A stretch of DNA of 54,205 nucleotides, from assembly GCA_946413245.1 (NCBI GenBank), contig CAMKJS010000011.1, positions 1 through 54,205 of the forward strand, read 5' to 3'. Position 1 is the stretch's first letter, and each line of letters starts with the position of its first letter. The DNA comes from an uncultured Clostridia bacterium (GTDB lineage Bacteria; Bacillota; Clostridia; Christensenellales; Aristaeellaceae). The notes under the pieces are model-generated. The model was given only the letters and a program-made list of their open reading frames with translations. It was not told the origin of the DNA and made no database searches. Below are positions 1 to 54,205 of this stretch, one piece after another. The position numbers were made by a program, and so were the translations under genes.

Positions 1-48
1 ATTTTGGTTACCATTCTTTACATTTTGGAACCTATTTCAAATGAGACT

Positions 49-68
49 GCCCTGAAGGAAGGGCTTTT
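49..68 (+). terminator. Weak rho-independent terminator
   Basis: GCCCT, a six-base loop and AGGGC are followed directly by TTTT. The stem is only five pairs, so this is a modest call. It would end a + strand transcript entering from left of the window. Confidence 0.45.
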
Positions 69-220
69 GCGCGATCCCTGTCCCGGCGGTCTCAGATGGC
101 CTCTGTCGGTCTCCCGACAGGATTCAGGGGGAACCGGAACCCCGGTCGCGCATTCGTTGCAATGTTTTTGAAAATTTTCTGCGCCTTATGCCGCAAGGGT
201 TTGAACCCGTTTTGGAAAAA

Positions 221-258
221 GGAACCCCTCGGAAATTTCCGAGGGGTTCCCCCGTTTT
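221..258. terminator. Strong terminator, possibly bidirectional
   Basis: Bases 221-250 are a perfect 30-base palindrome (GGAACCCCTCGGAAA and its reverse complement). Five A precede it and CCCGTTTT follows it. It could stop transcription in either direction and insulates the phage operon from whatever lies to the left. Confidence 0.75.
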
Positions 259-283
259 GTGCGGTTTCCCGGATTTCGGGCTT

Positions 284-289
284 TATAAT
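284..289 (+). promoter_or_regulatory. Putative -10 box of the phage late operon
   Basis: TATAAT lies about 50 bases before the first phage start codon and just after the strong palindrome. No good -35 box stands at 16-18 bases; GCGGTT at 261-266 is a poor match. The promoter may need an activator or may be chance. Confidence 0.4.
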
Positions 290-337
290 GGAGATGAGAT
301 GAGAATGATTTGCCCTTCGGGGCAGAGAGGTGACAAT

Positions 338-670
338 ATGGCGTATTTGAAAAAAACCGGCACGGACCTGATCGGGTTCGAAGAAGACGGGGAAGAGGAA
401 GCGTGGCGGGACGAGGAGGACTGGGGGCCCATCGGCGGACCCCGCGGGCTGTATTACCCGAGGGCCTGGGAGCACCTGGCTGTTGCCGTCGCCGCACAGG
501 CAGCGGAGGATTACCGCTGGGCCAGGAAACTGCTGCGGCGGAATCCCCGCAGCCGCCGGGGAAAGCGGATGGCGGAGCAGGTGGAGGAGTTCTTCCGGTC
601 CCCCTGGTTCCGGCATCTGTACGGAGGAGCCGGCGAGGAAATCCTGCGCAGGCTGCGGAAGGGGGAATAA
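338..670 (+). CDS. Small phage protein of unknown function
   Basis: A 110-residue, strongly charged protein with an acidic N-terminal third (EEDGEEEAWRDEEDWG) and a basic Arg-rich C-terminal half. I chose ATG 338 because AGAGGTG stands just upstream; a longer open frame starts at 188 but runs through the terminator palindrome. There is no signal peptide or membrane segment. It is the first gene of the late operon, three bases before the small terminase, so a role in packaging or DNA binding is possible but not shown. Confidence 0.65.
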   Translation: MAYLKKTGTDLIGFEEDGEEEAWRDEEDWGPIGGPRGLYYPRAWEHLAVAVAAQAAEDYRWARKLLRRNPRSRRGKRMAEQVEEFFRSPWFRHLYGGAGEEILRRLRKGE

Positions 671-673
671 GGC

Positions 674-1066
674 ATGGAAAACCGCGGAGAAGCGCTCCGG
701 GGACTGCGGCGGGAACTGACCCGGGAGATGTTTGAGGAGCTGTGCGCTCTGCAGTGCCGGCCGGAGGAAATCCTGGGCTATGTGGGTACGGAACGGCCCA
801 AGCTGGAGCGCTGGTGCCGGAAGGTATACGGGAAAAAGTACGGGCTGGACAGGATCATGCGCATGCTGCGGCAGGACGGACTCATCGCCATCCGCCGGGC
901 CAGCTTCGACCAGTTGAAAAAGAGCGCCCCCCTGGTCGCCCAGCAGTACAGCCGCTTCCTGCCCGGCGCCGGGCAGGAGGAGGAAGAGGATAACGCGGCG
1001 GTGCGGGCCTTTACCGCCATGCTGGACGGCGCGGACAAAGAAAAGATGGAGGAGCTGTTCGGATGA
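674..1066 (+). CDS. Probable terminase small subunit
   Basis: A 130-residue protein directly before the large terminase, sharing an ATGA stop/start overlap with it. Residues about 12-75 are helical and resemble a helix-turn-helix (EEILGYVGTERPKLERW, then GLDRIMRMLRQDG). The C-terminus is acidic (QEEEEDN). Small terminase subunits recognise the packaging site and regulate the large subunit. The call rests on position, size and predicted fold rather than a diagnostic motif. Confidence 0.65.
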   Translation: MENRGEALRGLRRELTREMFEELCALQCRPEEILGYVGTERPKLERWCRKVYGKKYGLDRIMRMLRQDGLIAIRRASFDQLKKSAPLVAQQYSRFLPGAGQEEEEDNAAVRAFTAMLDGADKEKMEELFG

Positions 1067-2340
1067 GCACGGCACCGTTTCAGCTGAAACCCTTTTCCCG
1101 CCGCCAGCAGCAGTGCCTGCTCTGGTGGCGGGAAGGCTCGGGCCACGAGCATTGCCGGATCATGCTGGCGGACGGGGCGATCCGCTCCGGAAAAACCGTC
1201 GCCATGATCTTTTCCTTCCTGGAATGGAGCCTGACCCGGTTCTCCCATCAGGATTTCATCGTGGCAGGCGTAACCGCGGGGGCCCTGAAACGCAACGTGC
1301 TGGAGCCCATGTTCCGGATTCTGGACACGTTCCGCGTGCCCTGGACCCTGAAGCGGACCGAGGGAAAGATCCTTATCGGAAGCAACGCCTACCACATCTT
1401 CGGCGCGGACAAGGACAACGCCCAGGACAAGCTGCAGGGCATGACCGCCGCCGGAGCCTACGCGGACGAGGCGGCCCTGTTTCCCCGATCCTTTGTGGAT
1501 CAGATGATCGGGCGGTGCTCCGTGGCGGGAAGCCGGATCTTTATGAACTGCAATCCCGCCGGGGCGTATCACTACCTGAAGACGGACTTCATCGACCGGG
1601 CGGACGAGATCGGCATGTACCGGCTGCACTTTACGATGGACGACAACCTGACGCTGTCGCCGGAAATCCGGGAAAGCTACGCCCGCTCCTTCTCCGGCGT
1701 GTTTTACCGGCAGTATATCCTCGGGGAGTGGGTCAGCGCCGAAGGGGCGGTCTATCCCATGTGGGACGACACAGAAAACACCTTCTTGCTGGGAGAGGAC
1801 CTGCCGGCCGCCCCGGCGGAACGGGGCGCCGGAAAGCGTTTCGCGGCCGTCGACTACGGCACCGCCAATCCCTGCGTGTTTCTGGACGTATGGGACGACG
1901 GAAAGGTGTTCTGGATTCTGAATGAGTATTACTGGGATTCCGCCGCCCGGCGGCGGCAGAAGACCGACGCGGAATACGCGGAGGATCTGGGAGCCTTCCT
2001 GGAAGGGGACCCGGACGTCCAGATCATTCTGGATCCCAGCGCGGCCTCTTTCCGGACGGAGCTGCGGAACAGGGGCTTCCGGGTGCTGAACGCGCGGAAC
2101 GAAGTGCGGGAGGGCATCTCCACCACGGCGGTGCTCATCGGAAACCGGCAAGTGCGCGCGGAGCGGAGCCGGACGCCCTGCCTGCAGCGGGAAATGCACG
2201 GGTATCTCTGGGACCCGAAGGCGAAGCTGCGCGGGGAGGAGAAACCCCTGAAGGAGCGGGATCACGCGATGGACGCGCTGCGGTATCTGTGCCACACGAA
2301 GACGGATCGGTGGCGGAGATGTCCATCGCTGCAAACGTAG
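1063..2340 (+). CDS. Phage terminase large subunit
   Basis: A 425-residue DNA-packaging motor. The N-terminal ATPase has Walker A GAIRSGKT (residues 38-45) and Walker B ending in the acidic pair D135-E136 (AYADEA). The C-terminal RNase H-like nuclease has acidic residues at D264 (AAVDYG), D324 (IILDPSA) and D400/D404 (DHAMDALRY). It matches the PBSX/TerL type in size and motif order. The start overlaps the small subunit stop. The final residues after KTDRW and the TAG stop lie in a roughly 40-base sequence repeated again before the portal gene, so the native C-terminus may have been changed. Confidence 0.95.
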   Translation: MSTAPFQLKPFSRRQQQCLLWWREGSGHEHCRIMLADGAIRSGKTVAMIFSFLEWSLTRFSHQDFIVAGVTAGALKRNVLEPMFRILDTFRVPWTLKRTEGKILIGSNAYHIFGADKDNAQDKLQGMTAAGAYADEAALFPRSFVDQMIGRCSVAGSRIFMNCNPAGAYHYLKTDFIDRADEIGMYRLHFTMDDNLTLSPEIRESYARSFSGVFYRQYILGEWVSAEGAVYPMWDDTENTFLLGEDLPAAPAERGAGKRFAAVDYGTANPCVFLDVWDDGKVFWILNEYYWDSAARRRQKTDAEYAEDLGAFLEGDPDVQIILDPSAASFRTELRNRGFRVLNARNEVREGISTTAVLIGNRQVRAERSRTPCLQREMHGYLWDPKAKLRGEEKPLKERDHAMDALRYLCHTKTDRWRRCPSLQT

Positions 2341-2468
2341 GTGCAGCAGGGATGGGTAACATCTCTCCTGTTACAGCCGTCCATTGTTGCGAGCGGCAGT
2401 GAAGCAAGAATGGCTAACGGCGATCACAGGCGGCGATGTCCATCGCTGCAAACGTAAGTGCGGCAGGG
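2311..2468. repeat. Hairpin element bounded by 40-base direct repeats
   Basis: A segment of about 40 bases containing GATGTCCATCGCTGCAAACG occurs at 2311-2352 and again at 2428-2468 with few differences. Between the copies is a hairpin at 2376-2421: a five-pair base (GCCGT/ACGGC), a three-base bulge and a ten-pair stem with one mismatch. A smaller GTAACA/TGTTAC stem precedes it. The left copy encodes the last residues and stop of the terminase gene; the right copy ends just before the portal ribosome binding site. Confidence 0.75.
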
Positions 2469-2481
2469 AAAGGAGCGGAAT

Positions 2482-3771
2482 ATGAACGAGGAAATCCGCA
2501 GGGCGCTGGACGGATACGCGAACGCCGCGGCGTTCCTGGGGGAAGCCTCCCCCCTGTTCGCGGCGGGAACCTTCGTGCGAAACGGGCTGACCGCGGATCC
2601 GGAGCTGCTGACCGCGGCCTACCGGGAATCCTGGCTGGCCAAGCGCATCATCGACATGCCGGCGGAAGACATGACCCGAGCCTGGTATACCCCGGCCTGC
2701 GCGATGCCGGAGGCTGCCCTGCGGCAGCTGAAGCAGCTGGAGGCCCGGCACGCGGTGAAGCAGGAAATCACCAACGCCATCCGGTGGGCCCGGCTCTACG
2801 GAGGCTCCCTGGCCCTGATGGTACTGCGGGGAGAGGAGGAGGTGCTGGACCGGCCGCTGGATCCGGATCTCCTGCTGCCGGACTGCTTTCAGGGGCTGCT
2901 GGTGCTGGACCGGGCCCAGGGGATCCTTCCCTCTCCGGAGCTGGTGAGCGATCTGGACGATCCGGACTTCGGCCTGCCGGTCTGGTATGAAGTCAGCCTG
3001 GACCTGGAATCTCCCCGAACGGTGCGCCTCCACCATTCCCGGGTGCTGCGCTTCGCGGGGCGGGAACTGCCGGCGCTGGAAACGGTCCGGGAGAGCTCCT
3101 GGGGCGCCTCGGAGCTGGAGCACATCTGGGATGAGCTGCAGAAGCGCTCCGCCATTTCGGCGAATATCGCCCAGCTGGTGTTCCAGGCCAACCTGACCAC
3201 CCTGAAGATGAGCGATTTCGGCGAGATGCTGGCCCTGGGCACCGACAGCCAGAAGCGGCAGGTGCTGGAGGCTCTGCAGGAGGAAAACCGCCTGCGTACT
3301 TCCTTCGGGCTGCAGCTGCTGAGCGCCGGTGACGCGCTGGAAACGCATCCCTATTCCTTCGCCGGGCTCTCGGAAATCTATGAATCCTTCATGCTGGACA
3401 TGGCTGGAGCGGCGGAAATTCCGGCCACACGGCTCTTCGGCCGTTCTCCCCAGGGGATGAACGCCACCGGGGAGAGCGATCTGAGGAACTACTACGAAAT
3501 GATCGCCCAGCTGCAGGAGCGGATGCTTCGGCCGGCCCTGGACCGGCTGCTGCCGGTGATGGCCCTTTCCTGCTGGGGAGAGGTGCCGGAGGATCTGGAA
3601 ATCGTGTTCCGGCCGGCGATGACCGCTTCGGCAGCGGAACGGGCTGAGCTGGAGGAAAAGCTGTCCGGGCCGGTGCTGCAGGCGTTTTCCATGGGGCTGC
3701 TGGGCATGGACGAAGCGAAGGCGGAGCTGAAGGCCAGAGGTGAGGATCTGGGGTTCTGGACAAAAATATAG
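2482..3771 (+). CDS. Phage portal protein (DUF1073 type)
   Basis: A 429-residue portal, the dodecameric ring at the capsid vertex through which DNA is packaged and ejected. Typical features include the N-terminal LAKRIIDMPAEDMTRAWY segment, the RWARLYGGSLALM core and the C-terminal GRSPQGMNATGESDLRNYYE segment. I chose ATG 2482 because AAAGGAG lies at good distance; the frame is open from 2458. Some DUF1073 proteins carry a C-terminal Acb1 anti-CBASS phosphodiesterase domain; this one ends after the portal core and shows no such extension. Confidence 0.9.
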   Translation: MNEEIRRALDGYANAAAFLGEASPLFAAGTFVRNGLTADPELLTAAYRESWLAKRIIDMPAEDMTRAWYTPACAMPEAALRQLKQLEARHAVKQEITNAIRWARLYGGSLALMVLRGEEEVLDRPLDPDLLLPDCFQGLLVLDRAQGILPSPELVSDLDDPDFGLPVWYEVSLDLESPRTVRLHHSRVLRFAGRELPALETVRESSWGASELEHIWDELQKRSAISANIAQLVFQANLTTLKMSDFGEMLALGTDSQKRQVLEALQEENRLRTSFGLQLLSAGDALETHPYSFAGLSEIYESFMLDMAGAAEIPATRLFGRSPQGMNATGESDLRNYYEMIAQLQERMLRPALDRLLPVMALSCWGEVPEDLEIVFRPAMTASAAERAELEEKLSGPVLQAFSMGLLGMDEAKAELKARGEDLGFWTKI

Positions 3772-3785
3772 AGGAGGGAGTTCGC

Positions 3786-5114
3786 TTGGTCTATTACGGG
3801 ACGAGGCTGTCGGAAAACATCTCCCGGCGGGAGCCGGAGGGATATCTGCTGTGCCTGAACGTGCCGGTGGCGCGAAGCGGAACGCAGCAGTATCTGGCGG
3901 AAGAGCTGGGCCTGCCGGGCAGCGGAGGGTGGATCCCGGTGTTCCGGCCGGAGGAGGAGGTATTCTCCCGGGAATGCATCGCTTCCTTCGAGGGAATGCC
4001 GGTCACCAACGACCACCCGCCGGAGGGCGTGACGCTGGAAAACATCCGGCGGCTGCAGAAGGGGCACGCCCACAACGTGCGGCGCGGCAGCGGAGACGAA
4101 AAGGACCTGCTGCTGGCGGACCTGATGATCACCGACCGGGAGCTGATCGACGCCATCCTGGGCGGCAAGCGGGAAATATCCTGCGGCTATACCTATGAGC
4201 TGTCCGAAGAAGACGGACGCTTTGTGCAGCGAAAGATTCGCGGCAACCACGTGGCGGTAGTCGACGCCGGCCGCGCGGGGCACCGCGTTTCCATCCGGGA
4301 CACCCGGCCGGAGGCCGGCCCGGAATCCCCTGTTTCCCAACCGACAGAAAGGAGTACACCGATGAAGAAAAAGTCCATTGCCCACGTGCTGGCCCGGATG
4401 GCCAGGGACGGCGACACCGAAAGCGTCGCGGAAATTCTGGAGGAAATGCTCGCTCCGGAGGAAGAAAAGGCGGAAGCCGCCGGCCCGGACCCGGAGGAAG
4501 CAACCGAGAAAACAAAGGAAGAAGAGGCGATCGCGGAGATCACGGTGCCGGAGGCGGCGCAGATTACGATCGGCAGTGACGCCGCGGCGGCGATTCTCGA
4601 ACGTCTGGACCGCCTGATCGCGCTGCTCGGCGCGGCGACGGAAGCCCTGCCGGAGCCGCCCGCGGAGCCCGCCGGGGACGAAGATCCCCTGATCGAGGAG
4701 ATGACCGAAGCGGTGGAGGAAGCCATGGAGGCCATGGCCGCCGCCGGGGAGGCCGGCGCGGAACCCGCTGACGTGCAGGAACTGCTGGAAGAGCTGGAGG
4801 AGCCGGTTTCCTCGGTGCTGGAGCCGGAAGAAGACGCGGAGGAGGATCCGGTCTGCACGGCGGACGCCCTGCGGGCAGCGCTGCGCGCGGTGCGTCCCGC
4901 CCTGGCCCGGATGCCGAAGAAGCAGCGGACGAAGGTCTGCGCGGAGATCGCCGGACGCGTACGGAACGGCGCCGCCATGGACAGCCGGGGCGACGGAAGC
5001 GTGTACGCGGCCCTGGCCCGGAAGGGAAAGGCCCGGGAGACCGCGGATCCCGCCGAGCTGGGCCGCCGCATCATGGCCGCCCGCAACGTCAACCAGAGAA
5101 AGTATGCTCCATAA
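3786..5114 (+). CDS. DUF2213 prohead protease fused to a scaffold domain
   Basis: A 442-residue protein with two parts. Residues about 1-175 match the DUF2213 head-maturation protease family, with conserved stretches NDHPPEG (H77), EISCGYTYEL (S132) and GNHVAVVD (H155) that fit a serine-protease active site. Residues 193-442 are very acidic, Ala/Glu-rich and largely helical, as in scaffolding domains. Translation starts at TTG 3786 behind GAGGAGGG. The gene sits between portal and cement/capsid, as usual. An internal in-frame start at 4362 can produce the scaffold part alone. Its TAA stop overlaps the first base of a hairpin repeat. Confidence 0.85.
   Translation: MVYYGTRLSENISRREPEGYLLCLNVPVARSGTQQYLAEELGLPGSGGWIPVFRPEEEVFSRECIASFEGMPVTNDHPPEGVTLENIRRLQKGHAHNVRRGSGDEKDLLLADLMITDRELIDAILGGKREISCGYTYELSEEDGRFVQRKIRGNHVAVVDAGRAGHRVSIRDTRPEAGPESPVSQPTERSTPMKKKSIAHVLARMARDGDTESVAEILEEMLAPEEEKAEAAGPDPEEATEKTKEEEAIAEITVPEAAQITIGSDAAAAILERLDRLIALLGAATEALPEPPAEPAGDEDPLIEEMTEAVEEAMEAMAAAGEAGAEPADVQELLEELEEPVSSVLEPEEDAEEDPVCTADALRAALRAVRPALARMPKKQRTKVCAEIAGRVRNGAAMDSRGDGSVYAALARKGKARETADPAELGRRIMAARNVNQRKYAP
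4362..5114 (+). CDS. Nested internal-start scaffold protein
   Basis: ATG 4362 is in frame with the protease gene (codon 193). It is preceded by AAAGGAG at 4348-4354 with a seven-base spacer, better than the TTG start of the full protein. The product would be a 250-residue acidic scaffold beginning MKKKSIAHVL. Protease/scaffold pairs made by nested initiation are known, for example lambda C and Nu3. Use of the internal start here is inferred from the site alone. Confidence 0.7.
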   Translation: MKKKSIAHVLARMARDGDTESVAEILEEMLAPEEEKAEAAGPDPEEATEKTKEEEAIAEITVPEAAQITIGSDAAAAILERLDRLIALLGAATEALPEPPAEPAGDEDPLIEEMTEAVEEAMEAMAAAGEAGAEPADVQELLEELEEPVSSVLEPEEDAEEDPVCTADALRAALRAVRPALARMPKKQRTKVCAEIAGRVRNGAAMDSRGDGSVYAALARKGKARETADPAELGRRIMAARNVNQRKYAP

Positions 5115-5200
5115 CGAATCCGGTTTCCGGATTCGTTCATCATCGGTATGAAAGGGAACATATTGATTTGCCTGCGGCAAATCAATGTGAAAATACGTAT
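5112..5200. repeat. Two-hairpin dispersed repeat, copy 1
   Basis: Hairpin 1 is ACGAATCCGG-TTT-CCGGATTCGT (5114-5136). Hairpin 2 is ATTGATTTGCC-TGC-GGCAAATCAAT (5162-5186). A spacer of 25 bases lies between them. The element begins at the stop codon of the protease-scaffold gene and runs to just before the cement gene ribosome binding site. Two more copies are at 8912 and 34403. Confidence 0.9.
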
Positions 5201-5214
5201 AAGGAGGCAAAGAG

Positions 5215-5718
5215 ATGGGACAGGTAATATCTGCTTTTACCCCGGGATGGCCGGGGAGTATTTCCAGGTCCGCTGACGATATCGTGGTAGCGATGCCCAA
5301 CCGGGAAAGCGAGAACGACATCGCCTTCGGCGCGCCGGTATGGCTGTCCTCGGACCGCAAAGGCGTGCGGAACTGGGTCAGCGGAGACACCATGGACGGG
5401 TTCGTGGGCTTCGCGGTGCGGGTGCCGAGCAAAACCCCCGACGCGTACCCCGGAGGCAGCATGCCGGATGCCGGCAGCCGCGGCAGCTGGAAGCCGGGAG
5501 AGCCGGTGGACGTGCTGGTGCGGGGCTGCATCGTGGTGCAGGCCGCCGGAGCGCCGCAGCAGGGCGGACAAGCCTACCTGAACGCTGCCACCGGCATGGT
5601 GACGGCGTCCGCGGGGACCAACCCGGCGAACCTGGCACTGACAGGCTGCCGCTTCCGGAAGGAAACCGTGGCCGGCAGCACCGCCGAGCTTGTGCTGACC
5701 ACCCGCACCACCGTGTAA
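5215..5718 (+). CDS. Capsid cement/decoration protein
   Basis: A 167-residue protein with no signal peptide or membrane segment, rich in Gly, Ala, Val and Thr, as in beta-structured capsid proteins. It resembles the phage structural cement (Gp24-like) family found directly before DUF2184 capsid genes, with an alanine/glycine-rich middle (QAAGAPQQGGQAYLN) and a C-terminal strand ending LTTRTTV. ATG 5215 follows AAGGAGGCAAAG. These proteins stabilise expanded capsids. Its TAA stop is directly followed by a small palindromic repeat. Confidence 0.75.
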   Translation: MGQVISAFTPGWPGSISRSADDIVVAMPNRESENDIAFGAPVWLSSDRKGVRNWVSGDTMDGFVGFAVRVPSKTPDAYPGGSMPDAGSRGSWKPGEPVDVLVRGCIVVQAAGAPQQGGQAYLNAATGMVTASAGTNPANLALTGCRFRKETVAGSTAELVLTTRTTV

Positions 5719-5719
5719 A

Positions 5720-5746
5720 GGAGACAGGGGACGGTTCTCTGTCTCC
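5720..5746. repeat. REP-type palindrome
   Basis: GGAGACAG and CTGTCTCC form a perfect eight-pair stem around GGGACGGTT..., one base after the cement gene stop. From memory, very similar GACAGGGGACGGTTCT palindromes flank IS200-like REP-associated transposases (RAYT) in Clostridia. No transposase is nearby, so this would be a non-autonomous copy. Confidence 0.65.
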
Positions 5747-5780
5747 GCCCCGACGACGAGAAACAGGAGGGATTTCTGAG

Positions 5781-6743
5781 ATGATCCGTTCGCCCCGCAT
5801 GCCTTCCCGACTGAAGGCGAATGACTCCTACCTCTTCCTGATGAAGGAACTGGAAAAGGTGGACGACAAAATCCTGGAGCCCCTGGCCGGAACTGACTGG
5901 CCCAGGGATATGCCGGTGATCACCGGCGGCGGGCTCATGGAAAACATCGCGTCCATCGACGTGACCTATGCCTCCACCGGAGGCGACGAGGACGGCCTCT
6001 TCTACGAGGCGGCCAACGATATCCCCGTCATTCAGGCGGACCTGTCCAAGCAGGTAGCCCGGACCTTCAACTTCGCGGAGTATATGTCCTTCTCCACCAT
6101 GGAGATGGAGAAAATGCGCCAGGTGGGCCGGGATCCGGAAACATTCCTGAACAAGGGCATCCGGCTGCACTGCGACAAGGTGATCGACCGGAGCGTGTAC
6201 CGGGGTTTTTCGAAGCTGAACTCCACGGGACTCATCAACAACCCGCTGGTCACCCGGGCCTCCGCGGCCGTCGGCGCGGCCGGCGCCACCCAGTGGGACC
6301 GGAAAACCGCCGACGAGATCCTGGCGGATATCAACGCGGCGATCTCCGCCGTATGGAGCGTGAACGACTGCTCCTCGGACGCCCTGCCGAACCATATCCT
6401 GGTGCCGGTGGCCCAGTTCGGCGCCCTGGTAACCCGGAAGGTGTCCGACGATTCCGAGCGCTCCATTCTCACCTATGTGCTGGAAAACAACCTGAGCGCG
6501 CAGCAGGGCGGGGATATGGTGATTTCTCCCTGCAAGTGGTGCCGCGAAGCGGGCGCCGGTTCCGCGGACCGGATGGTGGTCTACACCAACCGGGCGGACC
6601 GGATCTGCTTCAACCTGACCCAGCCCCTGCGGAGAATGGACACGGAATACGCCGGCATGCAGGTGAAGATTCCCTATATCGCCCAGTTCTCCGAGGTACG
6701 GTTCCTGTATCCGACGACGGTACGGTATCTAGACGGGATTTGA
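5781..6743 (+). CDS. Major capsid protein (DUF2184 type)
   Basis: A 320-residue protein in the major capsid position. It has family-typical stretches: NIASIDVTYASTGGDEDGL, KQVARTFNFAEYMSFSTME, and a C-terminal AGMQVKIPYIAQFSEVRF. It should take the HK97 fold and assemble the head shell. ATG 5781 follows AGGAGGGATTTCTGAG. The protease upstream lacks an obvious cleavage motif in this protein. The TGA stop is inside a 15-base inverted repeat. Confidence 0.88.
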   Translation: MIRSPRMPSRLKANDSYLFLMKELEKVDDKILEPLAGTDWPRDMPVITGGGLMENIASIDVTYASTGGDEDGLFYEAANDIPVIQADLSKQVARTFNFAEYMSFSTMEMEKMRQVGRDPETFLNKGIRLHCDKVIDRSVYRGFSKLNSTGLINNPLVTRASAAVGAAGATQWDRKTADEILADINAAISAVWSVNDCSSDALPNHILVPVAQFGALVTRKVSDDSERSILTYVLENNLSAQQGGDMVISPCKWCREAGAGSADRMVVYTNRADRICFNLTQPLRRMDTEYAGMQVKIPYIAQFSEVRFLYPTTVRYLDGI

Positions 6744-6840
6744 TCTGATAACTGTCTGTGACAGGAATCTTATCAGATCAAATCTCAACCGAAGCGAGCG
6801 AGCTCCGCGGTGCGGAGTCGCGACGACTGAGGTTGCGGAT
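6737..6840. repeat. Perfect 15-pair inverted repeat plus second hairpin
   Basis: GATTTGATCTGATAA (6737-6751) and TTATCAGATCAAATC (6770-6784) are exact complements. The loop holds a CTGTC/GACAG mini-stem. After it comes CTCCG-CGGTG-CGGAG within an AACC...GGTT pair. The left arm overlaps the capsid stop codon. No T-run follows, so it is not a classical terminator. Confidence 0.85.
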
Positions 6841-6872
6841 GAAGCTGCGAATATCAACAAGGAGGTGCTTTG

Positions 6873-7169
6873 ATGCTGATTCTTTCCCGCGTATGCGCGG
6901 AATTCCACGACGACCGGGGGCGGACAGTGTTCGCCGTGACTCCCGCCACCCGGAACACCTTTCAGGAGGCCCCGGACTCCATCCGGGCGGATCCCCTGTT
7001 TCAGCTGCTGCTGGACGAAGGATCCCTGGAGGCGAACCTGACGCCGGCTGCCCGGAAGGCGCTGGAGAACGACCCGGCCCAGGGAGCAGACGCCGCGGGC
7101 CGGAAGGCGAAACCGGCCGAAAAACCGGCTGACAAGCCGGCGGAAAAAGCCACGGAGAAAACCCGCTGA
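6873..7169 (+). CDS. Small phage head protein, function unknown
   Basis: A 98-residue protein between capsid and connector genes. Residues 1-70 look folded; the rest is a low-complexity Lys/Ala/Pro tail with repeated PAEKP/PADKP/PAEKA units. ATG 6873 follows AAGGAGGTG; a TTG at 6870 is possible. Genes here often encode small head or head-tail joining proteins. It overlaps the next gene by one base (TGATG). Confidence 0.6.
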   Translation: MLILSRVCAEFHDDRGRTVFAVTPATRNTFQEAPDSIRADPLFQLLLDEGSLEANLTPAARKALENDPAQGADAAGRKAKPAEKPADKPAEKATEKTR

Positions 7170-7525
7170 TGCTCACGCCGGAGGAGCTGGCCGCCTGGTA
7201 TCCCCAGTTCGCGGCATTCCTGCCCGCGGCCGTGCTCACCGGAGTCCTTGAGCAGGCAAACGCCCGCTTCGGGGACTTCGGCGCCGACACGGGCGAAGCC
7301 CGCCGGCTTTACGCGGCCCATAAACTGACCTTATACAGCCGGGCTGCCGGCAGCGGCGGGGAAACCGGCGCACGGATCACCGGGAAAAAGGTGGGCGAAG
7401 TACAGATCACCTACGCCTCCCCGGTTTCCGCGCAGACCGCCTTCGCGGATCTGACGGAAACCGCCTACGGGCTGGAGCTGCTCTCCCTGCTGCGCCTGCA
7501 CGGCCGGACAAAATACGTGCCGTAA
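7169..7525 (+). CDS. Head-tail connector (DUF4054-like)
   Basis: A 118-residue protein with the helical layout and ARRLYAAHKLTLYSR segment of the DUF4054/gp6-like connector family, plus a C-terminal AYGLELLSLLRL segment. Connectors of this kind sit below the portal and dock the tail. Its position after the capsid supports the call. The start overlaps the previous stop. Confidence 0.7.
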   Translation: MLTPEELAAWYPQFAAFLPAAVLTGVLEQANARFGDFGADTGEARRLYAAHKLTLYSRAAGSGGETGARITGKKVGEVQITYASPVSAQTAFADLTETAYGLELLSLLRLHGRTKYVP

Positions 7526-7549
7526 GGCGCAGGAGTGTGAACGGAACCC

Positions 7550-7999
7550 ATGTTTACCCTGAAGGAAGACGCGAAACGGCAGGCAACGCGGGAAGCATGC
7601 CTTCGCCAGCTGCGGGAATACCGGGTCGGGATCGTACTGAGCGCCTCCGGACAGAAAAAAAGGATCTTCGCAATACTGGAACACGGAGCGCCGGGGCGGA
7701 ATATTCCGCCCCGGCCGGTCATCCGGCCGGCCCTGACCCGGGAGAGCGCGCGGGAAGGGATCACCGCCGGGCTTCGGCAGGCGGCGGAAGCGACACGGGA
7801 TGGAAGGCCGGAAGGGGTGGAAAGCGGGCTGGAGGCAGCCGGAGCTGCCGCCGTGGAAGCGATCCGCGCGTACATCGACGCAGGGGTTCCTCCGCCCAAC
7901 GCGCCCGCCACCGCCGCGCGGAAGGGCTTCAACAAGCCGTTGGTGGATACCGGAGAACTGTATAACGCGTTCACATACACCATAGAGAGGAAATCATGA
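7550..7999 (+). CDS. Tail completion/neck protein (HK97 gp10-like position)
   Basis: A 149-residue protein. The N-terminal third is strand-forming (YRVGIVLSASGQKKRIFAILEHG). The centre is alanine-rich helix. The C-terminus is family-like, FNKPLVDTGELYNAFTYTI, matching the PLVDTGxLxxS/A motif of phage minor tail and neck proteins. Those proteins help join head to tail. It overlaps the next gene by four bases. Confidence 0.7.
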   Translation: MFTLKEDAKRQATREACLRQLREYRVGIVLSASGQKKRIFAILEHGAPGRNIPPRPVIRPALTRESAREGITAGLRQAAEATRDGRPEGVESGLEAAGAAAVEAIRAYIDAGVPPPNAPATAARKGFNKPLVDTGELYNAFTYTIERKS

Positions 8000-8373
8000 T
8001 CGACGTTGCTGCCATATTGAGGGATACCGAGCTGGGCGGAACCGCGTTTACAGTGGTGCGGCGGATCTGGCGGCAAAAGGAAGGGGAGTCGGTTCCGCTG
8101 AGCACGGCGCGTTCCGCGGCAGCCGGATGCGTGCATCCGGGAACGCCGGAAACGCTGGAGCTGCTGCCGGAAGAGGACCGGAGGGAAACGCATATCGTCG
8201 TCTATACCTCCTATCCGCTGAGCACGGGCGTGAACGACGGAATCACCTGGCAGGCAGCGGACGAAATCCTGTATGACGATTCCTGCTGGCGGGTCGTGCA
8301 GGTAAAGGACTGGCGCGCCCAGGGCTTCGTGAAGGCCCTGGCGGTACAGGTTCGCGGAGGTGATTCCGGGTGA
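7996..8373 (+). CDS. Head-tail joining protein, family uncertain
   Basis: A 125-residue mostly beta protein between the neck protein and the tail terminator. A C-terminal stretch, ILYDDSCWRVVQVKDW, resembles phage head completion or closure proteins. ATG 7996 overlaps the upstream stop (ATGA), and the stop overlaps the next start, so the three genes are translationally coupled. Function is inferred from position. Confidence 0.6.
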   Translation: MIDVAAILRDTELGGTAFTVVRRIWRQKEGESVPLSTARSAAAGCVHPGTPETLELLPEEDRRETHIVVYTSYPLSTGVNDGITWQAADEILYDDSCWRVVQVKDWRAQGFVKALAVQVRGGDSG

Positions 8374-8939
8374 TCGCGGCTTCTGACGCCATGCGGAAGA
8401 CAATCTATGAAGCGCTGTGCGCCTGCCTGGGACTGGGGCCGGGAACCGCGGCCGCAAGCGCGCTGGTCTGTCCGGCCTGCGCCGAGCCGGGCCCGGCGCC
8501 GCAGGCGCCACGGAACCGGAACGTCATTTACTATTCCCTGCTGCGGGACGACCGGGGCGAAGAAAGGCCCCAGACAATCGTTTACAAAGGGCGGGACGGC
8601 ACGGAGAAACCTGCGGAAATCCGCTCCTTTCTGGCATACCGGCTGCTGGTGGTCTGCTACGGACCGGACGCGGAGAAGCACGCGCACCGGATCCGGGCCA
8701 CGCTGTATGCGGACGGGGCCGGAGAGCCGCGGTCCATCCTGCGGAAAGCCGGAATCTATCCGGTGCCCCGGCCGGAGCAGCCCCTGCTGCTGACGGAAAC
8801 GGAAGACTCCCGGCTCCGCCCCCGGGCGGACCTGGAGATCTCCCTGCGGGTGGCGGACGTGCTGGAAACCCGGGTGCCGGGAATCGTTTCGGTACCGAAA
8901 ATATACTGTAATAACGAATTTGGTTTCCAAATTCGTTGA
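8370..8939 (+). CDS. Tail terminator-like (neck) protein
   Basis: A 189-residue protein directly before the sheath gene, where myovirus neck/tail-terminator proteins lie. The core has strands typical of that fold (NRNVIYYSLLRDD, AYRLLVVCYGP, RPRADLEISLRVADV). GTG or a nearby codon starts translation at 8370, overlapping the previous gene. The last residues (NNEFGFQIR) and the TGA stop are encoded by the first hairpin of a dispersed repeat, so the native C-terminus has been replaced or extended. Confidence 0.7.
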   Translation: MIAASDAMRKTIYEALCACLGLGPGTAAASALVCPACAEPGPAPQAPRNRNVIYYSLLRDDRGEERPQTIVYKGRDGTEKPAEIRSFLAYRLLVVCYGPDAEKHAHRIRATLYADGAGEPRSILRKAGIYPVPRPEQPLLLTETEDSRLRPRADLEISLRVADVLETRVPGIVSVPKIYCNNEFGFQIR

Positions 8940-9005
8940 TCATCCAAACGGTATAAAAGGAATTACATTGATTTGCCTACGGCAAATCAATGTAATAATG
9001 AGTAT
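8912..9005. repeat. Two-hairpin dispersed repeat, copy 2
   Basis: Hairpin 1 is ACGAATTTGG-TTT-CCAAATTCGT (8914-8936). It differs from copy 1 by paired changes that keep the stem. Hairpin 2 spans 8963-8995, with a 15-pair stem around TAC. The stop codon of the upstream gene (8937-8939) follows hairpin 1 at once. Confidence 0.9.
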
Positions 9006-9057
9006 GACAGTGCACGGATGACCGGTCGGAGGGGATCCCTCCGGGAAAGGAAGAAAC

Positions 9058-10173
9058 ATGCTGTCCATTGATCCCATTGCCCGGGTGACGCTGAACCTGA
9101 ACCAGGCCTCGGCGTCTCCGGCGTCTTTTGATACCGGGCTGATTCTGGCTCCGTCCTCCGGCAGCGTGACGGACGAGATGCGCCTGCGGATCTATTCCGG
9201 CGCGGCACAGGCTGTGGAGGGCATTCTGGCTGACGGATATCAGGCCTCCGACCTTGCCTGCCGGGCCGCGGTGAAGTATTTCGCAGCGCAGCCTGCTCCG
9301 GCGCGGCTGCTGTTCAGCAGCTATCCCGCCTCCGAAACCGCCGCCCAGGGGCTGGACGCGGTGCTGGAGCGAACCGCCTCCTTCTACGGCGTCTTCTGGG
9401 CGGGCAGCGGAACCGAGAATCTGCTGGCCCTGGAAGAGCACATCCGGGGGCAGGAAAAGCCCATGGTCCTCTTCGTGCCGGTGACCGGCTCCGCCTCCGA
9501 GGTCACCTCGGACGGGAGTCTCCTGTCGGTTCTGAAGGGGCGGAATACCCGGCGGGCGCTGCCAGTCTGGGTCTCGGCGCCCCAGGACGCCGCAGCGGTT
9601 CTGGGCACGGCTATGGGACTGCAGCTGAATCACGGCGCCTCCGCCTTTTCCCTGTGCTACAAAACCATCGCCGGGATCGAGCCCCTGTCCCCGCGGGAAG
9701 CCCAGGCGAACGCGGTGAAGGCACTTAACGGAAACGTCTATCTGACCCGGGGATATTCCCACGATCTGCTGGAGCCCGGCTCCGTATCCTCCGGAATGCG
9801 GTATCACGAGGTACTGTATCTGGACATGATGGGGGACGAGCTGCAGCAGGCGGCCCTGAACCTGCTGGCCGGGCACGCGGATCTGCTGCCCCAGACGGAC
9901 GAAACCACTGCCCTGTTCCTGAACGAGTTTTCCGGCATTCTGATCCGGTATACGGACCGGAAGATTCTGGCCACCGGCCGGTGGCGGGGCGGGAATGTCG
10001 GTCCGCTGGCCAACGGTGATATTGTGGAGGACGGGTTTACGGTGTGGGCGGATTCGTACGACAGTCAGAGCGAGGCGGACAGGGCCGCGCATAAGGCGGT
10101 GCCCATGCAGGCGGCGCTGGTGCTGTCAGGGTCCGTCGAGTCGGCGGTGCTGACGTTGAATGTAACATTGTAA
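9058..10173 (+). CDS. Contractile tail sheath protein (DUF3383 type)
   Basis: A 371-residue sheath subunit; it polymerises around the tail tube and contracts on infection. It resembles DUF3383 sheaths throughout, including an N-terminal DPIARVTLNLNQASASPASF and a central FYGVFWAGSG. The C-terminal domain runs from GNVYLTRGYSHDLLEPG to the end and holds NEFSGILIRYTDRKILATG. ATG 9058 follows a GGAAAGGAAGAAAC site. The gene shows the tail is of myovirus type. Confidence 0.88.
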   Translation: MLSIDPIARVTLNLNQASASPASFDTGLILAPSSGSVTDEMRLRIYSGAAQAVEGILADGYQASDLACRAAVKYFAAQPAPARLLFSSYPASETAAQGLDAVLERTASFYGVFWAGSGTENLLALEEHIRGQEKPMVLFVPVTGSASEVTSDGSLLSVLKGRNTRRALPVWVSAPQDAAAVLGTAMGLQLNHGASAFSLCYKTIAGIEPLSPREAQANAVKALNGNVYLTRGYSHDLLEPGSVSSGMRYHEVLYLDMMGDELQQAALNLLAGHADLLPQTDETTALFLNEFSGILIRYTDRKILATGRWRGGNVGPLANGDIVEDGFTVWADSYDSQSEADRAAHKAVPMQAALVLSGSVESAVLTLNVTL

Positions 10174-10335
10174 AACACTGTTTCATTCACAACAAAAAAA
10201 GTTTCGCGTCTGCGGACGCGACCAGGGCTTTCCGAGTGCCCGGGGCTGCCGCCCGTTCCTCGCTGAAGAAGAGCCACTGGCTCTTCTTCCAGGCGCTCCG
10301 AACCCCTGGACCTTCGGTCTGAATATAAATATATA
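10174..10335. repeat. Fold-back intergenic element
   Basis: The gap between sheath and tube genes holds CGCGTC-TGCG-GACGCG (10205-10220) and a perfect 11-pair hairpin GAAGAAGAGCC-ACT-GGCTCTTCTTC (10265-10289). An outer CCAGGG...CCCTGG pairing could enclose both. A run of seven A lies at the left. There is no open frame with a ribosome binding site. It resembles the other intergenic elements of this prophage but has no second copy in the window. Confidence 0.65.
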
Positions 10336-10348
10336 GGGGGCTGTATGT

Positions 10349-10831
10349 ATGAGCTTTGCGGTATATTCCCTGGCGGATACGCATACGGTGCTGTCGCATC
10401 CGCAGGTGGGGAAGGGGAACCTGCACCGGGACGGGGTCGGGAAAATCGTGATTTCCCGGTCCGGGGACCTGTCGTCCCATACAGCGACGGCGGATGGATA
10501 CGTGGTGGTGAACCGCCTGAAGAGCGAGAACGGCAGTATTACCCTGGAGGTGCCGCAGAACTCGGCGGCGGACGAGTTCCTGCGGCGGTGGGCCAGGTAT
10601 CTGCAGAGCGTGCAGGCTACGGAGGAGTTTGCCGCCTCCACCCTGACCATCCGGGACACGGCGGGCGGGCTGACCATCACCGCCACCGGGGTCACGCCGC
10701 AGAAAATTCCGGACCGGACCTGGGACCGGACCGCCACAAACCTGACCTATACCCTGCTGGCCGCGTCCATCCGGGAAAAGGAGGTGGGCTTCACCACTGT
10801 CGCCACCACCATGAGCGGACAGGCGGTATAA
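10349..10831 (+). CDS. Tail tube protein (DUF3277-like)
   Basis: A 160-residue beta-rich protein directly after the sheath, the usual place of the tube subunit. Features include N-terminal MSFAVYSLADTHTVLSHP, a central SENGSITLEVPQNSAADEFL and a C-terminal ANLTYTL-like strand (TATNLTYTLLAASIREKEVG). Tube subunits stack as hexamers and form the DNA channel. ATG 10349 lies after a weak site (GGGGGCTGTATGT). Confidence 0.8.
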   Translation: MSFAVYSLADTHTVLSHPQVGKGNLHRDGVGKIVISRSGDLSSHTATADGYVVVNRLKSENGSITLEVPQNSAADEFLRRWARYLQSVQATEEFAASTLTIRDTAGGLTITATGVTPQKIPDRTWDRTATNLTYTLLAASIREKEVGFTTVATTMSGQAV

Positions 10832-10843
10832 AGGAGGGCACGA

Positions 10844-11236
10844 ATGAGAACGATCGTAAAGAACCTGACGCTGACGGTGGACGGGGTCAGCCGGGAGTTC
10901 CGGCTGACCAAGTTCGACGCATTTTCCGGGGTGGAGCTGCTGCGGCTGGCCCTGAAGCACCGGTCCGGCGAAGGCGGCCGCGATCTGGTCAGCCTCCTGA
11001 CGGATCTGACGGAGGAAGAACTGCGCCGGGTCATGACCGCCGCCATGAACCATACCGAAGTGCTGCTGCCCGCGGGCTACCAGCGGGTGATGACCGGGGC
11101 GGACTGGGGCTGGGAGGATCTGGAGCACGACGCTCCGGCCTGCCTGACGCTGACCCTGGAAAACGTGCTCTGGAGCCTGCAGGGTTTTTTCGCCGGCGCC
11201 GTCCCGACATCCCGGAGCGGGCCGCCGGCTGCCTGA
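10844..11236 (+). CDS. Tail assembly chaperone, short form (gpG-like)
   Basis: A 130-residue protein between tube and tape measure, the fixed position of the tail assembly chaperone. The N-terminus is a beta-hairpin (KNLTLTVDGVSREFRLTKFDA) followed by helices. ATG 10844 follows AAAGGAGGGCACG. The gene ends soon after a GGGTTTTTTC run that allows a -1 frameshift into a second open frame. Chaperones of this type bind the tape measure during tail assembly. Confidence 0.8.
   Translation: MRTIVKNLTLTVDGVSREFRLTKFDAFSGVELLRLALKHRSGEGGRDLVSLLTDLTEEELRRVMTAAMNHTEVLLPAGYQRVMTGADWGWEDLEHDAPACLTLTLENVLWSLQGFFAGAVPTSRSGPPAA
11182..11191 (+). promoter_or_regulatory. -1 ribosomal frameshift slippery site
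   Basis: In the chaperone frame the sequence reads G GGT TTT TTC. It contains two overlapping X XXY YYZ heptamers (GGGTTTT and TTTTTTC). A one-base backward slip enters the frame that continues to 11427. Slippery sites at this place are well established for tail chaperones. Confidence 0.85.
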
Positions 11237-11427
11237 CCGTCCGGGCGCCGAACCTGGACGAATTTCTGTACTGGCCCGTAGCCCTGGGATACTGGAAACA
11301 GCGCGAGCTGTGGGACGGAACCTATACCCTGGACGATCTGCTGGACATCGTGGAAATGATCCGGGTGAAGCAGGAGAACGAAATACGGGCGGCGGAAGCG
11401 GCCCGGGAAAGGAGCCGTCTTGGCTGA
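11192..11427 (+). CDS. Frameshift extension of the tail chaperone (gpT-like)
   Basis: After a -1 slip at 11182-11191, translation continues for about 78 residues and ends at 11427. The segment contains NLDEFLYWPVALGYWKQREL and a helical C-terminus. It has no start codon or ribosome binding site of its own and overlaps the tape-measure start by eight bases. This is the expected layout for the longer chaperone form, which contacts the tape measure and recruits tube subunits. Confidence 0.8.
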
Positions 11428-12658
11428 GCAGGATTTTCTGGCCTCTTACGGGGTACAGATCGACGAAGAGGGCGTGCACCGGCTGCACAGCATTCTGGAG
11501 GAGAACCGGCAGAAAGCCGCTGAGGTTTCCGGCGCTTTTACCGGCGCGGAAACCGCCCTGCGGGGATGGCTGGGAGCTCTCTCCGGGGACCTGCCGGAGG
11601 ATCTTACCGTTCCGGTGTTCTCTCCGGAGCTGGATCTGACCCGGGCCGCGGCGGCCCTGGCCGCCTTCATGTCCTCCGCCTCCTCCCGGTTCCGCCTTTC
11701 TGCGGATCCCTCCGGGCTGCTGAGCACCGCCTCCGCCGCCCTGGAGGAAATCCGGACCCTGTTCGCGGGCGCCCGGCTCTCGCTGAAGGTCCGGGTGGAA
11801 ACGGAGGATCCGGCGGACGGAGAAGAAGGGGAATCCGGCGCACCGAAACCTCCGGGCGGGGGGACACCGCTTCCGAAGGGGCTCGGAATGCCAGACGGGC
11901 CCGAACAGCCGAACAGCCCGGAGCTGCCGGACCGGCCGGAAATACCGGTTCCGACGAAAGCCTCCGACGAAATCAGGCTGCCGGAGATCCCGGAATGGCC
12001 GGATCCGCCGGCGCCGCCCGCATGGCCCGATTGGCCGGAAACCCCTGAATGGCCGGATCTCCCGGAAGCCCCGGAAATCCCGGATTTGACTGATTTACCG
12101 AATTTGCCCGAACCACCGGAGATCCCGGATGCGCCGGAATGGCCGGAATACCCGGAATTCCCGGAGCCCTCTGAACCGCCGGCGTGGCCGGAGATGCCCG
12201 AAGCGCCGGAATGGCCCGGAATCCCGGAACCGCCGGAATGGCCGGATCTGCCCGAACAGCCCGGAATTCCTGAACCGAATGACGTACCGGCGGCGCCGAA
12301 CCAGCCGGGAGACACGGATACGCCAATTGTTTCGGTACCGAATATTGTTTTGCCGGAGATTACTGTTCCGGAGATCCCGATGCCTGCTATTCCGGAAATT
12401 CCGGAAACAAACCTGCAGGAAGGGCCTCTGCCGGACCTGTCCCTGCCGGAGATCCGGTGGCCGGAGCTGTCCGGGAATCAGGCGCTGGCGCCTTCCCCGG
12501 CGCCGGCGGAGCCGCCCCGCTCCGGAGAAACCCGGATTGAAGCCCCGGTAACCATTCAGGTCACCGCCGCGGGCACGGATCCGGAAGCCCTGGGTGAATC
12601 CATATACCGGATCGCGCAGCGGTATCAGCTGCGCACCCTGCAGCCCGTATACACCTGA
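11420..12658 (+). CDS. Short, proline-rich tape measure protein
   Basis: A 412-residue protein starting at TTG 11420 behind GGAAAGGAGCCG, in the tape-measure position. Residues 1-130 are helical and Ala-rich. Residues 187-292 are a degenerate array of W/L/I/E-P-E/D units (EIPEWPDPPAPPAWPDWPET is typical), and 308-350 is a looser second block. The C-terminus (TRIEAPVTIQVTAAGTDPEA through RIAQRYQLRTLQPVY) matches the usual C-terminal end of Gram-positive phage tape measures. No membrane segments are visible, and it is far shorter than most family members. The middle has probably been replaced or eroded to a stiff Pro-rich linker. Confidence 0.75.
   Translation: MAEQDFLASYGVQIDEEGVHRLHSILEENRQKAAEVSGAFTGAETALRGWLGALSGDLPEDLTVPVFSPELDLTRAAAALAAFMSSASSRFRLSADPSGLLSTASAALEEIRTLFAGARLSLKVRVETEDPADGEEGESGAPKPPGGGTPLPKGLGMPDGPEQPNSPELPDRPEIPVPTKASDEIRLPEIPEWPDPPAPPAWPDWPETPEWPDLPEAPEIPDLTDLPNLPEPPEIPDAPEWPEYPEFPEPSEPPAWPEMPEAPEWPGIPEPPEWPDLPEQPGIPEPNDVPAAPNQPGDTDTPIVSVPNIVLPEITVPEIPMPAIPEIPETNLQEGPLPDLSLPEIRWPELSGNQALAPSPAPAEPPRSGETRIEAPVTIQVTAAGTDPEALGESIYRIAQRYQLRTLQPVYT
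11978..12295 (+). repeat. Coding repeat: Pro-Glu/Asp-Trp array
   Basis: About 106 codons built from CCGGAA-like triplets give xPE/xPD units every three to four residues, often with Trp (EWPD, AWPE). Units differ, so it is an old or selected array rather than a fresh tandem duplication. The periodicity also creates long open frames in the other frames and on the opposite strand. Confidence 0.85.
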
Positions 12659-12697
12659 TAACAGACACGAATTCAATCCGTAAAGGAGGGAAAACAG

Positions 12698-13213
12698 ATG
12701 GCGTCCTCCGTCTCGGTCACAGTGAAGGACTCCGGTGCCGTACTACGCTTTTCCGGCGTCACGGCCGTCCGGATTTCCCAGAGTCTGCGCGTCGCCTCCG
12801 GCAGCGAAGGGGAGGACGCGGCGGACCTGGTGAACGGCGCCCGGAACCAGCCGACAAAAGTTACGCTTTCCGTCGTCGAAACGGATACAGCGGGGAATCA
12901 CCGCTGCCGGAACATGCTGGCCGCCCTGACCGCTCTGCAGGCCGGACGGAAGCTGTGCCGGGTGCGCACGGCCATCATGGATTTTGACAGCCTGCTGCTG
13001 ACGGATTTCACCGCCGTCCGCGACGAAGCCGGGCCCGAAAGCTGGACCGGCACCCTGACCTTCACGGAAGTCCTGCCGGAAAGCGGGAGCGGCGCCTCCG
13101 GCCCGGAAGGGAATACCGGGATTCGCGCAGGGGGCGCCCGGGTCAGCGGGGAAGAAGCGGAAACAATCTTTGCGCAGGCAGGAATTATCCTGCGGGAGGA
13201 GGAGCGGAGATGA
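12698..13213 (+). CDS. Dit-like baseplate/tail protein
   Basis: A 171-residue protein after the tape measure. The first 130 residues are beta-rich and end in a WTGTLTFTEVLP strand, as in Dit-like baseplate components of contractile phages. The C-terminal 40 residues are a linker plus helix. ATG 12698 follows AAAGGAGGGAAAACAG. Such proteins join the tube to the baseplate hub. The family call is from layout and remembered similarity. Confidence 0.65.
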   Translation: MASSVSVTVKDSGAVLRFSGVTAVRISQSLRVASGSEGEDAADLVNGARNQPTKVTLSVVETDTAGNHRCRNMLAALTALQAGRKLCRVRTAIMDFDSLLLTDFTAVRDEAGPESWTGTLTFTEVLPESGSGASGPEGNTGIRAGGARVSGEEAETIFAQAGIILREEERR

Positions 13214-13569
13214 CATACACCGTTCTGCCGGTGACGGATGCGCGCCGCCAGGCCTTTTCCCTGGAGGTTTCGCCGGACGGAATCCCCCTGCAGGCCTGGG
13301 TGGAGATCGTCTGGCTGCGGGGCATCGGCCGCTGGGTGCTGTCTCTCCGGGACCTTGGCAGCGGAGAGTTACTGGTGAACCGGATTCCGCTGCTCGGCAC
13401 TGAAAAAGCCTCGGACGATCTGCTGTACCCCTTCCGCCATCTTCGGCAGGGCCGCGGGCTGGGATCCCTGTTCTGCCTGAAACGCGTTCCCGATCCCGGC
13501 AGCAGGGATCCCTCCGCGGATACGCTGACCGGATTTCAGATTCTCTGGGGGGATACGATCCATGGATGA
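13210..13569 (+). CDS. Baseplate plug protein (Pam3 gp18-like)
   Basis: A 119-residue small beta protein. It has family-like stretches LEVSPDGIPLQAWVEIVWLR and RWVLSLRDLGSGELLVNRIPLL, and ends GFQILWGDTI. It overlaps the previous gene by four bases and the next by eight. Proteins of this family plug the baseplate centre in short contractile-tail systems. Confidence 0.7.
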   Translation: MTYTVLPVTDARRQAFSLEVSPDGIPLQAWVEIVWLRGIGRWVLSLRDLGSGELLVNRIPLLGTEKASDDLLYPFRHLRQGRGLGSLFCLKRVPDPGSRDPSADTLTGFQILWGDTIHG

Positions 13570-14341
13570 GATAACGCGAAGCCTGACCCTGTGGTCCGAC
13601 GGAGAGGAGATCGGCCGCAACTGCAGGGTACGCCTGCGGGCCCGGGCAGCCCTGACGCTGGCGCCGCTGCCCTGCCTGCTGGAAATCCGGAATCTTCCCG
13701 AAACAGAAGCGGCCCGTCTGCGCCGGGCAAAAAATATTGCCGCGGCGGCGGAGAACACCGTACTGGCCGCCGGGCGGATTGCGGAAGTATACCGGGCGCC
13801 CCGGACGTCTGGAAAGCGGGGAACGCCGTCGCTGACGTCGGTTCTCTTCTCCCCGGGACTGCCCCTGTGGGAAGCGGGCGTCTCCCTGTCCCTGCCCGGC
13901 GGAATCCGGGCTTCGGACACGCTGCGTGCGGTTCTGGCAGCTTCCGGAACCGGTATTCCGCTGCTGAACTGGGCAGGGCCGGATCCGGTGTTTGCCCGGG
14001 GGCAGGCGTTTTTCGGCCGGGCAGCGGAAGCCGCGGCCTCGGTGCTGGCCGCCTGCGGCGCGGAAGGCGTCCTGCTGCCGGCGGGGCTGGCAGTGCGGAA
14101 GGGCGGCGCGGAGGAAGGCGCTGCCGCAAGCCTGGACGCCGGGGATCTGCGGGAGGCGCCGGGATGGGCCGGCCGGGACCGGGTGCTGCAGGTGAAGCTT
14201 TGCGGCCTTCGGCCCGGGCAGCGCGTGCGATGGGTTTTCGCGGGAGAGGAAGGCTGCGGCGTCATTCGGGAATGCCTGACGGACGCCGATACCGAAGCGG
14301 GTCCGTGGGGGATGGAAGTATTGGTCAGAGCGGAGAGTTGA
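13562..14341 (+). CDS. Baseplate hub protein (gp27-like)
   Basis: A 259-residue protein between plug and spike genes, where the hub protein lies. The N-terminus (RSLTLWSDGEEIGRNCRVRL) resembles the start of phage hub proteins that continue the tube and carry the spike. The C-terminal half is Ala/Gly-rich. The last codons and the TGA stop are the first unit of a heptamer repeat, so the end may not be original. Hub proteins of this type are usually longer. Confidence 0.6.
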   Translation: MDEITRSLTLWSDGEEIGRNCRVRLRARAALTLAPLPCLLEIRNLPETEAARLRRAKNIAAAAENTVLAAGRIAEVYRAPRTSGKRGTPSLTSVLFSPGLPLWEAGVSLSLPGGIRASDTLRAVLAASGTGIPLLNWAGPDPVFARGQAFFGRAAEAAASVLAACGAEGVLLPAGLAVRKGGAEEGAAASLDAGDLREAPGWAGRDRVLQVKLCGLRPGQRVRWVFAGEEGCGVIRECLTDADTEAGPWGMEVLVRAES

Positions 14342-14455
14342 GAGCAGAGAGTGGAGAGTGGAGAGTGGAGAGTGAAGAGCGACTTGAGCTCGTTAGCGCG
14401 AAACGAGTACAGACGACGCTCCAAATCGGCTGTACGACGATTGAGCGAACGTGAA
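14333..14455. repeat. GAGAGTG heptamer array plus hairpins
   Basis: Seven tandem heptamers run from 14333 to 14381: GAGAGTT, GAGAGCA, four GAGAGTG, then AAGAGCG. The first supplies the stop of the hub gene. Two hairpins follow: CTCGTT/AACGAG and GTACAG/CTGTAC. A related array lies at 24008-24080. Confidence 0.85.
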
Positions 14456-14478
14456 GAGATAAAGCAAGGAGGATAGGG

Positions 14479-14865
14479 ATGGAAGCGGAGTTCAGGATCC
14501 TCGGGCAGGAGGAGAAGGAAGCCCTGAAGCGGGAGATCGCCGCGATGATTCACGTGGCGACGCCCGGAACGGTGGAACACTGGGATCCGGAGACACGGAC
14601 GGCCTCAGTCCGGCCGGCGGCTGCCGGAAAGTTCGGCGGAAAGCGGGCCGGAATGCCGCTGCTGCGGGACGTGCCGGTGTTCTCCCCGGCCGGGGCGGCA
14701 TGGGGAATTCAGCCGGGAGACGAATGCCTGGTGGTGTTCGCCGACGGATGTATCGACGGGTGGTTTGAGACCGGTTCCGACGCGCTGCCGCCGTCGGACC
14801 GCATGCACGATCTGTCCGACGGCTTCGCCTTCGTCGGATTTCATTCGAAAAGAGGTGCCTTATGA
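14479..14865 (+). CDS. Baseplate spike protein, OB-fold only (Gp138-like)
   Basis: A 128-residue protein matching the N-terminal OB-fold domain of Gp138-type spikes. It has TPGTVEHWDPETRTASVRPA, then GDECLVVFADGCIDGWFETG, and the DRMHDLSDGFAFVG segment. Full spikes usually continue into a needle or beta-helix; this one stops after the OB domain. ATG 14479 follows AAGGAGGATAGGG. It should cap the hub at the tail tip. Confidence 0.75.
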   Translation: MEAEFRILGQEEKEALKREIAAMIHVATPGTVEHWDPETRTASVRPAAAGKFGGKRAGMPLLRDVPVFSPAGAAWGIQPGDECLVVFADGCIDGWFETGSDALPPSDRMHDLSDGFAFVGFHSKRGAL

Positions 14866-15227
14866 AAATACGGCCGACAGACGCGAACGGGGATATACTG
14901 CCGGTGCGCACGCAGGGGGAAATGGCGGAAGGCGGCGAAGCGGCGGGGCTCCTGGCCGCGGCAAGGCTTCGGCTGATGAAGGGAGACTGGGCGGAAGAGG
15001 AGGGAGCGGGGTCGCCGGTGCTGGAGATCCTGCGGGGGGACAGCTTCGGGGAGGACAAGCTCCGGGAACTGGAGGCCTGCGTCACCGATGTTCTGCGGAA
15101 AACGCCGGGCGTTGCCGGGGTGGAGGACGTCCGCGTGCGGCAGGAGGACCGGAGATACGTATACTCCTGCCTGCTGCTGACGGAAGACGGAACAGTCCCG
15201 CTGGAACAGGACATGGAAGGAGGTTGA
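14862..15227 (+). CDS. Baseplate wedge protein (gp25/DUF2634-like)
   Basis: A 121-residue protein located between spike and baseplate-J genes, as expected for gp25. It has the family-like GDWAEEEGAGSPVLEILRGD stretch and a C-terminal strand pattern (GVEDVRVRQEDRRYVYSCLL). It overlaps the spike gene by four bases. gp25 proteins start sheath polymerisation at the baseplate. Confidence 0.75.
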   Translation: MKIRPTDANGDILPVRTQGEMAEGGEAAGLLAAARLRLMKGDWAEEEGAGSPVLEILRGDSFGEDKLRELEACVTDVLRKTPGVAGVEDVRVRQEDRRYVYSCLLLTEDGTVPLEQDMEGG

Positions 15228-15233
15228 GGAAGC

Positions 15234-16391
15234 ATGGCGTATTTCGCGCCGTATATCGACGCGGCCGGGCTGCACATGCCGGATTACGAAGACCGGCTGG
15301 AAGAGCTGACGGCCGCGTACCGGCGGATCTTCGGGGCGGACACGGTCCTGGATCCCGCGGTGCCGGACGCCCAGCTCCTGTCGGTCTTCGCCCGGGCGCT
15401 GGACGACGTTTCCGCTCTGTTGCTGCAGGTTTATTCCTCCCGTTCTCCGCTGTATGCCCAGGGCGCGAGCCTGGATCTGCTGGGTCCGCTGTACGGGCTG
15501 ACCCGCCGGGGCATGACCCGCTCCTCGGCGGAGCTGGTGTTCACCGGCGCCGCCGGCACCGTGATTCCCGCGAGCTCCGTGGCTGCCGACGGAAACGGCC
15601 TTCTGTGGAAAACCCGCAGCAGCGTTACGCTGGACAGCAGCGGCAGCGGCCGGGGCACGGCGGACTGCGAAACCCCGGGACCGGTCACCGCCCCCGCGGG
15701 CAGCATCCGGAACATCGTCACAGCCGCAGCGGGCTGGACCGGCGTCACGAACCCCGCCCCCGGCGGGGGCGGACTGGCGGAGGAAACGGATTCGGAGCTG
15801 CGGCAGCGGATGATGGGCGCCTTCGATACAGGCGCCGGTACGGCGGAAGCCCTGCGGGCGAGCATCCTTTCCCTGCCCGGCGTCTCGGACTGCTCCGTCT
15901 GGGTCAACGACACCGGGGAAGCCGCGGACGGTCTTCCGGCCCACAGCGTCTCAGTCGTGGCAGAAGGCGGCACGGACGCCGACATCGCCCGGATGATCCT
16001 CGCGAAAAAGGCTCCCGGCGTCGCCACCGGCGGGGAGGTCTCCGTTCCCGTCGCGGACGCCTGGAGCATTGCCCGGGAGATCCGTTTTTCCCGACCGGCA
16101 GCCGTGCCCGTATCCCTGGCGGTGGTCCTCAGCGGTGCGCCGGCCGCCGGAACCGCAGCCACCCTGAAAGCCGCCCTGGTTCAGCGGGTCTCCGCCATGC
16201 GGATCGGGGAAACCCTGTACCTGAGCCGGCTGATTTCCCTGTGCGCGGAAATCCTCGCGGCGGAATCGCCAAATCTGTATGTGCGCGGAATGCAGGCCGC
16301 CGTGGGGCAGAGCCTCAGCAGCGAAGCGATCGTGCTGCCCCGGAACGGAAAGGCGGCCATCGGAACGGGAGGGATCGCGATTGGCGTATGA
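15234..16391 (+). CDS. Baseplate J-like protein (gp47 type)
   Basis: A 385-residue wedge protein. It has the SLDLLGPLYGLTRRGMTRS motif (the LDxxGxxxGxxR signature), a GGGGLAEETDSELRQRM stretch (the conserved ETDxxLRxR), and LPGVSDCSVWVND. ATG 15234 follows AAGGAGGTTGAGGAAGC. It forms baseplate wedges with the next gene product. The end overlaps the downstream TTG start. Confidence 0.9.
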   Translation: MAYFAPYIDAAGLHMPDYEDRLEELTAAYRRIFGADTVLDPAVPDAQLLSVFARALDDVSALLLQVYSSRSPLYAQGASLDLLGPLYGLTRRGMTRSSAELVFTGAAGTVIPASSVAADGNGLLWKTRSSVTLDSSGSGRGTADCETPGPVTAPAGSIRNIVTAAAGWTGVTNPAPGGGGLAEETDSELRQRMMGAFDTGAGTAEALRASILSLPGVSDCSVWVNDTGEAADGLPAHSVSVVAEGGTDADIARMILAKKAPGVATGGEVSVPVADAWSIAREIRFSRPAAVPVSLAVVLSGAPAAGTAATLKAALVQRVSAMRIGETLYLSRLISLCAEILAAESPNLYVRGMQAAVGQSLSSEAIVLPRNGKAAIGTGGIAIGV

Positions 16392-16815
16392 GGGCATGAC
16401 GGTCAGCGGATGGAAACGCCTGTTTTCCCCGGGCTGCGCGGCGCTGCCGCGGTTGTCGGCCCTGGCGGACGCGGTGCTGCGGCAGGCGGAGGATCTGGCG
16501 GCCGCCGCGGCCGCGATCGGGGCCTGTTTTGGCCTTGAGACAGCAAAAGGCGCCCAGCTGGACTTGCTGGGCGCCTCTCTCAATCTGTACCGGGCGGAAA
16601 CCGCCCCCGGCGCGGCCGACGCCGCGTTCCGGGAAGCGATCCGCTCCCGGCTGGCGCTGCGGCGGTGGGACGGAACCTGCGGATCCCTCCGGCCCCTTCT
16701 GGAAGCCGCCGGGATGCAGGGTCCTTATGAAGATCACATGGATATGACGGTATCGGCGCCTGCGGGGGCGCCGGTGCCGGCGGGAATTCAGTTGGTTCCG
16801 AACAGCTCCAGATAG
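16381..16815 (+). CDS. DUF2612 baseplate protein, probably 3'-truncated
   Basis: A 144-residue protein that starts at TTG 16381 (GGAGGG upstream) inside the baseplate-J gene. It has the KGAQLDLLGASLNLYR motif typical of DUF2612/gp48-like wedge proteins, followed by FREAIRSRLALRRWDGT. Relatives that I recall are longer. The last residues (QLVPNSSR) are encoded by the antisense of the convergent lyase gene. Tail-fibre genes should follow but do not, so the gene probably runs out at a deletion junction. Confidence 0.75.
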   Translation: MAYEGMTVSGWKRLFSPGCAALPRLSALADAVLRQAEDLAAAAAAIGACFGLETAKGAQLDLLGASLNLYRAETAPGAADAAFREAIRSRLALRRWDGTCGSLRPLLEAAGMQGPYEDHMDMTVSAPAGAPVPAGIQLVPNSSR

Positions 16816-17930
16816 CTGTGCTTGTTCTCGATGACCCCATAAGCTTCGGCCCGGGCCACCAGGCGCTCCGCCCAGAGGTGGTGCGGGCCGATCTCGTTCA
16901 TCTTGTTGGCGTTGCCGCTCTTGACGACGCCGCCGGAAGCGCCCAGCACCTGCAGGGCGTCCTCGTACTCCTCCCGGGTCACCGCCAGAATCCCGTTCAC
17001 ATAGTTGATATGGCTCGGATGGATGATCGTTTTGCCGATGAAGCCGTTGGCCTTGTCCAGGATCAGTTCCCGCATGAGGCCGTCCACCTCGGCGCTGACC
17101 AGCGGCTCCCGGCGCATCAGAGATTCCTGGATATTGACCTTGGGCAGCTCCTGGAAGCGCATGCTCTTTTTCGCCTTGAAATACTCCCACACCGGACCGG
17201 AGATCACGTAATCCCCGTCCCGGGAAAAGACGTTCAGGATATCCATAAGAATATCCCGGACGGTCATGATGTCGTAAATCGTGTACTCCACGTCCCGGCG
17301 GGCGCCGAAGCAGGCGGAGAAGTCCGTCGCGCCGACCCGGACGTTCAGCACCAGATCCCGGTATCGGTCCAGGATCGCCTTGATGCCCAGCAGCTCGGTC
17401 ATGCGGGTTTCCTTCATGGCCACCGTCCGGTCCTCGATGATGGGCATGCCGTACAGAATTTCGCCGAACCGGTCGTTCAGCTCCCGCAGGAAGGCGTAAT
17501 AGGCCTCGCCGTTCTCCGCGTTGAACTTCGGAAAATTGAAACCTGCGAGCACCTTCATGTGCTCCGGCTTCAGCATGGAAGCAAAGTGCCGGAACTGTTC
17601 CATGTTCCGGACCCGGAAGATCAGCAGCGGCAGATCCGCGTAGGTGATCTCCCCTTTTTCCAGCTTTTCCGCCAGGACGTCCAGCATATGCACGCTGTTT
17701 TCCTCCGCCCGGGGCACGTCCTCCAGCCGGCAGGCATCCTCGAAGCACATGACCATGGCCGTGAGCCCGGGATACTTGCGGGTGAGAATCGCTTCCGTGA
17801 AATCCCGGTGGCCGGGCATGTACATGGTCGCGCCCAGGCAGTACTGCAGCACGTTCCTGTCGGTATATTTGTTAAACTCCACCGGATCCTTCACAAAATG
17901 AAAATCCGGGTTGTACAGATGATGCCTCAT
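16788..17930 (-). CDS. HpcH/HpaI-citrate lyase family aldolase (lyase A)
   Basis: A 380-residue TIM-barrel C-C lyase. It has FNFPKFNAENG, GEILYGMPIIED, YVISGPVWEYF and NGFIGKTIIHPSHINYVNG, the last being the Asp/His-rich end of the citrate-lyase beta type. It is a close paralogue of lyase B at 35877. Such enzymes make or break C-C bonds next to a carboxylate, with Mg2+; the substrate is unknown. It is the last gene of an operon with an ATP-grasp ligase, PrpD and a dehydrogenase. Its final 28 bases overlap the prophage gene. Confidence 0.85.
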   Translation of the reverse strand: MRHHLYNPDFHFVKDPVEFNKYTDRNVLQYCLGATMYMPGHRDFTEAILTRKYPGLTAMVMCFEDACRLEDVPRAEENSVHMLDVLAEKLEKGEITYADLPLLIFRVRNMEQFRHFASMLKPEHMKVLAGFNFPKFNAENGEAYYAFLRELNDRFGEILYGMPIIEDRTVAMKETRMTELLGIKAILDRYRDLVLNVRVGATDFSACFGARRDVEYTIYDIMTVRDILMDILNVFSRDGDYVISGPVWEYFKAKKSMRFQELPKVNIQESLMRREPLVSAEVDGLMRELILDKANGFIGKTIIHPSHINYVNGILAVTREEYEDALQVLGASGGVVKSGNANKMNEIGPHHLWAERLVARAEAYGVIENKHSYLELFGTN

Positions 17931-17950
17931 CGGCGCCGCCTCCGCTTCCG

Positions 17951-19165
17951 TTACATCAGATCCATGCGCACAAGATTGTTCCCGTCCCTGTCCAGCACCT
18001 TCAGGTTCGCCAGCGCGGTATCGTATTTCTTCAGGAGCTTTTCGTAATCGTCGTCCTGCACGAAGAAGCCCGCGGCCCGGTCCCCGTTGCTGTTGATTCC
18101 CTTAAACTGATGTCCTTTCTCCCGGACCAGGTAATACCGGGAGATGACGCCCTGCGCCTTCATTTCCTCAAAGCCCTCGTACCGGTCCATCACGCCCTGG
18201 CTGCAGTAGAGATAGCAGGTCATCAGATACCGGTTTTCCGGCTTCACCTCTCCGACCTCGGGCACGATCCCCTCGTGCAGATCCACGATCGCCCTGATGG
18301 GATCGAAGCCGGACATGATTTTCGTGATCTCGTATTTGACGAATCCGCCGCTCCGGGCGCAGAATTCCAGGGCGTAGGCGTGCTCCCCGTCCGAGATCAT
18401 CTGCATGTTGATCGGCGTGTTCTCCAGATGGAAGGCGTCCGCGATCTTCTGGGTCGTCTCGCTGATCTCCCGCTCCAGCTCCGGGGAGATATCCGCCGGA
18501 TAAAGGCTTCCGTAGGCCACGAAGCGGCCGTTCTTCAGCTTGTGCTTGCTGCCGATGCAGAGCACGACGGCCTTTCCGCGGCTGACGAAGGCTTCCACGG
18601 TCAGCTCCTCGCCCTCCACGAATTCCTCCACCACCGCGGTTTTCGACCGGCTGATCTGAATGGCTTCCTCCAGATAGGCCCGCACCTCCTCCGGATTCGC
18701 GCACTTGCGCACGCCGCGGGAGCTGTATGCGTCCACCGGCTTGACCACCAGCGGATACCGCAGGCCTTCCAGCTTCTCCGGCTCATAGCGGTCCAGCACC
18801 GTATAATGAGAGGTGGGAATCCCGCTGCGCATGAAGACGTCCTTCATATAGTGCTTGTCCGACACCAGCCGCGCGGTCTCCAGATCCAGATAGGTGGGCA
18901 GGCCCAGCGCTTCGCAGACCTCCACCTCCGCCAGAATGATCTGATCCGCGCAGGCAGTGAGCACCAGGTCGATCTTCTGCTCCTTCACCAGCGCCTTGAT
19001 TCCCTCCACGTCCATGGCGGATACCAGATGGAATTCGTCGCAGGCTTTCGCGGCCACGCAGGCGGGGTTCATGTCCGCCAGCAGCGTCCGGTATCCCCTG
19101 CGCTTCAGTTCCTCAATCAGGGCTACCTGGGCGATGCCGCCCGCCAGTACCAGGGCTTTTTTCAT
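17951..19165 (-). CDS. ATP-grasp carboxylate ligase
   Basis: A 404-residue protein with an N-terminal pre-ATP-grasp domain (MKKALVLAGGIAQVALIEEL), an ATP-binding lysine in YPLVVKPVDAYSSRGV, and a metal-binding segment YALEFCARSGG. It is of the carbamoyl-phosphate-synthase-like (CarB) ATP-grasp type, which joins a carboxylate to an amine through an acyl phosphate. ATG 19165 overlaps the PrpD stop and is preceded by AGGAGG. Substrates are not evident. It may couple an acid made by its neighbours to an amino compound. Confidence 0.85.
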   Translation of the reverse strand: MKKALVLAGGIAQVALIEELKRRGYRTLLADMNPACVAAKACDEFHLVSAMDVEGIKALVKEQKIDLVLTACADQIILAEVEVCEALGLPTYLDLETARLVSDKHYMKDVFMRSGIPTSHYTVLDRYEPEKLEGLRYPLVVKPVDAYSSRGVRKCANPEEVRAYLEEAIQISRSKTAVVEEFVEGEELTVEAFVSRGKAVVLCIGSKHKLKNGRFVAYGSLYPADISPELEREISETTQKIADAFHLENTPINMQMISDGEHAYALEFCARSGGFVKYEITKIMSGFDPIRAIVDLHEGIVPEVGEVKPENRYLMTCYLYCSQGVMDRYEGFEEMKAQGVISRYYLVREKGHQFKGINSNGDRAAGFFVQDDDYEKLLKKYDTALANLKVLDRDGNNLVRMDLM

Positions 19166-20427
19166 GTGCTGCCTCCTGATTCGTGCTGTTTCGCGTATTC
19201 AAGGAGCATCCGGTTTTTCTCCGCCAGTTCCTCCGGGGTCATGGGATTTTCCGGCTCCCCTTTGGCATAGTCCACGCGGCGTTCGCGTACGGAGCCGTCC
19301 TTCAGGAACACCCGTACCGACGCAACCCGTTTCTGCGGGCTCTCCGCCGTCAGAGCCGGATCCTCCGTAACCCGGACCCGTTTCGCCAGCTCCGCGGTTT
19401 CCCCGTCCAGCGGCTCGAAGGCCGCCAGGTCCGCCCGGCCCCGGAGCAGGCCCGCTGCCACCGCGTAGGGCGTGCTCAGCTTCGCCGAGGCGACGCCCCG
19501 GATCTCCGTATGATCGTGCCCCCGGACCCCGAGCCGGTAAGTACGCACCTCCACGCGGTCGATCTCCGCCGGGTCGATTTCCCCATGCAGCCGGATGGCC
19601 GCCTCCACCGCGGAGTGGCTGTGACGGCAGGATGCGTAGGGTTTCACATAGATCCGCTCTATTTCCCAGGGGCCGTTCTGGTTCAGCAGCTTCTCCGGGT
19701 CGAAAGCGTCCGCGAAGGTCCGGAAGAAGCCCCGGTCTCCGCCCAGCATGTCCTCCGGCGGCTCGAACGCCGCCCAACCCATCGCCGCGGCCGCGTACCC
19801 GTCCATGGCAGCCCGGCCGAGGTTCCAGGGCTTGAGCTCCGAACCCTGCTCCTGAATCTCCAGCATGCCTGCCGCGCTGCCGGCCGCGCAGGCCAGAACC
19901 CGGCACAGCCGCGCCTTATCCGTTCCCAGGGCGAAGGCCGTCCCGACAGCGGATCCGATCGTGCCGCAGGTGCCGGCGGTATGATAGCCCCGGTTCTTGT
20001 GGGAGGGCTGCATGGCGACCGCCGTTCTGCAGGCCGCCTCGTATCCCAGGACAATTCCGGTGAGGAACGCTTCCTCCCCGACAGGGTGCTCGTCCGCCGC
20101 CGCCCGGATCGCGGAAATGACAGAAGCGCCCAGATGAATCATGGCAAACCGCTGCCCGTCATCCAGCTCCAGCGCGTGCGCGTTGAAGCCGTTGATCAGG
20201 GCGGCGGTTTTTCCGTCCGTGCGCTCCGGATAGCCGATGAGCTCCGCCGCCCCGGCAGGAGCGCGCCGCAGCAGCGGCTCCCAACGCTCCCGGTTCTTCA
20301 CGGCCCCGGCGGCTGTGACGGCGAGATAATCCTGCCGGCAGGCTTCCGCCTTCCGCAGAACCGCCTCCGGAATCCCGGCCGCCCGATCCAGCAGATACTC
20401 CGCGAAGGCTTCGGTGACATTCAGCAT
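19162..20427 (-). CDS. MmgE/PrpD family dehydratase or decarboxylase
   Basis: A 421-residue protein of the 2-methylcitrate dehydratase / cis-aconitate decarboxylase superfamily. Visible signatures are NAHALELDDGQRF, LGYEAACRTAVAM and HTAGTCGTIGSAVGTAFALG, followed by AYASCRHSHSAVEAAI-type residues (KPYASCRHSHS). Members dehydrate citrate-like acids or decarboxylate aconitate. The gene lies between the dehydrogenase and the ATP-grasp gene with tight spacing, so all four products probably act on one tricarboxylate-like compound. Confidence 0.85.
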   Translation of the reverse strand: MLNVTEAFAEYLLDRAAGIPEAVLRKAEACRQDYLAVTAAGAVKNRERWEPLLRRAPAGAAELIGYPERTDGKTAALINGFNAHALELDDGQRFAMIHLGASVISAIRAAADEHPVGEEAFLTGIVLGYEAACRTAVAMQPSHKNRGYHTAGTCGTIGSAVGTAFALGTDKARLCRVLACAAGSAAGMLEIQEQGSELKPWNLGRAAMDGYAAAAMGWAAFEPPEDMLGGDRGFFRTFADAFDPEKLLNQNGPWEIERIYVKPYASCRHSHSAVEAAIRLHGEIDPAEIDRVEVRTYRLGVRGHDHTEIRGVASAKLSTPYAVAAGLLRGRADLAAFEPLDGETAELAKRVRVTEDPALTAESPQKRVASVRVFLKDGSVRERRVDYAKGEPENPMTPEELAEKNRMLLEYAKQHESGGST

Positions 20428-20447
20428 ATTGTTTTAACTCCCCGTTC

Positions 20448-21416
20448 TTACAAATACCGGTGAGGTTCGATTTCCTCCAGCTTTCCCTGCTCGAACAGGG
20501 CGATATTCCGGAAGGCGTCGTGCATCATGGCCCGGAAAGAATCGTAGGTCACCCCGGCGATATGGGGCGTGAGGATCACGTTTTCGATCTCCTTCAGGGG
20601 ATAATCCTCCGGAATCGGCTCCCGGGCATGCACGTCCAGGGCCGCGTACGCCAGCTTTCCGCTCCGCAGCGCTTCCGCCACGGCGTCCGTATCCACAATC
20701 TGTCCCCGGGCCGTGTTCACCAGCACGGCGCCTTCCTTCATGTGGGCCACCGTATCCCGGTTGATCAGGTTCCGGGTTTCCGGAGTCAGGGAACAGTGGA
20801 CCGTGACCACGTCGGAACGCTCCAGCAGCTCCGTCAGGGATACGAAGGTCAGCCCTTTTTCCGCCTCGAACTCCGGTTCTGCCTGGGTACGGCTGTTGTA
20901 GAGGATATTCACCCGGAAAGGCTGCAGCAGGTTCACCAGCTTGCGGGCAATATTTCCCATGCCGATCACGCCCACGGTCTTCCCCCGCAGCTCCGCGGTC
21001 TGCACGCCCTGCTCCTGTTTTTTCCAGATTCCTTCCTTCGTCCGCCGGCTGACCGTGGGCAGCTTCCGCAGGCAGGCCAGAATCAGCATCAGGGCCTGCT
21101 CCGAAGCGCTCTCGGCGTTAACCCCCTGGTTGACGTACAGCGGAATTCCCTTCTCCCGGATCGCGTCCAGATCCAGCGTGTCCAGGCCCACGCCGGAACG
21201 CTGAATCATCACCAGGCGGGATGCCTTCTCCAGCACCGCCCGCGTGATCTTCAGCCGGCCTCCGGCCAGAATATAATCCGCCTCCCCGGCCCGACGCTCC
21301 AGCGCCTCCTGGGTCTGTTCCTCCAGAAACTGAATCCGGAAGCCCTCCGGCACCACGCTTTGCACGATCTCCAGGGGAGCGCCTGTGTACTGATTCGTCA
21401 GCAGTATTGTTTTCAC
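20448..21416 (-). CDS. D-2-hydroxyacid dehydrogenase, NAD-dependent
   Basis: A 322-residue enzyme of the phosphoglycerate dehydrogenase-like group. It has the NAD site VGVIGMGNIARKL and the catalytic triad regions NTARGQIVD (Arg), HAREPIPEDYPL (Glu) and ILTPHIAGVT (His). It lacks the C-terminal ACT domain of SerA. It starts at GTG 21416 behind GAGGAG. It would interconvert a 2-keto acid and a D-2-hydroxy acid in the pathway of the following three genes. Confidence 0.9.
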   Translation of the reverse strand: MKTILLTNQYTGAPLEIVQSVVPEGFRIQFLEEQTQEALERRAGEADYILAGGRLKITRAVLEKASRLVMIQRSGVGLDTLDLDAIREKGIPLYVNQGVNAESASEQALMLILACLRKLPTVSRRTKEGIWKKQEQGVQTAELRGKTVGVIGMGNIARKLVNLLQPFRVNILYNSRTQAEPEFEAEKGLTFVSLTELLERSDVVTVHCSLTPETRNLINRDTVAHMKEGAVLVNTARGQIVDTDAVAEALRSGKLAYAALDVHAREPIPEDYPLKEIENVILTPHIAGVTYDSFRAMMHDAFRNIALFEQGKLEEIEPHRYL

Positions 21417-21456
21417 GCAAATCTCCTCAAATCCGGCCGGTCCGGCCGGGTAATCT

Positions 21457-22614
21457 TTATTCTTCCTTCCGCACGCCCGTCGCCCGCAGCAGCGCGCCCA
21501 GCACGCCCAGCAGCGTACCCCGCAGGGTCCAGGCTGCGCACAGATCCGCCAGCGTCGTCAGGCGGGTGCGGTACACAGAGGAAACTGCCGCTTTTTGCAG
21601 CAGCGCTTCAGCGGTGGCGGCAATCGCCGCGGGGCTCGCCAGGGCCTCAGGCACCCAGTCCGTGAAGACGTACAGCGGCGCGGCCGCAAGACGCAGCAGG
21701 CCCCAGGCTGCCGCCAGCCCCAGCGACGCCATCAGCGGCACAGCCGCCAGACGCAGGCGGGTTTTGCCTGAAAGCCGCGTCCAGTACCGGATCTGCAGCT
21801 CCTGTCGAAGGTCCGCGATCCAGCCCCGTGTCCGCCGTACACCCCGGCGGATCAGCCGGGACAGCAGCCGGATCCCCAGCGCCAGGGCGACCGCCCACAG
21901 GGGCAGAAGAATCCTTGCCCGGAGCCGCCGGGCAGAGACCACCGTGGCGGAAGCAGACCAGGCCGTGACGGTCTTTTCAAAGGCGGCGGTCTCCTCGGCG
22001 CTGCCGCCCAGGGCATGAATCTCCAGGGTCTCCGGAGCGATCTTTCCCGTGTCTGCCAGGGAAATGGGAACAAACACCAGCAGGGCATCCGTCTCACCCG
22101 GCCGGAAGCCGCCCTCGGTGACGCCCACCACTTCCAGGGCCGTGTCTCCCAGCGTCAGCGTCTGCCCCAACGGTTCCACCCCGGGATACAGCTGATCCGC
22201 CGCCGCCCGGTTAATCACCGCCGAGGGCAGGCAGGACGCCTTGTCCTCCGCGGAAATCAGTCGGCCGGATACCAGCGTTTCATGGGCGAAATCAAAATAG
22301 CTTTCCTCCACGGCGTACACCGTGGCCCGGTCCGCGCCGGCCCGGTCGGAAGCCACCCGGACCCCCTGCTGCCGCAGGGCCGCCGCCCACCGGAACCCCT
22401 CCAGGCGTTCCCGCAGATCGCTGAGCTGAACGGAGATGGGTTTATCCGGCCCGGAAGCCGGCGCAGGCAGCGCCGCCTGAAGCCGGTCCGGAATGCCGCG
22501 CATTCCCCAAAGCCCGGCGGCGACCAGCGCCGCGCCCAGCAGCATCAGGAAAAGGCCGCCCCTTCTCCGTTTCCGGGCGCCTGCCGCCCGCTTTTCCTGT
22601 TTTTCCATGTTCAC
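21457..22614 (-). CDS. MacB-like membrane protein
   Basis: A 385-residue protein with one N-terminal membrane segment (residues about 20-38), an extracytoplasmic domain to about 230, then further hydrophobic segments near 235-255, 290-315 and 360-380. The outside domain resembles the MacB periplasmic core (PSAVINRAAADQLYPGVEPLGQTLTLGDTALEVVGV). GTG 22614 overlaps the upstream stop as GTGA and has no Shine-Dalgarno, implying translational coupling. The ATPase half of a MacB system is absent. It could act with the HlyD-like adaptor before it. Confidence 0.7.
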   Translation of the reverse strand: MNMEKQEKRAAGARKRRRGGLFLMLLGAALVAAGLWGMRGIPDRLQAALPAPASGPDKPISVQLSDLRERLEGFRWAAALRQQGVRVASDRAGADRATVYAVEESYFDFAHETLVSGRLISAEDKASCLPSAVINRAAADQLYPGVEPLGQTLTLGDTALEVVGVTEGGFRPGETDALLVFVPISLADTGKIAPETLEIHALGGSAEETAAFEKTVTAWSASATVVSARRLRARILLPLWAVALALGIRLLSRLIRRGVRRTRGWIADLRQELQIRYWTRLSGKTRLRLAAVPLMASLGLAAAWGLLRLAAAPLYVFTDWVPEALASPAAIAATAEALLQKAAVSSVYRTRLTTLADLCAAWTLRGTLLGVLGALLRATGVRKEE

Positions 22615-23969
22615 GAACCGCTGCTGTAGGGCATGACCTCACACCCCTCGGACAGCGGCCGGTCCTCCATATACACGATTTCCTCGTTCCGCAGGCTTTC
22701 CTCCAGGGACGCCGCGGATGCGGACTGGCCAAGCACGGTCACGGACTTCCTGACCACGGTGATCTTCTCGTTCCGGAAGGAATCGTTCTCCCGGCGGGTC
22801 ACATAGATGAAATAGTCCCCTTCCGCGCCCCGCAGCGCGCTGACAGGGATCAGGGTCGTCGCGTTTTCGGCGGTCAGAACGATTTCCGCCGTAACGGATC
22901 CGGACTCCGTCATGGCTGCCGCCCCACCCAGGAGGCCGATATCTCCCCGGCGCAGCCGGACGTCCGCATATAAGCTGCCGTCCGCGGCAATGCCCTGCCC
23001 GGTGATCGCCGCGTCCGCGGTTTTCCCGCCGACGCTGAGGGTCACCGCCGTTCCCGCCGGAATGGTCCTGCGGGCACCGGACGCGTCCAGGCGAACCGCC
23101 GGCTCCGCCCCCTCCGCGGTCATCCACACCACGGCGCCGCCCCGGGAAACCGTATCCCCGGCTTTGGTCTCCGCAGCCGTCACATATCCGTCGTGCGGCG
23201 CGGTGACCGCGGCAGCCCGTTCCTTCAGCAGCTGCAGGTCCGCCATCCGGGCGGAAAGGGACGCCAGTTCCTTCTCCAGCTCCGACTTCTTGCTCAGATA
23301 GTTCACCACGTCTTCGGGGATCGGGTACCGGCTGAGGCTGTCGAACGCGCGGGATGCTTCCGCTGTTTCCCGCCGGGCGGCCTCCAGGACGTCCCGGGCT
23401 TCCACCAGCAGACCCGCGGCTTCGGTGTCCGGCAGGGTCTCCGGCACCGAATCGTCTTCCTCCAGGGCGACCCCCGCCTGCCAGGCCCGCAGCCGCAAAG
23501 TCTGCAGTGCCTCCTGCTCCGCCAGGGCGGCGTCCCGCAGCCGGGAATAGCCGGCATACCACTCCTCCTGCTGGGGAGTCAGGCGTACGCCGCTGTTTTT
23601 CCACTGCAGTTCCAGGGCTTCCTTCTCCTTGCCCGCGAAGGATTCCTTCAGAGCGGCCATGCGGCTGTCGTAGTCGGCCACCTCGCATTCCGCCAGGCAG
23701 TCCCCGGCCAGAACCCAGGCGCCGGCGGAAACGTTCACCCTGCGGACGATCAGCGTATCGTCCCCGGTCATGTTCTCCGGGATGACGGCCTCGGTCTCCG
23801 GCCAGTGAAGCGCTCCCGTGAGGCGCACCCTGGTTTCCAGGCGCCCGGTGCGGGCGGAGACGGTGCGCACCTTCGCGGTGGAGAGGGTGTGGAGAGTGCC
23901 GGAAAAGAATACGCACAGCAGCACGATTCCACCCAGCACCAGCAGACCCTTTAAGGCAATCCTTTTCAT
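22611..23969 (-). CDS. HlyD/RND-type membrane fusion protein
   Basis: A 452-residue adaptor. It has an N-terminal membrane anchor (KGLLVLGGIVLLCVFFSGTL), then a lipoyl/beta-barrel start (VRTVSARTGRLETRV). A long Ala/Glu-rich coiled coil spans about residues 100-260. The second lipoyl half is TAPHDGYVTAAETKAGDTVS, followed by barrel and membrane-proximal domains. I chose ATG 23969 (AGAGGAAAAATCG upstream); the frame is open further. It is the second adaptor in this operon and precedes the MacB-like gene, as in YknXYZ-type systems. Confidence 0.8.
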   Translation of the reverse strand: MKRIALKGLLVLGGIVLLCVFFSGTLHTLSTAKVRTVSARTGRLETRVRLTGALHWPETEAVIPENMTGDDTLIVRRVNVSAGAWVLAGDCLAECEVADYDSRMAALKESFAGKEKEALELQWKNSGVRLTPQQEEWYAGYSRLRDAALAEQEALQTLRLRAWQAGVALEEDDSVPETLPDTEAAGLLVEARDVLEAARRETAEASRAFDSLSRYPIPEDVVNYLSKKSELEKELASLSARMADLQLLKERAAAVTAPHDGYVTAAETKAGDTVSRGGAVVWMTAEGAEPAVRLDASGARRTIPAGTAVTLSVGGKTADAAITGQGIAADGSLYADVRLRRGDIGLLGGAAAMTESGSVTAEIVLTAENATTLIPVSALRGAEGDYFIYVTRRENDSFRNEKITVVRKSVTVLGQSASAASLEESLRNEEIVYMEDRPLSEGCEVMPYSSGS

Positions 23970-24007
23970 TCGATTTTTCCTCTGTCGTACAACTCCGAAA
24001 TAATCGC

Positions 24008-24080
24008 AAGAGTGGAGTTTGGAGAGTGGAGAGTGGAGATTCAATTCTCAACTCTTAACTCTTCACTCTCACCTCTCACC
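24008..24080. repeat. GAGAGTG-type heptamer array, inverted pair
   Basis: On the + strand GGAGAGTGGAGAGTGGAG is followed by CTCAACTCTTAACTCTTCAC, so the array reads into its own approximate complement. The TGA stop of the permease gene (24076-24078) is within the array. It is related to the array at 14333 in the prophage. Confidence 0.8.
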
Positions 24081-24945
24081 TTAAGTCCGCAACTCTGATT
24101 CCCTCCATGATATCCTCCTGGAAGAAGAGATAAACGAACAGGGAAGGCAGGATGAAGAGGGCGGCGCCGGCAAACTCGATGCCGGACATGTTCCGGGTGA
24201 GCTGGCCAAAAGCCACGGAAAGGGGATACAGATCGCTGCGGGAGGTGAGATAGGTCAGGGGCTGCTCCACCAGATTCCAGCTCTCCGCGAAGGAGAGAGC
24301 CGCCATCGTGCCCAGCACGGGGCGGCTCATGGGAATCACGATGCGGAGAAAGCACTTGAGTGGTCCGGCGCTGTCGATCTGGGCAGCCTCAATGATTTCA
24401 GCCGGAATGCCCAGCATATACTGGCGCAGCAGAAAAGCGAAGAAGGGGGCTGACAGCATGGGCAGAACGATCGCCCAGGGCGTGTTCAGCAGATTCAGGG
24501 CCCGGAGAGTCAGCACGCTGGGCACCATGGTCACCTGGAAGGGCAGCACCATCAGCAGCACGATCCCGAAAGCCAGCGCGTCCCGCCCCCGGAAGCGGAA
24601 GCAGGAAAGGCCGTAGGCCAGGGCCGGAAGCGCCAGCAGCTGCCCCGCCAGAATGCCGGCGGTGTACAGCACGGAATTGATGAAATACCGCAGAATTTCC
24701 CGGTCCGTAATCAGCACCCGGTAAAACTGCATGAGAGAGACGGTTTCCGGAATCAGGCGCAGCGCCATGAAGGAATCCGCCGTATACCGGTTGCGGGTAC
24801 CCATATAGGCCCGGATCTCCTCCGGGGAGAAAAAGGCGTACAGCAGGGTAACCGCGATGGGCAGCAGCAGCAGCACCGCGATCAGGCTCAGCAGCAGCCG
24901 GGCCGGCACATGGCGGCCGCGCAGCCTCCGGACAGACGCTTGCAT
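24076..24945 (-). CDS. Sugar-type ABC transporter permease (MalG/YurM-like)
   Basis: A 289-residue permease with six predicted membrane segments and the EAA loop EIIEAAQIDSAGPLKCFLRIVIP-like (centre EAAQIDSAGPLKCFLRIV). It pairs with the permease encoded 12 bases upstream. Together they would form the pore of a carbohydrate-uptake type 1 ABC transporter. No ATPase gene is in the operon, so a shared MsmX-like ATPase encoded elsewhere is likely. Its stop codon lies in a heptamer repeat. Confidence 0.9.
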   Translation of the reverse strand: MQASVRRLRGRHVPARLLLSLIAVLLLLPIAVTLLYAFFSPEEIRAYMGTRNRYTADSFMALRLIPETVSLMQFYRVLITDREILRYFINSVLYTAGILAGQLLALPALAYGLSCFRFRGRDALAFGIVLLMVLPFQVTMVPSVLTLRALNLLNTPWAIVLPMLSAPFFAFLLRQYMLGIPAEIIEAAQIDSAGPLKCFLRIVIPMSRPVLGTMAALSFAESWNLVEQPLTYLTSRSDLYPLSVAFGQLTRNMSGIEFAGAALFILPSLFVYLFFQEDIMEGIRVADLR

Positions 24946-24957
24946 CGACCCGCCCCC

Positions 24958-25812
24958 TTATCCGTTCAGTTCGTTGGCCGCCCGCTGCTGCAGGAAAAAC
25001 AGCACGCCGAAGAGCGCCAGCGCGATGGCCGCGAACGAATAAGCCGCCGAGGTCACCATCTGATAGTTCAGCCCGGAATACAGATTGTTCATGTAATGCT
25101 GCAGGGTATACACGCTCTCCGCCGGATAGGCCCCGGAGATGAAATACACCTCCCGGAAAATCTTGAAGGCGTTGATCCAGCTGAGGATGAACACCAGATA
25201 GGCCGAGGGGAGAATCAGGGGCAGGGTGATCGAGAAGGTTTTTCGCAGCCAGGTGATCCCATCCAGCTCCGCCGATTCATACAGGGAAGGGGACACGGAC
25301 CGCAGCGCCGCCATGAACACCAGCACGCACAGGCCCAGGTTTTTCCACAGGAACATAACCAGAATCGGCGCGCGCATGGCGCCGCTGGAAAGCCACTCGA
25401 TCCGCTCCGCCCCCAGGGCCGCGAGCAGACGGTTCAGCGGCCCGCCGTAATCGAAAAGCACCTGCCAGATCAGCACCATGGCCGAAGCCGGCGCCAGATA
25501 AGGCAGCAGCACCGCGGAGCGGGCAAACGTCCCGAAGGGATGAATACCGGAAAGGGCGGAAGCCATCAGGAAGGAAAGCAGCCACAGAAGCGGCGCGCCG
25601 ATCAGAGAAAGCTCCAGGGTGTTGCGCAGGCCCTGCAGAAACATGGGATTTCCCCAGAGACGGCGGTAATTGTCCAGGCCCACGAAGCGATTTTCGAAGG
25701 TTCCGTCCAGCAGGCTGTAACGGATGCCGCCCAGCAGCGGACCCGCATAAAACAGCAGGAGCAGGGCCAGCCCCGGAAACAGAAAGAAGATGACCCGCTT
25801 CGTCTTAAACAT
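24958..25812 (-). CDS. Sugar-type ABC transporter permease (MalF/UgpA-like)
   Basis: A 284-residue permease with six membrane segments, an N-terminal FFLFPGLALLLLFYAGPLL helix and the EAA-type loop YESAELDGITWLRKTFSITL. The N-terminal FVGLDNYRRLW motif is typical of the MalF side of CUT1 transporters. It stands between an HlyD-like adaptor and the MalG-like partner, an unusual setting for an importer. Confidence 0.9.
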   Translation of the reverse strand: MFKTKRVIFFLFPGLALLLLFYAGPLLGGIRYSLLDGTFENRFVGLDNYRRLWGNPMFLQGLRNTLELSLIGAPLLWLLSFLMASALSGIHPFGTFARSAVLLPYLAPASAMVLIWQVLFDYGGPLNRLLAALGAERIEWLSSGAMRAPILVMFLWKNLGLCVLVFMAALRSVSPSLYESAELDGITWLRKTFSITLPLILPSAYLVFILSWINAFKIFREVYFISGAYPAESVYTLQHYMNNLYSGLNYQMVTSAAYSFAAIALALFGVLFFLQQRAANELNG

Positions 25813-25823
25813 CGTGAACCTCG

Positions 25824-26918
25824 CTACGGCATCTCCACCGTCACGAACATGCCGGTGCGGATACCCTCCTTGTCCTCGAAGTCGATATATACCTTATACT
25901 CCGCGTAGGTAAGCGCGGAGGAGCCGGTGCCCGACTCGTCCTTGCTCTCCTCCGCCAGGAACGAGATGCCCGCCACCACGCCGTCCCGCTGGGACTCGTC
26001 AAACGCAAAGCCGATTTTGACCTCGGTGCCGACGGCAAAGGCGGAAAGCTCCGTCTCCGGAACGATCACGCAGGCCTGCAGGCAGTCCGCCGGATACAGC
26101 GTGACCAGGGCGGCATACTGCTCCACCGAGGAGCCCTCCGCCAGATCGCAGGCGGAGACGATGGCATCCTGCCCGGCGCGGATCACGCTGTCCTTCCAGG
26201 TTGCCCCCTCCAGGCTGCCGGCGACCGTCTCGAACAGCAGGGTGCCCGCGCGGACGGTGTCTCCCGCCTTCACATGGGTTTTGAAGAGCGCGCCTTCGCC
26301 GGTCAGGGCCACCGGATTCGTCTGCTGTACGGTGCCCGTGCCCAGGTTGGTGCCCAGCTCCCGGGCTTCCGTGCGGTACACGGTCAGCTTTTCCCCCAGG
26401 ACGAAGGGACCGTCCGAAATCTGTACATAGTATTCCCCGAGGTTGTCCTCCTCGGTCGCCACGTTGGTCACGACGCCGCTGCCGGTTTTAAGGGTGGCGC
26501 CGCGTCCGCTTTCCAGCCACACGGTCTGTCCCACCGCCACGTAGCAGCCCTCGTTCTTATCCGCCCGCTTGGTGGAGGCTTTCAGGGTCAGCGCCCGGGC
26601 AGGAGTGATATAAACCACGCCGCCGTCACGGTTTTTGACGTCCTCCACGGAGTCTCCGATCCGGCCCATGACCGCGGTTACGGTGCCCGCCACGGGAGAG
26701 AAGACCTTTTTGGTCTCCAGCGTACAGATCGGGTCTCCGGCACGGAGCAGGCTTCCCTTGCGGACCGCCAGATCCTTCACGACGCCGCCGAACGGCGCGG
26801 AAATCACCCGGGGGCTTTCGCACACCACGGTGCCGTAATAGTTCTCCCGGGCCAGAGCGGTCATGGGCAGCGCCAGGACCAGCGCCAGCGCCAGGATCAG
26901 GGTCAGGATTCTGCGCAT
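25824..26918 (-). CDS. Secreted HlyD-like adaptor
   Basis: A 364-residue protein with a clear signal peptide (MRRILTLILALALVLALPMTALA). A biotinyl/lipoyl-like hammerhead follows: ISAPFGGVVKDLAVRKGSLL, then FSPVAGTVTAVMGRIGDSVE. The C-terminal part is a barrel-sandwich ending IRTGMFVTVEMP. It has no long coiled coil and no C-terminal membrane anchor. ATG 26918 has AAGGAGG eight bases upstream. It lies between the solute-binding-like gene and the permeases. Confidence 0.75.
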   Translation of the reverse strand: MRRILTLILALALVLALPMTALARENYYGTVVCESPRVISAPFGGVVKDLAVRKGSLLRAGDPICTLETKKVFSPVAGTVTAVMGRIGDSVEDVKNRDGGVVYITPARALTLKASTKRADKNEGCYVAVGQTVWLESGRGATLKTGSGVVTNVATEEDNLGEYYVQISDGPFVLGEKLTVYRTEARELGTNLGTGTVQQTNPVALTGEGALFKTHVKAGDTVRAGTLLFETVAGSLEGATWKDSVIRAGQDAIVSACDLAEGSSVEQYAALVTLYPADCLQACVIVPETELSAFAVGTEVKIGFAFDESQRDGVVAGISFLAEESKDESGTGSSALTYAEYKVYIDFEDKEGIRTGMFVTVEMP

Positions 26919-26961
26919 TTTCCGGGCCTCCTTCTTCTTCAAGTCTGGTCTGCCTGAATCA

Positions 26962-29280
26962 TCAATAGCTTTCAAGTTGCGTCATCCGCAGGGCGTATAC
27001 CAGCTGCTCAATAAACCGGTCCGCGGAAAGCATGCCGTCCAGATACTGGAGAATCGCCTGGTCCTCCTCGGCGGCGCTCCAGAAATCCGGCTGGGCGGGA
27101 ACCATCTGCGCCTCAAACGCCCGGTATTCCGCGATGCTCTTTTCAGACACGATCCAGGCGCCGTTCTCCCGGTAATCGTCCACCACCATCTGAATCTGCT
27201 CCAGCTCCGCTCGCAGGCTTTCCGCCTCGCCCGCGGTCTGCGCCCTGGCGATGGCCTCCTCGTACATGGGGATCATCCCCTCCAGATAGGCCAGGCCTTC
27301 GTCGTAGCTGTCGTTCGCGATGGGCTCGTTCATGCTTTGGCACAGCGCGGTTTTCGTCATGGGTTCCAGTTCCCGCCAGGCGTGCTCCGCGAAATCCAGG
27401 GCTTCCTCCTTCCGGGGGGACCAGGGATTGATCCACAGCACGGTCAGGGTCCGGGGAATCAGCCGTTCCCCCTCCGGCTCCAGGGACAGGGGCCAGAAGC
27501 GCAGGCCGGTATCCATCCCCGCGGCCACCTCGATCATGGATTCCTGCAGCAGGGGCGTCCGCTCATGGGTCAGGAACCAGGTGATATCCTGGCCCTGGGC
27601 TTCCCCGTCAAAGCCGAGGCCGTCCCAATCCACCGCCTCGAAGGCCCGCAGCACAGGCGTCAGGGTTTCCGGCAGGCGGGACAGCCGCGCCTCGTCCTGG
27701 CTCAGCCAGAGCCATACGTCCCGCATGATCCAGGTGAACACCTGCTGGCGGAACTGCCGGGCAGGCATGCCGCCTTCATAGAGGGTGAACTCCCGGTTGT
27801 CCCGCAGCACCCCGTAATCCGCCAGATCCGCCAGCAGCCCCAGGAACCCGGCCCAGTCCGTGGGAACCCCTTCCGTGGAAATCCCGGTCAGCGTCCACAG
27901 GGCCGGCGCGTTCAGGGTCAGGCATTCGTTCTCCGTTCCCAGCGGAACGGCCGCCAGCTCCGATCCCCGGAAAATCAGCGCCTTCACCGGCTCGGACATG
28001 TCCGCCGCGGCTTCCTCCAGCACGGCGCTGCCGGTCATGGTGCCCAGATACCCCCGCTTCAGCAGCGCCTGCCACACCGAGGTATCGGTATACGTCACAT
28101 ACAGATCCGTCTCCGCGGACTGGTTCAGCATGGCGTCCAGCACGCCGGAGTCGTCCCCGCCCTCGCTGATCTGCACCAGCAGGTCCGGCCGCTCCGCGTG
28201 GAAGCTCAGGGCGGCTTCTCCCAGACCCTCGGCCGCGGCCAGGTTCGCCACCCGCAGCCGGGTTTCGGTCAGCTCCGCGTGGGGATCCAGGGAAACCAGT
28301 CTGCCCCGGGCATTCGGCACCACATAGCGGCCTTCGCACAGCACAGCGGTCCGGTTCACCATCGGTTCCGCGTCCAGCACGGCAAAAGGCACCGCTTCCG
28401 CGCCGCTGCCGGGCGTCACCCGGTAGGCCGTGCCGCCCACCGTGAAGCACAGCATCTGCTCCTCCGGACTCCAGGCATAGTTGACCGCCATATTGCCGGA
28501 ATCCCGGGGCAGGGAGGACAGGAGCGTCCGCTCCCCGCCGGGGAGGGCGATCTCCGTCAGCTCCAGCATGCCCGATTCCTCCGTCGAGGAACCGGCCATC
28601 AGAATATGCCCGTTATAGGGGACGGACGCGTAATAGAACATGAGCCGCTGCTCCCCGACCTCCGTCAGGGTACGGGCTGCCAGGTCGAAAAAGCTGAAAT
28701 GGAACACATAATCCTGCGTCAGCGCCGCGATGTAAAGGCCGCCGTCACAGTTGACCGGATCCACCTCCAGAAAGCCGCTGTCTTCCCCGTAATACATTCC
28801 CAGCACGTCCGAAACGTCCCAGATATTCCGCGCGCGTACAGCCTCGCCGTCCCGGATCAGCTCGCAGAGCAGCACCCGGACGCCGTTTTCCCGCTCCAGA
28901 GGAATGTAGAGAAGGACACTGTCCCCGCTCCAGGAAAGCAGATGCAGGAACACCAGATCCTCCGCTTCCTCCGCAGTAAGCCAGCCTTCCAGGATTTCAG
29001 GCAGGGAGGACGCCGCCACAGTGCCGTCGGATACCGGATCCGCGCAGCGCACCCGCTGGCCGTGCACCTGCCAGACCAGCCCGTCGGAAGCGGCAATATC
29101 GTCCGTGACGGAGCGGGTCGCCATTTCCGCCGTGACAAACTCGCCCTCCATCATCCCCTGGATCCGTTCTTCCGCCTGGTCTCCCCCGACTTTTTCAAAG
29201 CTGCCGCTCTCCGCGAACACGCCCGCGGCGCAGCTCAGACCCAGGAGCAGCGCCAGCAGAACGCAGATTGATTTCCTCAT
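26962..29280 (-). CDS. Large solute-binding-like secreted protein
   Basis: A 772-residue exported protein. The signal sequence (MRKSICVLLALLLGLSCAAG) has a cysteine that may be lipidated, though the lipobox is not canonical. Residues about 60-340 form repeated beta stretches that look like a propeller or sensor domain. Residues about 340-772 resemble an extracellular solute-binding protein, with WINPWSPRKEEALDFAEHAW near the C-terminus. It starts behind GGAGGAAAG, 25 bases after a terminator. It probably presents a ligand to the two permeases. Confidence 0.7.
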   Translation of the reverse strand: MRKSICVLLALLLGLSCAAGVFAESGSFEKVGGDQAEERIQGMMEGEFVTAEMATRSVTDDIAASDGLVWQVHGQRVRCADPVSDGTVAASSLPEILEGWLTAEEAEDLVFLHLLSWSGDSVLLYIPLERENGVRVLLCELIRDGEAVRARNIWDVSDVLGMYYGEDSGFLEVDPVNCDGGLYIAALTQDYVFHFSFFDLAARTLTEVGEQRLMFYYASVPYNGHILMAGSSTEESGMLELTEIALPGGERTLLSSLPRDSGNMAVNYAWSPEEQMLCFTVGGTAYRVTPGSGAEAVPFAVLDAEPMVNRTAVLCEGRYVVPNARGRLVSLDPHAELTETRLRVANLAAAEGLGEAALSFHAERPDLLVQISEGGDDSGVLDAMLNQSAETDLYVTYTDTSVWQALLKRGYLGTMTGSAVLEEAAADMSEPVKALIFRGSELAAVPLGTENECLTLNAPALWTLTGISTEGVPTDWAGFLGLLADLADYGVLRDNREFTLYEGGMPARQFRQQVFTWIMRDVWLWLSQDEARLSRLPETLTPVLRAFEAVDWDGLGFDGEAQGQDITWFLTHERTPLLQESMIEVAAGMDTGLRFWPLSLEPEGERLIPRTLTVLWINPWSPRKEEALDFAEHAWRELEPMTKTALCQSMNEPIANDSYDEGLAYLEGMIPMYEEAIARAQTAGEAESLRAELEQIQMVVDDYRENGAWIVSEKSIAEYRAFEAQMVPAQPDFWSAAEEDQAILQYLDGMLSADRFIEQLVYALRMTQLESY

Positions 29281-29305
29281 CGGCTTTCCTCCGTCTTCCG
29301 AGAAT

Positions 29306-29338
29306 GAAAAAAAGAGTCTCTGCCATTTCGGCAGAGAC
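29306..29338 (-). terminator. Rho-independent terminator after the small secreted protein
   Basis: On the - strand GTCTCTGCC-GAAAT-GGCAGAGAC (nine perfect pairs) is followed by TCTTTTTTTC. It lies between the small secreted protein gene and the solute-binding operon. No promoter fits in the 25 bases before the next start, so the operon may depend on read-through. Confidence 0.9.
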
Positions 29339-29355
29339 CCCGGGAAAACCGTGAA

Positions 29356-29775
29356 TTACCGTACGGTCAGCGTGGTGTAGTTCATGTAGTAGGGATACCA
29401 GTTGGAGCCGTACTTGTAGAAGGTGGAGAAGAAGGTGTTGTACTTGCCGGTGGGCATATCCCAGGTGGCATCGCCGGTCAGCTTCAGCTTGTAGCTCAGG
29501 TTGCCGGTGAAGTAGATATCGTCATAGCCGTACACGATCCCGTTGCTGGCCTTCGCGATATAGGTCGCGAACTCGGCGCGCCAGGTCCCGTCGGACAGAC
29601 GATAGTAGTTGTTGCTCTTCAGTTTGAACACAAAGGTGAAGGCGTCTCCCTGCCAGACCTTCTTGTTCTTATACTTGGAGGCCAGGGTTACCGTGGGATA
29701 GGTGGCGGCGAACGCGGTGGCGGCGATGCCGAGCACCAGCACCAGAGCCAGAGTCAGAGCTACGATTTTCTTCAT
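29356..29775 (-). CDS. Small secreted protein, function unknown
   Basis: A 139-residue protein with a textbook signal peptide (MKKIVALTLALVLVLGIAATAFA). The mature part is about 115 residues, rich in Tyr, Lys, Thr and aromatic residues in alternating strands, so a beta-sandwich is likely. It ends YMNYTTLTVR. ATG 29775 has AAGGAG upstream. It has its own strong promoter and a terminator directly after it, so it is probably well expressed. I recognise no family. Confidence 0.75.
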   Translation of the reverse strand: MKKIVALTLALVLVLGIAATAFAATYPTVTLASKYKNKKVWQGDAFTFVFKLKSNNYYRLSDGTWRAEFATYIAKASNGIVYGYDDIYFTGNLSYKLKLTGDATWDMPTGKYNTFFSTFYKYGSNWYPYYMNYTTLTVR

Positions 29776-29829
29776 TGATGAAACACTCCTTACATACAAA
29801 AGTCGTTAAGATAGAATCCCGTAAAGATA

Positions 29830-29857
29830 ATTATCCACAAGGGTTCTGTTTTGTCAA
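29830..29857 (-). promoter_or_regulatory. Sigma-70-type promoter
   Basis: On the - strand TTGACA (complement of 29852-29857), a 16-base spacer and GATAAT (complement of 29830-29835) precede the small secreted protein gene by about 55 bases. An AT-rich tract at 29870-29935 upstream could act as an UP element. It is the clearest promoter in the window. Confidence 0.85.
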
Positions 29858-29930
29858 GGGATCGTTTTGGGGCAATTATTAAATATTTGTTAAAATATAT
29901 TACAAAAGCATTAAAAATACAACGAATTGC

Positions 29931-31940
29931 TTACACTTCCTCGGGAATCAGCCGGATAATATCCTTGAAGGGCATCAGCATCGCGTCGCATTCCTCCGCC
30001 CGGTGGTTTTCCAGAATCGTCCGGGCCGCCTTCTGCATGGCGGGAACCTCCGCCCGCATAAGCTGGTTGGCATAGATGACGATATTTGCCCCCCGGGCCT
30101 TCCATTCCTCCTCCGTCACGGAATTGAAGGAGGTTGGCACCAGCACGATGGGCGTGGCCGGATCCTTCTGCCGGAATTTATCCACGAACTCCTGAATCTC
30201 GGAGGGATCCTTCTTCCGGCTGTGGATCATGATGGCGTCCGCGCCGGCCTCCGCGAACGCGAACGCGCGGGCCAGGGCGTCCTCCATGCCCTGTTCCAGG
30301 ATCAGGCTCTCGATGCGGGCGCAGATCATGAACTCCTTCGTGCGCTGCGCCTTCTTGCCCACCCGGATCTTCTCCGAGAAGTTTTCGATGCTGTCCTGCG
30401 TCTGTTCCACCTCTGTGCCGAAGAGGGAATTCTTCTTGAGGCCGGTCTTGTCCTCGATGATCACCATGGACACGCCCAGGCGCTCCAGACTCCGCACCGT
30501 ATAGGCGAAGTGCTCGGTCTTTCCGCCGGTGTCCCCGTCAAAGATGATGGGCTTGGTGGTAACCTCCGTGATATCCTCGATGGTCCGGAACCGGCTGGTC
30601 ATATCCACCAGCTCGATATCCGGCTTGCCCTTCGCCGTGCTGTCGCAGAGGCTGGACACCCACATGGCGTCAAACTGCCGGGCGCCGCCGTCCTGATGCA
30701 CCACCGTGTTTTCCACGATCAGGCCCGTGAGGCCGTCGTGGGCTTCCATAGCCGTAATCAGGCCCTTGGCGTCCAGCATCCTCCGCAGGCGGCCCCGGCG
30801 GATGTCCGGCATGGCCAGATCCGCGCGGGTTCTGGCTTCGATGTCCTTATACTTGGGATCGTTGGAATAGGGATATTCAACGAGCTTTCCGCCGTACCCG
30901 GCGAGAATCTCCGTGACCTCGTCCCGGATGGGCTTCTGGAAGCCGGAGCACCAGTCGTCGCCGTGCACGACGATGGCCGGCCTGTATTTCTCCAGATTCT
31001 CCCGGTAGGACAGGGTATTCTGGTCCACCACCCGGTACACCCCGGTAATATTCTCGAACATCGCCTTCCGCTCGGAGGCCGGCACCAGCGGCATCCGCTT
31101 GTAGGACGCCACCACCTCGTCCGACAGAACCCCGATAATCAGCCGGCCGAGCTTCCGGGCTTTCTGAATGATCGCGATATGTCCCCCGTGGATAATGTCC
31201 GTGGAAAAGCACATATAGACCGTACGGTTCTCGATCTCCTTCAGCCGCGCGGAAACCACCGCCAGATCCTCCGGATTGTCGATCTCGGCGCAGAGCAGGT
31301 TCTCCACGTCCAGCGCGGCGATATTCGCCGCCCCTTGCAGCTCGTTCAGCGCGTTTTCAGCGTACACCTTCGTGTTTCCCGCCTCGCAGAACGCGATGAT
31401 CCTGTCCAGCCAGAGCTTCCAGTCGTCCCGGTTCAGCTTGTACAGCGCCTGGGCTTCCATGGCTTCGTTGAAGATATCCACGCCCACGGCCAGCACTTTC
31501 CCGTCCGCGACCCGGGCCTTGAAATCCTTTTCCGGCAGCGGCAGGGTGGAGGACACCGTCATGCAGGAGGATTCCGAAGCCAGCACCCGGTCCAGCACCT
31601 CCGCCTCGAACACCAGATCCCCGTGCAGCAGAAGAATGTCGTCCTCCAGGAATTCCCGCGCGCAGTAGATGGAATAAATATAGTTCGTCTGATCGTACAC
31701 CGGATTCTTGACGAAGGTGTACTTCAGCGGCAGATCCAGGCTCTGGCAGTAATTGACCAGGACCGAATCAAAGAGACCGGTGGTCATGACCACTTCCCCG
31801 ACGCCCGCCCGGGACAGCAGCGTCAGCTGCCGGGACAGAATGGTTTCACGCGGGCTGATCTCCGTCATGCATTTAGGATGCTCCGACGTCAGCACGCCCA
31901 TGCGGGAGCCGAGTCCGGAGTTGAGAATCAATGCTTTCAT
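29931..31940 (-). CDS. Nucleotidyltransferase-cytidylyltransferase-PEP mutase fusion
   Basis: A 669-residue three-domain protein. Residues 1-235 are a sugar-nucleotidyltransferase fold (LNSGLGSRMG, HGDLVFE, EIDNPEDL). Residues about 238-375 are a cytidylyltransferase-like domain with HGGH (251-254). Residues about 385-669 are PEP mutase, with DGDTGG (468-473) and the signature EDKTGLKKNS (496-505). PEP mutase makes phosphonopyruvate, the entry to nearly all phosphonates. The N-terminal parts could charge a phosphonate with CMP. LicD is the gene before it and would use such a donor. AepX-type two-domain proteins are known; the extra N-terminal domain is the odd part. Confidence 0.9.
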   Translation of the reverse strand: MKALILNSGLGSRMGVLTSEHPKCMTEISPRETILSRQLTLLSRAGVGEVVMTTGLFDSVLVNYCQSLDLPLKYTFVKNPVYDQTNYIYSIYCAREFLEDDILLLHGDLVFEAEVLDRVLASESSCMTVSSTLPLPEKDFKARVADGKVLAVGVDIFNEAMEAQALYKLNRDDWKLWLDRIIAFCEAGNTKVYAENALNELQGAANIAALDVENLLCAEIDNPEDLAVVSARLKEIENRTVYMCFSTDIIHGGHIAIIQKARKLGRLIIGVLSDEVVASYKRMPLVPASERKAMFENITGVYRVVDQNTLSYRENLEKYRPAIVVHGDDWCSGFQKPIRDEVTEILAGYGGKLVEYPYSNDPKYKDIEARTRADLAMPDIRRGRLRRMLDAKGLITAMEAHDGLTGLIVENTVVHQDGGARQFDAMWVSSLCDSTAKGKPDIELVDMTSRFRTIEDITEVTTKPIIFDGDTGGKTEHFAYTVRSLERLGVSMVIIEDKTGLKKNSLFGTEVEQTQDSIENFSEKIRVGKKAQRTKEFMICARIESLILEQGMEDALARAFAFAEAGADAIMIHSRKKDPSEIQEFVDKFRQKDPATPIVLVPTSFNSVTEEEWKARGANIVIYANQLMRAEVPAMQKAARTILENHRAEECDAMLMPFKDIIRLIPEEV

Positions 31941-31981
31941 GTTCTTCCTCGCTTTTTCCTGATTGGCTGGGCCGGAGAAAA

Positions 31982-32899
31982 TTACTCCGCGCCGCCCTGT
32001 TTCTTCGCCGCCAGATAATCCCGGAATGGCATGTTCAGATCATAGTATACGGGATTGTCGCCGAACCGCCGGATTTCCAGCGGCGGCTTCTTCATGTAGT
32101 CCCCGTACTTGGTCCGCAGATATTCGTCATAGTTGGCGGGAACGCGGCATTCCCGCCCGTGGAAGGGAATCAGGACCGTTTCCGTCAGGTCGGTCATGCG
32201 CGATTCCCGGCCCAGGCCGTTAATCGCCACCATGCTGCAGCCTGTGCCGTTATACTTCGTGATCTGCTTGCGGGCAATCCGCAGAATCCGGTTCCGGAGC
32301 CCCTTGCTCCGGACCACCGCCAGCAGCGCGCGGACGCCGAACGTGACGGATTTCGACTTCCGCCGCGGAATCCGCTGGGTCATCAGCGCCACGTACACGC
32401 GGGCAAAAGCCTTCTGGATCCGGCGCTTCAGGCGGTCGGCCGGAATCTCGTCCATAGGCTCGATATCGATCTTGACTCCCAGGTTCCGGTCCTCCAGGCC
32501 TTCCTCAAACACGCGGATAAAGGTGGTATTGTTGTTCCGCATGATTCCCACCGGCACATAGGCGCAGAAATCCTCCGTGGTCTGGTACAGGGAGAAATTC
32601 TCCTTATCTCCCTCTTTCTCCCACAGCTCGAACAGCCTGTTGAAATCCTTCCGGAGCATCGCCACGTCCAGATCTCCGTCCCAGGCGACGAAATCGTGCT
32701 CCCGCACCGCGCCGATACAGGTTCCCCCGGCCAGGATATACGTGAGGCCGTGGGCCTCGCAGAAATCCGCGAAGCAGGACAGCGTTTCAAACAGCCGCTG
32801 CTGCATCAGCTCCATATCCTGGGATTTTACGCTTCCCGCGCCGCGGCCGTCTCCGCCGGACCGGTCCGTTTCATATACGCTCAGTTTTTCTTCTTCCAT
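31982..32899 (-). CDS. LicD family phospho/phosphonotransferase
   Basis: A 305-residue protein with the LicD core AGGTCIGAVREHDFVAWDGD and the Asp-rich D74-G-D76-L-D78 metal site. LicD proteins move phosphocholine or a phosphonate from a CDP/CMP donor to a glycan. I chose ATG 32899 (AAGGAGAAAAAAC upstream); the open frame runs further but into the neighbouring gene. Its place beside the PEP mutase fusion suggests that it attaches the activated phosphonate to the polysaccharide. Confidence 0.85.
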   Translation of the reverse strand: MEEEKLSVYETDRSGGDGRGAGSVKSQDMELMQQRLFETLSCFADFCEAHGLTYILAGGTCIGAVREHDFVAWDGDLDVAMLRKDFNRLFELWEKEGDKENFSLYQTTEDFCAYVPVGIMRNNNTTFIRVFEEGLEDRNLGVKIDIEPMDEIPADRLKRRIQKAFARVYVALMTQRIPRRKSKSVTFGVRALLAVVRSKGLRNRILRIARKQITKYNGTGCSMVAINGLGRESRMTDLTETVLIPFHGRECRVPANYDEYLRTKYGDYMKKPPLEIRRFGDNPVYYDLNMPFRDYLAAKKQGGAE

Positions 32900-32913
32900 G
32901 TTTTTTCTCCTTC

Positions 32914-34320
32914 TCAGCCTTCGTCCCCGGCATAACGGAGACCTCCTGTCCTCAGTCCGGACAGCGGTTTCCTCTCGCCCCGGGCGGAAATCACGCCCAG
33001 CACGGCGAACAGGAAGAACGTGACCGGCGTCGCGTAGGTCAGGAGCGCTGTATAGCACTCGACCATCTCGCCCACCGCCATGCCAATCAGCATCGCCGGC
33101 AGCAGCCGGATCCACAGGGGCTGACCGGGATCCCGCACCACGCGGAAAGCCCGGGTGAACAGCAGGCCGACAAAAGCGCAGAACAGCAGGAGCCCCGGGA
33201 TCCCGGCCTCCAGCAGCACCTGCAGGGGAAGATTGTGGCAGTGGGCCGCGGATGAGGCGTTTTTGCGCAGGGCGTTGACCCCGGACATGGTCCGGTCGAT
33301 GGAAGTGCCGGTCAGCAGCGTCATGGGATTTTTGCCGATATACCGCAGCGTCGCCCTCCAGATGCCGGTGCGCCCGCTGAGCTCATAGGCTTCCTCCAGG
33401 CCTCTGGAGGCCATGCCGTTCGGCACCGTGGTGGCTTCCGCCTCCGCCAGCGCCCGGGGAATCAGCCCGCGAACCTGCAGGCGGTTGAACAGGGGCGTCA
33501 CCTGCAGCAGCAGAATCATACATACGCCGAACACCGCCGCAGCCGCCAGCAGCGCCGCCGCGGCTGCCAGCACCGGGGTTCTGGCCTCCGTGCTGACATC
33601 CTCTCCCACCAGATGCCGGTATACCCGGATCCCCGTCAGCGCGGCGATGCCCGCAGCCGTCATGAACATGGCCGAACGCGCGTCCGTCAGGCACAGGCAC
33701 AGCAGCAGGGGCAGCAGGGAAAGGCCGAACAGAATCTTCGCCCACACCGGGCGCACCGCGAACAGCGCGATCCCCGCGATCATCGCAGAGAAAGCCAGCA
33801 CGGCGCCGGTGGTCGTGGCGCCGTACACCAGATGCAGCCGGGCCGCGCCGATCTTTCCCAGCGCCCGCCAGTATCCCTTGCCGGACAGATTCGGAATTTT
33901 CACCCGGGTCACGGTGGCATATAGCCCCAGCCCGCAGTTCGCCAGCATCCATACCGTCCAGAGAGCAGCCAGAATCAGGGCGAAACGCCGCAGCTGCTTC
34001 TCCTCCAGCACCCGGCCCAGGGCATAGCAGCCGCCCCAGGCCCAGAGGCCGGCCATCAGTTTCTGGCTGACGCCGTTGTCGAAGAGCCGGGCCTGATCCG
34101 TAAAAAACACCCGGATAAACAGCAGGATCCACAGCGCTGCCAGAAAGCGGAAACCCCAATCCTTCCATAGCTTTCCCAGCCAGATTCCCAGGCCGGCGGA
34201 TCCCAGCCGGAGCAACAGCACCCAGGCCGGCGCCGTATAGGCACGGCGATAGACGAGAATCTCCCAGATGAATTCCAGCAGCAGAAATCCCGTCAGCACG
34301 GCGTACAGCAGCGCCGCCAT
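32914..34320 (-). CDS. O-antigen ligase/polymerase-like membrane protein
   Basis: A 468-residue protein with about 11 membrane segments and the motif AHCHNLPLQVLLEAGIPGLL in a late loop, typical of the Wzy_C/WaaL family. I chose ATG 34320 (GGGGCGG upstream); GTG 34371 with AGGAG 11 bases away is an alternative. A second protein of this family is encoded at 46651. One may polymerise repeat units and the other ligate the glycan to a carrier. Confidence 0.8.
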   Translation of the reverse strand: MAALLYAVLTGFLLLEFIWEILVYRRAYTAPAWVLLLRLGSAGLGIWLGKLWKDWGFRFLAALWILLFIRVFFTDQARLFDNGVSQKLMAGLWAWGGCYALGRVLEEKQLRRFALILAALWTVWMLANCGLGLYATVTRVKIPNLSGKGYWRALGKIGAARLHLVYGATTTGAVLAFSAMIAGIALFAVRPVWAKILFGLSLLPLLLCLCLTDARSAMFMTAAGIAALTGIRVYRHLVGEDVSTEARTPVLAAAAALLAAAAVFGVCMILLLQVTPLFNRLQVRGLIPRALAEAEATTVPNGMASRGLEEAYELSGRTGIWRATLRYIGKNPMTLLTGTSIDRTMSGVNALRKNASSAAHCHNLPLQVLLEAGIPGLLLFCAFVGLLFTRAFRVVRDPGQPLWIRLLPAMLIGMAVGEMVECYTALLTYATPVTFFLFAVLGVISARGERKPLSGLRTGGLRYAGDEG

Positions 34321-34402
34321 GGATTTTCCGCCCCGAAGGCCTTCACCCCGGGAAACGCTTCCAGCTTCCACGTCCCTTTGATCTCCTCTCTCATATACTG
34401 CC

Positions 34403-34490
34403 TGACGAATTTGGGAACCAAATTCGTTCATTCTCAGCGGGCATCCATGGGATTTATTGATTTGCCTGCGGCAAATCAATATGATAACGG
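34403..34490. repeat. Two-hairpin dispersed repeat, copy 3
   Basis: Hairpin 1 is ACGAATTTGG-GAA-CCAAATTCGT (34405-34427) and hairpin 2 is ATTGATTTGCC-TGC-GGCAAATCAAT (34456-34480). It fills the gap between the fumarase alpha-like gene and the O-antigen ligase-like gene. Unlike copies 1 and 2, it runs opposite to the direction of local transcription. It sits well outside the prophage. Confidence 0.9.
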
Positions 34491-35348
34491 CTATAATTCC
34501 ACAGTGGCAATCCGGGGCTCGAAGCAGCAGGCCGGCCGCAGGCACACCACCCGCACGCCGGAGGCACGCTGGGGTCCGATCTTCAGGAACGTGGCCAGCA
34601 CGCTGACTCCGCCTCCCAGGCCCAGCGGACCGATGCCCGCCTCATTGACCCGGCGGGTGATTTCCCGCTCCATGTCGCTCTGCACATCGTAGCGGCCGTC
34701 CGTCTGCGCCTCCAGCATCCGGGCCGCGGCTTCGAAGTGAGAGCGGCCGATGCCCACCGCCAGGGTGCAGGGGGAGCAGCCCAGCTGGGCTACGCTCTCT
34801 TTGGCCCAGGCCACGATTTCGTCCAGCACCACGGCGGTGCTGTGCCGGTGGAACACCCGATAGGTTTTGCCGCGGATCGCGGGCCCGCCGCCGAACATAA
34901 GTACATGCAGGCGGATTCCCGGCGCCGGACTCCGGCGCAGCAGGATCGGCGCAGGCTCCACGCCCGCGCTGTCCGGGTTCAGCCCGCCGCTCTGATCCAG
35001 GCGGGCGGAATCGTTCCCCATAATTCCCATCGGCCGGCCGGGCAGTTTCCGCAGTCCCTGCGCCACGCCTTCCCGGATTGCGTCCAGCATACGGCCGGTA
35101 ACAGCCGCGTCCTCCCCGATTTCCAGCACCAGATGGGGGATTCCCGTATCGTCGCACAGCGGGCTCTGGTTTTTCTCCGCGGTCTCCGCGTTTTCCAGCA
35201 CGGTTTCCAGCACCCACTTCGCCCGGGGATTCGTTTCGCCGGCGATGGCGCAGCGGTACGCTTCCTTTTTATCGGGGCGGAAGGCGGAACCCGCCCGCAC
35301 CAGCGTATCCCGCACCAGCGCCGTGATCTCCTCACTGCTCCTTGTCAT
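34491..35348 (-). CDS. Class I fumarase/tartrate dehydratase alpha subunit-like
   Basis: A 285-residue iron-sulphur hydro-lyase subunit. Three cysteine regions fit the [4Fe-4S] ligands: C65 (SPLCDDTGIP), C191 (LGCSPC) and C274/C275 (RPACCFEP). The GIGRSHFEAA stretch is also family-like. With the beta subunit just upstream it would add or remove water from fumarate, malate, tartrate or an analogue. It starts at ATG 35348 behind GAAGGAG, overlapping the beta gene by 17 bases. In this cluster it may act on a phosphonate or organic acid precursor. Confidence 0.85.
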   Translation of the reverse strand: MTRSSEEITALVRDTLVRAGSAFRPDKKEAYRCAIAGETNPRAKWVLETVLENAETAEKNQSPLCDDTGIPHLVLEIGEDAAVTGRMLDAIREGVAQGLRKLPGRPMGIMGNDSARLDQSGGLNPDSAGVEPAPILLRRSPAPGIRLHVLMFGGGPAIRGKTYRVFHRHSTAVVLDEIVAWAKESVAQLGCSPCTLAVGIGRSHFEAAARMLEAQTDGRYDVQSDMEREITRRVNEAGIGPLGLGGGVSVLATFLKIGPQRASGVRVVCLRPACCFEPRIATVEL

Positions 35349-35850
35349 AGATACTCCTTCCGTGGGCCGCGCCGATGATCGCCGGATACCGGTCCGCCCG
35401 AATCAGATACAGGGCTTCCATGCCCAGTTCCGGGAACGCCAGCACCTTCCGCTCCAGCGTTTTCGCTTCCAGCAGCGCCGTAACCGGCGGGATCACCGCG
35501 TACACCGCGTTATACCGGTCCAGCGCGGCCACGGTCTCCGGGTGCAGGGCACCCTTGCCCAGATGCAGCTTCACGCCCGCCGCGGACAGCGGCGCGATGG
35601 AGCTCTCGATTTCCAGCTTGTTGGAAGAGGTCGGTCCCACCCCCGCGGGGCTCACCGCCGTATGAAAGATCACCTGGCCCCGGAGATCGGCGCCCAGTTC
35701 CCCGGCCCGGCCTTCCTCAATCAGGCGCAGCACCTTCGGCAGCACGGCGTCCCGGCCGCAGAGGATATATCCGGTGATTTCCACCGCGTCCCCGACCTGA
35801 AGATCCTCCGCCGCCTCTTCCGAAATAGGCGTAGTCAGTTGTTTCGGCAT
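35332..35850 (-). CDS. Class I fumarase/tartrate dehydratase beta subunit-like
   Basis: A 172-residue protein with family hallmarks EITGYILCGRDAVLPK and AGVGPTSSNKLEIE (GPTxS motif), and the C-terminal LAFPELGMEALYLI. The beta subunit holds part of the active site of class I fumarases. Here beta comes before alpha; alpha first is the more usual order. The genes overlap, so subunits are probably made in equal amounts. Confidence 0.85.
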   Translation of the reverse strand: MPKQLTTPISEEAAEDLQVGDAVEITGYILCGRDAVLPKVLRLIEEGRAGELGADLRGQVIFHTAVSPAGVGPTSSNKLEIESSIAPLSAAGVKLHLGKGALHPETVAALDRYNAVYAVIPPVTALLEAKTLERKVLAFPELGMEALYLIRADRYPAIIGAAHGRSIYDKEQ

Positions 35851-35876
35851 ATCCGTTTCTCCCCGTTAATCTCCGC

Positions 35877-37022
35877 TCACTCTTCCACGGCGAACAGCTT
35901 CACGTAAGCGCCTTCGTTCTCGATCACACCGAAGGCCCGGGCCCGGTTCAGCACCTTGTTCGCCCAGTTGGTGTGCGGTTTGACTTCGTTCATCTTGTTC
36001 CCGCCGGTGCCCTTGACCACGCCGCCGCCGGTGCCCAGAATCTGGCAGGCGTCGTCGTACTCTTCCTTCGTCACGGCCATCATGGCGTTGACGAATTTCA
36101 CGTGGGTGGGATGAATCACGGTGCGGCCCACGAAGCCGTTGGCCTTGTCCAGAATTACCTCCCGGAGCAGTCCGTCGATCTCGTTGTTCACCAGGGCCTT
36201 GCGGCGCATGAGGTAGTCCTCGATGCCGTGCTTGGGCAGCTCGTCAAACATCATGGACTTCGGTGCGCGGAAGTATTCCCACACGGGACCGGAGATCACA
36301 TAATCGTTGTTGCGGCCGCAGACGTTGATGATGTCGCACAGGCATTCCCGCACCGCCATAATGTCGTAAATGGAGTAATCCACGCCGCGGCGCACGCCGA
36401 ACACGGAGGAGAAGTCCGTGCCGCCGACGCGGACCTGGAGCACCAGGTGGCGGTACTTGTCCAGAATCTTCTTGATGCCCGTGAGTTCGTACATCCGGGT
36501 TTCCTTGTAGGCAACCTCCGGATCCTCGATAATGGGCATGCCATAGATGATCTCCCCGAAGCGGTCGTTCAGATCCTGCAGATAAGCATAGTATTCATAT
36601 CCGTTTTCCGCGTTGAACTTGGGGAAGTTGATGCCGCACAGGGAGCGTACCTGGTTTTTCGTCAGGCCCTCGCCGAAGTGCTTGAACTGCTCCAGGTTCC
36701 GGATCCGGACGAAGATCAGCGGGACCTTGTCCTTATCCAGGGTGCCGTCGTTCACGGCGTTGGTCACGGTGTCCAGCAGCTTATGGATGTTTTCCTCGGC
36801 CTCCGGCACCTTCTCCTCGGGGCAGGCGTCCTCGCAGCACAGCACGATGGTGGTCAGGCCGGGCATCGCGTTGCTGAGGATCTTCGGGGCGAAGTCCTTG
36901 AAGCCGGGCATGTACATGGCGGCGCCCAGGCAGTACTGCAGGAGCTCGCGGTCGGTATACTTGTCGAAGCTTTCGGGGTCACGGACGAACTTGAAATCGG
37001 GATTGTACTGATGGTGTCTCAT
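35877..37022 (-). CDS. HpcH/HpaI-citrate lyase family aldolase (lyase B)
   Basis: A 381-residue paralogue of lyase A, similar along its full length by eye. Shared stretches include MRHHxYNPDFxFV, FPKFNAENG, YGMPIIED, YVISGPVWEYF and the NGFxGxTxIHPxH segment. The main differences are in residues about 70-120. It precedes the fumarase-like pair and follows the U32-like gene, with spacers of 19-26 bases. A C-C lyase or synthase role is likely; the substrate is unknown. The double set suggests two related steps or two substrates. Confidence 0.85.
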   Translation of the reverse strand: MRHHQYNPDFKFVRDPESFDKYTDRELLQYCLGAAMYMPGFKDFAPKILSNAMPGLTTIVLCCEDACPEEKVPEAEENIHKLLDTVTNAVNDGTLDKDKVPLIFVRIRNLEQFKHFGEGLTKNQVRSLCGINFPKFNAENGYEYYAYLQDLNDRFGEIIYGMPIIEDPEVAYKETRMYELTGIKKILDKYRHLVLQVRVGGTDFSSVFGVRRGVDYSIYDIMAVRECLCDIINVCGRNNDYVISGPVWEYFRAPKSMMFDELPKHGIEDYLMRRKALVNNEIDGLLREVILDKANGFVGRTVIHPTHVKFVNAMMAVTKEEYDDACQILGTGGGVVKGTGGNKMNEVKPHTNWANKVLNRARAFGVIENEGAYVKLFAVEE

Positions 37023-37040
37023 GGGGATTTCCTTTCTTTT

Positions 37041-37937
37041 TTACTTCATTCTCGGCGACCAGACCGCCTCGGGATAATACTCGTCAATCACGCGCTTCAC
37101 CAGAACACACTGCTTGGCGCGCTTGCGGGCGTCGTCCTCGGTGCTGTCCCAGCTGTGGGTGGCGGCCACGGAGCCGCCGGTCTTGAGATAAATCGGCGCG
37201 GCGATCCGGATCATTTCCGGCACCTCATAGTGACGGATGAAACCGCCGGTGGATTTGGGATTCTCCGTATGGATGTCGATGGGGCAGTCCACCGCCTGGC
37301 GCATGGCCGCCAGCATCTGCAGCTGAATATCCCGGACGGGATTGATGGAGTCCGCGCCGATGGATTCCAGCAGCTTCGCCGAGCAGGGATTGCCGTGGCC
37401 CGCGTGGGCGGACACCTTGAAATGGCAGTCCTCCGGGATTTCCCCGGCCTGGCGCATCTGATTCAGAATCCAGAGGCAGCCCTCGTCGTACACGAGGAAA
37501 CCCCGGCAGCCCAGCCGGGCCGCGCGCTTCACGTCCTCAATGGCCCGGACGATCTGTTCCTGTCCCCGCAGGCGGTAGCCCATGCGCACGCCCTCCTCCG
37601 TGTTGACGGAAGCGGAGGTGTCCGTGGTGGCCCGGGGGCCGATGGCCAGAATCAGGTCGGTGCGCCATTCCTTTGCCAGCTCCACCATCTTCGCGATTTC
37701 CGCGTCGGTCAGGCGCATGATGCCCTGGGTCTGCGTCACCCGGTGCAGATACAGGCCGTATCCGTCCATCGCCTCCAGCAGCGCCCGCATCACCTTCGGT
37801 CCCTGAATGCCGGGCACCTCGAAGCGGTACTGGCCGCCGTCCTCAAAGCGTTTCGCGGAGGTGGGCAGATCGTAGGCGTCCCCTCCCGGCAGCCCGACCG
37901 AGGTCAGAAACGCCCGGGTTTTTTCCATGCTGTTCAT
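37041..37937 (-). CDS. Peptidase U32-like TIM-barrel protein
   Basis: A 298-residue protein; I chose ATG 37937 (AAAGGAAAAC upstream). The open frame starts 21 codons earlier. Repeated strand-helix units (LILAIGPRAT, CRGFLVYDEGC, HFKVSAHAGHGNPCSAKLLE, CPIDIHTENPKSTGG) indicate a TIM barrel, with His, Asp and Glu at strand ends. The nearest family I recall is U32 peptidase-like; such proteins are often not proteases. It sits between phosphonopyruvate decarboxylase and lyase B, so it may act on a small phosphonate or organic acid. Confidence 0.6.
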   Translation of the reverse strand: MNSMEKTRAFLTSVGLPGGDAYDLPTSAKRFEDGGQYRFEVPGIQGPKVMRALLEAMDGYGLYLHRVTQTQGIMRLTDAEIAKMVELAKEWRTDLILAIGPRATTDTSASVNTEEGVRMGYRLRGQEQIVRAIEDVKRAARLGCRGFLVYDEGCLWILNQMRQAGEIPEDCHFKVSAHAGHGNPCSAKLLESIGADSINPVRDIQLQMLAAMRQAVDCPIDIHTENPKSTGGFIRHYEVPEMIRIAAPIYLKTGGSVAATHSWDSTEDDARKRAKQCVLVKRVIDEYYPEAVWSPRMK

Positions 37938-38032
37938 GTTTTCTGTTTTCCTTTCTCCCGATTTCTTCGGGGTTCCGTCCTTATCGTTCATCCCGTTCAT
38001 CTGCCTGGGCAGATCAGTCAGTTCCCTCTATG

Positions 38033-39160
38033 TCATGGTTTCTGCAGGGTTTCCCGCAGGGCGTCCGCCGCTTCCCGGTGGTTGAATTCCAGCGGCGGAA
38101 GCCTGCCGCTCAGTCCCTTGTGAATCCGGCAGTCGATCAGCGCCGCCTGCCCTCCGCCCCGCAGAAGGGCGATCTGCTCGATCAGCTCCGGTCCGTTCTC
38201 CGCCGGCTTTCCGGCTGTCCGGTAGCCGCAGCCTTCCGCGATCCGGACGAAATCCACCAGCTGGCCCGCGGAGGGCTGCCCGCCCACAGACTCGTGCACG
38301 CCGTTGTTCAGCACCACGTGCAGCAGGTTCGGCGCCCGCAGCTTGCTGACCATGGTCCAGGCGCCCAGATGCATCAGGGAAGCGCTGTCCCCGTCCAGCA
38401 CGACCACCGGGCAGTCCGGCTTCTGCAGGGCGATGCCAAGCGCCACGCTGGAGCAGTGCCCCATGGAACCCACGTTCAGGAAATCCCGGGCCTTGCTCTC
38501 TCCCCGGCGCTCCCGCAGAAAAAACAGCTCCCGGGTAGCCCGGCCGGTTGTGGCGCAGAAGACGGTGTCCGCCGGCATCTGATCCAGCAGGATTTCGATG
38601 GCCTGCTCCCGGCTCAGGGGATATTTCTCATCCAGGCTGTTGGCCTTTTCCCCGGCCATAACCCCCTTCGGCGCGATCAGAGCGAAGGGCCGGCGATGTT
38701 CCCGGCACCAGGCGGCCGCCTGCTCCGCGGTACGGTCGAAGTCCTCCGCGTCGTCCTTCAGCACCGCGTGGGGGATATGCATCAGCTCCAGCAGGCCGGG
38801 AGTGATCTCCCCCTGGGTCGTGTGCTGCGGCCAGTCTCCGGTGCCCGGCTGTCCGCGCCATCCGATCAGCAGCAGCATGGGTACCGCGTATACATGCTCG
38901 TCCGCCAGGGAAACCAGCGGGTTGACCGCGTTGCCCAGGCCGCTGTTCTGCATGTACACCAGGGGCAGCTCCCCGCCGGCGAGCCAGTGGCCCGCGGCGA
39001 TACCCACCGCGTTGCCCTCGTTGGCGGCGATGACGTTCCGCTCCGGAAAATGCGCCAGCGCGTAGTTGCAGAAGCCATTCAGATAGGAATCCGGCACACC
39101 GGTGAAGAAAGTGACTCCCACCCGCGCCAGGGTGCCGAACACCCGTTTTTGATCCAGCAT
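38033..39160 (-). CDS. ppd: Phosphonopyruvate decarboxylase
   Basis: A 375-residue thiamine-diphosphate enzyme that converts phosphonopyruvate to phosphonoacetaldehyde and makes the PEP mutase step irreversible. It has FTGVPDSYLNGF (21-25 GVPDS), catalytic-type Glu48 in AANEGNAVGIAAG, and the cofactor motif GDSASLMHLGAW...NN (257-286). NNGVHESVGGQPS is typical of this family rather than of sulfopyruvate decarboxylase. It is seven bases from the reductase gene and in the same operon as the PEP mutase fusion. Confidence 0.88.
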   Translation of the reverse strand: MLDQKRVFGTLARVGVTFFTGVPDSYLNGFCNYALAHFPERNVIAANEGNAVGIAAGHWLAGGELPLVYMQNSGLGNAVNPLVSLADEHVYAVPMLLLIGWRGQPGTGDWPQHTTQGEITPGLLELMHIPHAVLKDDAEDFDRTAEQAAAWCREHRRPFALIAPKGVMAGEKANSLDEKYPLSREQAIEILLDQMPADTVFCATTGRATRELFFLRERRGESKARDFLNVGSMGHCSSVALGIALQKPDCPVVVLDGDSASLMHLGAWTMVSKLRAPNLLHVVLNNGVHESVGGQPSAGQLVDFVRIAEGCGYRTAGKPAENGPELIEQIALLRGGGQAALIDCRIHKGLSGRLPPLEFNHREAADALRETLQKP

Positions 39161-39166
39161 AATCCT

Positions 39167-40132
39167 CTATTCCTTTGTTTTTTTCTGATAAAGCGTAAAA
39201 TATTCCGGGCTGTCCGGCCGGGCCGTATTCCAGGCCCGGTCAAAGACGGGCAGAAGCTCTTCCGGCAGCGGGCCGGCCTGCCCGGCTTCCAGGTTCTGCC
39301 GGAGATGACGCAGGCTGGAAGCGCCGATAATCACCGCGTCCCCCCGCTCCGCGGAGAGCATGGAATGATGCGTGAGCCAGCGGTATACCGCCTCTGTCAG
39401 GGAAAGCCCCGCCCGTTCCGACGCTTCCCGCAGCAGCTCCGCGGCTTCAAAGAAGCTCCGCTTCCAGTACCGCTGCTGATAGTTCGGCCGATGGGTAAAG
39501 CGGCCGTCCGACGGCGTTTCCTCAAAGCTGCGGTAGCGGCCGGTCAGCAGGCCCCCCGCCAGCGGGTTATAGGCGTTGAACCGCATGCCGAAGCGGTTCA
39601 GGCAGGCGTTCAGCTCCCGCTCCGCCGTACGCGTCAGGGGATTGTAGATCCCTTCATAAACCGTGGGTTTCACCCAGCCCCGGGCTTCACAGATGCGCCA
39701 GACGTCCGCCGCCATCCACGCGGGAAAGTTCGAAAGCCCCAGCTCCCGGAATTTTCCCTGGCCGTGCATTTCCGCCATGGCGGAGAGCACGTCCTCCACC
39801 GGCGTGGCAGGATCCGGGAAGTGCAGATACACCTTATCCGCGCAGTCGATCCGCAGCCGGCGCAGGCTCTCGTTCAGCTGCATGCGGGCGGCGTCCCCGT
39901 CCAGGCGGCCGGTAATCCGCGGATTCACCTTGGTGGCGATCCGCACCGGCTGCTTCAGCTCCGCCAGGGCCTCCCCCAGCAGGGTCTCGCAGGCGCCTTC
40001 GTTATACACATAGGCCGTATCCAGCTCCCGGCCCCCGGCTGCCGTATAGGTTTCCAGGAACTCCCGCACCTCCGGGGCAAACACGCTCTCGCCGAAGGTC
40101 ATGGTGCCCAGGATCATTTCCACTCGCTTCAT
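39167..40132 (-). CDS. Aldo-keto reductase (AKR7-like)
   Basis: A 321-residue NADPH-type reductase with the catalytic tetrad D38, Y43, K68 and H104 (RELDTAYVYNEG, ATKV, VYLHFPD). It resembles the AKR7 aldehyde reductases, some of which reduce succinic semialdehyde. It is encoded just upstream of phosphonopyruvate decarboxylase in the transcript. Reduction of phosphonoacetaldehyde to 2-hydroxyethylphosphonate is a reasonable guess. Confidence 0.8.
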   Translation of the reverse strand: MKRVEMILGTMTFGESVFAPEVREFLETYTAAGGRELDTAYVYNEGACETLLGEALAELKQPVRIATKVNPRITGRLDGDAARMQLNESLRRLRIDCADKVYLHFPDPATPVEDVLSAMAEMHGQGKFRELGLSNFPAWMAADVWRICEARGWVKPTVYEGIYNPLTRTAERELNACLNRFGMRFNAYNPLAGGLLTGRYRSFEETPSDGRFTHRPNYQQRYWKRSFFEAAELLREASERAGLSLTEAVYRWLTHHSMLSAERGDAVIIGASSLRHLRQNLEAGQAGPLPEELLPVFDRAWNTARPDSPEYFTLYQKKTKE

Positions 40133-40151
40133 CTGTCCTTTTCCATCCGTT

Positions 40152-41315
40152 TCAGGAGCCTTGCTTCAGGGCGTCCAGATTCCCGCGGGTAATCCGCCAC
40201 AGTTCCTCCTGGGCATCCAGCAGGCGCCGCCGGGTCTCCTCGGGGTTCCGCTCGTGAATCATCTCAAACTTCTCCGTGATGACGTCAGGCAGAGTCTCCG
40301 GCTTCTCCGTCAGATCCGCGTACCAGTCCTCCGCCCCGATATCCTCCAGGAACCATTTCATCTTGGCGTGCGTTCCCAGGGAAAGGATTTCCCGGTTCAG
40401 TCCGAAAGGAATCATCTGGGCGTGGCCGCGCATTCCCATCGTCAGATCCACGCTGCTGTAGTACCGGAACACCTGATCCGGAAAGCACCGGGTCAAATCC
40501 GTCATGCGGGCTTTTACGCCGGCCTTTTTCAGATACGGCAGATACTCCGCGTCCCCGCGGATATGGCAGACCAGCTCGATCCGGTATCCCTTGTCCTGAA
40601 TTCTCCGGGCTGCCTGCGCCACGCCGGACAGAATCTGCTCCCGCTTCTCCCCGAACCGGCGTTCCGCCCGGTCAAAGGCCATGTTCAGCGCCACGCGCCC
40701 GGTGCTCTTCACCGGGGGCAGACTGTCGCCGTATACCTTGCGGATCAGCGTGGTGGTGCAGGGCTGAAAGACCACCTTCTCCCGCAGCTCCTCCGGCAGC
40801 AGCGCCTTCACCGTCTCCACGCTGCCCCGGTTCCGCAGGCCGAAAAAAGAGGCCTTTTCCGCCAGCAGCCGCAGGGACTCCAGAAAGAGGGGCTCCGGTT
40901 CCTGGCCCGGAAAATAGTTGTATCCCACAGAAAACACCCACAGCGGCGCGGTAATCTGCCGCAGGCTCTCCGGAGAGATGTCCCACTGCCAGCCGCTGAC
41001 GGGGCTGGCGTTCTTTCCCGGCAGAAACAGCCCGCCGCCGCCCACCACGATCCGTTCGCAGGCGTTCATCTTCGCCACGGTTTCCGGCGTCACGGATTTC
41101 CGGACCGGAATCAGCTTCCAGCTCCGGACGGCAAACGTGTCCATCAGGGTGCGGCGGACGCACTGGGAAAGAACGGTGTCGCCGACGTTGCCGGCCAGAT
41201 ACAGCGTCACGTGGGCTGTGTCCTGCGCGCCGCCGTTGCCGGACGCCTCATCCCGGACATACCCGTCTTTCCGGAGCTTGTAAATGATCTGATCTTTCAG
41301 TCTCTGAACTGTCAT
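40152..41315 (-). CDS. Polysaccharide pyruvyl transferase family protein
   Basis: A 387-residue protein with VVGGGGLFLPG near residue 90 and the MGMRGHAQMIPFG motif near residue 310, both typical of the family. These enzymes add a pyruvate ketal from PEP to sugars, or related groups. ATG 41315 follows AAGGAAACAACCG. PEP is also the substrate of PEP mutase in this cluster. Confidence 0.85.
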   Translation of the reverse strand: MTVQRLKDQIIYKLRKDGYVRDEASGNGGAQDTAHVTLYLAGNVGDTVLSQCVRRTLMDTFAVRSWKLIPVRKSVTPETVAKMNACERIVVGGGGLFLPGKNASPVSGWQWDISPESLRQITAPLWVFSVGYNYFPGQEPEPLFLESLRLLAEKASFFGLRNRGSVETVKALLPEELREKVVFQPCTTTLIRKVYGDSLPPVKSTGRVALNMAFDRAERRFGEKREQILSGVAQAARRIQDKGYRIELVCHIRGDAEYLPYLKKAGVKARMTDLTRCFPDQVFRYYSSVDLTMGMRGHAQMIPFGLNREILSLGTHAKMKWFLEDIGAEDWYADLTEKPETLPDVITEKFEMIHERNPEETRRRLLDAQEELWRITRGNLDALKQGS

Positions 41316-41327
41316 CGGTTGTTTCCT

Positions 41328-43112
41328 TCACTCTTCGTCGCCGGATTCCACCTCATAGACACGAATCCGGTAAGGATAACCTTCCTTTTCAAAGGTATTC
41401 AGCAGCTTCAGGCCGGACTTTTCCGGCTTCTCGATCTCCACGCCGGAGAAAATGTATTCACAGCCCAGGGCCCGGAGCGCTTCCGGGTTCAGCGCCAGCT
41501 TTTTGATGACGGTGTCGTCTTCCTTCGTGAAGAAATAGGATTTGCCCAGCTCCGCCGAAAACAGATAGCAGCGGTTGCCCCACTCGTCGAAATAGGTGCG
41601 GACGCTCTTTTTCTTCTTCAGCTCCCCTTCAATAGCCTCCCGGAAGGCGTGCTTGTATTCCACGTCATAGTTGTTGGAATACCCGTCGACACACTGAAAG
41701 CCGTTCAGCAGCGGCACCGAGGAATACAGCCCCACGCTGCCGACCCGGTAGCTGTCCTTCGGACGGCCGATGTATTCGTCGATTTCCTCGAAGAGCTCCC
41801 GGCTGACAAAGGTCCGGAAGGAAGAGCTCGCGGTTTCCTCCACCCCCGCGGACAGGCGCCGCAGGTTCTCCTTCAGCGGGCTCACGTCGTACACGTTCAC
41901 CGCGGCGGAACAGATCAGCAGCCCGCAGAGCACACGGGCGGCAATCCGCCCCGTCCTGACCGCGGACGCCCGCCGGGCCGCCGCTTCCCGCCGGGCCGGG
42001 GCCTCCGGTCCCAGCGGTTCCCGGCGGCACAGGCTCCACAGCAGCTGCAGCGTCAGCCCCGCCGCGGTCCACCAGGCCAGGGGATTCAGCCAGAAAAAGC
42101 GCTCGAAGCGGAAATGCAGGAAGGGCCCGCCGATGGCGGCGCGCAGGGAAATCACCGGCGCGCTGCGCCACGTGGCGTAGATCACCGCGACTCCGGCAGC
42201 CAGCAGCGTCATCGCCCACAGCCGGCGAAGCGTCTCCCGCCGGGCCGGATCCCACAGCTCCGGAAACAGAAGCCCAACCCCGCAGGCCGCCAGGACCCAC
42301 CCGGTCAGCGGTCCCTGGGAGGCCTCCGCGTGATAGACGCCCTCGTTGAACATGCTCTTGACCGTATCCCACCAGGGATCCGGAGTCAGGACCCATTCCG
42401 ACCGGTGGGTGACAAAAGCGCCGCCCCCGAAAAGCTGCTTCACCAGATTCAGGTTCAGCGCGACGTACACCGCCGCCAGCACCCCCAGCATCAGGGCGGA
42501 AGCCCAGGGCCGCGGCTTTTTCCGCACCGCGTCCGTGACGCACCATCCGGCCAGCAGCAAACAGTCCGCGTAGCCCACCAGCACCGGGGAGGAAAAGGCG
42601 GCGAAAAGCGCGCCCAGGGCATAAGGCCAGACTTTTTTTCCGTCCCGGGCCATCAGCACGGCGTAAAGCAGCAGGGGCTGCCCCATCACCGCCAGCCCGT
42701 ATACGGAATAGAACGGCAGCAGCGTAAACAGCAGCGCCAACACCGCCGACACCCAGGGCGCCGCCTCCAGCCGCCGCAGCAGCAGGAAAAGGCCGAGGAA
42801 AGCCGCCAGCCGCACGAAGCATTCGTTGAGCACGAAGGCCAGCGCCGGCTCCGCCGCCCGGTAGAACAGCAGCGTGCCCGGTGACGCCGGCGCCAGGGAC
42901 GCCTTGTTGTTTTCCCCGCTCATGAACTCCGGGATATCCGCGTCCCCCGCGTGCAGGGTCTGCAGAACATAAGCCGGAATCTCTCCGTCCAGCTGATCGT
43001 GCGCCCGGACGTAGGCCTGATCCCGCAGGATCAGGGACGGAATCATGGAAAGGAGGAGAAGCGCCAGCGAAAGAAAAAACGCCAGATGCTTCCCGTGCGC
43101 CTTCAGGTTCAC
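41328..43112 (-). CDS. DUF6044-like multi-spanning membrane protein
   Basis: A 594-residue protein with about 11 membrane segments in the first two thirds and a soluble C-terminal domain. The N-terminal loop AYVRAHDQLDGEIPAYV resembles the HDxLD motif of DUF6044 proteins, found in Gram-positive polysaccharide clusters. That layout is shared by GT-C glycosyltransferases. It starts at GTG 43112 behind AAAGGAGCGGG. It may transfer a sugar or modifier outside the membrane. Confidence 0.7.
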   Translation of the reverse strand: MNLKAHGKHLAFFLSLALLLLSMIPSLILRDQAYVRAHDQLDGEIPAYVLQTLHAGDADIPEFMSGENNKASLAPASPGTLLFYRAAEPALAFVLNECFVRLAAFLGLFLLLRRLEAAPWVSAVLALLFTLLPFYSVYGLAVMGQPLLLYAVLMARDGKKVWPYALGALFAAFSSPVLVGYADCLLLAGWCVTDAVRKKPRPWASALMLGVLAAVYVALNLNLVKQLFGGGAFVTHRSEWVLTPDPWWDTVKSMFNEGVYHAEASQGPLTGWVLAACGVGLLFPELWDPARRETLRRLWAMTLLAAGVAVIYATWRSAPVISLRAAIGGPFLHFRFERFFWLNPLAWWTAAGLTLQLLWSLCRREPLGPEAPARREAAARRASAVRTGRIAARVLCGLLICSAAVNVYDVSPLKENLRRLSAGVEETASSSFRTFVSRELFEEIDEYIGRPKDSYRVGSVGLYSSVPLLNGFQCVDGYSNNYDVEYKHAFREAIEGELKKKKSVRTYFDEWGNRCYLFSAELGKSYFFTKEDDTVIKKLALNPEALRALGCEYIFSGVEIEKPEKSGLKLLNTFEKEGYPYRIRVYEVESGDEE

Positions 43113-43139
43113 GCCGTTCCCGCTCCTTTCTCCCGTTTT

Positions 43140-44588
43140 TTATTTTCTGCCCAGCTTCTTCGCGAATTTATGAACCCATTTCTTCAGATAATCGTGGAAT
43201 ACGATCAGGAAAACGACAAACCCGGCGGCGACCAGGCCGAAACGCAGCAGATTGTGCCCGTAGGTCAGGGTCAGGCCGTAGCTGATCACCGCTGTCACCG
43301 CCAGCGCGCCGTAGAGGAAGAGATCGTCGTAAATGCTCACCTTCAGCACGAAGCGGGTAATCAGCTTGTGCACCACCAGCAGGGAGAAATAGCCGGCCAG
43401 GGTCGTGTACGCCGCGGCCACGAAGCCGAACTTCGGGATGAAGATCGCGTTCAGGGCGATATTCAGCCCCGCGGCCATAATCGTGCCCAGGGAAACATAT
43501 CCCGTCTTCTTCAGATGCAGCTCAATATTCACATAATGGGTGTAAATATACTGGCAGACCACCCCCAGCACCACCGGCATCACGCAGGGGACGGCATGCG
43601 CGTACTTCTTTCCGCCCAGAACCAGCACCGCCTCCGGCGCCAGCGCCGTGCAGCCCAGCCCCACAAAGCATACCAGAAGCACCAGCGGTTTCATACTCTT
43701 GCGGATCTCGTCGTAGTGGCCCGCGTAATAGGTGTCGTGGAACCAGGGCAGCCAGCCGTCGCCCACGGCTCCGATGACCACGTGCAGCAGCATGCCGTAG
43801 GTATAGGCCACGGTATAGAACGCGGTATCCTCCTTGCCGCAGATCTTGGTGATGAACACCCGGTCCGACTGGGAAAGGATATGCATGGAGATGGTATGCA
43901 GCACCAGGGGCAGGGAAATCATCAGACCGTAGCGCCAGAATTCAAGGTTTACCTTCAGGTGCTTCCGCCGCGCCGCCCGGAACCAGAAATACAGGGACAG
44001 CAGCATTCCCGGCACCGTGATGCCGATCATCCGCAGCACCGCCCTGTCCAGGCGGTCGCTCTTCACGGTCCAGATCAGCAGCAGGGACAGAAGCGTGGTG
44101 GACAGAACGGTAAACCAGGCGATCGCCACGTTCTGTTTGTATTTATACCTGTAGCGGTAGCTGTTCTGCACCATCTGGATCGCCGGAGCGAACAGCAGAT
44201 GAATCAGCAGGAGCGCGGTCTCCAGCACCGTCAGCTCCAGCAGGGCGGTCACGGGCCCCATCAGCAGGATCGCCGCGGCGGTAATGGCCAGGCCGATCAG
44301 ACCGCTGAGCAGCTGTACGGAACCCACATAGTCGTCCAGCCGGTCCGAATAATCCAGCTTGGCCCGGCCGATGCTGTAGGTCAGGTTCAGGGTAAACACC
44401 GGCAGCAGCAGGGAATACCAGGAATTGAAGTTCGATACGTTACCGTACTCCGTGGTGGCGAGCAGCCGGGTGAAGATCGGCGTCGTGATAATTGAAACCG
44501 CCTTCACCATGATACTGGAAATCACGTACCAGACGCCGGCCTTCAGCGCCACGCCCTTTTTTGCCTGAGTTGCAGCCCGACTTGTCAC
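43140..44588 (-). CDS. Polysaccharide flippase (Wzx/MATE-like)
   Basis: A 482-residue protein with about 12-14 membrane segments of the oligosaccharidyl-lipid flippase family. It moves lipid-linked repeat units across the membrane. GTG 44588 overlaps the NeuA stop (GTGA). Features include the N-terminal ISSIMVKAVSIITTPIFTRL segment. Confidence 0.9.
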   Translation of the reverse strand: MTSRAATQAKKGVALKAGVWYVISSIMVKAVSIITTPIFTRLLATTEYGNVSNFNSWYSLLLPVFTLNLTYSIGRAKLDYSDRLDDYVGSVQLLSGLIGLAITAAAILLMGPVTALLELTVLETALLLIHLLFAPAIQMVQNSYRYRYKYKQNVAIAWFTVLSTTLLSLLLIWTVKSDRLDRAVLRMIGITVPGMLLSLYFWFRAARRKHLKVNLEFWRYGLMISLPLVLHTISMHILSQSDRVFITKICGKEDTAFYTVAYTYGMLLHVVIGAVGDGWLPWFHDTYYAGHYDEIRKSMKPLVLLVCFVGLGCTALAPEAVLVLGGKKYAHAVPCVMPVVLGVVCQYIYTHYVNIELHLKKTGYVSLGTIMAAGLNIALNAIFIPKFGFVAAAYTTLAGYFSLLVVHKLITRFVLKVSIYDDLFLYGALAVTAVISYGLTLTYGHNLLRFGLVAAGFVVFLIVFHDYLKKWVHKFAKKLGRK

Positions 44589-45763
44589 AGAATTCCCCTT
44601 TCCAGAATCCGGGAAACGATCTCCCGGAGCACCCCGGCGCCGCCCGGCGCCCGGGTTACGTAATTCGCGGCCGCTTTGGCCTCTTCGCAGGCGTCCGCGG
44701 GGCAGCAGCCGAAGCCCGCCTCCCGGATAGCCTCCACGTCGATCTGCTCGTCGCCCACGTAGCAGACGTTGGCCGGGGAAATCCCGCGCTCCTCACAGAT
44801 GCGGCGCACCGCGCCCCACTTGTCCTTGCATCCCTGCTCCAGGATATCCAGCTTCAGCTTCTCCGCCCGGCGCCGGTTCAGCTCCACGTTCTCTCCGGTC
44901 AGAATGCCGGTTATGACGCCCCGCTCCCGCAGCAGCCGGAGAGCCACGCCGTCCCGGGTATTGAACTTTTTGAGCTCGTCGCCCTTTTCGCTGTAATACA
45001 TGCCTCCGTCGGTCAGGACTCCGTCACAGTCCGTGAGCAGCATGCGGATTTCCGGGATTTCTGTCGGCGCGGTAATCCCGTTTTTCTTCATCAGGGCTTC
45101 GATAATGATCCAGTCCGCCGGTTCATCGATCTCCAGGAAGGTGTCCTCATTCATTTCCACCGCCCGGATTCTGCCGGACACCCGGTTCTCCGTGCGCAGC
45201 AGATCCTCCCGGGCCGTGATGTAAAAGGCGCCGTTCTCCACCAGGTAGCCGGGAAAATCCTGCCGCCGGGGCCGATGGTACACGTCGTAATTCGTCGGCC
45301 GGGCTATGCCGTTTTCGTCCTCCGCCCAGTGGAACCGCTTCTGGCGCACCACAGAGAGCACGCTGTCCGTATCCTCCCGGAAGAAGGCCTCGAAGCCCCG
45401 GTCCAGGTCCTCGCTCTGCAGCAGCGGCGACGTGGCCTGAATCAGCACCAGATTGTCAAAGGTGTAGTTCCGTGCGAACTCCAGCATGGCGGATTCGGTG
45501 GACGCCGTATCCGATGCGGTTTCCGCGGACCGGCCGATCACCTCCGCCTTCGCGAACAGCTCCTTCTCGGGTCCCGCGGCAAAGTGCTCCACCGTCTCCC
45601 GGATGCGGTCGCTGTCCGTGGCGATGTAAACCCGGTCGATCGCCCCGCAGCCGCAGGCCGCCCGCACGGTCCAGTACACCAGGGGACGCCCGCCGATGGG
45701 GCGGATATTTTTGAGCGGGATGGACTTGCTGCCGCCCCGCACGGGAATAAAAGCGACGTTCAT
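44585..45763 (-). CDS. neuA: CMP-nonulosonate synthetase fused to KdsC-like phosphatase
   Basis: A 392-residue two-domain protein. Residues 1-230 are an acylneuraminate cytidylyltransferase (FIPVRGGSKSIPLKNI, LIQATSPLLQSEDL). Residues 238-392 are a HAD phosphatase with D245/D247 in LLTDCDGVLTDG and VCYVGDEQIDVEAI. The fusion could remove phosphate from a nonulosonate 9-phosphate and charge the sugar with CMP. I chose ATG 45763; GTG 45778 is possible. It follows NeuB with two bases between the frames. Confidence 0.88.
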   Translation of the reverse strand: MNVAFIPVRGGSKSIPLKNIRPIGGRPLVYWTVRAACGCGAIDRVYIATDSDRIRETVEHFAAGPEKELFAKAEVIGRSAETASDTASTESAMLEFARNYTFDNLVLIQATSPLLQSEDLDRGFEAFFREDTDSVLSVVRQKRFHWAEDENGIARPTNYDVYHRPRRQDFPGYLVENGAFYITAREDLLRTENRVSGRIRAVEMNEDTFLEIDEPADWIIIEALMKKNGITAPTEIPEIRMLLTDCDGVLTDGGMYYSEKGDELKKFNTRDGVALRLLRERGVITGILTGENVELNRRRAEKLKLDILEQGCKDKWGAVRRICEERGISPANVCYVGDEQIDVEAIREAGFGCCPADACEEAKAAANYVTRAPGGAGVLREIVSRILERGIL

Positions 45764-45779
45764 GGATGTTTCTTTCACC

Positions 45780-46664
45780 TCAATGTTTCCTGTACTTCAG
45801 CTTCTCACGCTGCTCCTGCTCGATGGGCAGAATCTCTTCAGCCTTGTATGTCAGCGCGTCGTGCACGGCGTTCAGATTCCGCACCAGTTTGCGGATCCCG
45901 TCCGGCTCCAGGGAGGCCGCGTGATCCGTACCCTTCCAGGTACGGTCCAGGGTATAGTGTCGCTCGATATACTGCGCTCCCAGGGTGTATGCCGCCACGT
46001 CCACGGCGATGCCCAGGTGATGGCCGGAAAAGCCGATCGCCTTCACCCGGCCTTCATACCGGTCCCGCAGGCGGTTGATTTCCAGCAGGCATACGTCCTG
46101 AAAGGGCACTGGGTATCCGGAGGTGCAGTTGTAGACGATCAGGTCCTTCGCGCGGCCCTTCCGCTCGAACAGCCGCACCACCTCTTCCTCCTCGGCCAGG
46201 GTGGTCATGCCGAAGGAGATCTGAAGCTCTCCCTCATAGTTGTCGCACAGCCACTCCAGCATCTCCGTATGCGTGTTGCAGGCTGACGGGATTTTGATGA
46301 ACCGGGGATGCAGGGCCGCGATCTCCTTCGCGCTGGTCATGTCCCACACGGAGGTGGAATACACGATCCCCGCGCTTTCGCACCAGGCCTTCAGCTGCGC
46401 GTGCTGCTCCGCGTCGAACTCCAGATACTCCCGGTGGGCGCCGTAGGTGGGGCCGTAGGAATTGGCGGGATTCGGATGCGGCGCGTTATACTGCTCCGGC
46501 GTCAGCAGCTCCTTCGGACACCGCTTCTGGAACTTGATGGCGTCCGCCTTGCAGAAGTGGGCGGCCGTTTCGATCAGATCCTTCGCGATTTCCATTTTTC
46601 CCATATGGTTGCAGCCGGCCTCCGCGATCACGAAGGGCCGGGGATAGGACTCAATACGACCCAT
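45780..46664 (-). CDS. neuB: Nonulosonic acid synthase without SAF domain (NeuB-like)
   Basis: A 294-residue enzyme that condenses PEP with a hexosamine to make a sialic-acid-like sugar. It has FVIAEAGCNHMG, DAIKFQKR and the C-terminal HYTLDRTWKGTDHAASLEP. Full NeuB proteins continue into an antifreeze-like SAF domain; this one ends after the barrel (EQREKLKYRKH). ATG 46664 follows GGAGGAATATCC. No NeuC epimerase is in the window. Confidence 0.88.
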   Translation of the reverse strand: MGRIESYPRPFVIAEAGCNHMGKMEIAKDLIETAAHFCKADAIKFQKRCPKELLTPEQYNAPHPNPANSYGPTYGAHREYLEFDAEQHAQLKAWCESAGIVYSTSVWDMTSAKEIAALHPRFIKIPSACNTHTEMLEWLCDNYEGELQISFGMTTLAEEEEVVRLFERKGRAKDLIVYNCTSGYPVPFQDVCLLEINRLRDRYEGRVKAIGFSGHHLGIAVDVAAYTLGAQYIERHYTLDRTWKGTDHAASLEPDGIRKLVRNLNAVHDALTYKAEEILPIEQEQREKLKYRKH

Positions 46665-47871
46665 GGATATTCCTCCTCTTGTTCTTTCTCAGGCCGAGGC
46701 GCAGATAGCGGTCCAGCAGGTCCGTCACGCTCGCGGCGTACTGCCGGGCGGTCATCCGCCGCCGGATCAGCGGCAGCAGCGTCAGATACATCATAATGGG
46801 CATGCCGTACTGCCCGAACACGAATTTGTCCGTCATTCCCCGCAGGATCAGCGTGAAAAACACCGCGAAGGTGAGCCACTGCTTCCGGGTGACATAATAG
46901 CCCACCGCCTGTACCAGCAGCACCATATAGACCAGAAAAATCAGCAGTCCGCCGTAGGCGTGAAGCTGCAGGAAGCTGTTGTGGCAGTTATCCCCCAGGT
47001 TATGGATGAGGGGAATCGTCCGCAGCGGCGCGCCCAGCAGCACATACACGGGCGAAGACGCCATCTTGCCGAAATACCCCGACCAGACCCGGAACCGGCT
47101 GGCGCTGGTGGCGCCGCGGGTCCTGAACTTGCCGAGGTTCATAAAGCTGTCCATCAGGCTGACGTTGCTCAGCAGCAGCGCCGTGGCCGCGATCAGCAGC
47201 ACGATCACCAGCAGCACGATCCGCTGCGCGTTTTTCCCGGTCAGGGAGCGCATGAACATCAGCAGGATCAGCACCAGGAACACCAGGGAGCAGAGAATGC
47301 CGCCCCGCCCCGTGGCCCACACGCAGACCATGAAGGTCAGCGCCGCCGGCGCCACGTCCCACAGGCGGATCCGGCCCTCCCGGCCCTCCAGGGGCAGATA
47401 GTACAGCGCCGCGGCCAGCAGCATGATCACGGAAACATAGTTGTTGCTGCTGCCGAAAATCCGGGTCTGGTGCCGGGTCAGGAAAGCCACCACCACCAGC
47501 ACCAGCACGGCGTAAAAGCCGAACCAGCCCTGCCGCCGGGACCACGGATATTCCAGCATGACCGCGGTCATTCCCAGCAGGCACACGTGGGAGAACAGCG
47601 AAGCGGTGTCCACGTTTTTGATCAGGATCCAGTTGGCAATCAGCGACACCACATACAGCGCCGAGAACAGCAGCAGCATGTTCATGCGCCTTCCCCGGTT
47701 CCGGATCATCGTCACGACCCCCAGGATTCCCAGCACCGCCAGCACCGCCAGATAAACCCGGGCCGACCCGCCGCGCATCCGGTATACGTTGACCAGATAA
47801 TATACAATCGGGAGGAACGCCGTCAGGCTTTTATACGAAAAGCGGTAGGAACCCGCCCGGTTCTCAGCCAT
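46651..47871 (-). CDS. O-antigen polymerase (Wzy-like)
   Basis: A 406-residue protein with about 11 membrane segments and the HNSFLQLHAYGGLLIFLVYM loop typical of the Wzy/WaaL superfamily. It overlaps both neighbours (GT52 upstream, NeuB downstream). It probably joins repeat units of the glycan. Confidence 0.85.
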   Translation of the reverse strand: MAENRAGSYRFSYKSLTAFLPIVYYLVNVYRMRGGSARVYLAVLAVLGILGVVTMIRNRGRRMNMLLLFSALYVVSLIANWILIKNVDTASLFSHVCLLGMTAVMLEYPWSRRQGWFGFYAVLVLVVVAFLTRHQTRIFGSSNNYVSVIMLLAAALYYLPLEGREGRIRLWDVAPAALTFMVCVWATGRGGILCSLVFLVLILLMFMRSLTGKNAQRIVLLVIVLLIAATALLLSNVSLMDSFMNLGKFRTRGATSASRFRVWSGYFGKMASSPVYVLLGAPLRTIPLIHNLGDNCHNSFLQLHAYGGLLIFLVYMVLLVQAVGYYVTRKQWLTFAVFFTLILRGMTDKFVFGQYGMPIMMYLTLLPLIRRRMTARQYAASVTDLLDRYLRLGLRKNKRRNIHGSY

Positions 47872-48976
47872 CGGCGTCCCTCACTTTTTGCAGGCATTCC
47901 CGGAGCTCCTCCAGGGTGACCGGAGCCATCAGCTTTTCCGGATTCCGGTATACCCCGCGGAATTTCAGATACGGCGTCTCCCATTCGGAAACCCGGCCCT
48001 CCTTATTGTCCGTGATCCGGAACAGGTTCAGCACCCAGGGTTCCCGGTCGTAAAACATCTTCGGCGTGTAGACCGCGGAGGACGCGTAGGTAATCAGCAC
48101 CCGGTCGTCCAGGTTGTCCATGTCCGCGTAAAGCACTTCCATGGGGATGGCCGTCCCTTCGTACAGATCCACCTGCGCCGTGGTTTTGTCCCGGCTGCGG
48201 GGATGCGGCTTCAGGATCAGGTTTTCCCGCCCCAGCGCTTCCGCGCACAGATTGTAGCATTCGTCCATGATCCGTTCCCGCTCCGCCAGCGCTTCCTTGC
48301 GGCTGCGCATGGGGTCGAAGATCACCGCCCGGCGGGTGATGCGGTCTTCTTCCCGCACGCCGAATATATATTTCAGCATGTCCACCCGGGAGGGATCGCT
48401 GTTGAAGGCCGGCATTTTCTCCACCGGGCAGTCCCGCATGGAATCCGGCTTCTCAAACAACTCCGGCAGGTTGACCAGGATCGTGGTACGCTCCGGCCGG
48501 TACAGATTCCAGCCCAGGAGTTTTTCCGCCAGGCTCCGGGACGAGGACGTGTTCAGCACGTGTGAATCCCGCTGGTAGGTTCCCAGCCCGTCCTCGTACA
48601 GCACCAGCCGCAGCTTCGGATTCCGGCGGTACAGCTCGTGCAGCAGGATATTTTTCAGATTGGCCCGGCTGGAATAATAATAGGTATCGTACACCCACTC
48701 CCTGGGCAGAAATTCTTCCACCAGGGACCGGGCGCGCAGCATCTGCTTCACCACGCCTTTTTTCCCCGGACGCCAGTACTTCTCCAGCGGGGGGATCACC
48801 ACGTTCCGGAAAACGCCCGTTTCCCGGATGCGCTCGCCGATCTCCCGGTAACCGGAAAACACGCCGGCCAGCACCAGATCCGCCACCAGCTTTTTCTCCG
48901 CGGCGATGCAGACGGCGCCCATGATCTGATAGGGCGTGGTGCAGGCAAAGCACGCCGTTCCCTGATTTGACGTCAT
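47864..48976 (-). CDS. GT52-like glycosyltransferase (sialyltransferase type)
   Basis: A 370-residue cytoplasmic GT-B protein. It has the N-terminal CFACTTPYQIMGAVCIAAEK, then KLRLVLYEDGLGTY and KPHPRSRD, as in GT52 alpha-2,3-sialyltransferases and relatives. The NeuA and NeuB genes are next to it, so a CMP-nonulosonate is the likely donor. Confidence 0.8.
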   Translation of the reverse strand: MTSNQGTACFACTTPYQIMGAVCIAAEKKLVADLVLAGVFSGYREIGERIRETGVFRNVVIPPLEKYWRPGKKGVVKQMLRARSLVEEFLPREWVYDTYYYSSRANLKNILLHELYRRNPKLRLVLYEDGLGTYQRDSHVLNTSSSRSLAEKLLGWNLYRPERTTILVNLPELFEKPDSMRDCPVEKMPAFNSDPSRVDMLKYIFGVREEDRITRRAVIFDPMRSRKEALAERERIMDECYNLCAEALGRENLILKPHPRSRDKTTAQVDLYEGTAIPMEVLYADMDNLDDRVLITYASSAVYTPKMFYDREPWVLNLFRITDNKEGRVSEWETPYLKFRGVYRNPEKLMAPVTLEELRECLQKVRDADG

Positions 48977-48998
48977 GATCCTGATCCTTTCGTGATGT

Positions 48999-50156
48999 TC
49001 AGTGCTGCTTCTTCTTCCGGATATTCCGGTATTCCTTCAGCTGGGCGAAGAAGTGGCTGAAAAACGGCCGCATGTCATCCCGGTAAAACAGCACTTCCGT
49101 CGTCTTCCGCCAGCTGAACCAGGAGGGTTTCACATGAAAGCGGTTTTTCGCCTTCAAGAACCAGGCCAGATCCATATCCAGATGCCGCAGGTACCGGCCG
49201 CTGCTGTGATGCGCCGGGTAAGGCTCGATCTCGTCCCCGTAAGCCAGCTGCACCAGCAGCTTCCCCACGTTGTATCCGCACATTTCGCTGAGCCGGATGC
49301 TGGCCGGAATCCGGCCGTTGATCTCCAGCAGCCTCGGCTCCCCGGTTTTCCGGTCCATCATATAGGACATGGCCGCCACACCCTGCCAGTTCATTTCCCG
49401 CAGCAGGCGGGCGGAATACTCCAGCTCCTTCGGCGCGTCCACGATCTGCAGCATGCAGGCCGTGCCGGCGTCGATGGGGAACCAGCGCAGCACCACGTCC
49501 GCGTAAGCCATATCCACCTGGCCCTTCGCGTCCATAAACAGAATCGTGCCCAGGCGCTTTTCGTGATCCACATATTCCTGCAGCACATACTGATCCAGAT
49601 CGATCCCATGCTCCCGGATATAGGGTTCGAAATCCTCCCGCTTCTCAAACTTATGATAGCCGACGGATCCCATACCGTTCCGCGGCTTGATGATCAGCGG
49701 GAATTCCACGGTCTCCAGGAACTCCTCCACCGTCTGGCTCTGCAGGCGGGTTTTCGGCATGGGCGTGCCCGCGCGGGCCGCCGCCTCAAACGTGCGCTGT
49801 TTGTCAAAAGCGTTGATGTAGGAGCTGCGCGGCGCGCAGGCCAGCCGCACGTACTGCTTCAGTTCCTCCTCGTGGGAGGTGACGAAGTCCGTTCCCTTTT
49901 CACCGATGGGCATCAGCACGTCATATTTGCCGGATTTGGCCATCTCCAGCAATTCCTGATAGAACTCCTCGTCCATATTCGCGATATGCGGATTCAGAAT
50001 CTTTTCATCCGGACGGTTGGAAACATAGCAGGTGGCGTTCTTCTTGGAGCAGATCACGGTTACATGGCAGCCGATTTCCTTCAGCGCCCGCACGATTACG
50101 ACGGCCTGCTTGCCGGAGCCTCCGGCCACCAGCACCCTTACTTTGGAAAAATCCAT
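48999..50156 (-). CDS. ATP-grasp protein of the polysaccharide cluster
   Basis: A 385-residue CarB-like ATP-grasp protein with VRVLVAGGSGKQAVVIVRAL, LIIKPRNGMGSVGYHKF and the metal-binding RLLEINGRIPAS. It should ligate a carboxylate to an amine with ATP. It is only generally similar to the ATP-grasp gene at 17951. It may add an amino acid or similar group to a sugar acid in the glycan. Confidence 0.8.
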   Translation of the reverse strand: MDFSKVRVLVAGGSGKQAVVIVRALKEIGCHVTVICSKKNATCYVSNRPDEKILNPHIANMDEEFYQELLEMAKSGKYDVLMPIGEKGTDFVTSHEEELKQYVRLACAPRSSYINAFDKQRTFEAAARAGTPMPKTRLQSQTVEEFLETVEFPLIIKPRNGMGSVGYHKFEKREDFEPYIREHGIDLDQYVLQEYVDHEKRLGTILFMDAKGQVDMAYADVVLRWFPIDAGTACMLQIVDAPKELEYSARLLREMNWQGVAAMSYMMDRKTGEPRLLEINGRIPASIRLSEMCGYNVGKLLVQLAYGDEIEPYPAHHSSGRYLRHLDMDLAWFLKAKNRFHVKPSWFSWRKTTEVLFYRDDMRPFFSHFFAQLKEYRNIRKKKQH

Positions 50157-50161
50157 CCCGC

Positions 50162-50866
50162 TTATTCCTCCGTTTTCTTCTTCTCAACCCGGGCCAGCGC
50201 TTCCTTTTCCCAGCGCGTATATCCGAATTTCTTTTTCTTCAGCAGCACGATTTCGGTCATCAGCTTCACGGTCCGCAGAATGCAGTACGCGTCCAGCGCG
50301 ATCCCCGCGTTCTCCACATGGATTCTCGCCAGTTCGGTGCGCACGGGCAGCACGGTTTCCCGGTACACCTGATTGTCCTTCACGAAGAGTTCCCCATGGG
50401 TATAGTCGTAGAGGCTGTCCAGCCCGGTCAGCCCCGGACGCACGGACATGACCACCTCATACTCTCCGGAATAATACTTCCGCACCGTCTTTTCCGGATA
50501 GGGCCGGGGACCCACAAAGGACATCTGCCCCAGAAACACGCAAAGCATCTGGGGCAGTTCATCCAGCTTGCTTTTGCGCAGGAAGGCTCCCAGGGGAAAA
50601 ACACGGTTCTCGTTGGCGATAAAGCCGCCCTCCGTGCGCATGCCGTTCCCGGTGGGCGTATACATATGCATGGAGCGGAATTTGCGCACGGAAATTGGTT
50701 TGTGGTCTTTGCCTGCCCGGAAGGAGGTATAGAACACCGGCCCCGGGCTGGAAATCTTGATGCCCACGGCGAAAATCAGCCAGAGGGGCGAAGTGACGAT
50801 CAGCGCCAGCAGCGACGCGACGATGTCAAAAGCGCGTTTCAGAACGTTGTAGGCAATCTTCTTCAT
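50162..50866 (-). CDS. Initiating sugar-phosphate transferase (PglC/WcaJ type)
   Basis: A 234-residue monotopic phosphoglycosyl transferase. It has the N-terminal membrane hairpin (KRAFDIVASLLALIVTSPLW) and the catalytic core VRKFRSMHMYTP, then KSKLDELPQ and MSFVGPRPYPEKT. It moves a sugar-1-phosphate to undecaprenyl phosphate and so starts the repeat unit. With the aminotransferase nearby, a 4-amino-sugar primer is plausible. Confidence 0.9.
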   Translation of the reverse strand: MKKIAYNVLKRAFDIVASLLALIVTSPLWLIFAVGIKISSPGPVFYTSFRAGKDHKPISVRKFRSMHMYTPTGNGMRTEGGFIANENRVFPLGAFLRKSKLDELPQMLCVFLGQMSFVGPRPYPEKTVRKYYSGEYEVVMSVRPGLTGLDSLYDYTHGELFVKDNQVYRETVLPVRTELARIHVENAGIALDAYCILRTVKLMTEIVLLKKKKFGYTRWEKEALARVEKKKTEE

Positions 50867-50881
50867 GTCGGTTCCTTCCGC

Positions 50882-51541
50882 TTACTTTGTTTCCCGGATC
50901 AGCATAAAGGCTTCGGCAGCGGGAACGTTTACCGTGGCGCCGCGGAAACGCGCCAGCGCCTCCACCGCCTCCGGAGACCGCAGGTCCGGGAAGGGGTACA
51001 TCTGGCTGGCATAAAAGCTCAGGGCTTTTTTCTTCGCTTCCAGAAAATCGGTGATATCCACAAACACGTTGGGAATAAAGGCGTTTTCCGGGGAAGGAAT
51101 GCCGATCCCGGTTTCCGAGAGGGTCTCATAGGCATAGATCCGTTTCACGGGATGGTCGTACTTCTCCCGCAGGGCCACCATGGCCGCGTCCGTCACCATC
51201 CGGTGATCCAGCTGCATGTCCCCCGGAAAGGGCAGGTAAACCTCCTCCGGGCCGACCGCGGAAATCAGGTCCAGAAAGGATTTGGTAAACTCCCGGCGCG
51301 GCGCCTGCTCCAGCTTGTTGGGATGCCACGGAAGGCCGATACAGTCGTCAATCCCGCAGAAACGGTGAGCCTCCTGCATCTCCGCGTGGTGCTTCGCCGC
51401 TCCGGCCGGCAGCTGTTCTCCCGCCCGGGCGGTCACGATGCATACCGTCACGTGATCCCCGGCGGCTTTATGCTTCAGAATGGTGCCGCCCACTCCCAGG
51501 AGTTCGTCGTCCCGGTGGGGAGCAATGACAAGAATCTTCAT
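50882..51541 (-). CDS. PIG-L/LmbE family deacetylase
   Basis: A 219-residue Zn-dependent deacetylase. The metal site reads APHRDDE instead of the common PHPDDE; His and both Asp are kept. A DMQLDHRMVTDAA segment holds the third ligand. ATG 51541 follows GGAGGAGAGGCAAC. It likely removes an acetyl group from an N-acetyl sugar of the repeat unit. Confidence 0.85.
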   Translation of the reverse strand: MKILVIAPHRDDELLGVGGTILKHKAAGDHVTVCIVTARAGEQLPAGAAKHHAEMQEAHRFCGIDDCIGLPWHPNKLEQAPRREFTKSFLDLISAVGPEEVYLPFPGDMQLDHRMVTDAAMVALREKYDHPVKRIYAYETLSETGIGIPSPENAFIPNVFVDITDFLEAKKKALSFYASQMYPFPDLRSPEAVEALARFRGATVNVPAAEAFMLIRETK

Positions 51542-51558
51542 GTTGCCTCTCCTCCGCT

Positions 51559-52878
<1,320 letters not shown>

Positions 52879-52899
52879 CGCTCAAATCTCCTTCTCGCA

Positions 52900-54027
52900 T
52901 CAGAAGAAACTGATTTCTTCCCCGGTTTCCTCCTGATGCTTCCGCACCCAGGTGGCGTTCCGGACCTGCGCTTCCTCCCGGCTGTCCGTAAGCCGGATCA
53001 GCACAGCACCGTTCTCCGCTGACACCGCGGCCACTGTATAGGGATCTGACAGGCTGAGCAGCGCCTGCTCTCCGTCGGCAAAGCTCTTTTTTTCGTCTCC
53101 GATTTCCAGAATCACGGGACCCTTCAGCGTCTCCAGGATTCCGGTCAGGGATACATGTCCGCCCATATTGGAAAGGTATCCGGTGTAATCCTCCAGCTCC
53201 AGGTTTGCCTTCTGGCAGGCCGTGCGAATGTCCACCCGTTCCTGGGGCGTGAGCAGGGGATCCGCGATCAGCACGGTTCCCGCGTGATATTCCGCCGCGA
53301 TTTCAGGAATGCGTTCCGTCCCTTCCGCCACCGGAATTCCGTCCAGCGTCTGTCCGCCGCCGTTTCCTTTGGTGTCGATCACCACCACCGGCCGGAGGCT
53401 CCGGCCGGTGTCGTCCTCCAGATGCCGCATCATCCGGCGTCCCATTTCCCCGGCTCCGACGATCATGACCCGGGCCGCCGGCAGCTTGCGCCGGTGAATC
53501 TTTCTCCGCTCCACGATGATGATCCGGTAGGCGAAGCGGGACAGGGTCATGAACACCAGCTGCAGCACCGCGCCGATGATATAATAGGTCACCGGCATGC
53601 GGCGGGGGAAAAACAGCAGCGTGCCCGCCACCTGAACGGCACAGGTAACCAGGTTCGCCAGCAGGATCCGGTTCATGTCGTTCACGCCGGCATAGCGCCA
53701 CATGCCGCCGTACAGCCGGAACAGAATAAACACCAGAATACAGATGACAGTATAATACGGCGCGAACTGCCAGAAAAACGTCAGATAATGCTTCACGGTC
53801 GGACGGAACTGGAAATTGACGTAGAAGCGGACCAGCAGCGCCAGCAGATACGCCGCATTCACCGAAAAAATATCCAGCAGCACGATCCACAGATCCCTGC
53901 CCAGACCGCTCAGCCATTTCCGGATCCCGGACCGGTTCGCGGGAGCGTTTTTCTGCGCCTCGCTCCGGGCAGCCTTCCGGATCGCCTCCTCCGAACGCTG
54001 TTCCGCCGTCTGTTTTTCCTGACTCAT
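52900..54027 (-). CDS. CapD/PglF-like protein lacking the SDR domain
   Basis: A 375-residue protein with four membrane segments (about 44-64, 84-104, 118-138 and 147-167). A Rossmann-type domain follows (VMIVGAGEMGRRMM, G191/G193/G196), then about 90 residues of unassigned tail. Full CapD/PglF proteins continue into a catalytic SDR dehydratase; none is encoded here or just downstream. ATG 54027 follows GGAGGAG. It is the first gene of the cluster and may be regulatory or a scaffold. Confidence 0.8.
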   Translation of the reverse strand: MSQEKQTAEQRSEEAIRKAARSEAQKNAPANRSGIRKWLSGLGRDLWIVLLDIFSVNAAYLLALLVRFYVNFQFRPTVKHYLTFFWQFAPYYTVICILVFILFRLYGGMWRYAGVNDMNRILLANLVTCAVQVAGTLLFFPRRMPVTYYIIGAVLQLVFMTLSRFAYRIIIVERRKIHRRKLPAARVMIVGAGEMGRRMMRHLEDDTGRSLRPVVVIDTKGNGGGQTLDGIPVAEGTERIPEIAAEYHAGTVLIADPLLTPQERVDIRTACQKANLELEDYTGYLSNMGGHVSLTGILETLKGPVILEIGDEKKSFADGEQALLSLSDPYTVAAVSAENGAVLIRLTDSREEAQVRNATWVRKHQEETGEEISFF

Positions 54028-54089
54028 ATCCCAAACTCCTCCGCAACAAGGATCCGTCTGTACCTGATGACAACATTGGAGCACCCATT

Positions 54090-54121
54090 AAAAAGACCGG
54101 CTCGCTGAACCCGCGAACCGG
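54090..54121 (-). terminator. Terminator of the LRR protein gene
   Basis: On the - strand CCGGTTCGC, a short loop and GCGAGCCGG (with a G-U pair) are followed by TCTTTTT. It lies between the partial gene at the right edge and the polysaccharide cluster. Confidence 0.8.
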
Positions 54122-54137
54122 CCTGATCAGAAGCGCG

Positions 54138-54205
54138 TTATTTGTTTTTGATCTTCATGTCCTTCAGCTTTTTGCAGTTCTTGAAGCAGGCCTTGCCGAT
54201 TTCCG
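54138..54205 (-). CDS. Partial: C-terminus of a BspA-like leucine-rich-repeat protein
   Basis: Only the last 21 residues are in the window: EIGKACFKNCKKLKDMKIKN and a final Lys, then TAA. IGxxxFxNCxxLxxxxI is the LRR_5/BspA repeat signature of secreted surface proteins. The rest lies beyond the right edge. A terminator follows the stop. Confidence 0.65.
   Translation of the reverse strand, partial: EIGKACFKNCKKLKDMKIKNK

Follow-up and report, generated by a model that had tools for sequence, protein, structure and literature searches.

The 54,205-nucleotide stretch of DNA analysed here – the window, from an uncultured Clostridia bacterium – appears to carry, within a cluster of surface-glycan genes, a single kind of organic-acid module in both of its versions, with the acid or acids ligated to the glycan and a phosphonate supplied separately; we judge the chances of this reading to be about even. 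We hold more tentatively, at somewhat less than even chances, the broader proposal of a horizontally shared, undescribed gut and rumen pathway, built round an uncharacterised TIM-barrel family, which would lead to a carboxylic acid new to bacterial glycans through interchangeable endings that each have a CitE-like lyase of their own, and would finish with ATP-grasp ligation to surface polysaccharide. A search of the open-licence PubMed Central literature, short of full text, brought up no description that we recognised of an operon of this kind.

The initial annotation had seen in the TCA-like enzymes of the window a pathway for phosphonate or organic-acid tailoring. The gene parts that it listed are present, all on the minus strand and in about the places where it had put them. 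The features on which the argument draws are the following:

16788–17930, minus strand: lyase A, a PF15617 CitE-like C–C bond lyase of the dehydrogenase-type module (Pfam, 370.5 bits)
17951–19165, minus strand: ATP-grasp ligase (ligA) of the dehydrogenase-type module (ATP-grasp_4, 62.8 bits)
19162–20427, minus strand: MmgE/PrpD protein (Pfam)
20448–21416, minus strand: D-2-hydroxyacid dehydrogenase (HADH; Pfam)
29931–31940, minus strand: PEP mutase fused to NTP transferase and cytidylyltransferase (Pfam, TIGR02320, EDKxxxxxNS motif)
31982–33115, minus strand: LicD-type phosphotransferase (Pfam LicD, 122.8 bits)
34491–35348, minus strand: fumarase-type alpha subunit (FumA), core (Pfam, 161 bits)
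35332–35850, minus strand: fumarase-type beta subunit (FumB), core (Pfam, 63.5 bits)
35877–37022, minus strand: lyase B, a PF15617 CitE-like lyase of the decarboxylase-type module (Pfam, 379.8 bits)
37041–38000, minus strand: U32-like TIM barrel (putative) of an uncharacterised family, core (below the Pfam cut-off)
38033–39160, minus strand: TPP-dependent 2-oxoacid decarboxylase, an operon-type paralogue of phosphonopyruvate decarboxylase (TIGR03297 above cut-off; tree)
39167–40132, minus strand: aldo-keto reductase (Pfam, 194 bits)
48999–50156, minus strand: second ATP-grasp protein (ATPg2; ATP-grasp matches)

The aldo-keto reductase was absent from the initial annotation, as were the ABC/HlyD-type export genes that separate the two operons and the prophage structural genes at 1063–16391.

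Conserved copies of the module were found at 42 loci, spread over five phyla (Bacillota, Bacteroidota, Lentisphaerota, Kiritimatiellota and Actinomycetota), mostly of gut and rumen anaerobes, and it is this recurrence that marks the gene set as more than a chance assembly. It is made up of a core – the U32-like barrel, the fumarase-type pair and usually PrpD – to which are added a CitE-like lyase and one or other of two endings: among the 42 U32 loci, 27 have a TPP decarboxylase with an aldo-keto reductase and 13 a dehydrogenase, while none has both and two have neither. The dehydrogenase is of the HADH kind in nine of the 13 loci and of the unrelated Ldh_2 family in four (one of them, in L064, named as Ldh_2 by Pfam). 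The window is the sole locus with both endings, combining two lyases from two old clades with one core; its genome, which is 78.6% complete, has one U32-like gene and two lyases. In the tree of the U32-like proteins, of which the window's own is 70–91% identical to 23 relatives, the two module types are intermixed, with at least three changes required for the dehydrogenase type, as one would predict if a core had been exchanged between the types. For FumA the tree requires six changes, two of them forced by well-supported branches.

Both lyases match PF15617 end to end (cut-off 28.4 bits) and are 61% identical to each other. Window lyase A and 13 dehydrogenase-type lyases form one clade of the lyase tree (99/96), and the other clade (99/97) unites lyase B with 25 decarboxylase-type lyases, six lone ones and that of L050; the lyase of L179 lies outside both, and the fragment from L077 was omitted. 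The lone lyases are single clade-B members in six genomes without U32, which implies that the lyase can have another partner. Other PF15617 lyases share with those of the window the Pfam family and a nearby ATP-grasp gene; full-length members from a sample of the rest of the phylum show 36–45% identity, and the five included in the tree fall outside the module rows. The family is linked to Ter operons; a pathway of such operons is also named where Pfam describes the ATP-grasp family PF15632.

The predicted model of lyase B (pLDDT 89.7, with a low-confidence stretch at 254–274) suggests a CLYBL/malyl-CoA lyase-type fold, the best PDB folds found by Foldseek being CLYBL, citramalyl-CoA lyase and malyl-CoA lyase (5vxo, 5vxc, 8khl and 4l9y among them). 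The likeness to CoA-ester lyases (CitE, CLYBL, malyl-CoA and citramalyl-CoA lyase) lies in the predicted fold and in the IHP-motif region, which aligns, but identity in these structural matches is only 12–19% and, unlike in CoA-ester lyase systems, no CoA-ligase or CoA-transferase was found when the window's minus-strand genes were scanned with Pfam.

Neither Pfam nor NCBIfam nor the PDB sequences gave a significant match to the U32-like protein; its best Pfam family, PF01136 (Peptidase_U32), is sub-threshold (12.7 bits, E 0.079, cut-off 22.4). A reading as a peptidase was rejected, having no Pfam support, and PDB sequence and profile searches gave nothing useful. The predicted model is weak (pLDDT 69) and its Foldseek matches are TIM barrels, from which no reaction was named; we describe the gene as encoding a putative U32-like TIM barrel. 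Plasmid records contain four remote relatives (34–46%): two annotated records label theirs 'U32 family peptidase' and lack a comparable operon, and the other two are without annotated features. In viral_contigs, 17 pattern matches gave no confirmed relative. Carriage of the module by phage or plasmid was rejected on these grounds.

Cys65, Cys191 and Cys274 of FumA, which we take to be the ligands of a [4Fe–4S] cluster, show conservation of at least 95% across 38 rows, and the window protein has all three, as a class I fumarase-type hydro-lyase should. The nearest PDB entries to PrpD are Bacillus subtilis IRG1 (E 1e-31) and iminodisuccinate epimerase (E 1e-25). Arg237, Glu266 and His285 of HADH are conserved in 10 rows, and Asp38, Tyr43, Lys68 and His104 of the aldo-keto reductase in 27. 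Nearest to ligA in the PDB are 4dim and the L-amino acid ligase 3vot. ATPg2 is possibly the ligase of the decarboxylase-type branch, as is hinted by a relative in the decarboxylase-type locus L063 with 50% identity across 82% of its length, but a 35% relative also occurs in the dehydrogenase-type locus L073.

The gene sets, the either/or endings, the patterns in the trees and the conservation of catalytic residues are observed. In the pathway that we infer, including the direction and order of its reactions, the U32-like barrel, FumAB and probably PrpD would yield a common 2-oxoacid, perhaps with a second carboxylate at C3. This would be reduced to a 2-hydroxyacid by the D-2-hydroxyacid dehydrogenase in one branch; in the other, the TPP decarboxylase would convert it to an aldehyde and the aldo-keto reductase would take this on to an alcohol. 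Each branch comes with a CitE-like lyase of its own and probably with a separate ATP-grasp ligase; the ligases would attach the acid to the glycan through an amino group of the latter. The PEP mutase fusion would make a phosphonate, passed to LicD as a separate decoration. The either/or endings, the lyase clades, the mixed U32 tree, the single U32-like gene beside two lyases in the window genome, the separate clade of the decarboxylase (below), the glycan-type neighbours and the company kept by remoter U32 relatives (below) all support this scheme; it is weakened by the decarboxylase-type loci without a glycan match, the lone lyases, the enrichment of PEP mutase in lyase-B genomes and the poor U32 model.

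That the organic-acid enzymes might instead take phosphonopyruvate, or aldol products formed from it, as their substrates, in the manner of the FR-900098 and phosphinothricin routes, is suggested by the window itself, where a PEP mutase and a decarboxylase above the TIGR03297 cut-off (400.9 bits against 312.5; NCBIfam) share a cluster. The PEP mutase (402.8 bits to TIGR02320, cut-off 319.55) has the EDKxxxxxNS motif and unites PF12804, PF01467 and PF13714 in a single protein, as Pnt fusions do. Such triple fusions number 42, or 2.8% of 1485 Ppm proteins, in the count of Rice et al. 2019 (PMC6697681); with its LicD gene the fusion resembles the phosphonyl tailoring (Pnt) clusters described there, from which the window differs in that the lyase/U32/FumAB module stands apart from PEP mutase in relatives and that the decarboxylase is of another clade. 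No PEP mutase lies near the lyase in any of 47 loci (flanks of at most 10 kb on each side, often shorter), and one above cut-off occurs in 14 of the 47 genomes, some perhaps incomplete: none reaches the cut-off in 18 of the 27 genomes with lyase B or in 13 of the 14 with lyase A. Acetatifactor muris DSM 23669 and Sporofaciens musculi, both cultured, are carriers of the decarboxylase-type module in which no PEP mutase passes the cut-off. The initial annotation had named the occurrence of lyase A operon genes chiefly in genomes that lack PEP mutase as evidence against its phosphonate proposal, and this is the pattern observed (1/14, against a background of 15/397 genomes sampled in the phylum, the window's own omitted). 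Two counts speak for the phosphonate proposal: for lyase B there is enrichment (9/27; Fisher p 3e-6), and among the lone-lyase genomes 4/6 have a PEP mutase.

In 13 of the 14 PEP-mutase genomes another decarboxylase lies about 4 kb or less from the PEP mutase, which in the fourteenth (G407) is at a contig edge; the window genome likewise has a PEP-mutase-type copy on another contig (C7). The decarboxylase tree separates these copies – 14 beside PEP mutase plus that on C7 – from the window's and 27 operon copies at 100/100, with 19 positions fixed and different between the clades (at least 90% and at least 85%, gaps aside, L179 omitted). Identity to the window enzyme is 50–72% for operon copies from 26 loci, 46% for that of L179, which the tree places among them, and 40–47% for copies from ten PEP-mutase loci. 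The enzyme that had been called a phosphonopyruvate decarboxylase is of the same TPP family as phosphonopyruvate and sulfopyruvate decarboxylases and passes the TIGR03297 cut-off, but belongs to a separate clade whose genomes mostly have no PEP mutase. Judged by the genes nearby, by co-occurrence in genomes and by the decarboxylase tree, a phosphonate role was rejected as the leading reading and membership of the lyase/U32/FumAB module in a phosphonate pathway is not supported; with the lyase-B enrichment standing against the rejection, we regard such a role as quite improbable. The PEP mutase fusion is probably a neighbour serving a separate phosphonate pathway, with the LicD-type phosphotransferase probably its partner. 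The organic-acid half of the original proposal has fared better, in a conserved and widespread module adjoined by glycan-type genes in 27 of 42 loci.

These neighbours also bear on whether the acid is a free metabolite – fermented, taken up or exported – whose genes only sometimes lie next to glycan genes. Using queries of which four were themselves derived from module loci, we found glycan-type genes at all 13 dehydrogenase-type loci (in L068 and L073 a sugar-transfer ATP-grasp is the sole match), at 13 of 27 decarboxylase-type loci, and at none of six lone-lyase or 19 remoter U32 loci; the remoter loci also have no lyase match. Yet 14 of the 27 decarboxylase-type loci, several on short contigs, have no glycan gene matched by these queries. 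Five of them (L037, L046, L048, L052 and L054) have a DctM transporter nearby and L052 adjoins a LysR regulator, while the remoter U32 relatives, which accompany 2-hydroxyacid dehydrogenases, fumarase, malic enzyme and TRAP/TctC transporters, appear catabolic. We consider a free metabolite unlikely. If the 2-oxoacid were sulfopyruvate, the endings would give sulfolactate (dehydrogenase) or isethionate (decarboxylase); the window decarboxylase does match sulfopyruvate decarboxylase models (86.7 and 79.4 bits), and the Ldh_2 proteins of two remoter loci have L-sulfolactate dehydrogenase as their nearest match (313 and 336 bits, cut-off 500). However, no sulfite-fixing gene was found among the Pfam-scanned window genes, and FumAB, PrpD and the lyase would have no clear role, making a sulfonate pathway very improbable.

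The preferred reading, of an organic acid destined for the glycan, looks like a case of borrowed central-metabolism enzymes forming a new route to an unusual organic acid, often near surface-sugar genes; the module does not appear to belong to the adjoining carbon–phosphorus pathway. If this is true, a strongly conserved family with relatives annotated as peptidases would be a metabolic enzyme that serves to decorate glycans, and the label 'phosphonopyruvate decarboxylase' would mislead for some genes of gut genomes. The either/or endings would predict two related acids, and the reading would aid in interpreting the chemistry of bacterial surfaces in gut and rumen.

All the enzymes named in the initial annotation are present in the window (contig G000:C11 in full, 54,205 bases), whose source genome comprises 3.23 Mb in 134 contigs and is 78.6% complete. 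Frames whose third-position GC is of coding type occupy positions of about 1063-16391 on the plus strand and 54084-16788 on the minus strand. The minus-strand genes form a surface-glycan cluster – encoding NeuB, NeuA-HAD, a LegC-type aminotransferase, a PIG-L deacetylase, a sugar transferase, Wzx and Wzy, as well as polysialyltransferase-like, pyruvyltransferase-like and LicD proteins – which ends at 16788 and directly adjoins phage structural genes on the opposite strand, where five of the eight proteins scanned have Pfam matches. Genes that look like an export system lie between the two operons, those of lyases A and B. The phage and export-type genes are as follows:

1063-16391, plus strand: phage structural genes (terminase, DUF2213, major capsid, DUF3383, Baseplate_J)
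21457-29280, minus strand: MacB-like, two BPD_transp_1, HlyD and two proteins without a Pfam match

The same genome has a third match to the lyase family PF15617, weak and partial (31.3 bits, G000:C17:18953-19324).

Relatives were collected by scanning genome contigs with lyases A and B, seeded by two short near-N-terminal peptide patterns, which recovers close relatives only. This yielded 47 loci, to which a phylum sample of 398 genomes added one more with the full set (G095, L015/L179). In tblastn searches with window proteins as queries, the U32-like protein was found in 42 loci (L032-L054, L061-L078 and L179), whereas six (L055-L060, from Ruminococcus albus and kin) have a lone lyase and lack the other module genes; no U32 was found in any of these six genomes. 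The lone lyases belong to clade B, and four of the six genomes encode PEP mutase.

TPP decarboxylase and aldo-keto reductase (AKR) occur together in 27 of the 42 U32 loci, usually in the order PrpD-AKR-decarboxylase-U32-lyase-FumB-FumA. In another 13 their place is taken by a 2-hydroxyacid dehydrogenase, either of the HADH family (nine) or of the unrelated Ldh_2 family (four, one identified by Pfam as PF02615 and three by similarity to it). None of the 42 has both endings, and two have neither: L078, on a 4.2 kb contig, and L050, with U32, lyase and FumAB only. The Fisher value for this either/or pattern is 4e-9, kinship being ignored. Since unrelated dehydrogenases occupy an equivalent position, they point to one job, and we infer that both reduce a 2-oxoacid; decarboxylation followed by reduction would be an alternative fate for the same kind of compound. 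FumA and FumB occur together in 13/13 dehydrogenase-type and 23/27 decarboxylase-type loci, and PrpD in 11/13 and 25/27, many of the misses being on short contigs. Between its PrpD and AKR genes, L043 also has one for an amide-forming enzyme of the asparagine-synthase type (5301-6824), and a protein of the same cluster occurs in L040.

Three cysteines in FumA, Arg/Glu/His in HADH and Asp/Tyr/Lys/His in AKR, which we take to be the catalytic residues, are kept at 95% conservation or more, and lyase B is predicted with confidence to adopt a CoA-ester lyase fold (pLDDT 89.7).

The lyase tree, from which the L077 fragment was excluded, has two well-supported clades matching the type of ending, with the decarboxylase-type L179 outside both. 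Lyase A of the window falls among dehydrogenase-type rows, nearest to the Ldh_2-bearing L068, L076 and L064, and lyase B among decarboxylase-type rows. The U32 tree, in contrast, does not follow the ending: U32 of the decarboxylase-type L038/L039 stands beside that of the dehydrogenase-type L072 (support 99/81), and dehydrogenase-type rows require at least three changes. In the FumA tree they require six, only two of them forced by well-supported branches. The window itself has two lyases and both endings, yet a single U32 and a single FumAB. Judged by these trees, the core seems to be interchangeable and the lyase to be bound to its ending.

Glycan-type queries, 16 in all (the window supplied 12 and module loci four), had matches in 27 of the 42 core loci – all 13 dehydrogenase-type, 13 of the 27 decarboxylase-type, and L078 – but not in L050 or the six lone-lyase loci. 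A sugar-transfer ATP-grasp is the sole such match in L068 and L073.

U32 profile matches occur in 32 of the 398 sampled genomes. Twenty stretches were retrieved; one is the module locus L179, and the remaining 19, around remoter U32 relatives, contain no lyase match at 1e-5 and no glycan-type match. In six of these (L160, L161, L162, L164, L167 and L169), FumA and FumB matches are no more than about 6 kb from U32. Protein clusters in these loci, named by Pfam from one member each, include malic enzyme (seven loci), sigma-54 regulators (six), Ldh_2 (five), TctC (five) and aldehyde ferredoxin oxidoreductase (four). L170 has dehydrogenase, U32 and 2-oxoacid dehydrogenase complex consecutively, and L174 has FAD-linked oxidase genes resembling glycolate oxidase. 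These loci look like hydroxy-acid uptake and breakdown, a gene content that places U32 close to 2-oxoacids, aldehydes and C4-dicarboxylates. On an Enterobacter plasmid (L184, 6907-16870), a remote relative of U32 (35%) is part of a row of genes resembling a small-molecule cluster; the others encode an aminotransferase, an oxidoreductase, an iron-containing redox enzyme, an M14 peptidase and an MFS transporter.

The initial annotation had tied the lyases to PEP mutase, and across genomes an association with it is seen for one of the two. PEP mutase (TIGR02320 over cut-off) occurs in 14 of the 47 relatives' genomes, against a base rate in the phylum sample of 16/398 (15/397 excluding the window genome). 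It is present in 9/27 lyase-B genomes (L032-L054, L061-L063, L077), an enrichment (p 3e-6), in 4/6 lone-lyase genomes, and in only 1/14 lyase-A genomes (L064-L076 and L078, whose lyase is a 25-residue stub), which is no enrichment (p 0.43); absences are soft because genomes may be incomplete.

In 13 of the 14 PEP-mutase genomes a decarboxylase gene is found no more than about 4 kb from the mutase; in the other, G407, the mutase is at a contig edge. These neighbouring copies are 40-47% identical to the window's in ten loci (L130-L139), and operon copies 50-72% in 26 loci and 46% in L179. The operon and PEP-mutase-adjacent sets separate at 100/100 in a tree that combines 27 operon copies, the window's copy, 14 copies adjoining PEP mutase and the window genome's second copy, as they do in a tree without L179. 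The second copy, located on another contig (G000:C7:57779-58855), groups with the mutase-adjacent copies and may act for the PEP mutase fusion; the window's operon decarboxylase may also contribute to that pathway. The second copy lies within a 794-codon frame (L129, 9768-12152, minus strand). Residues 1-430 of this frame have no Pfam match, and the surrounding stretch has an alpha-mannosidase and no PEP mutase.

Of the phosphonate or organic-acid pathway originally proposed, then, the second half stands: phosphonate chemistry is a neighbour of the module rather than its shown purpose, and the module with its two endings, which would make an organic acid, is real, conserved and widespread, often lying within glycan clusters.
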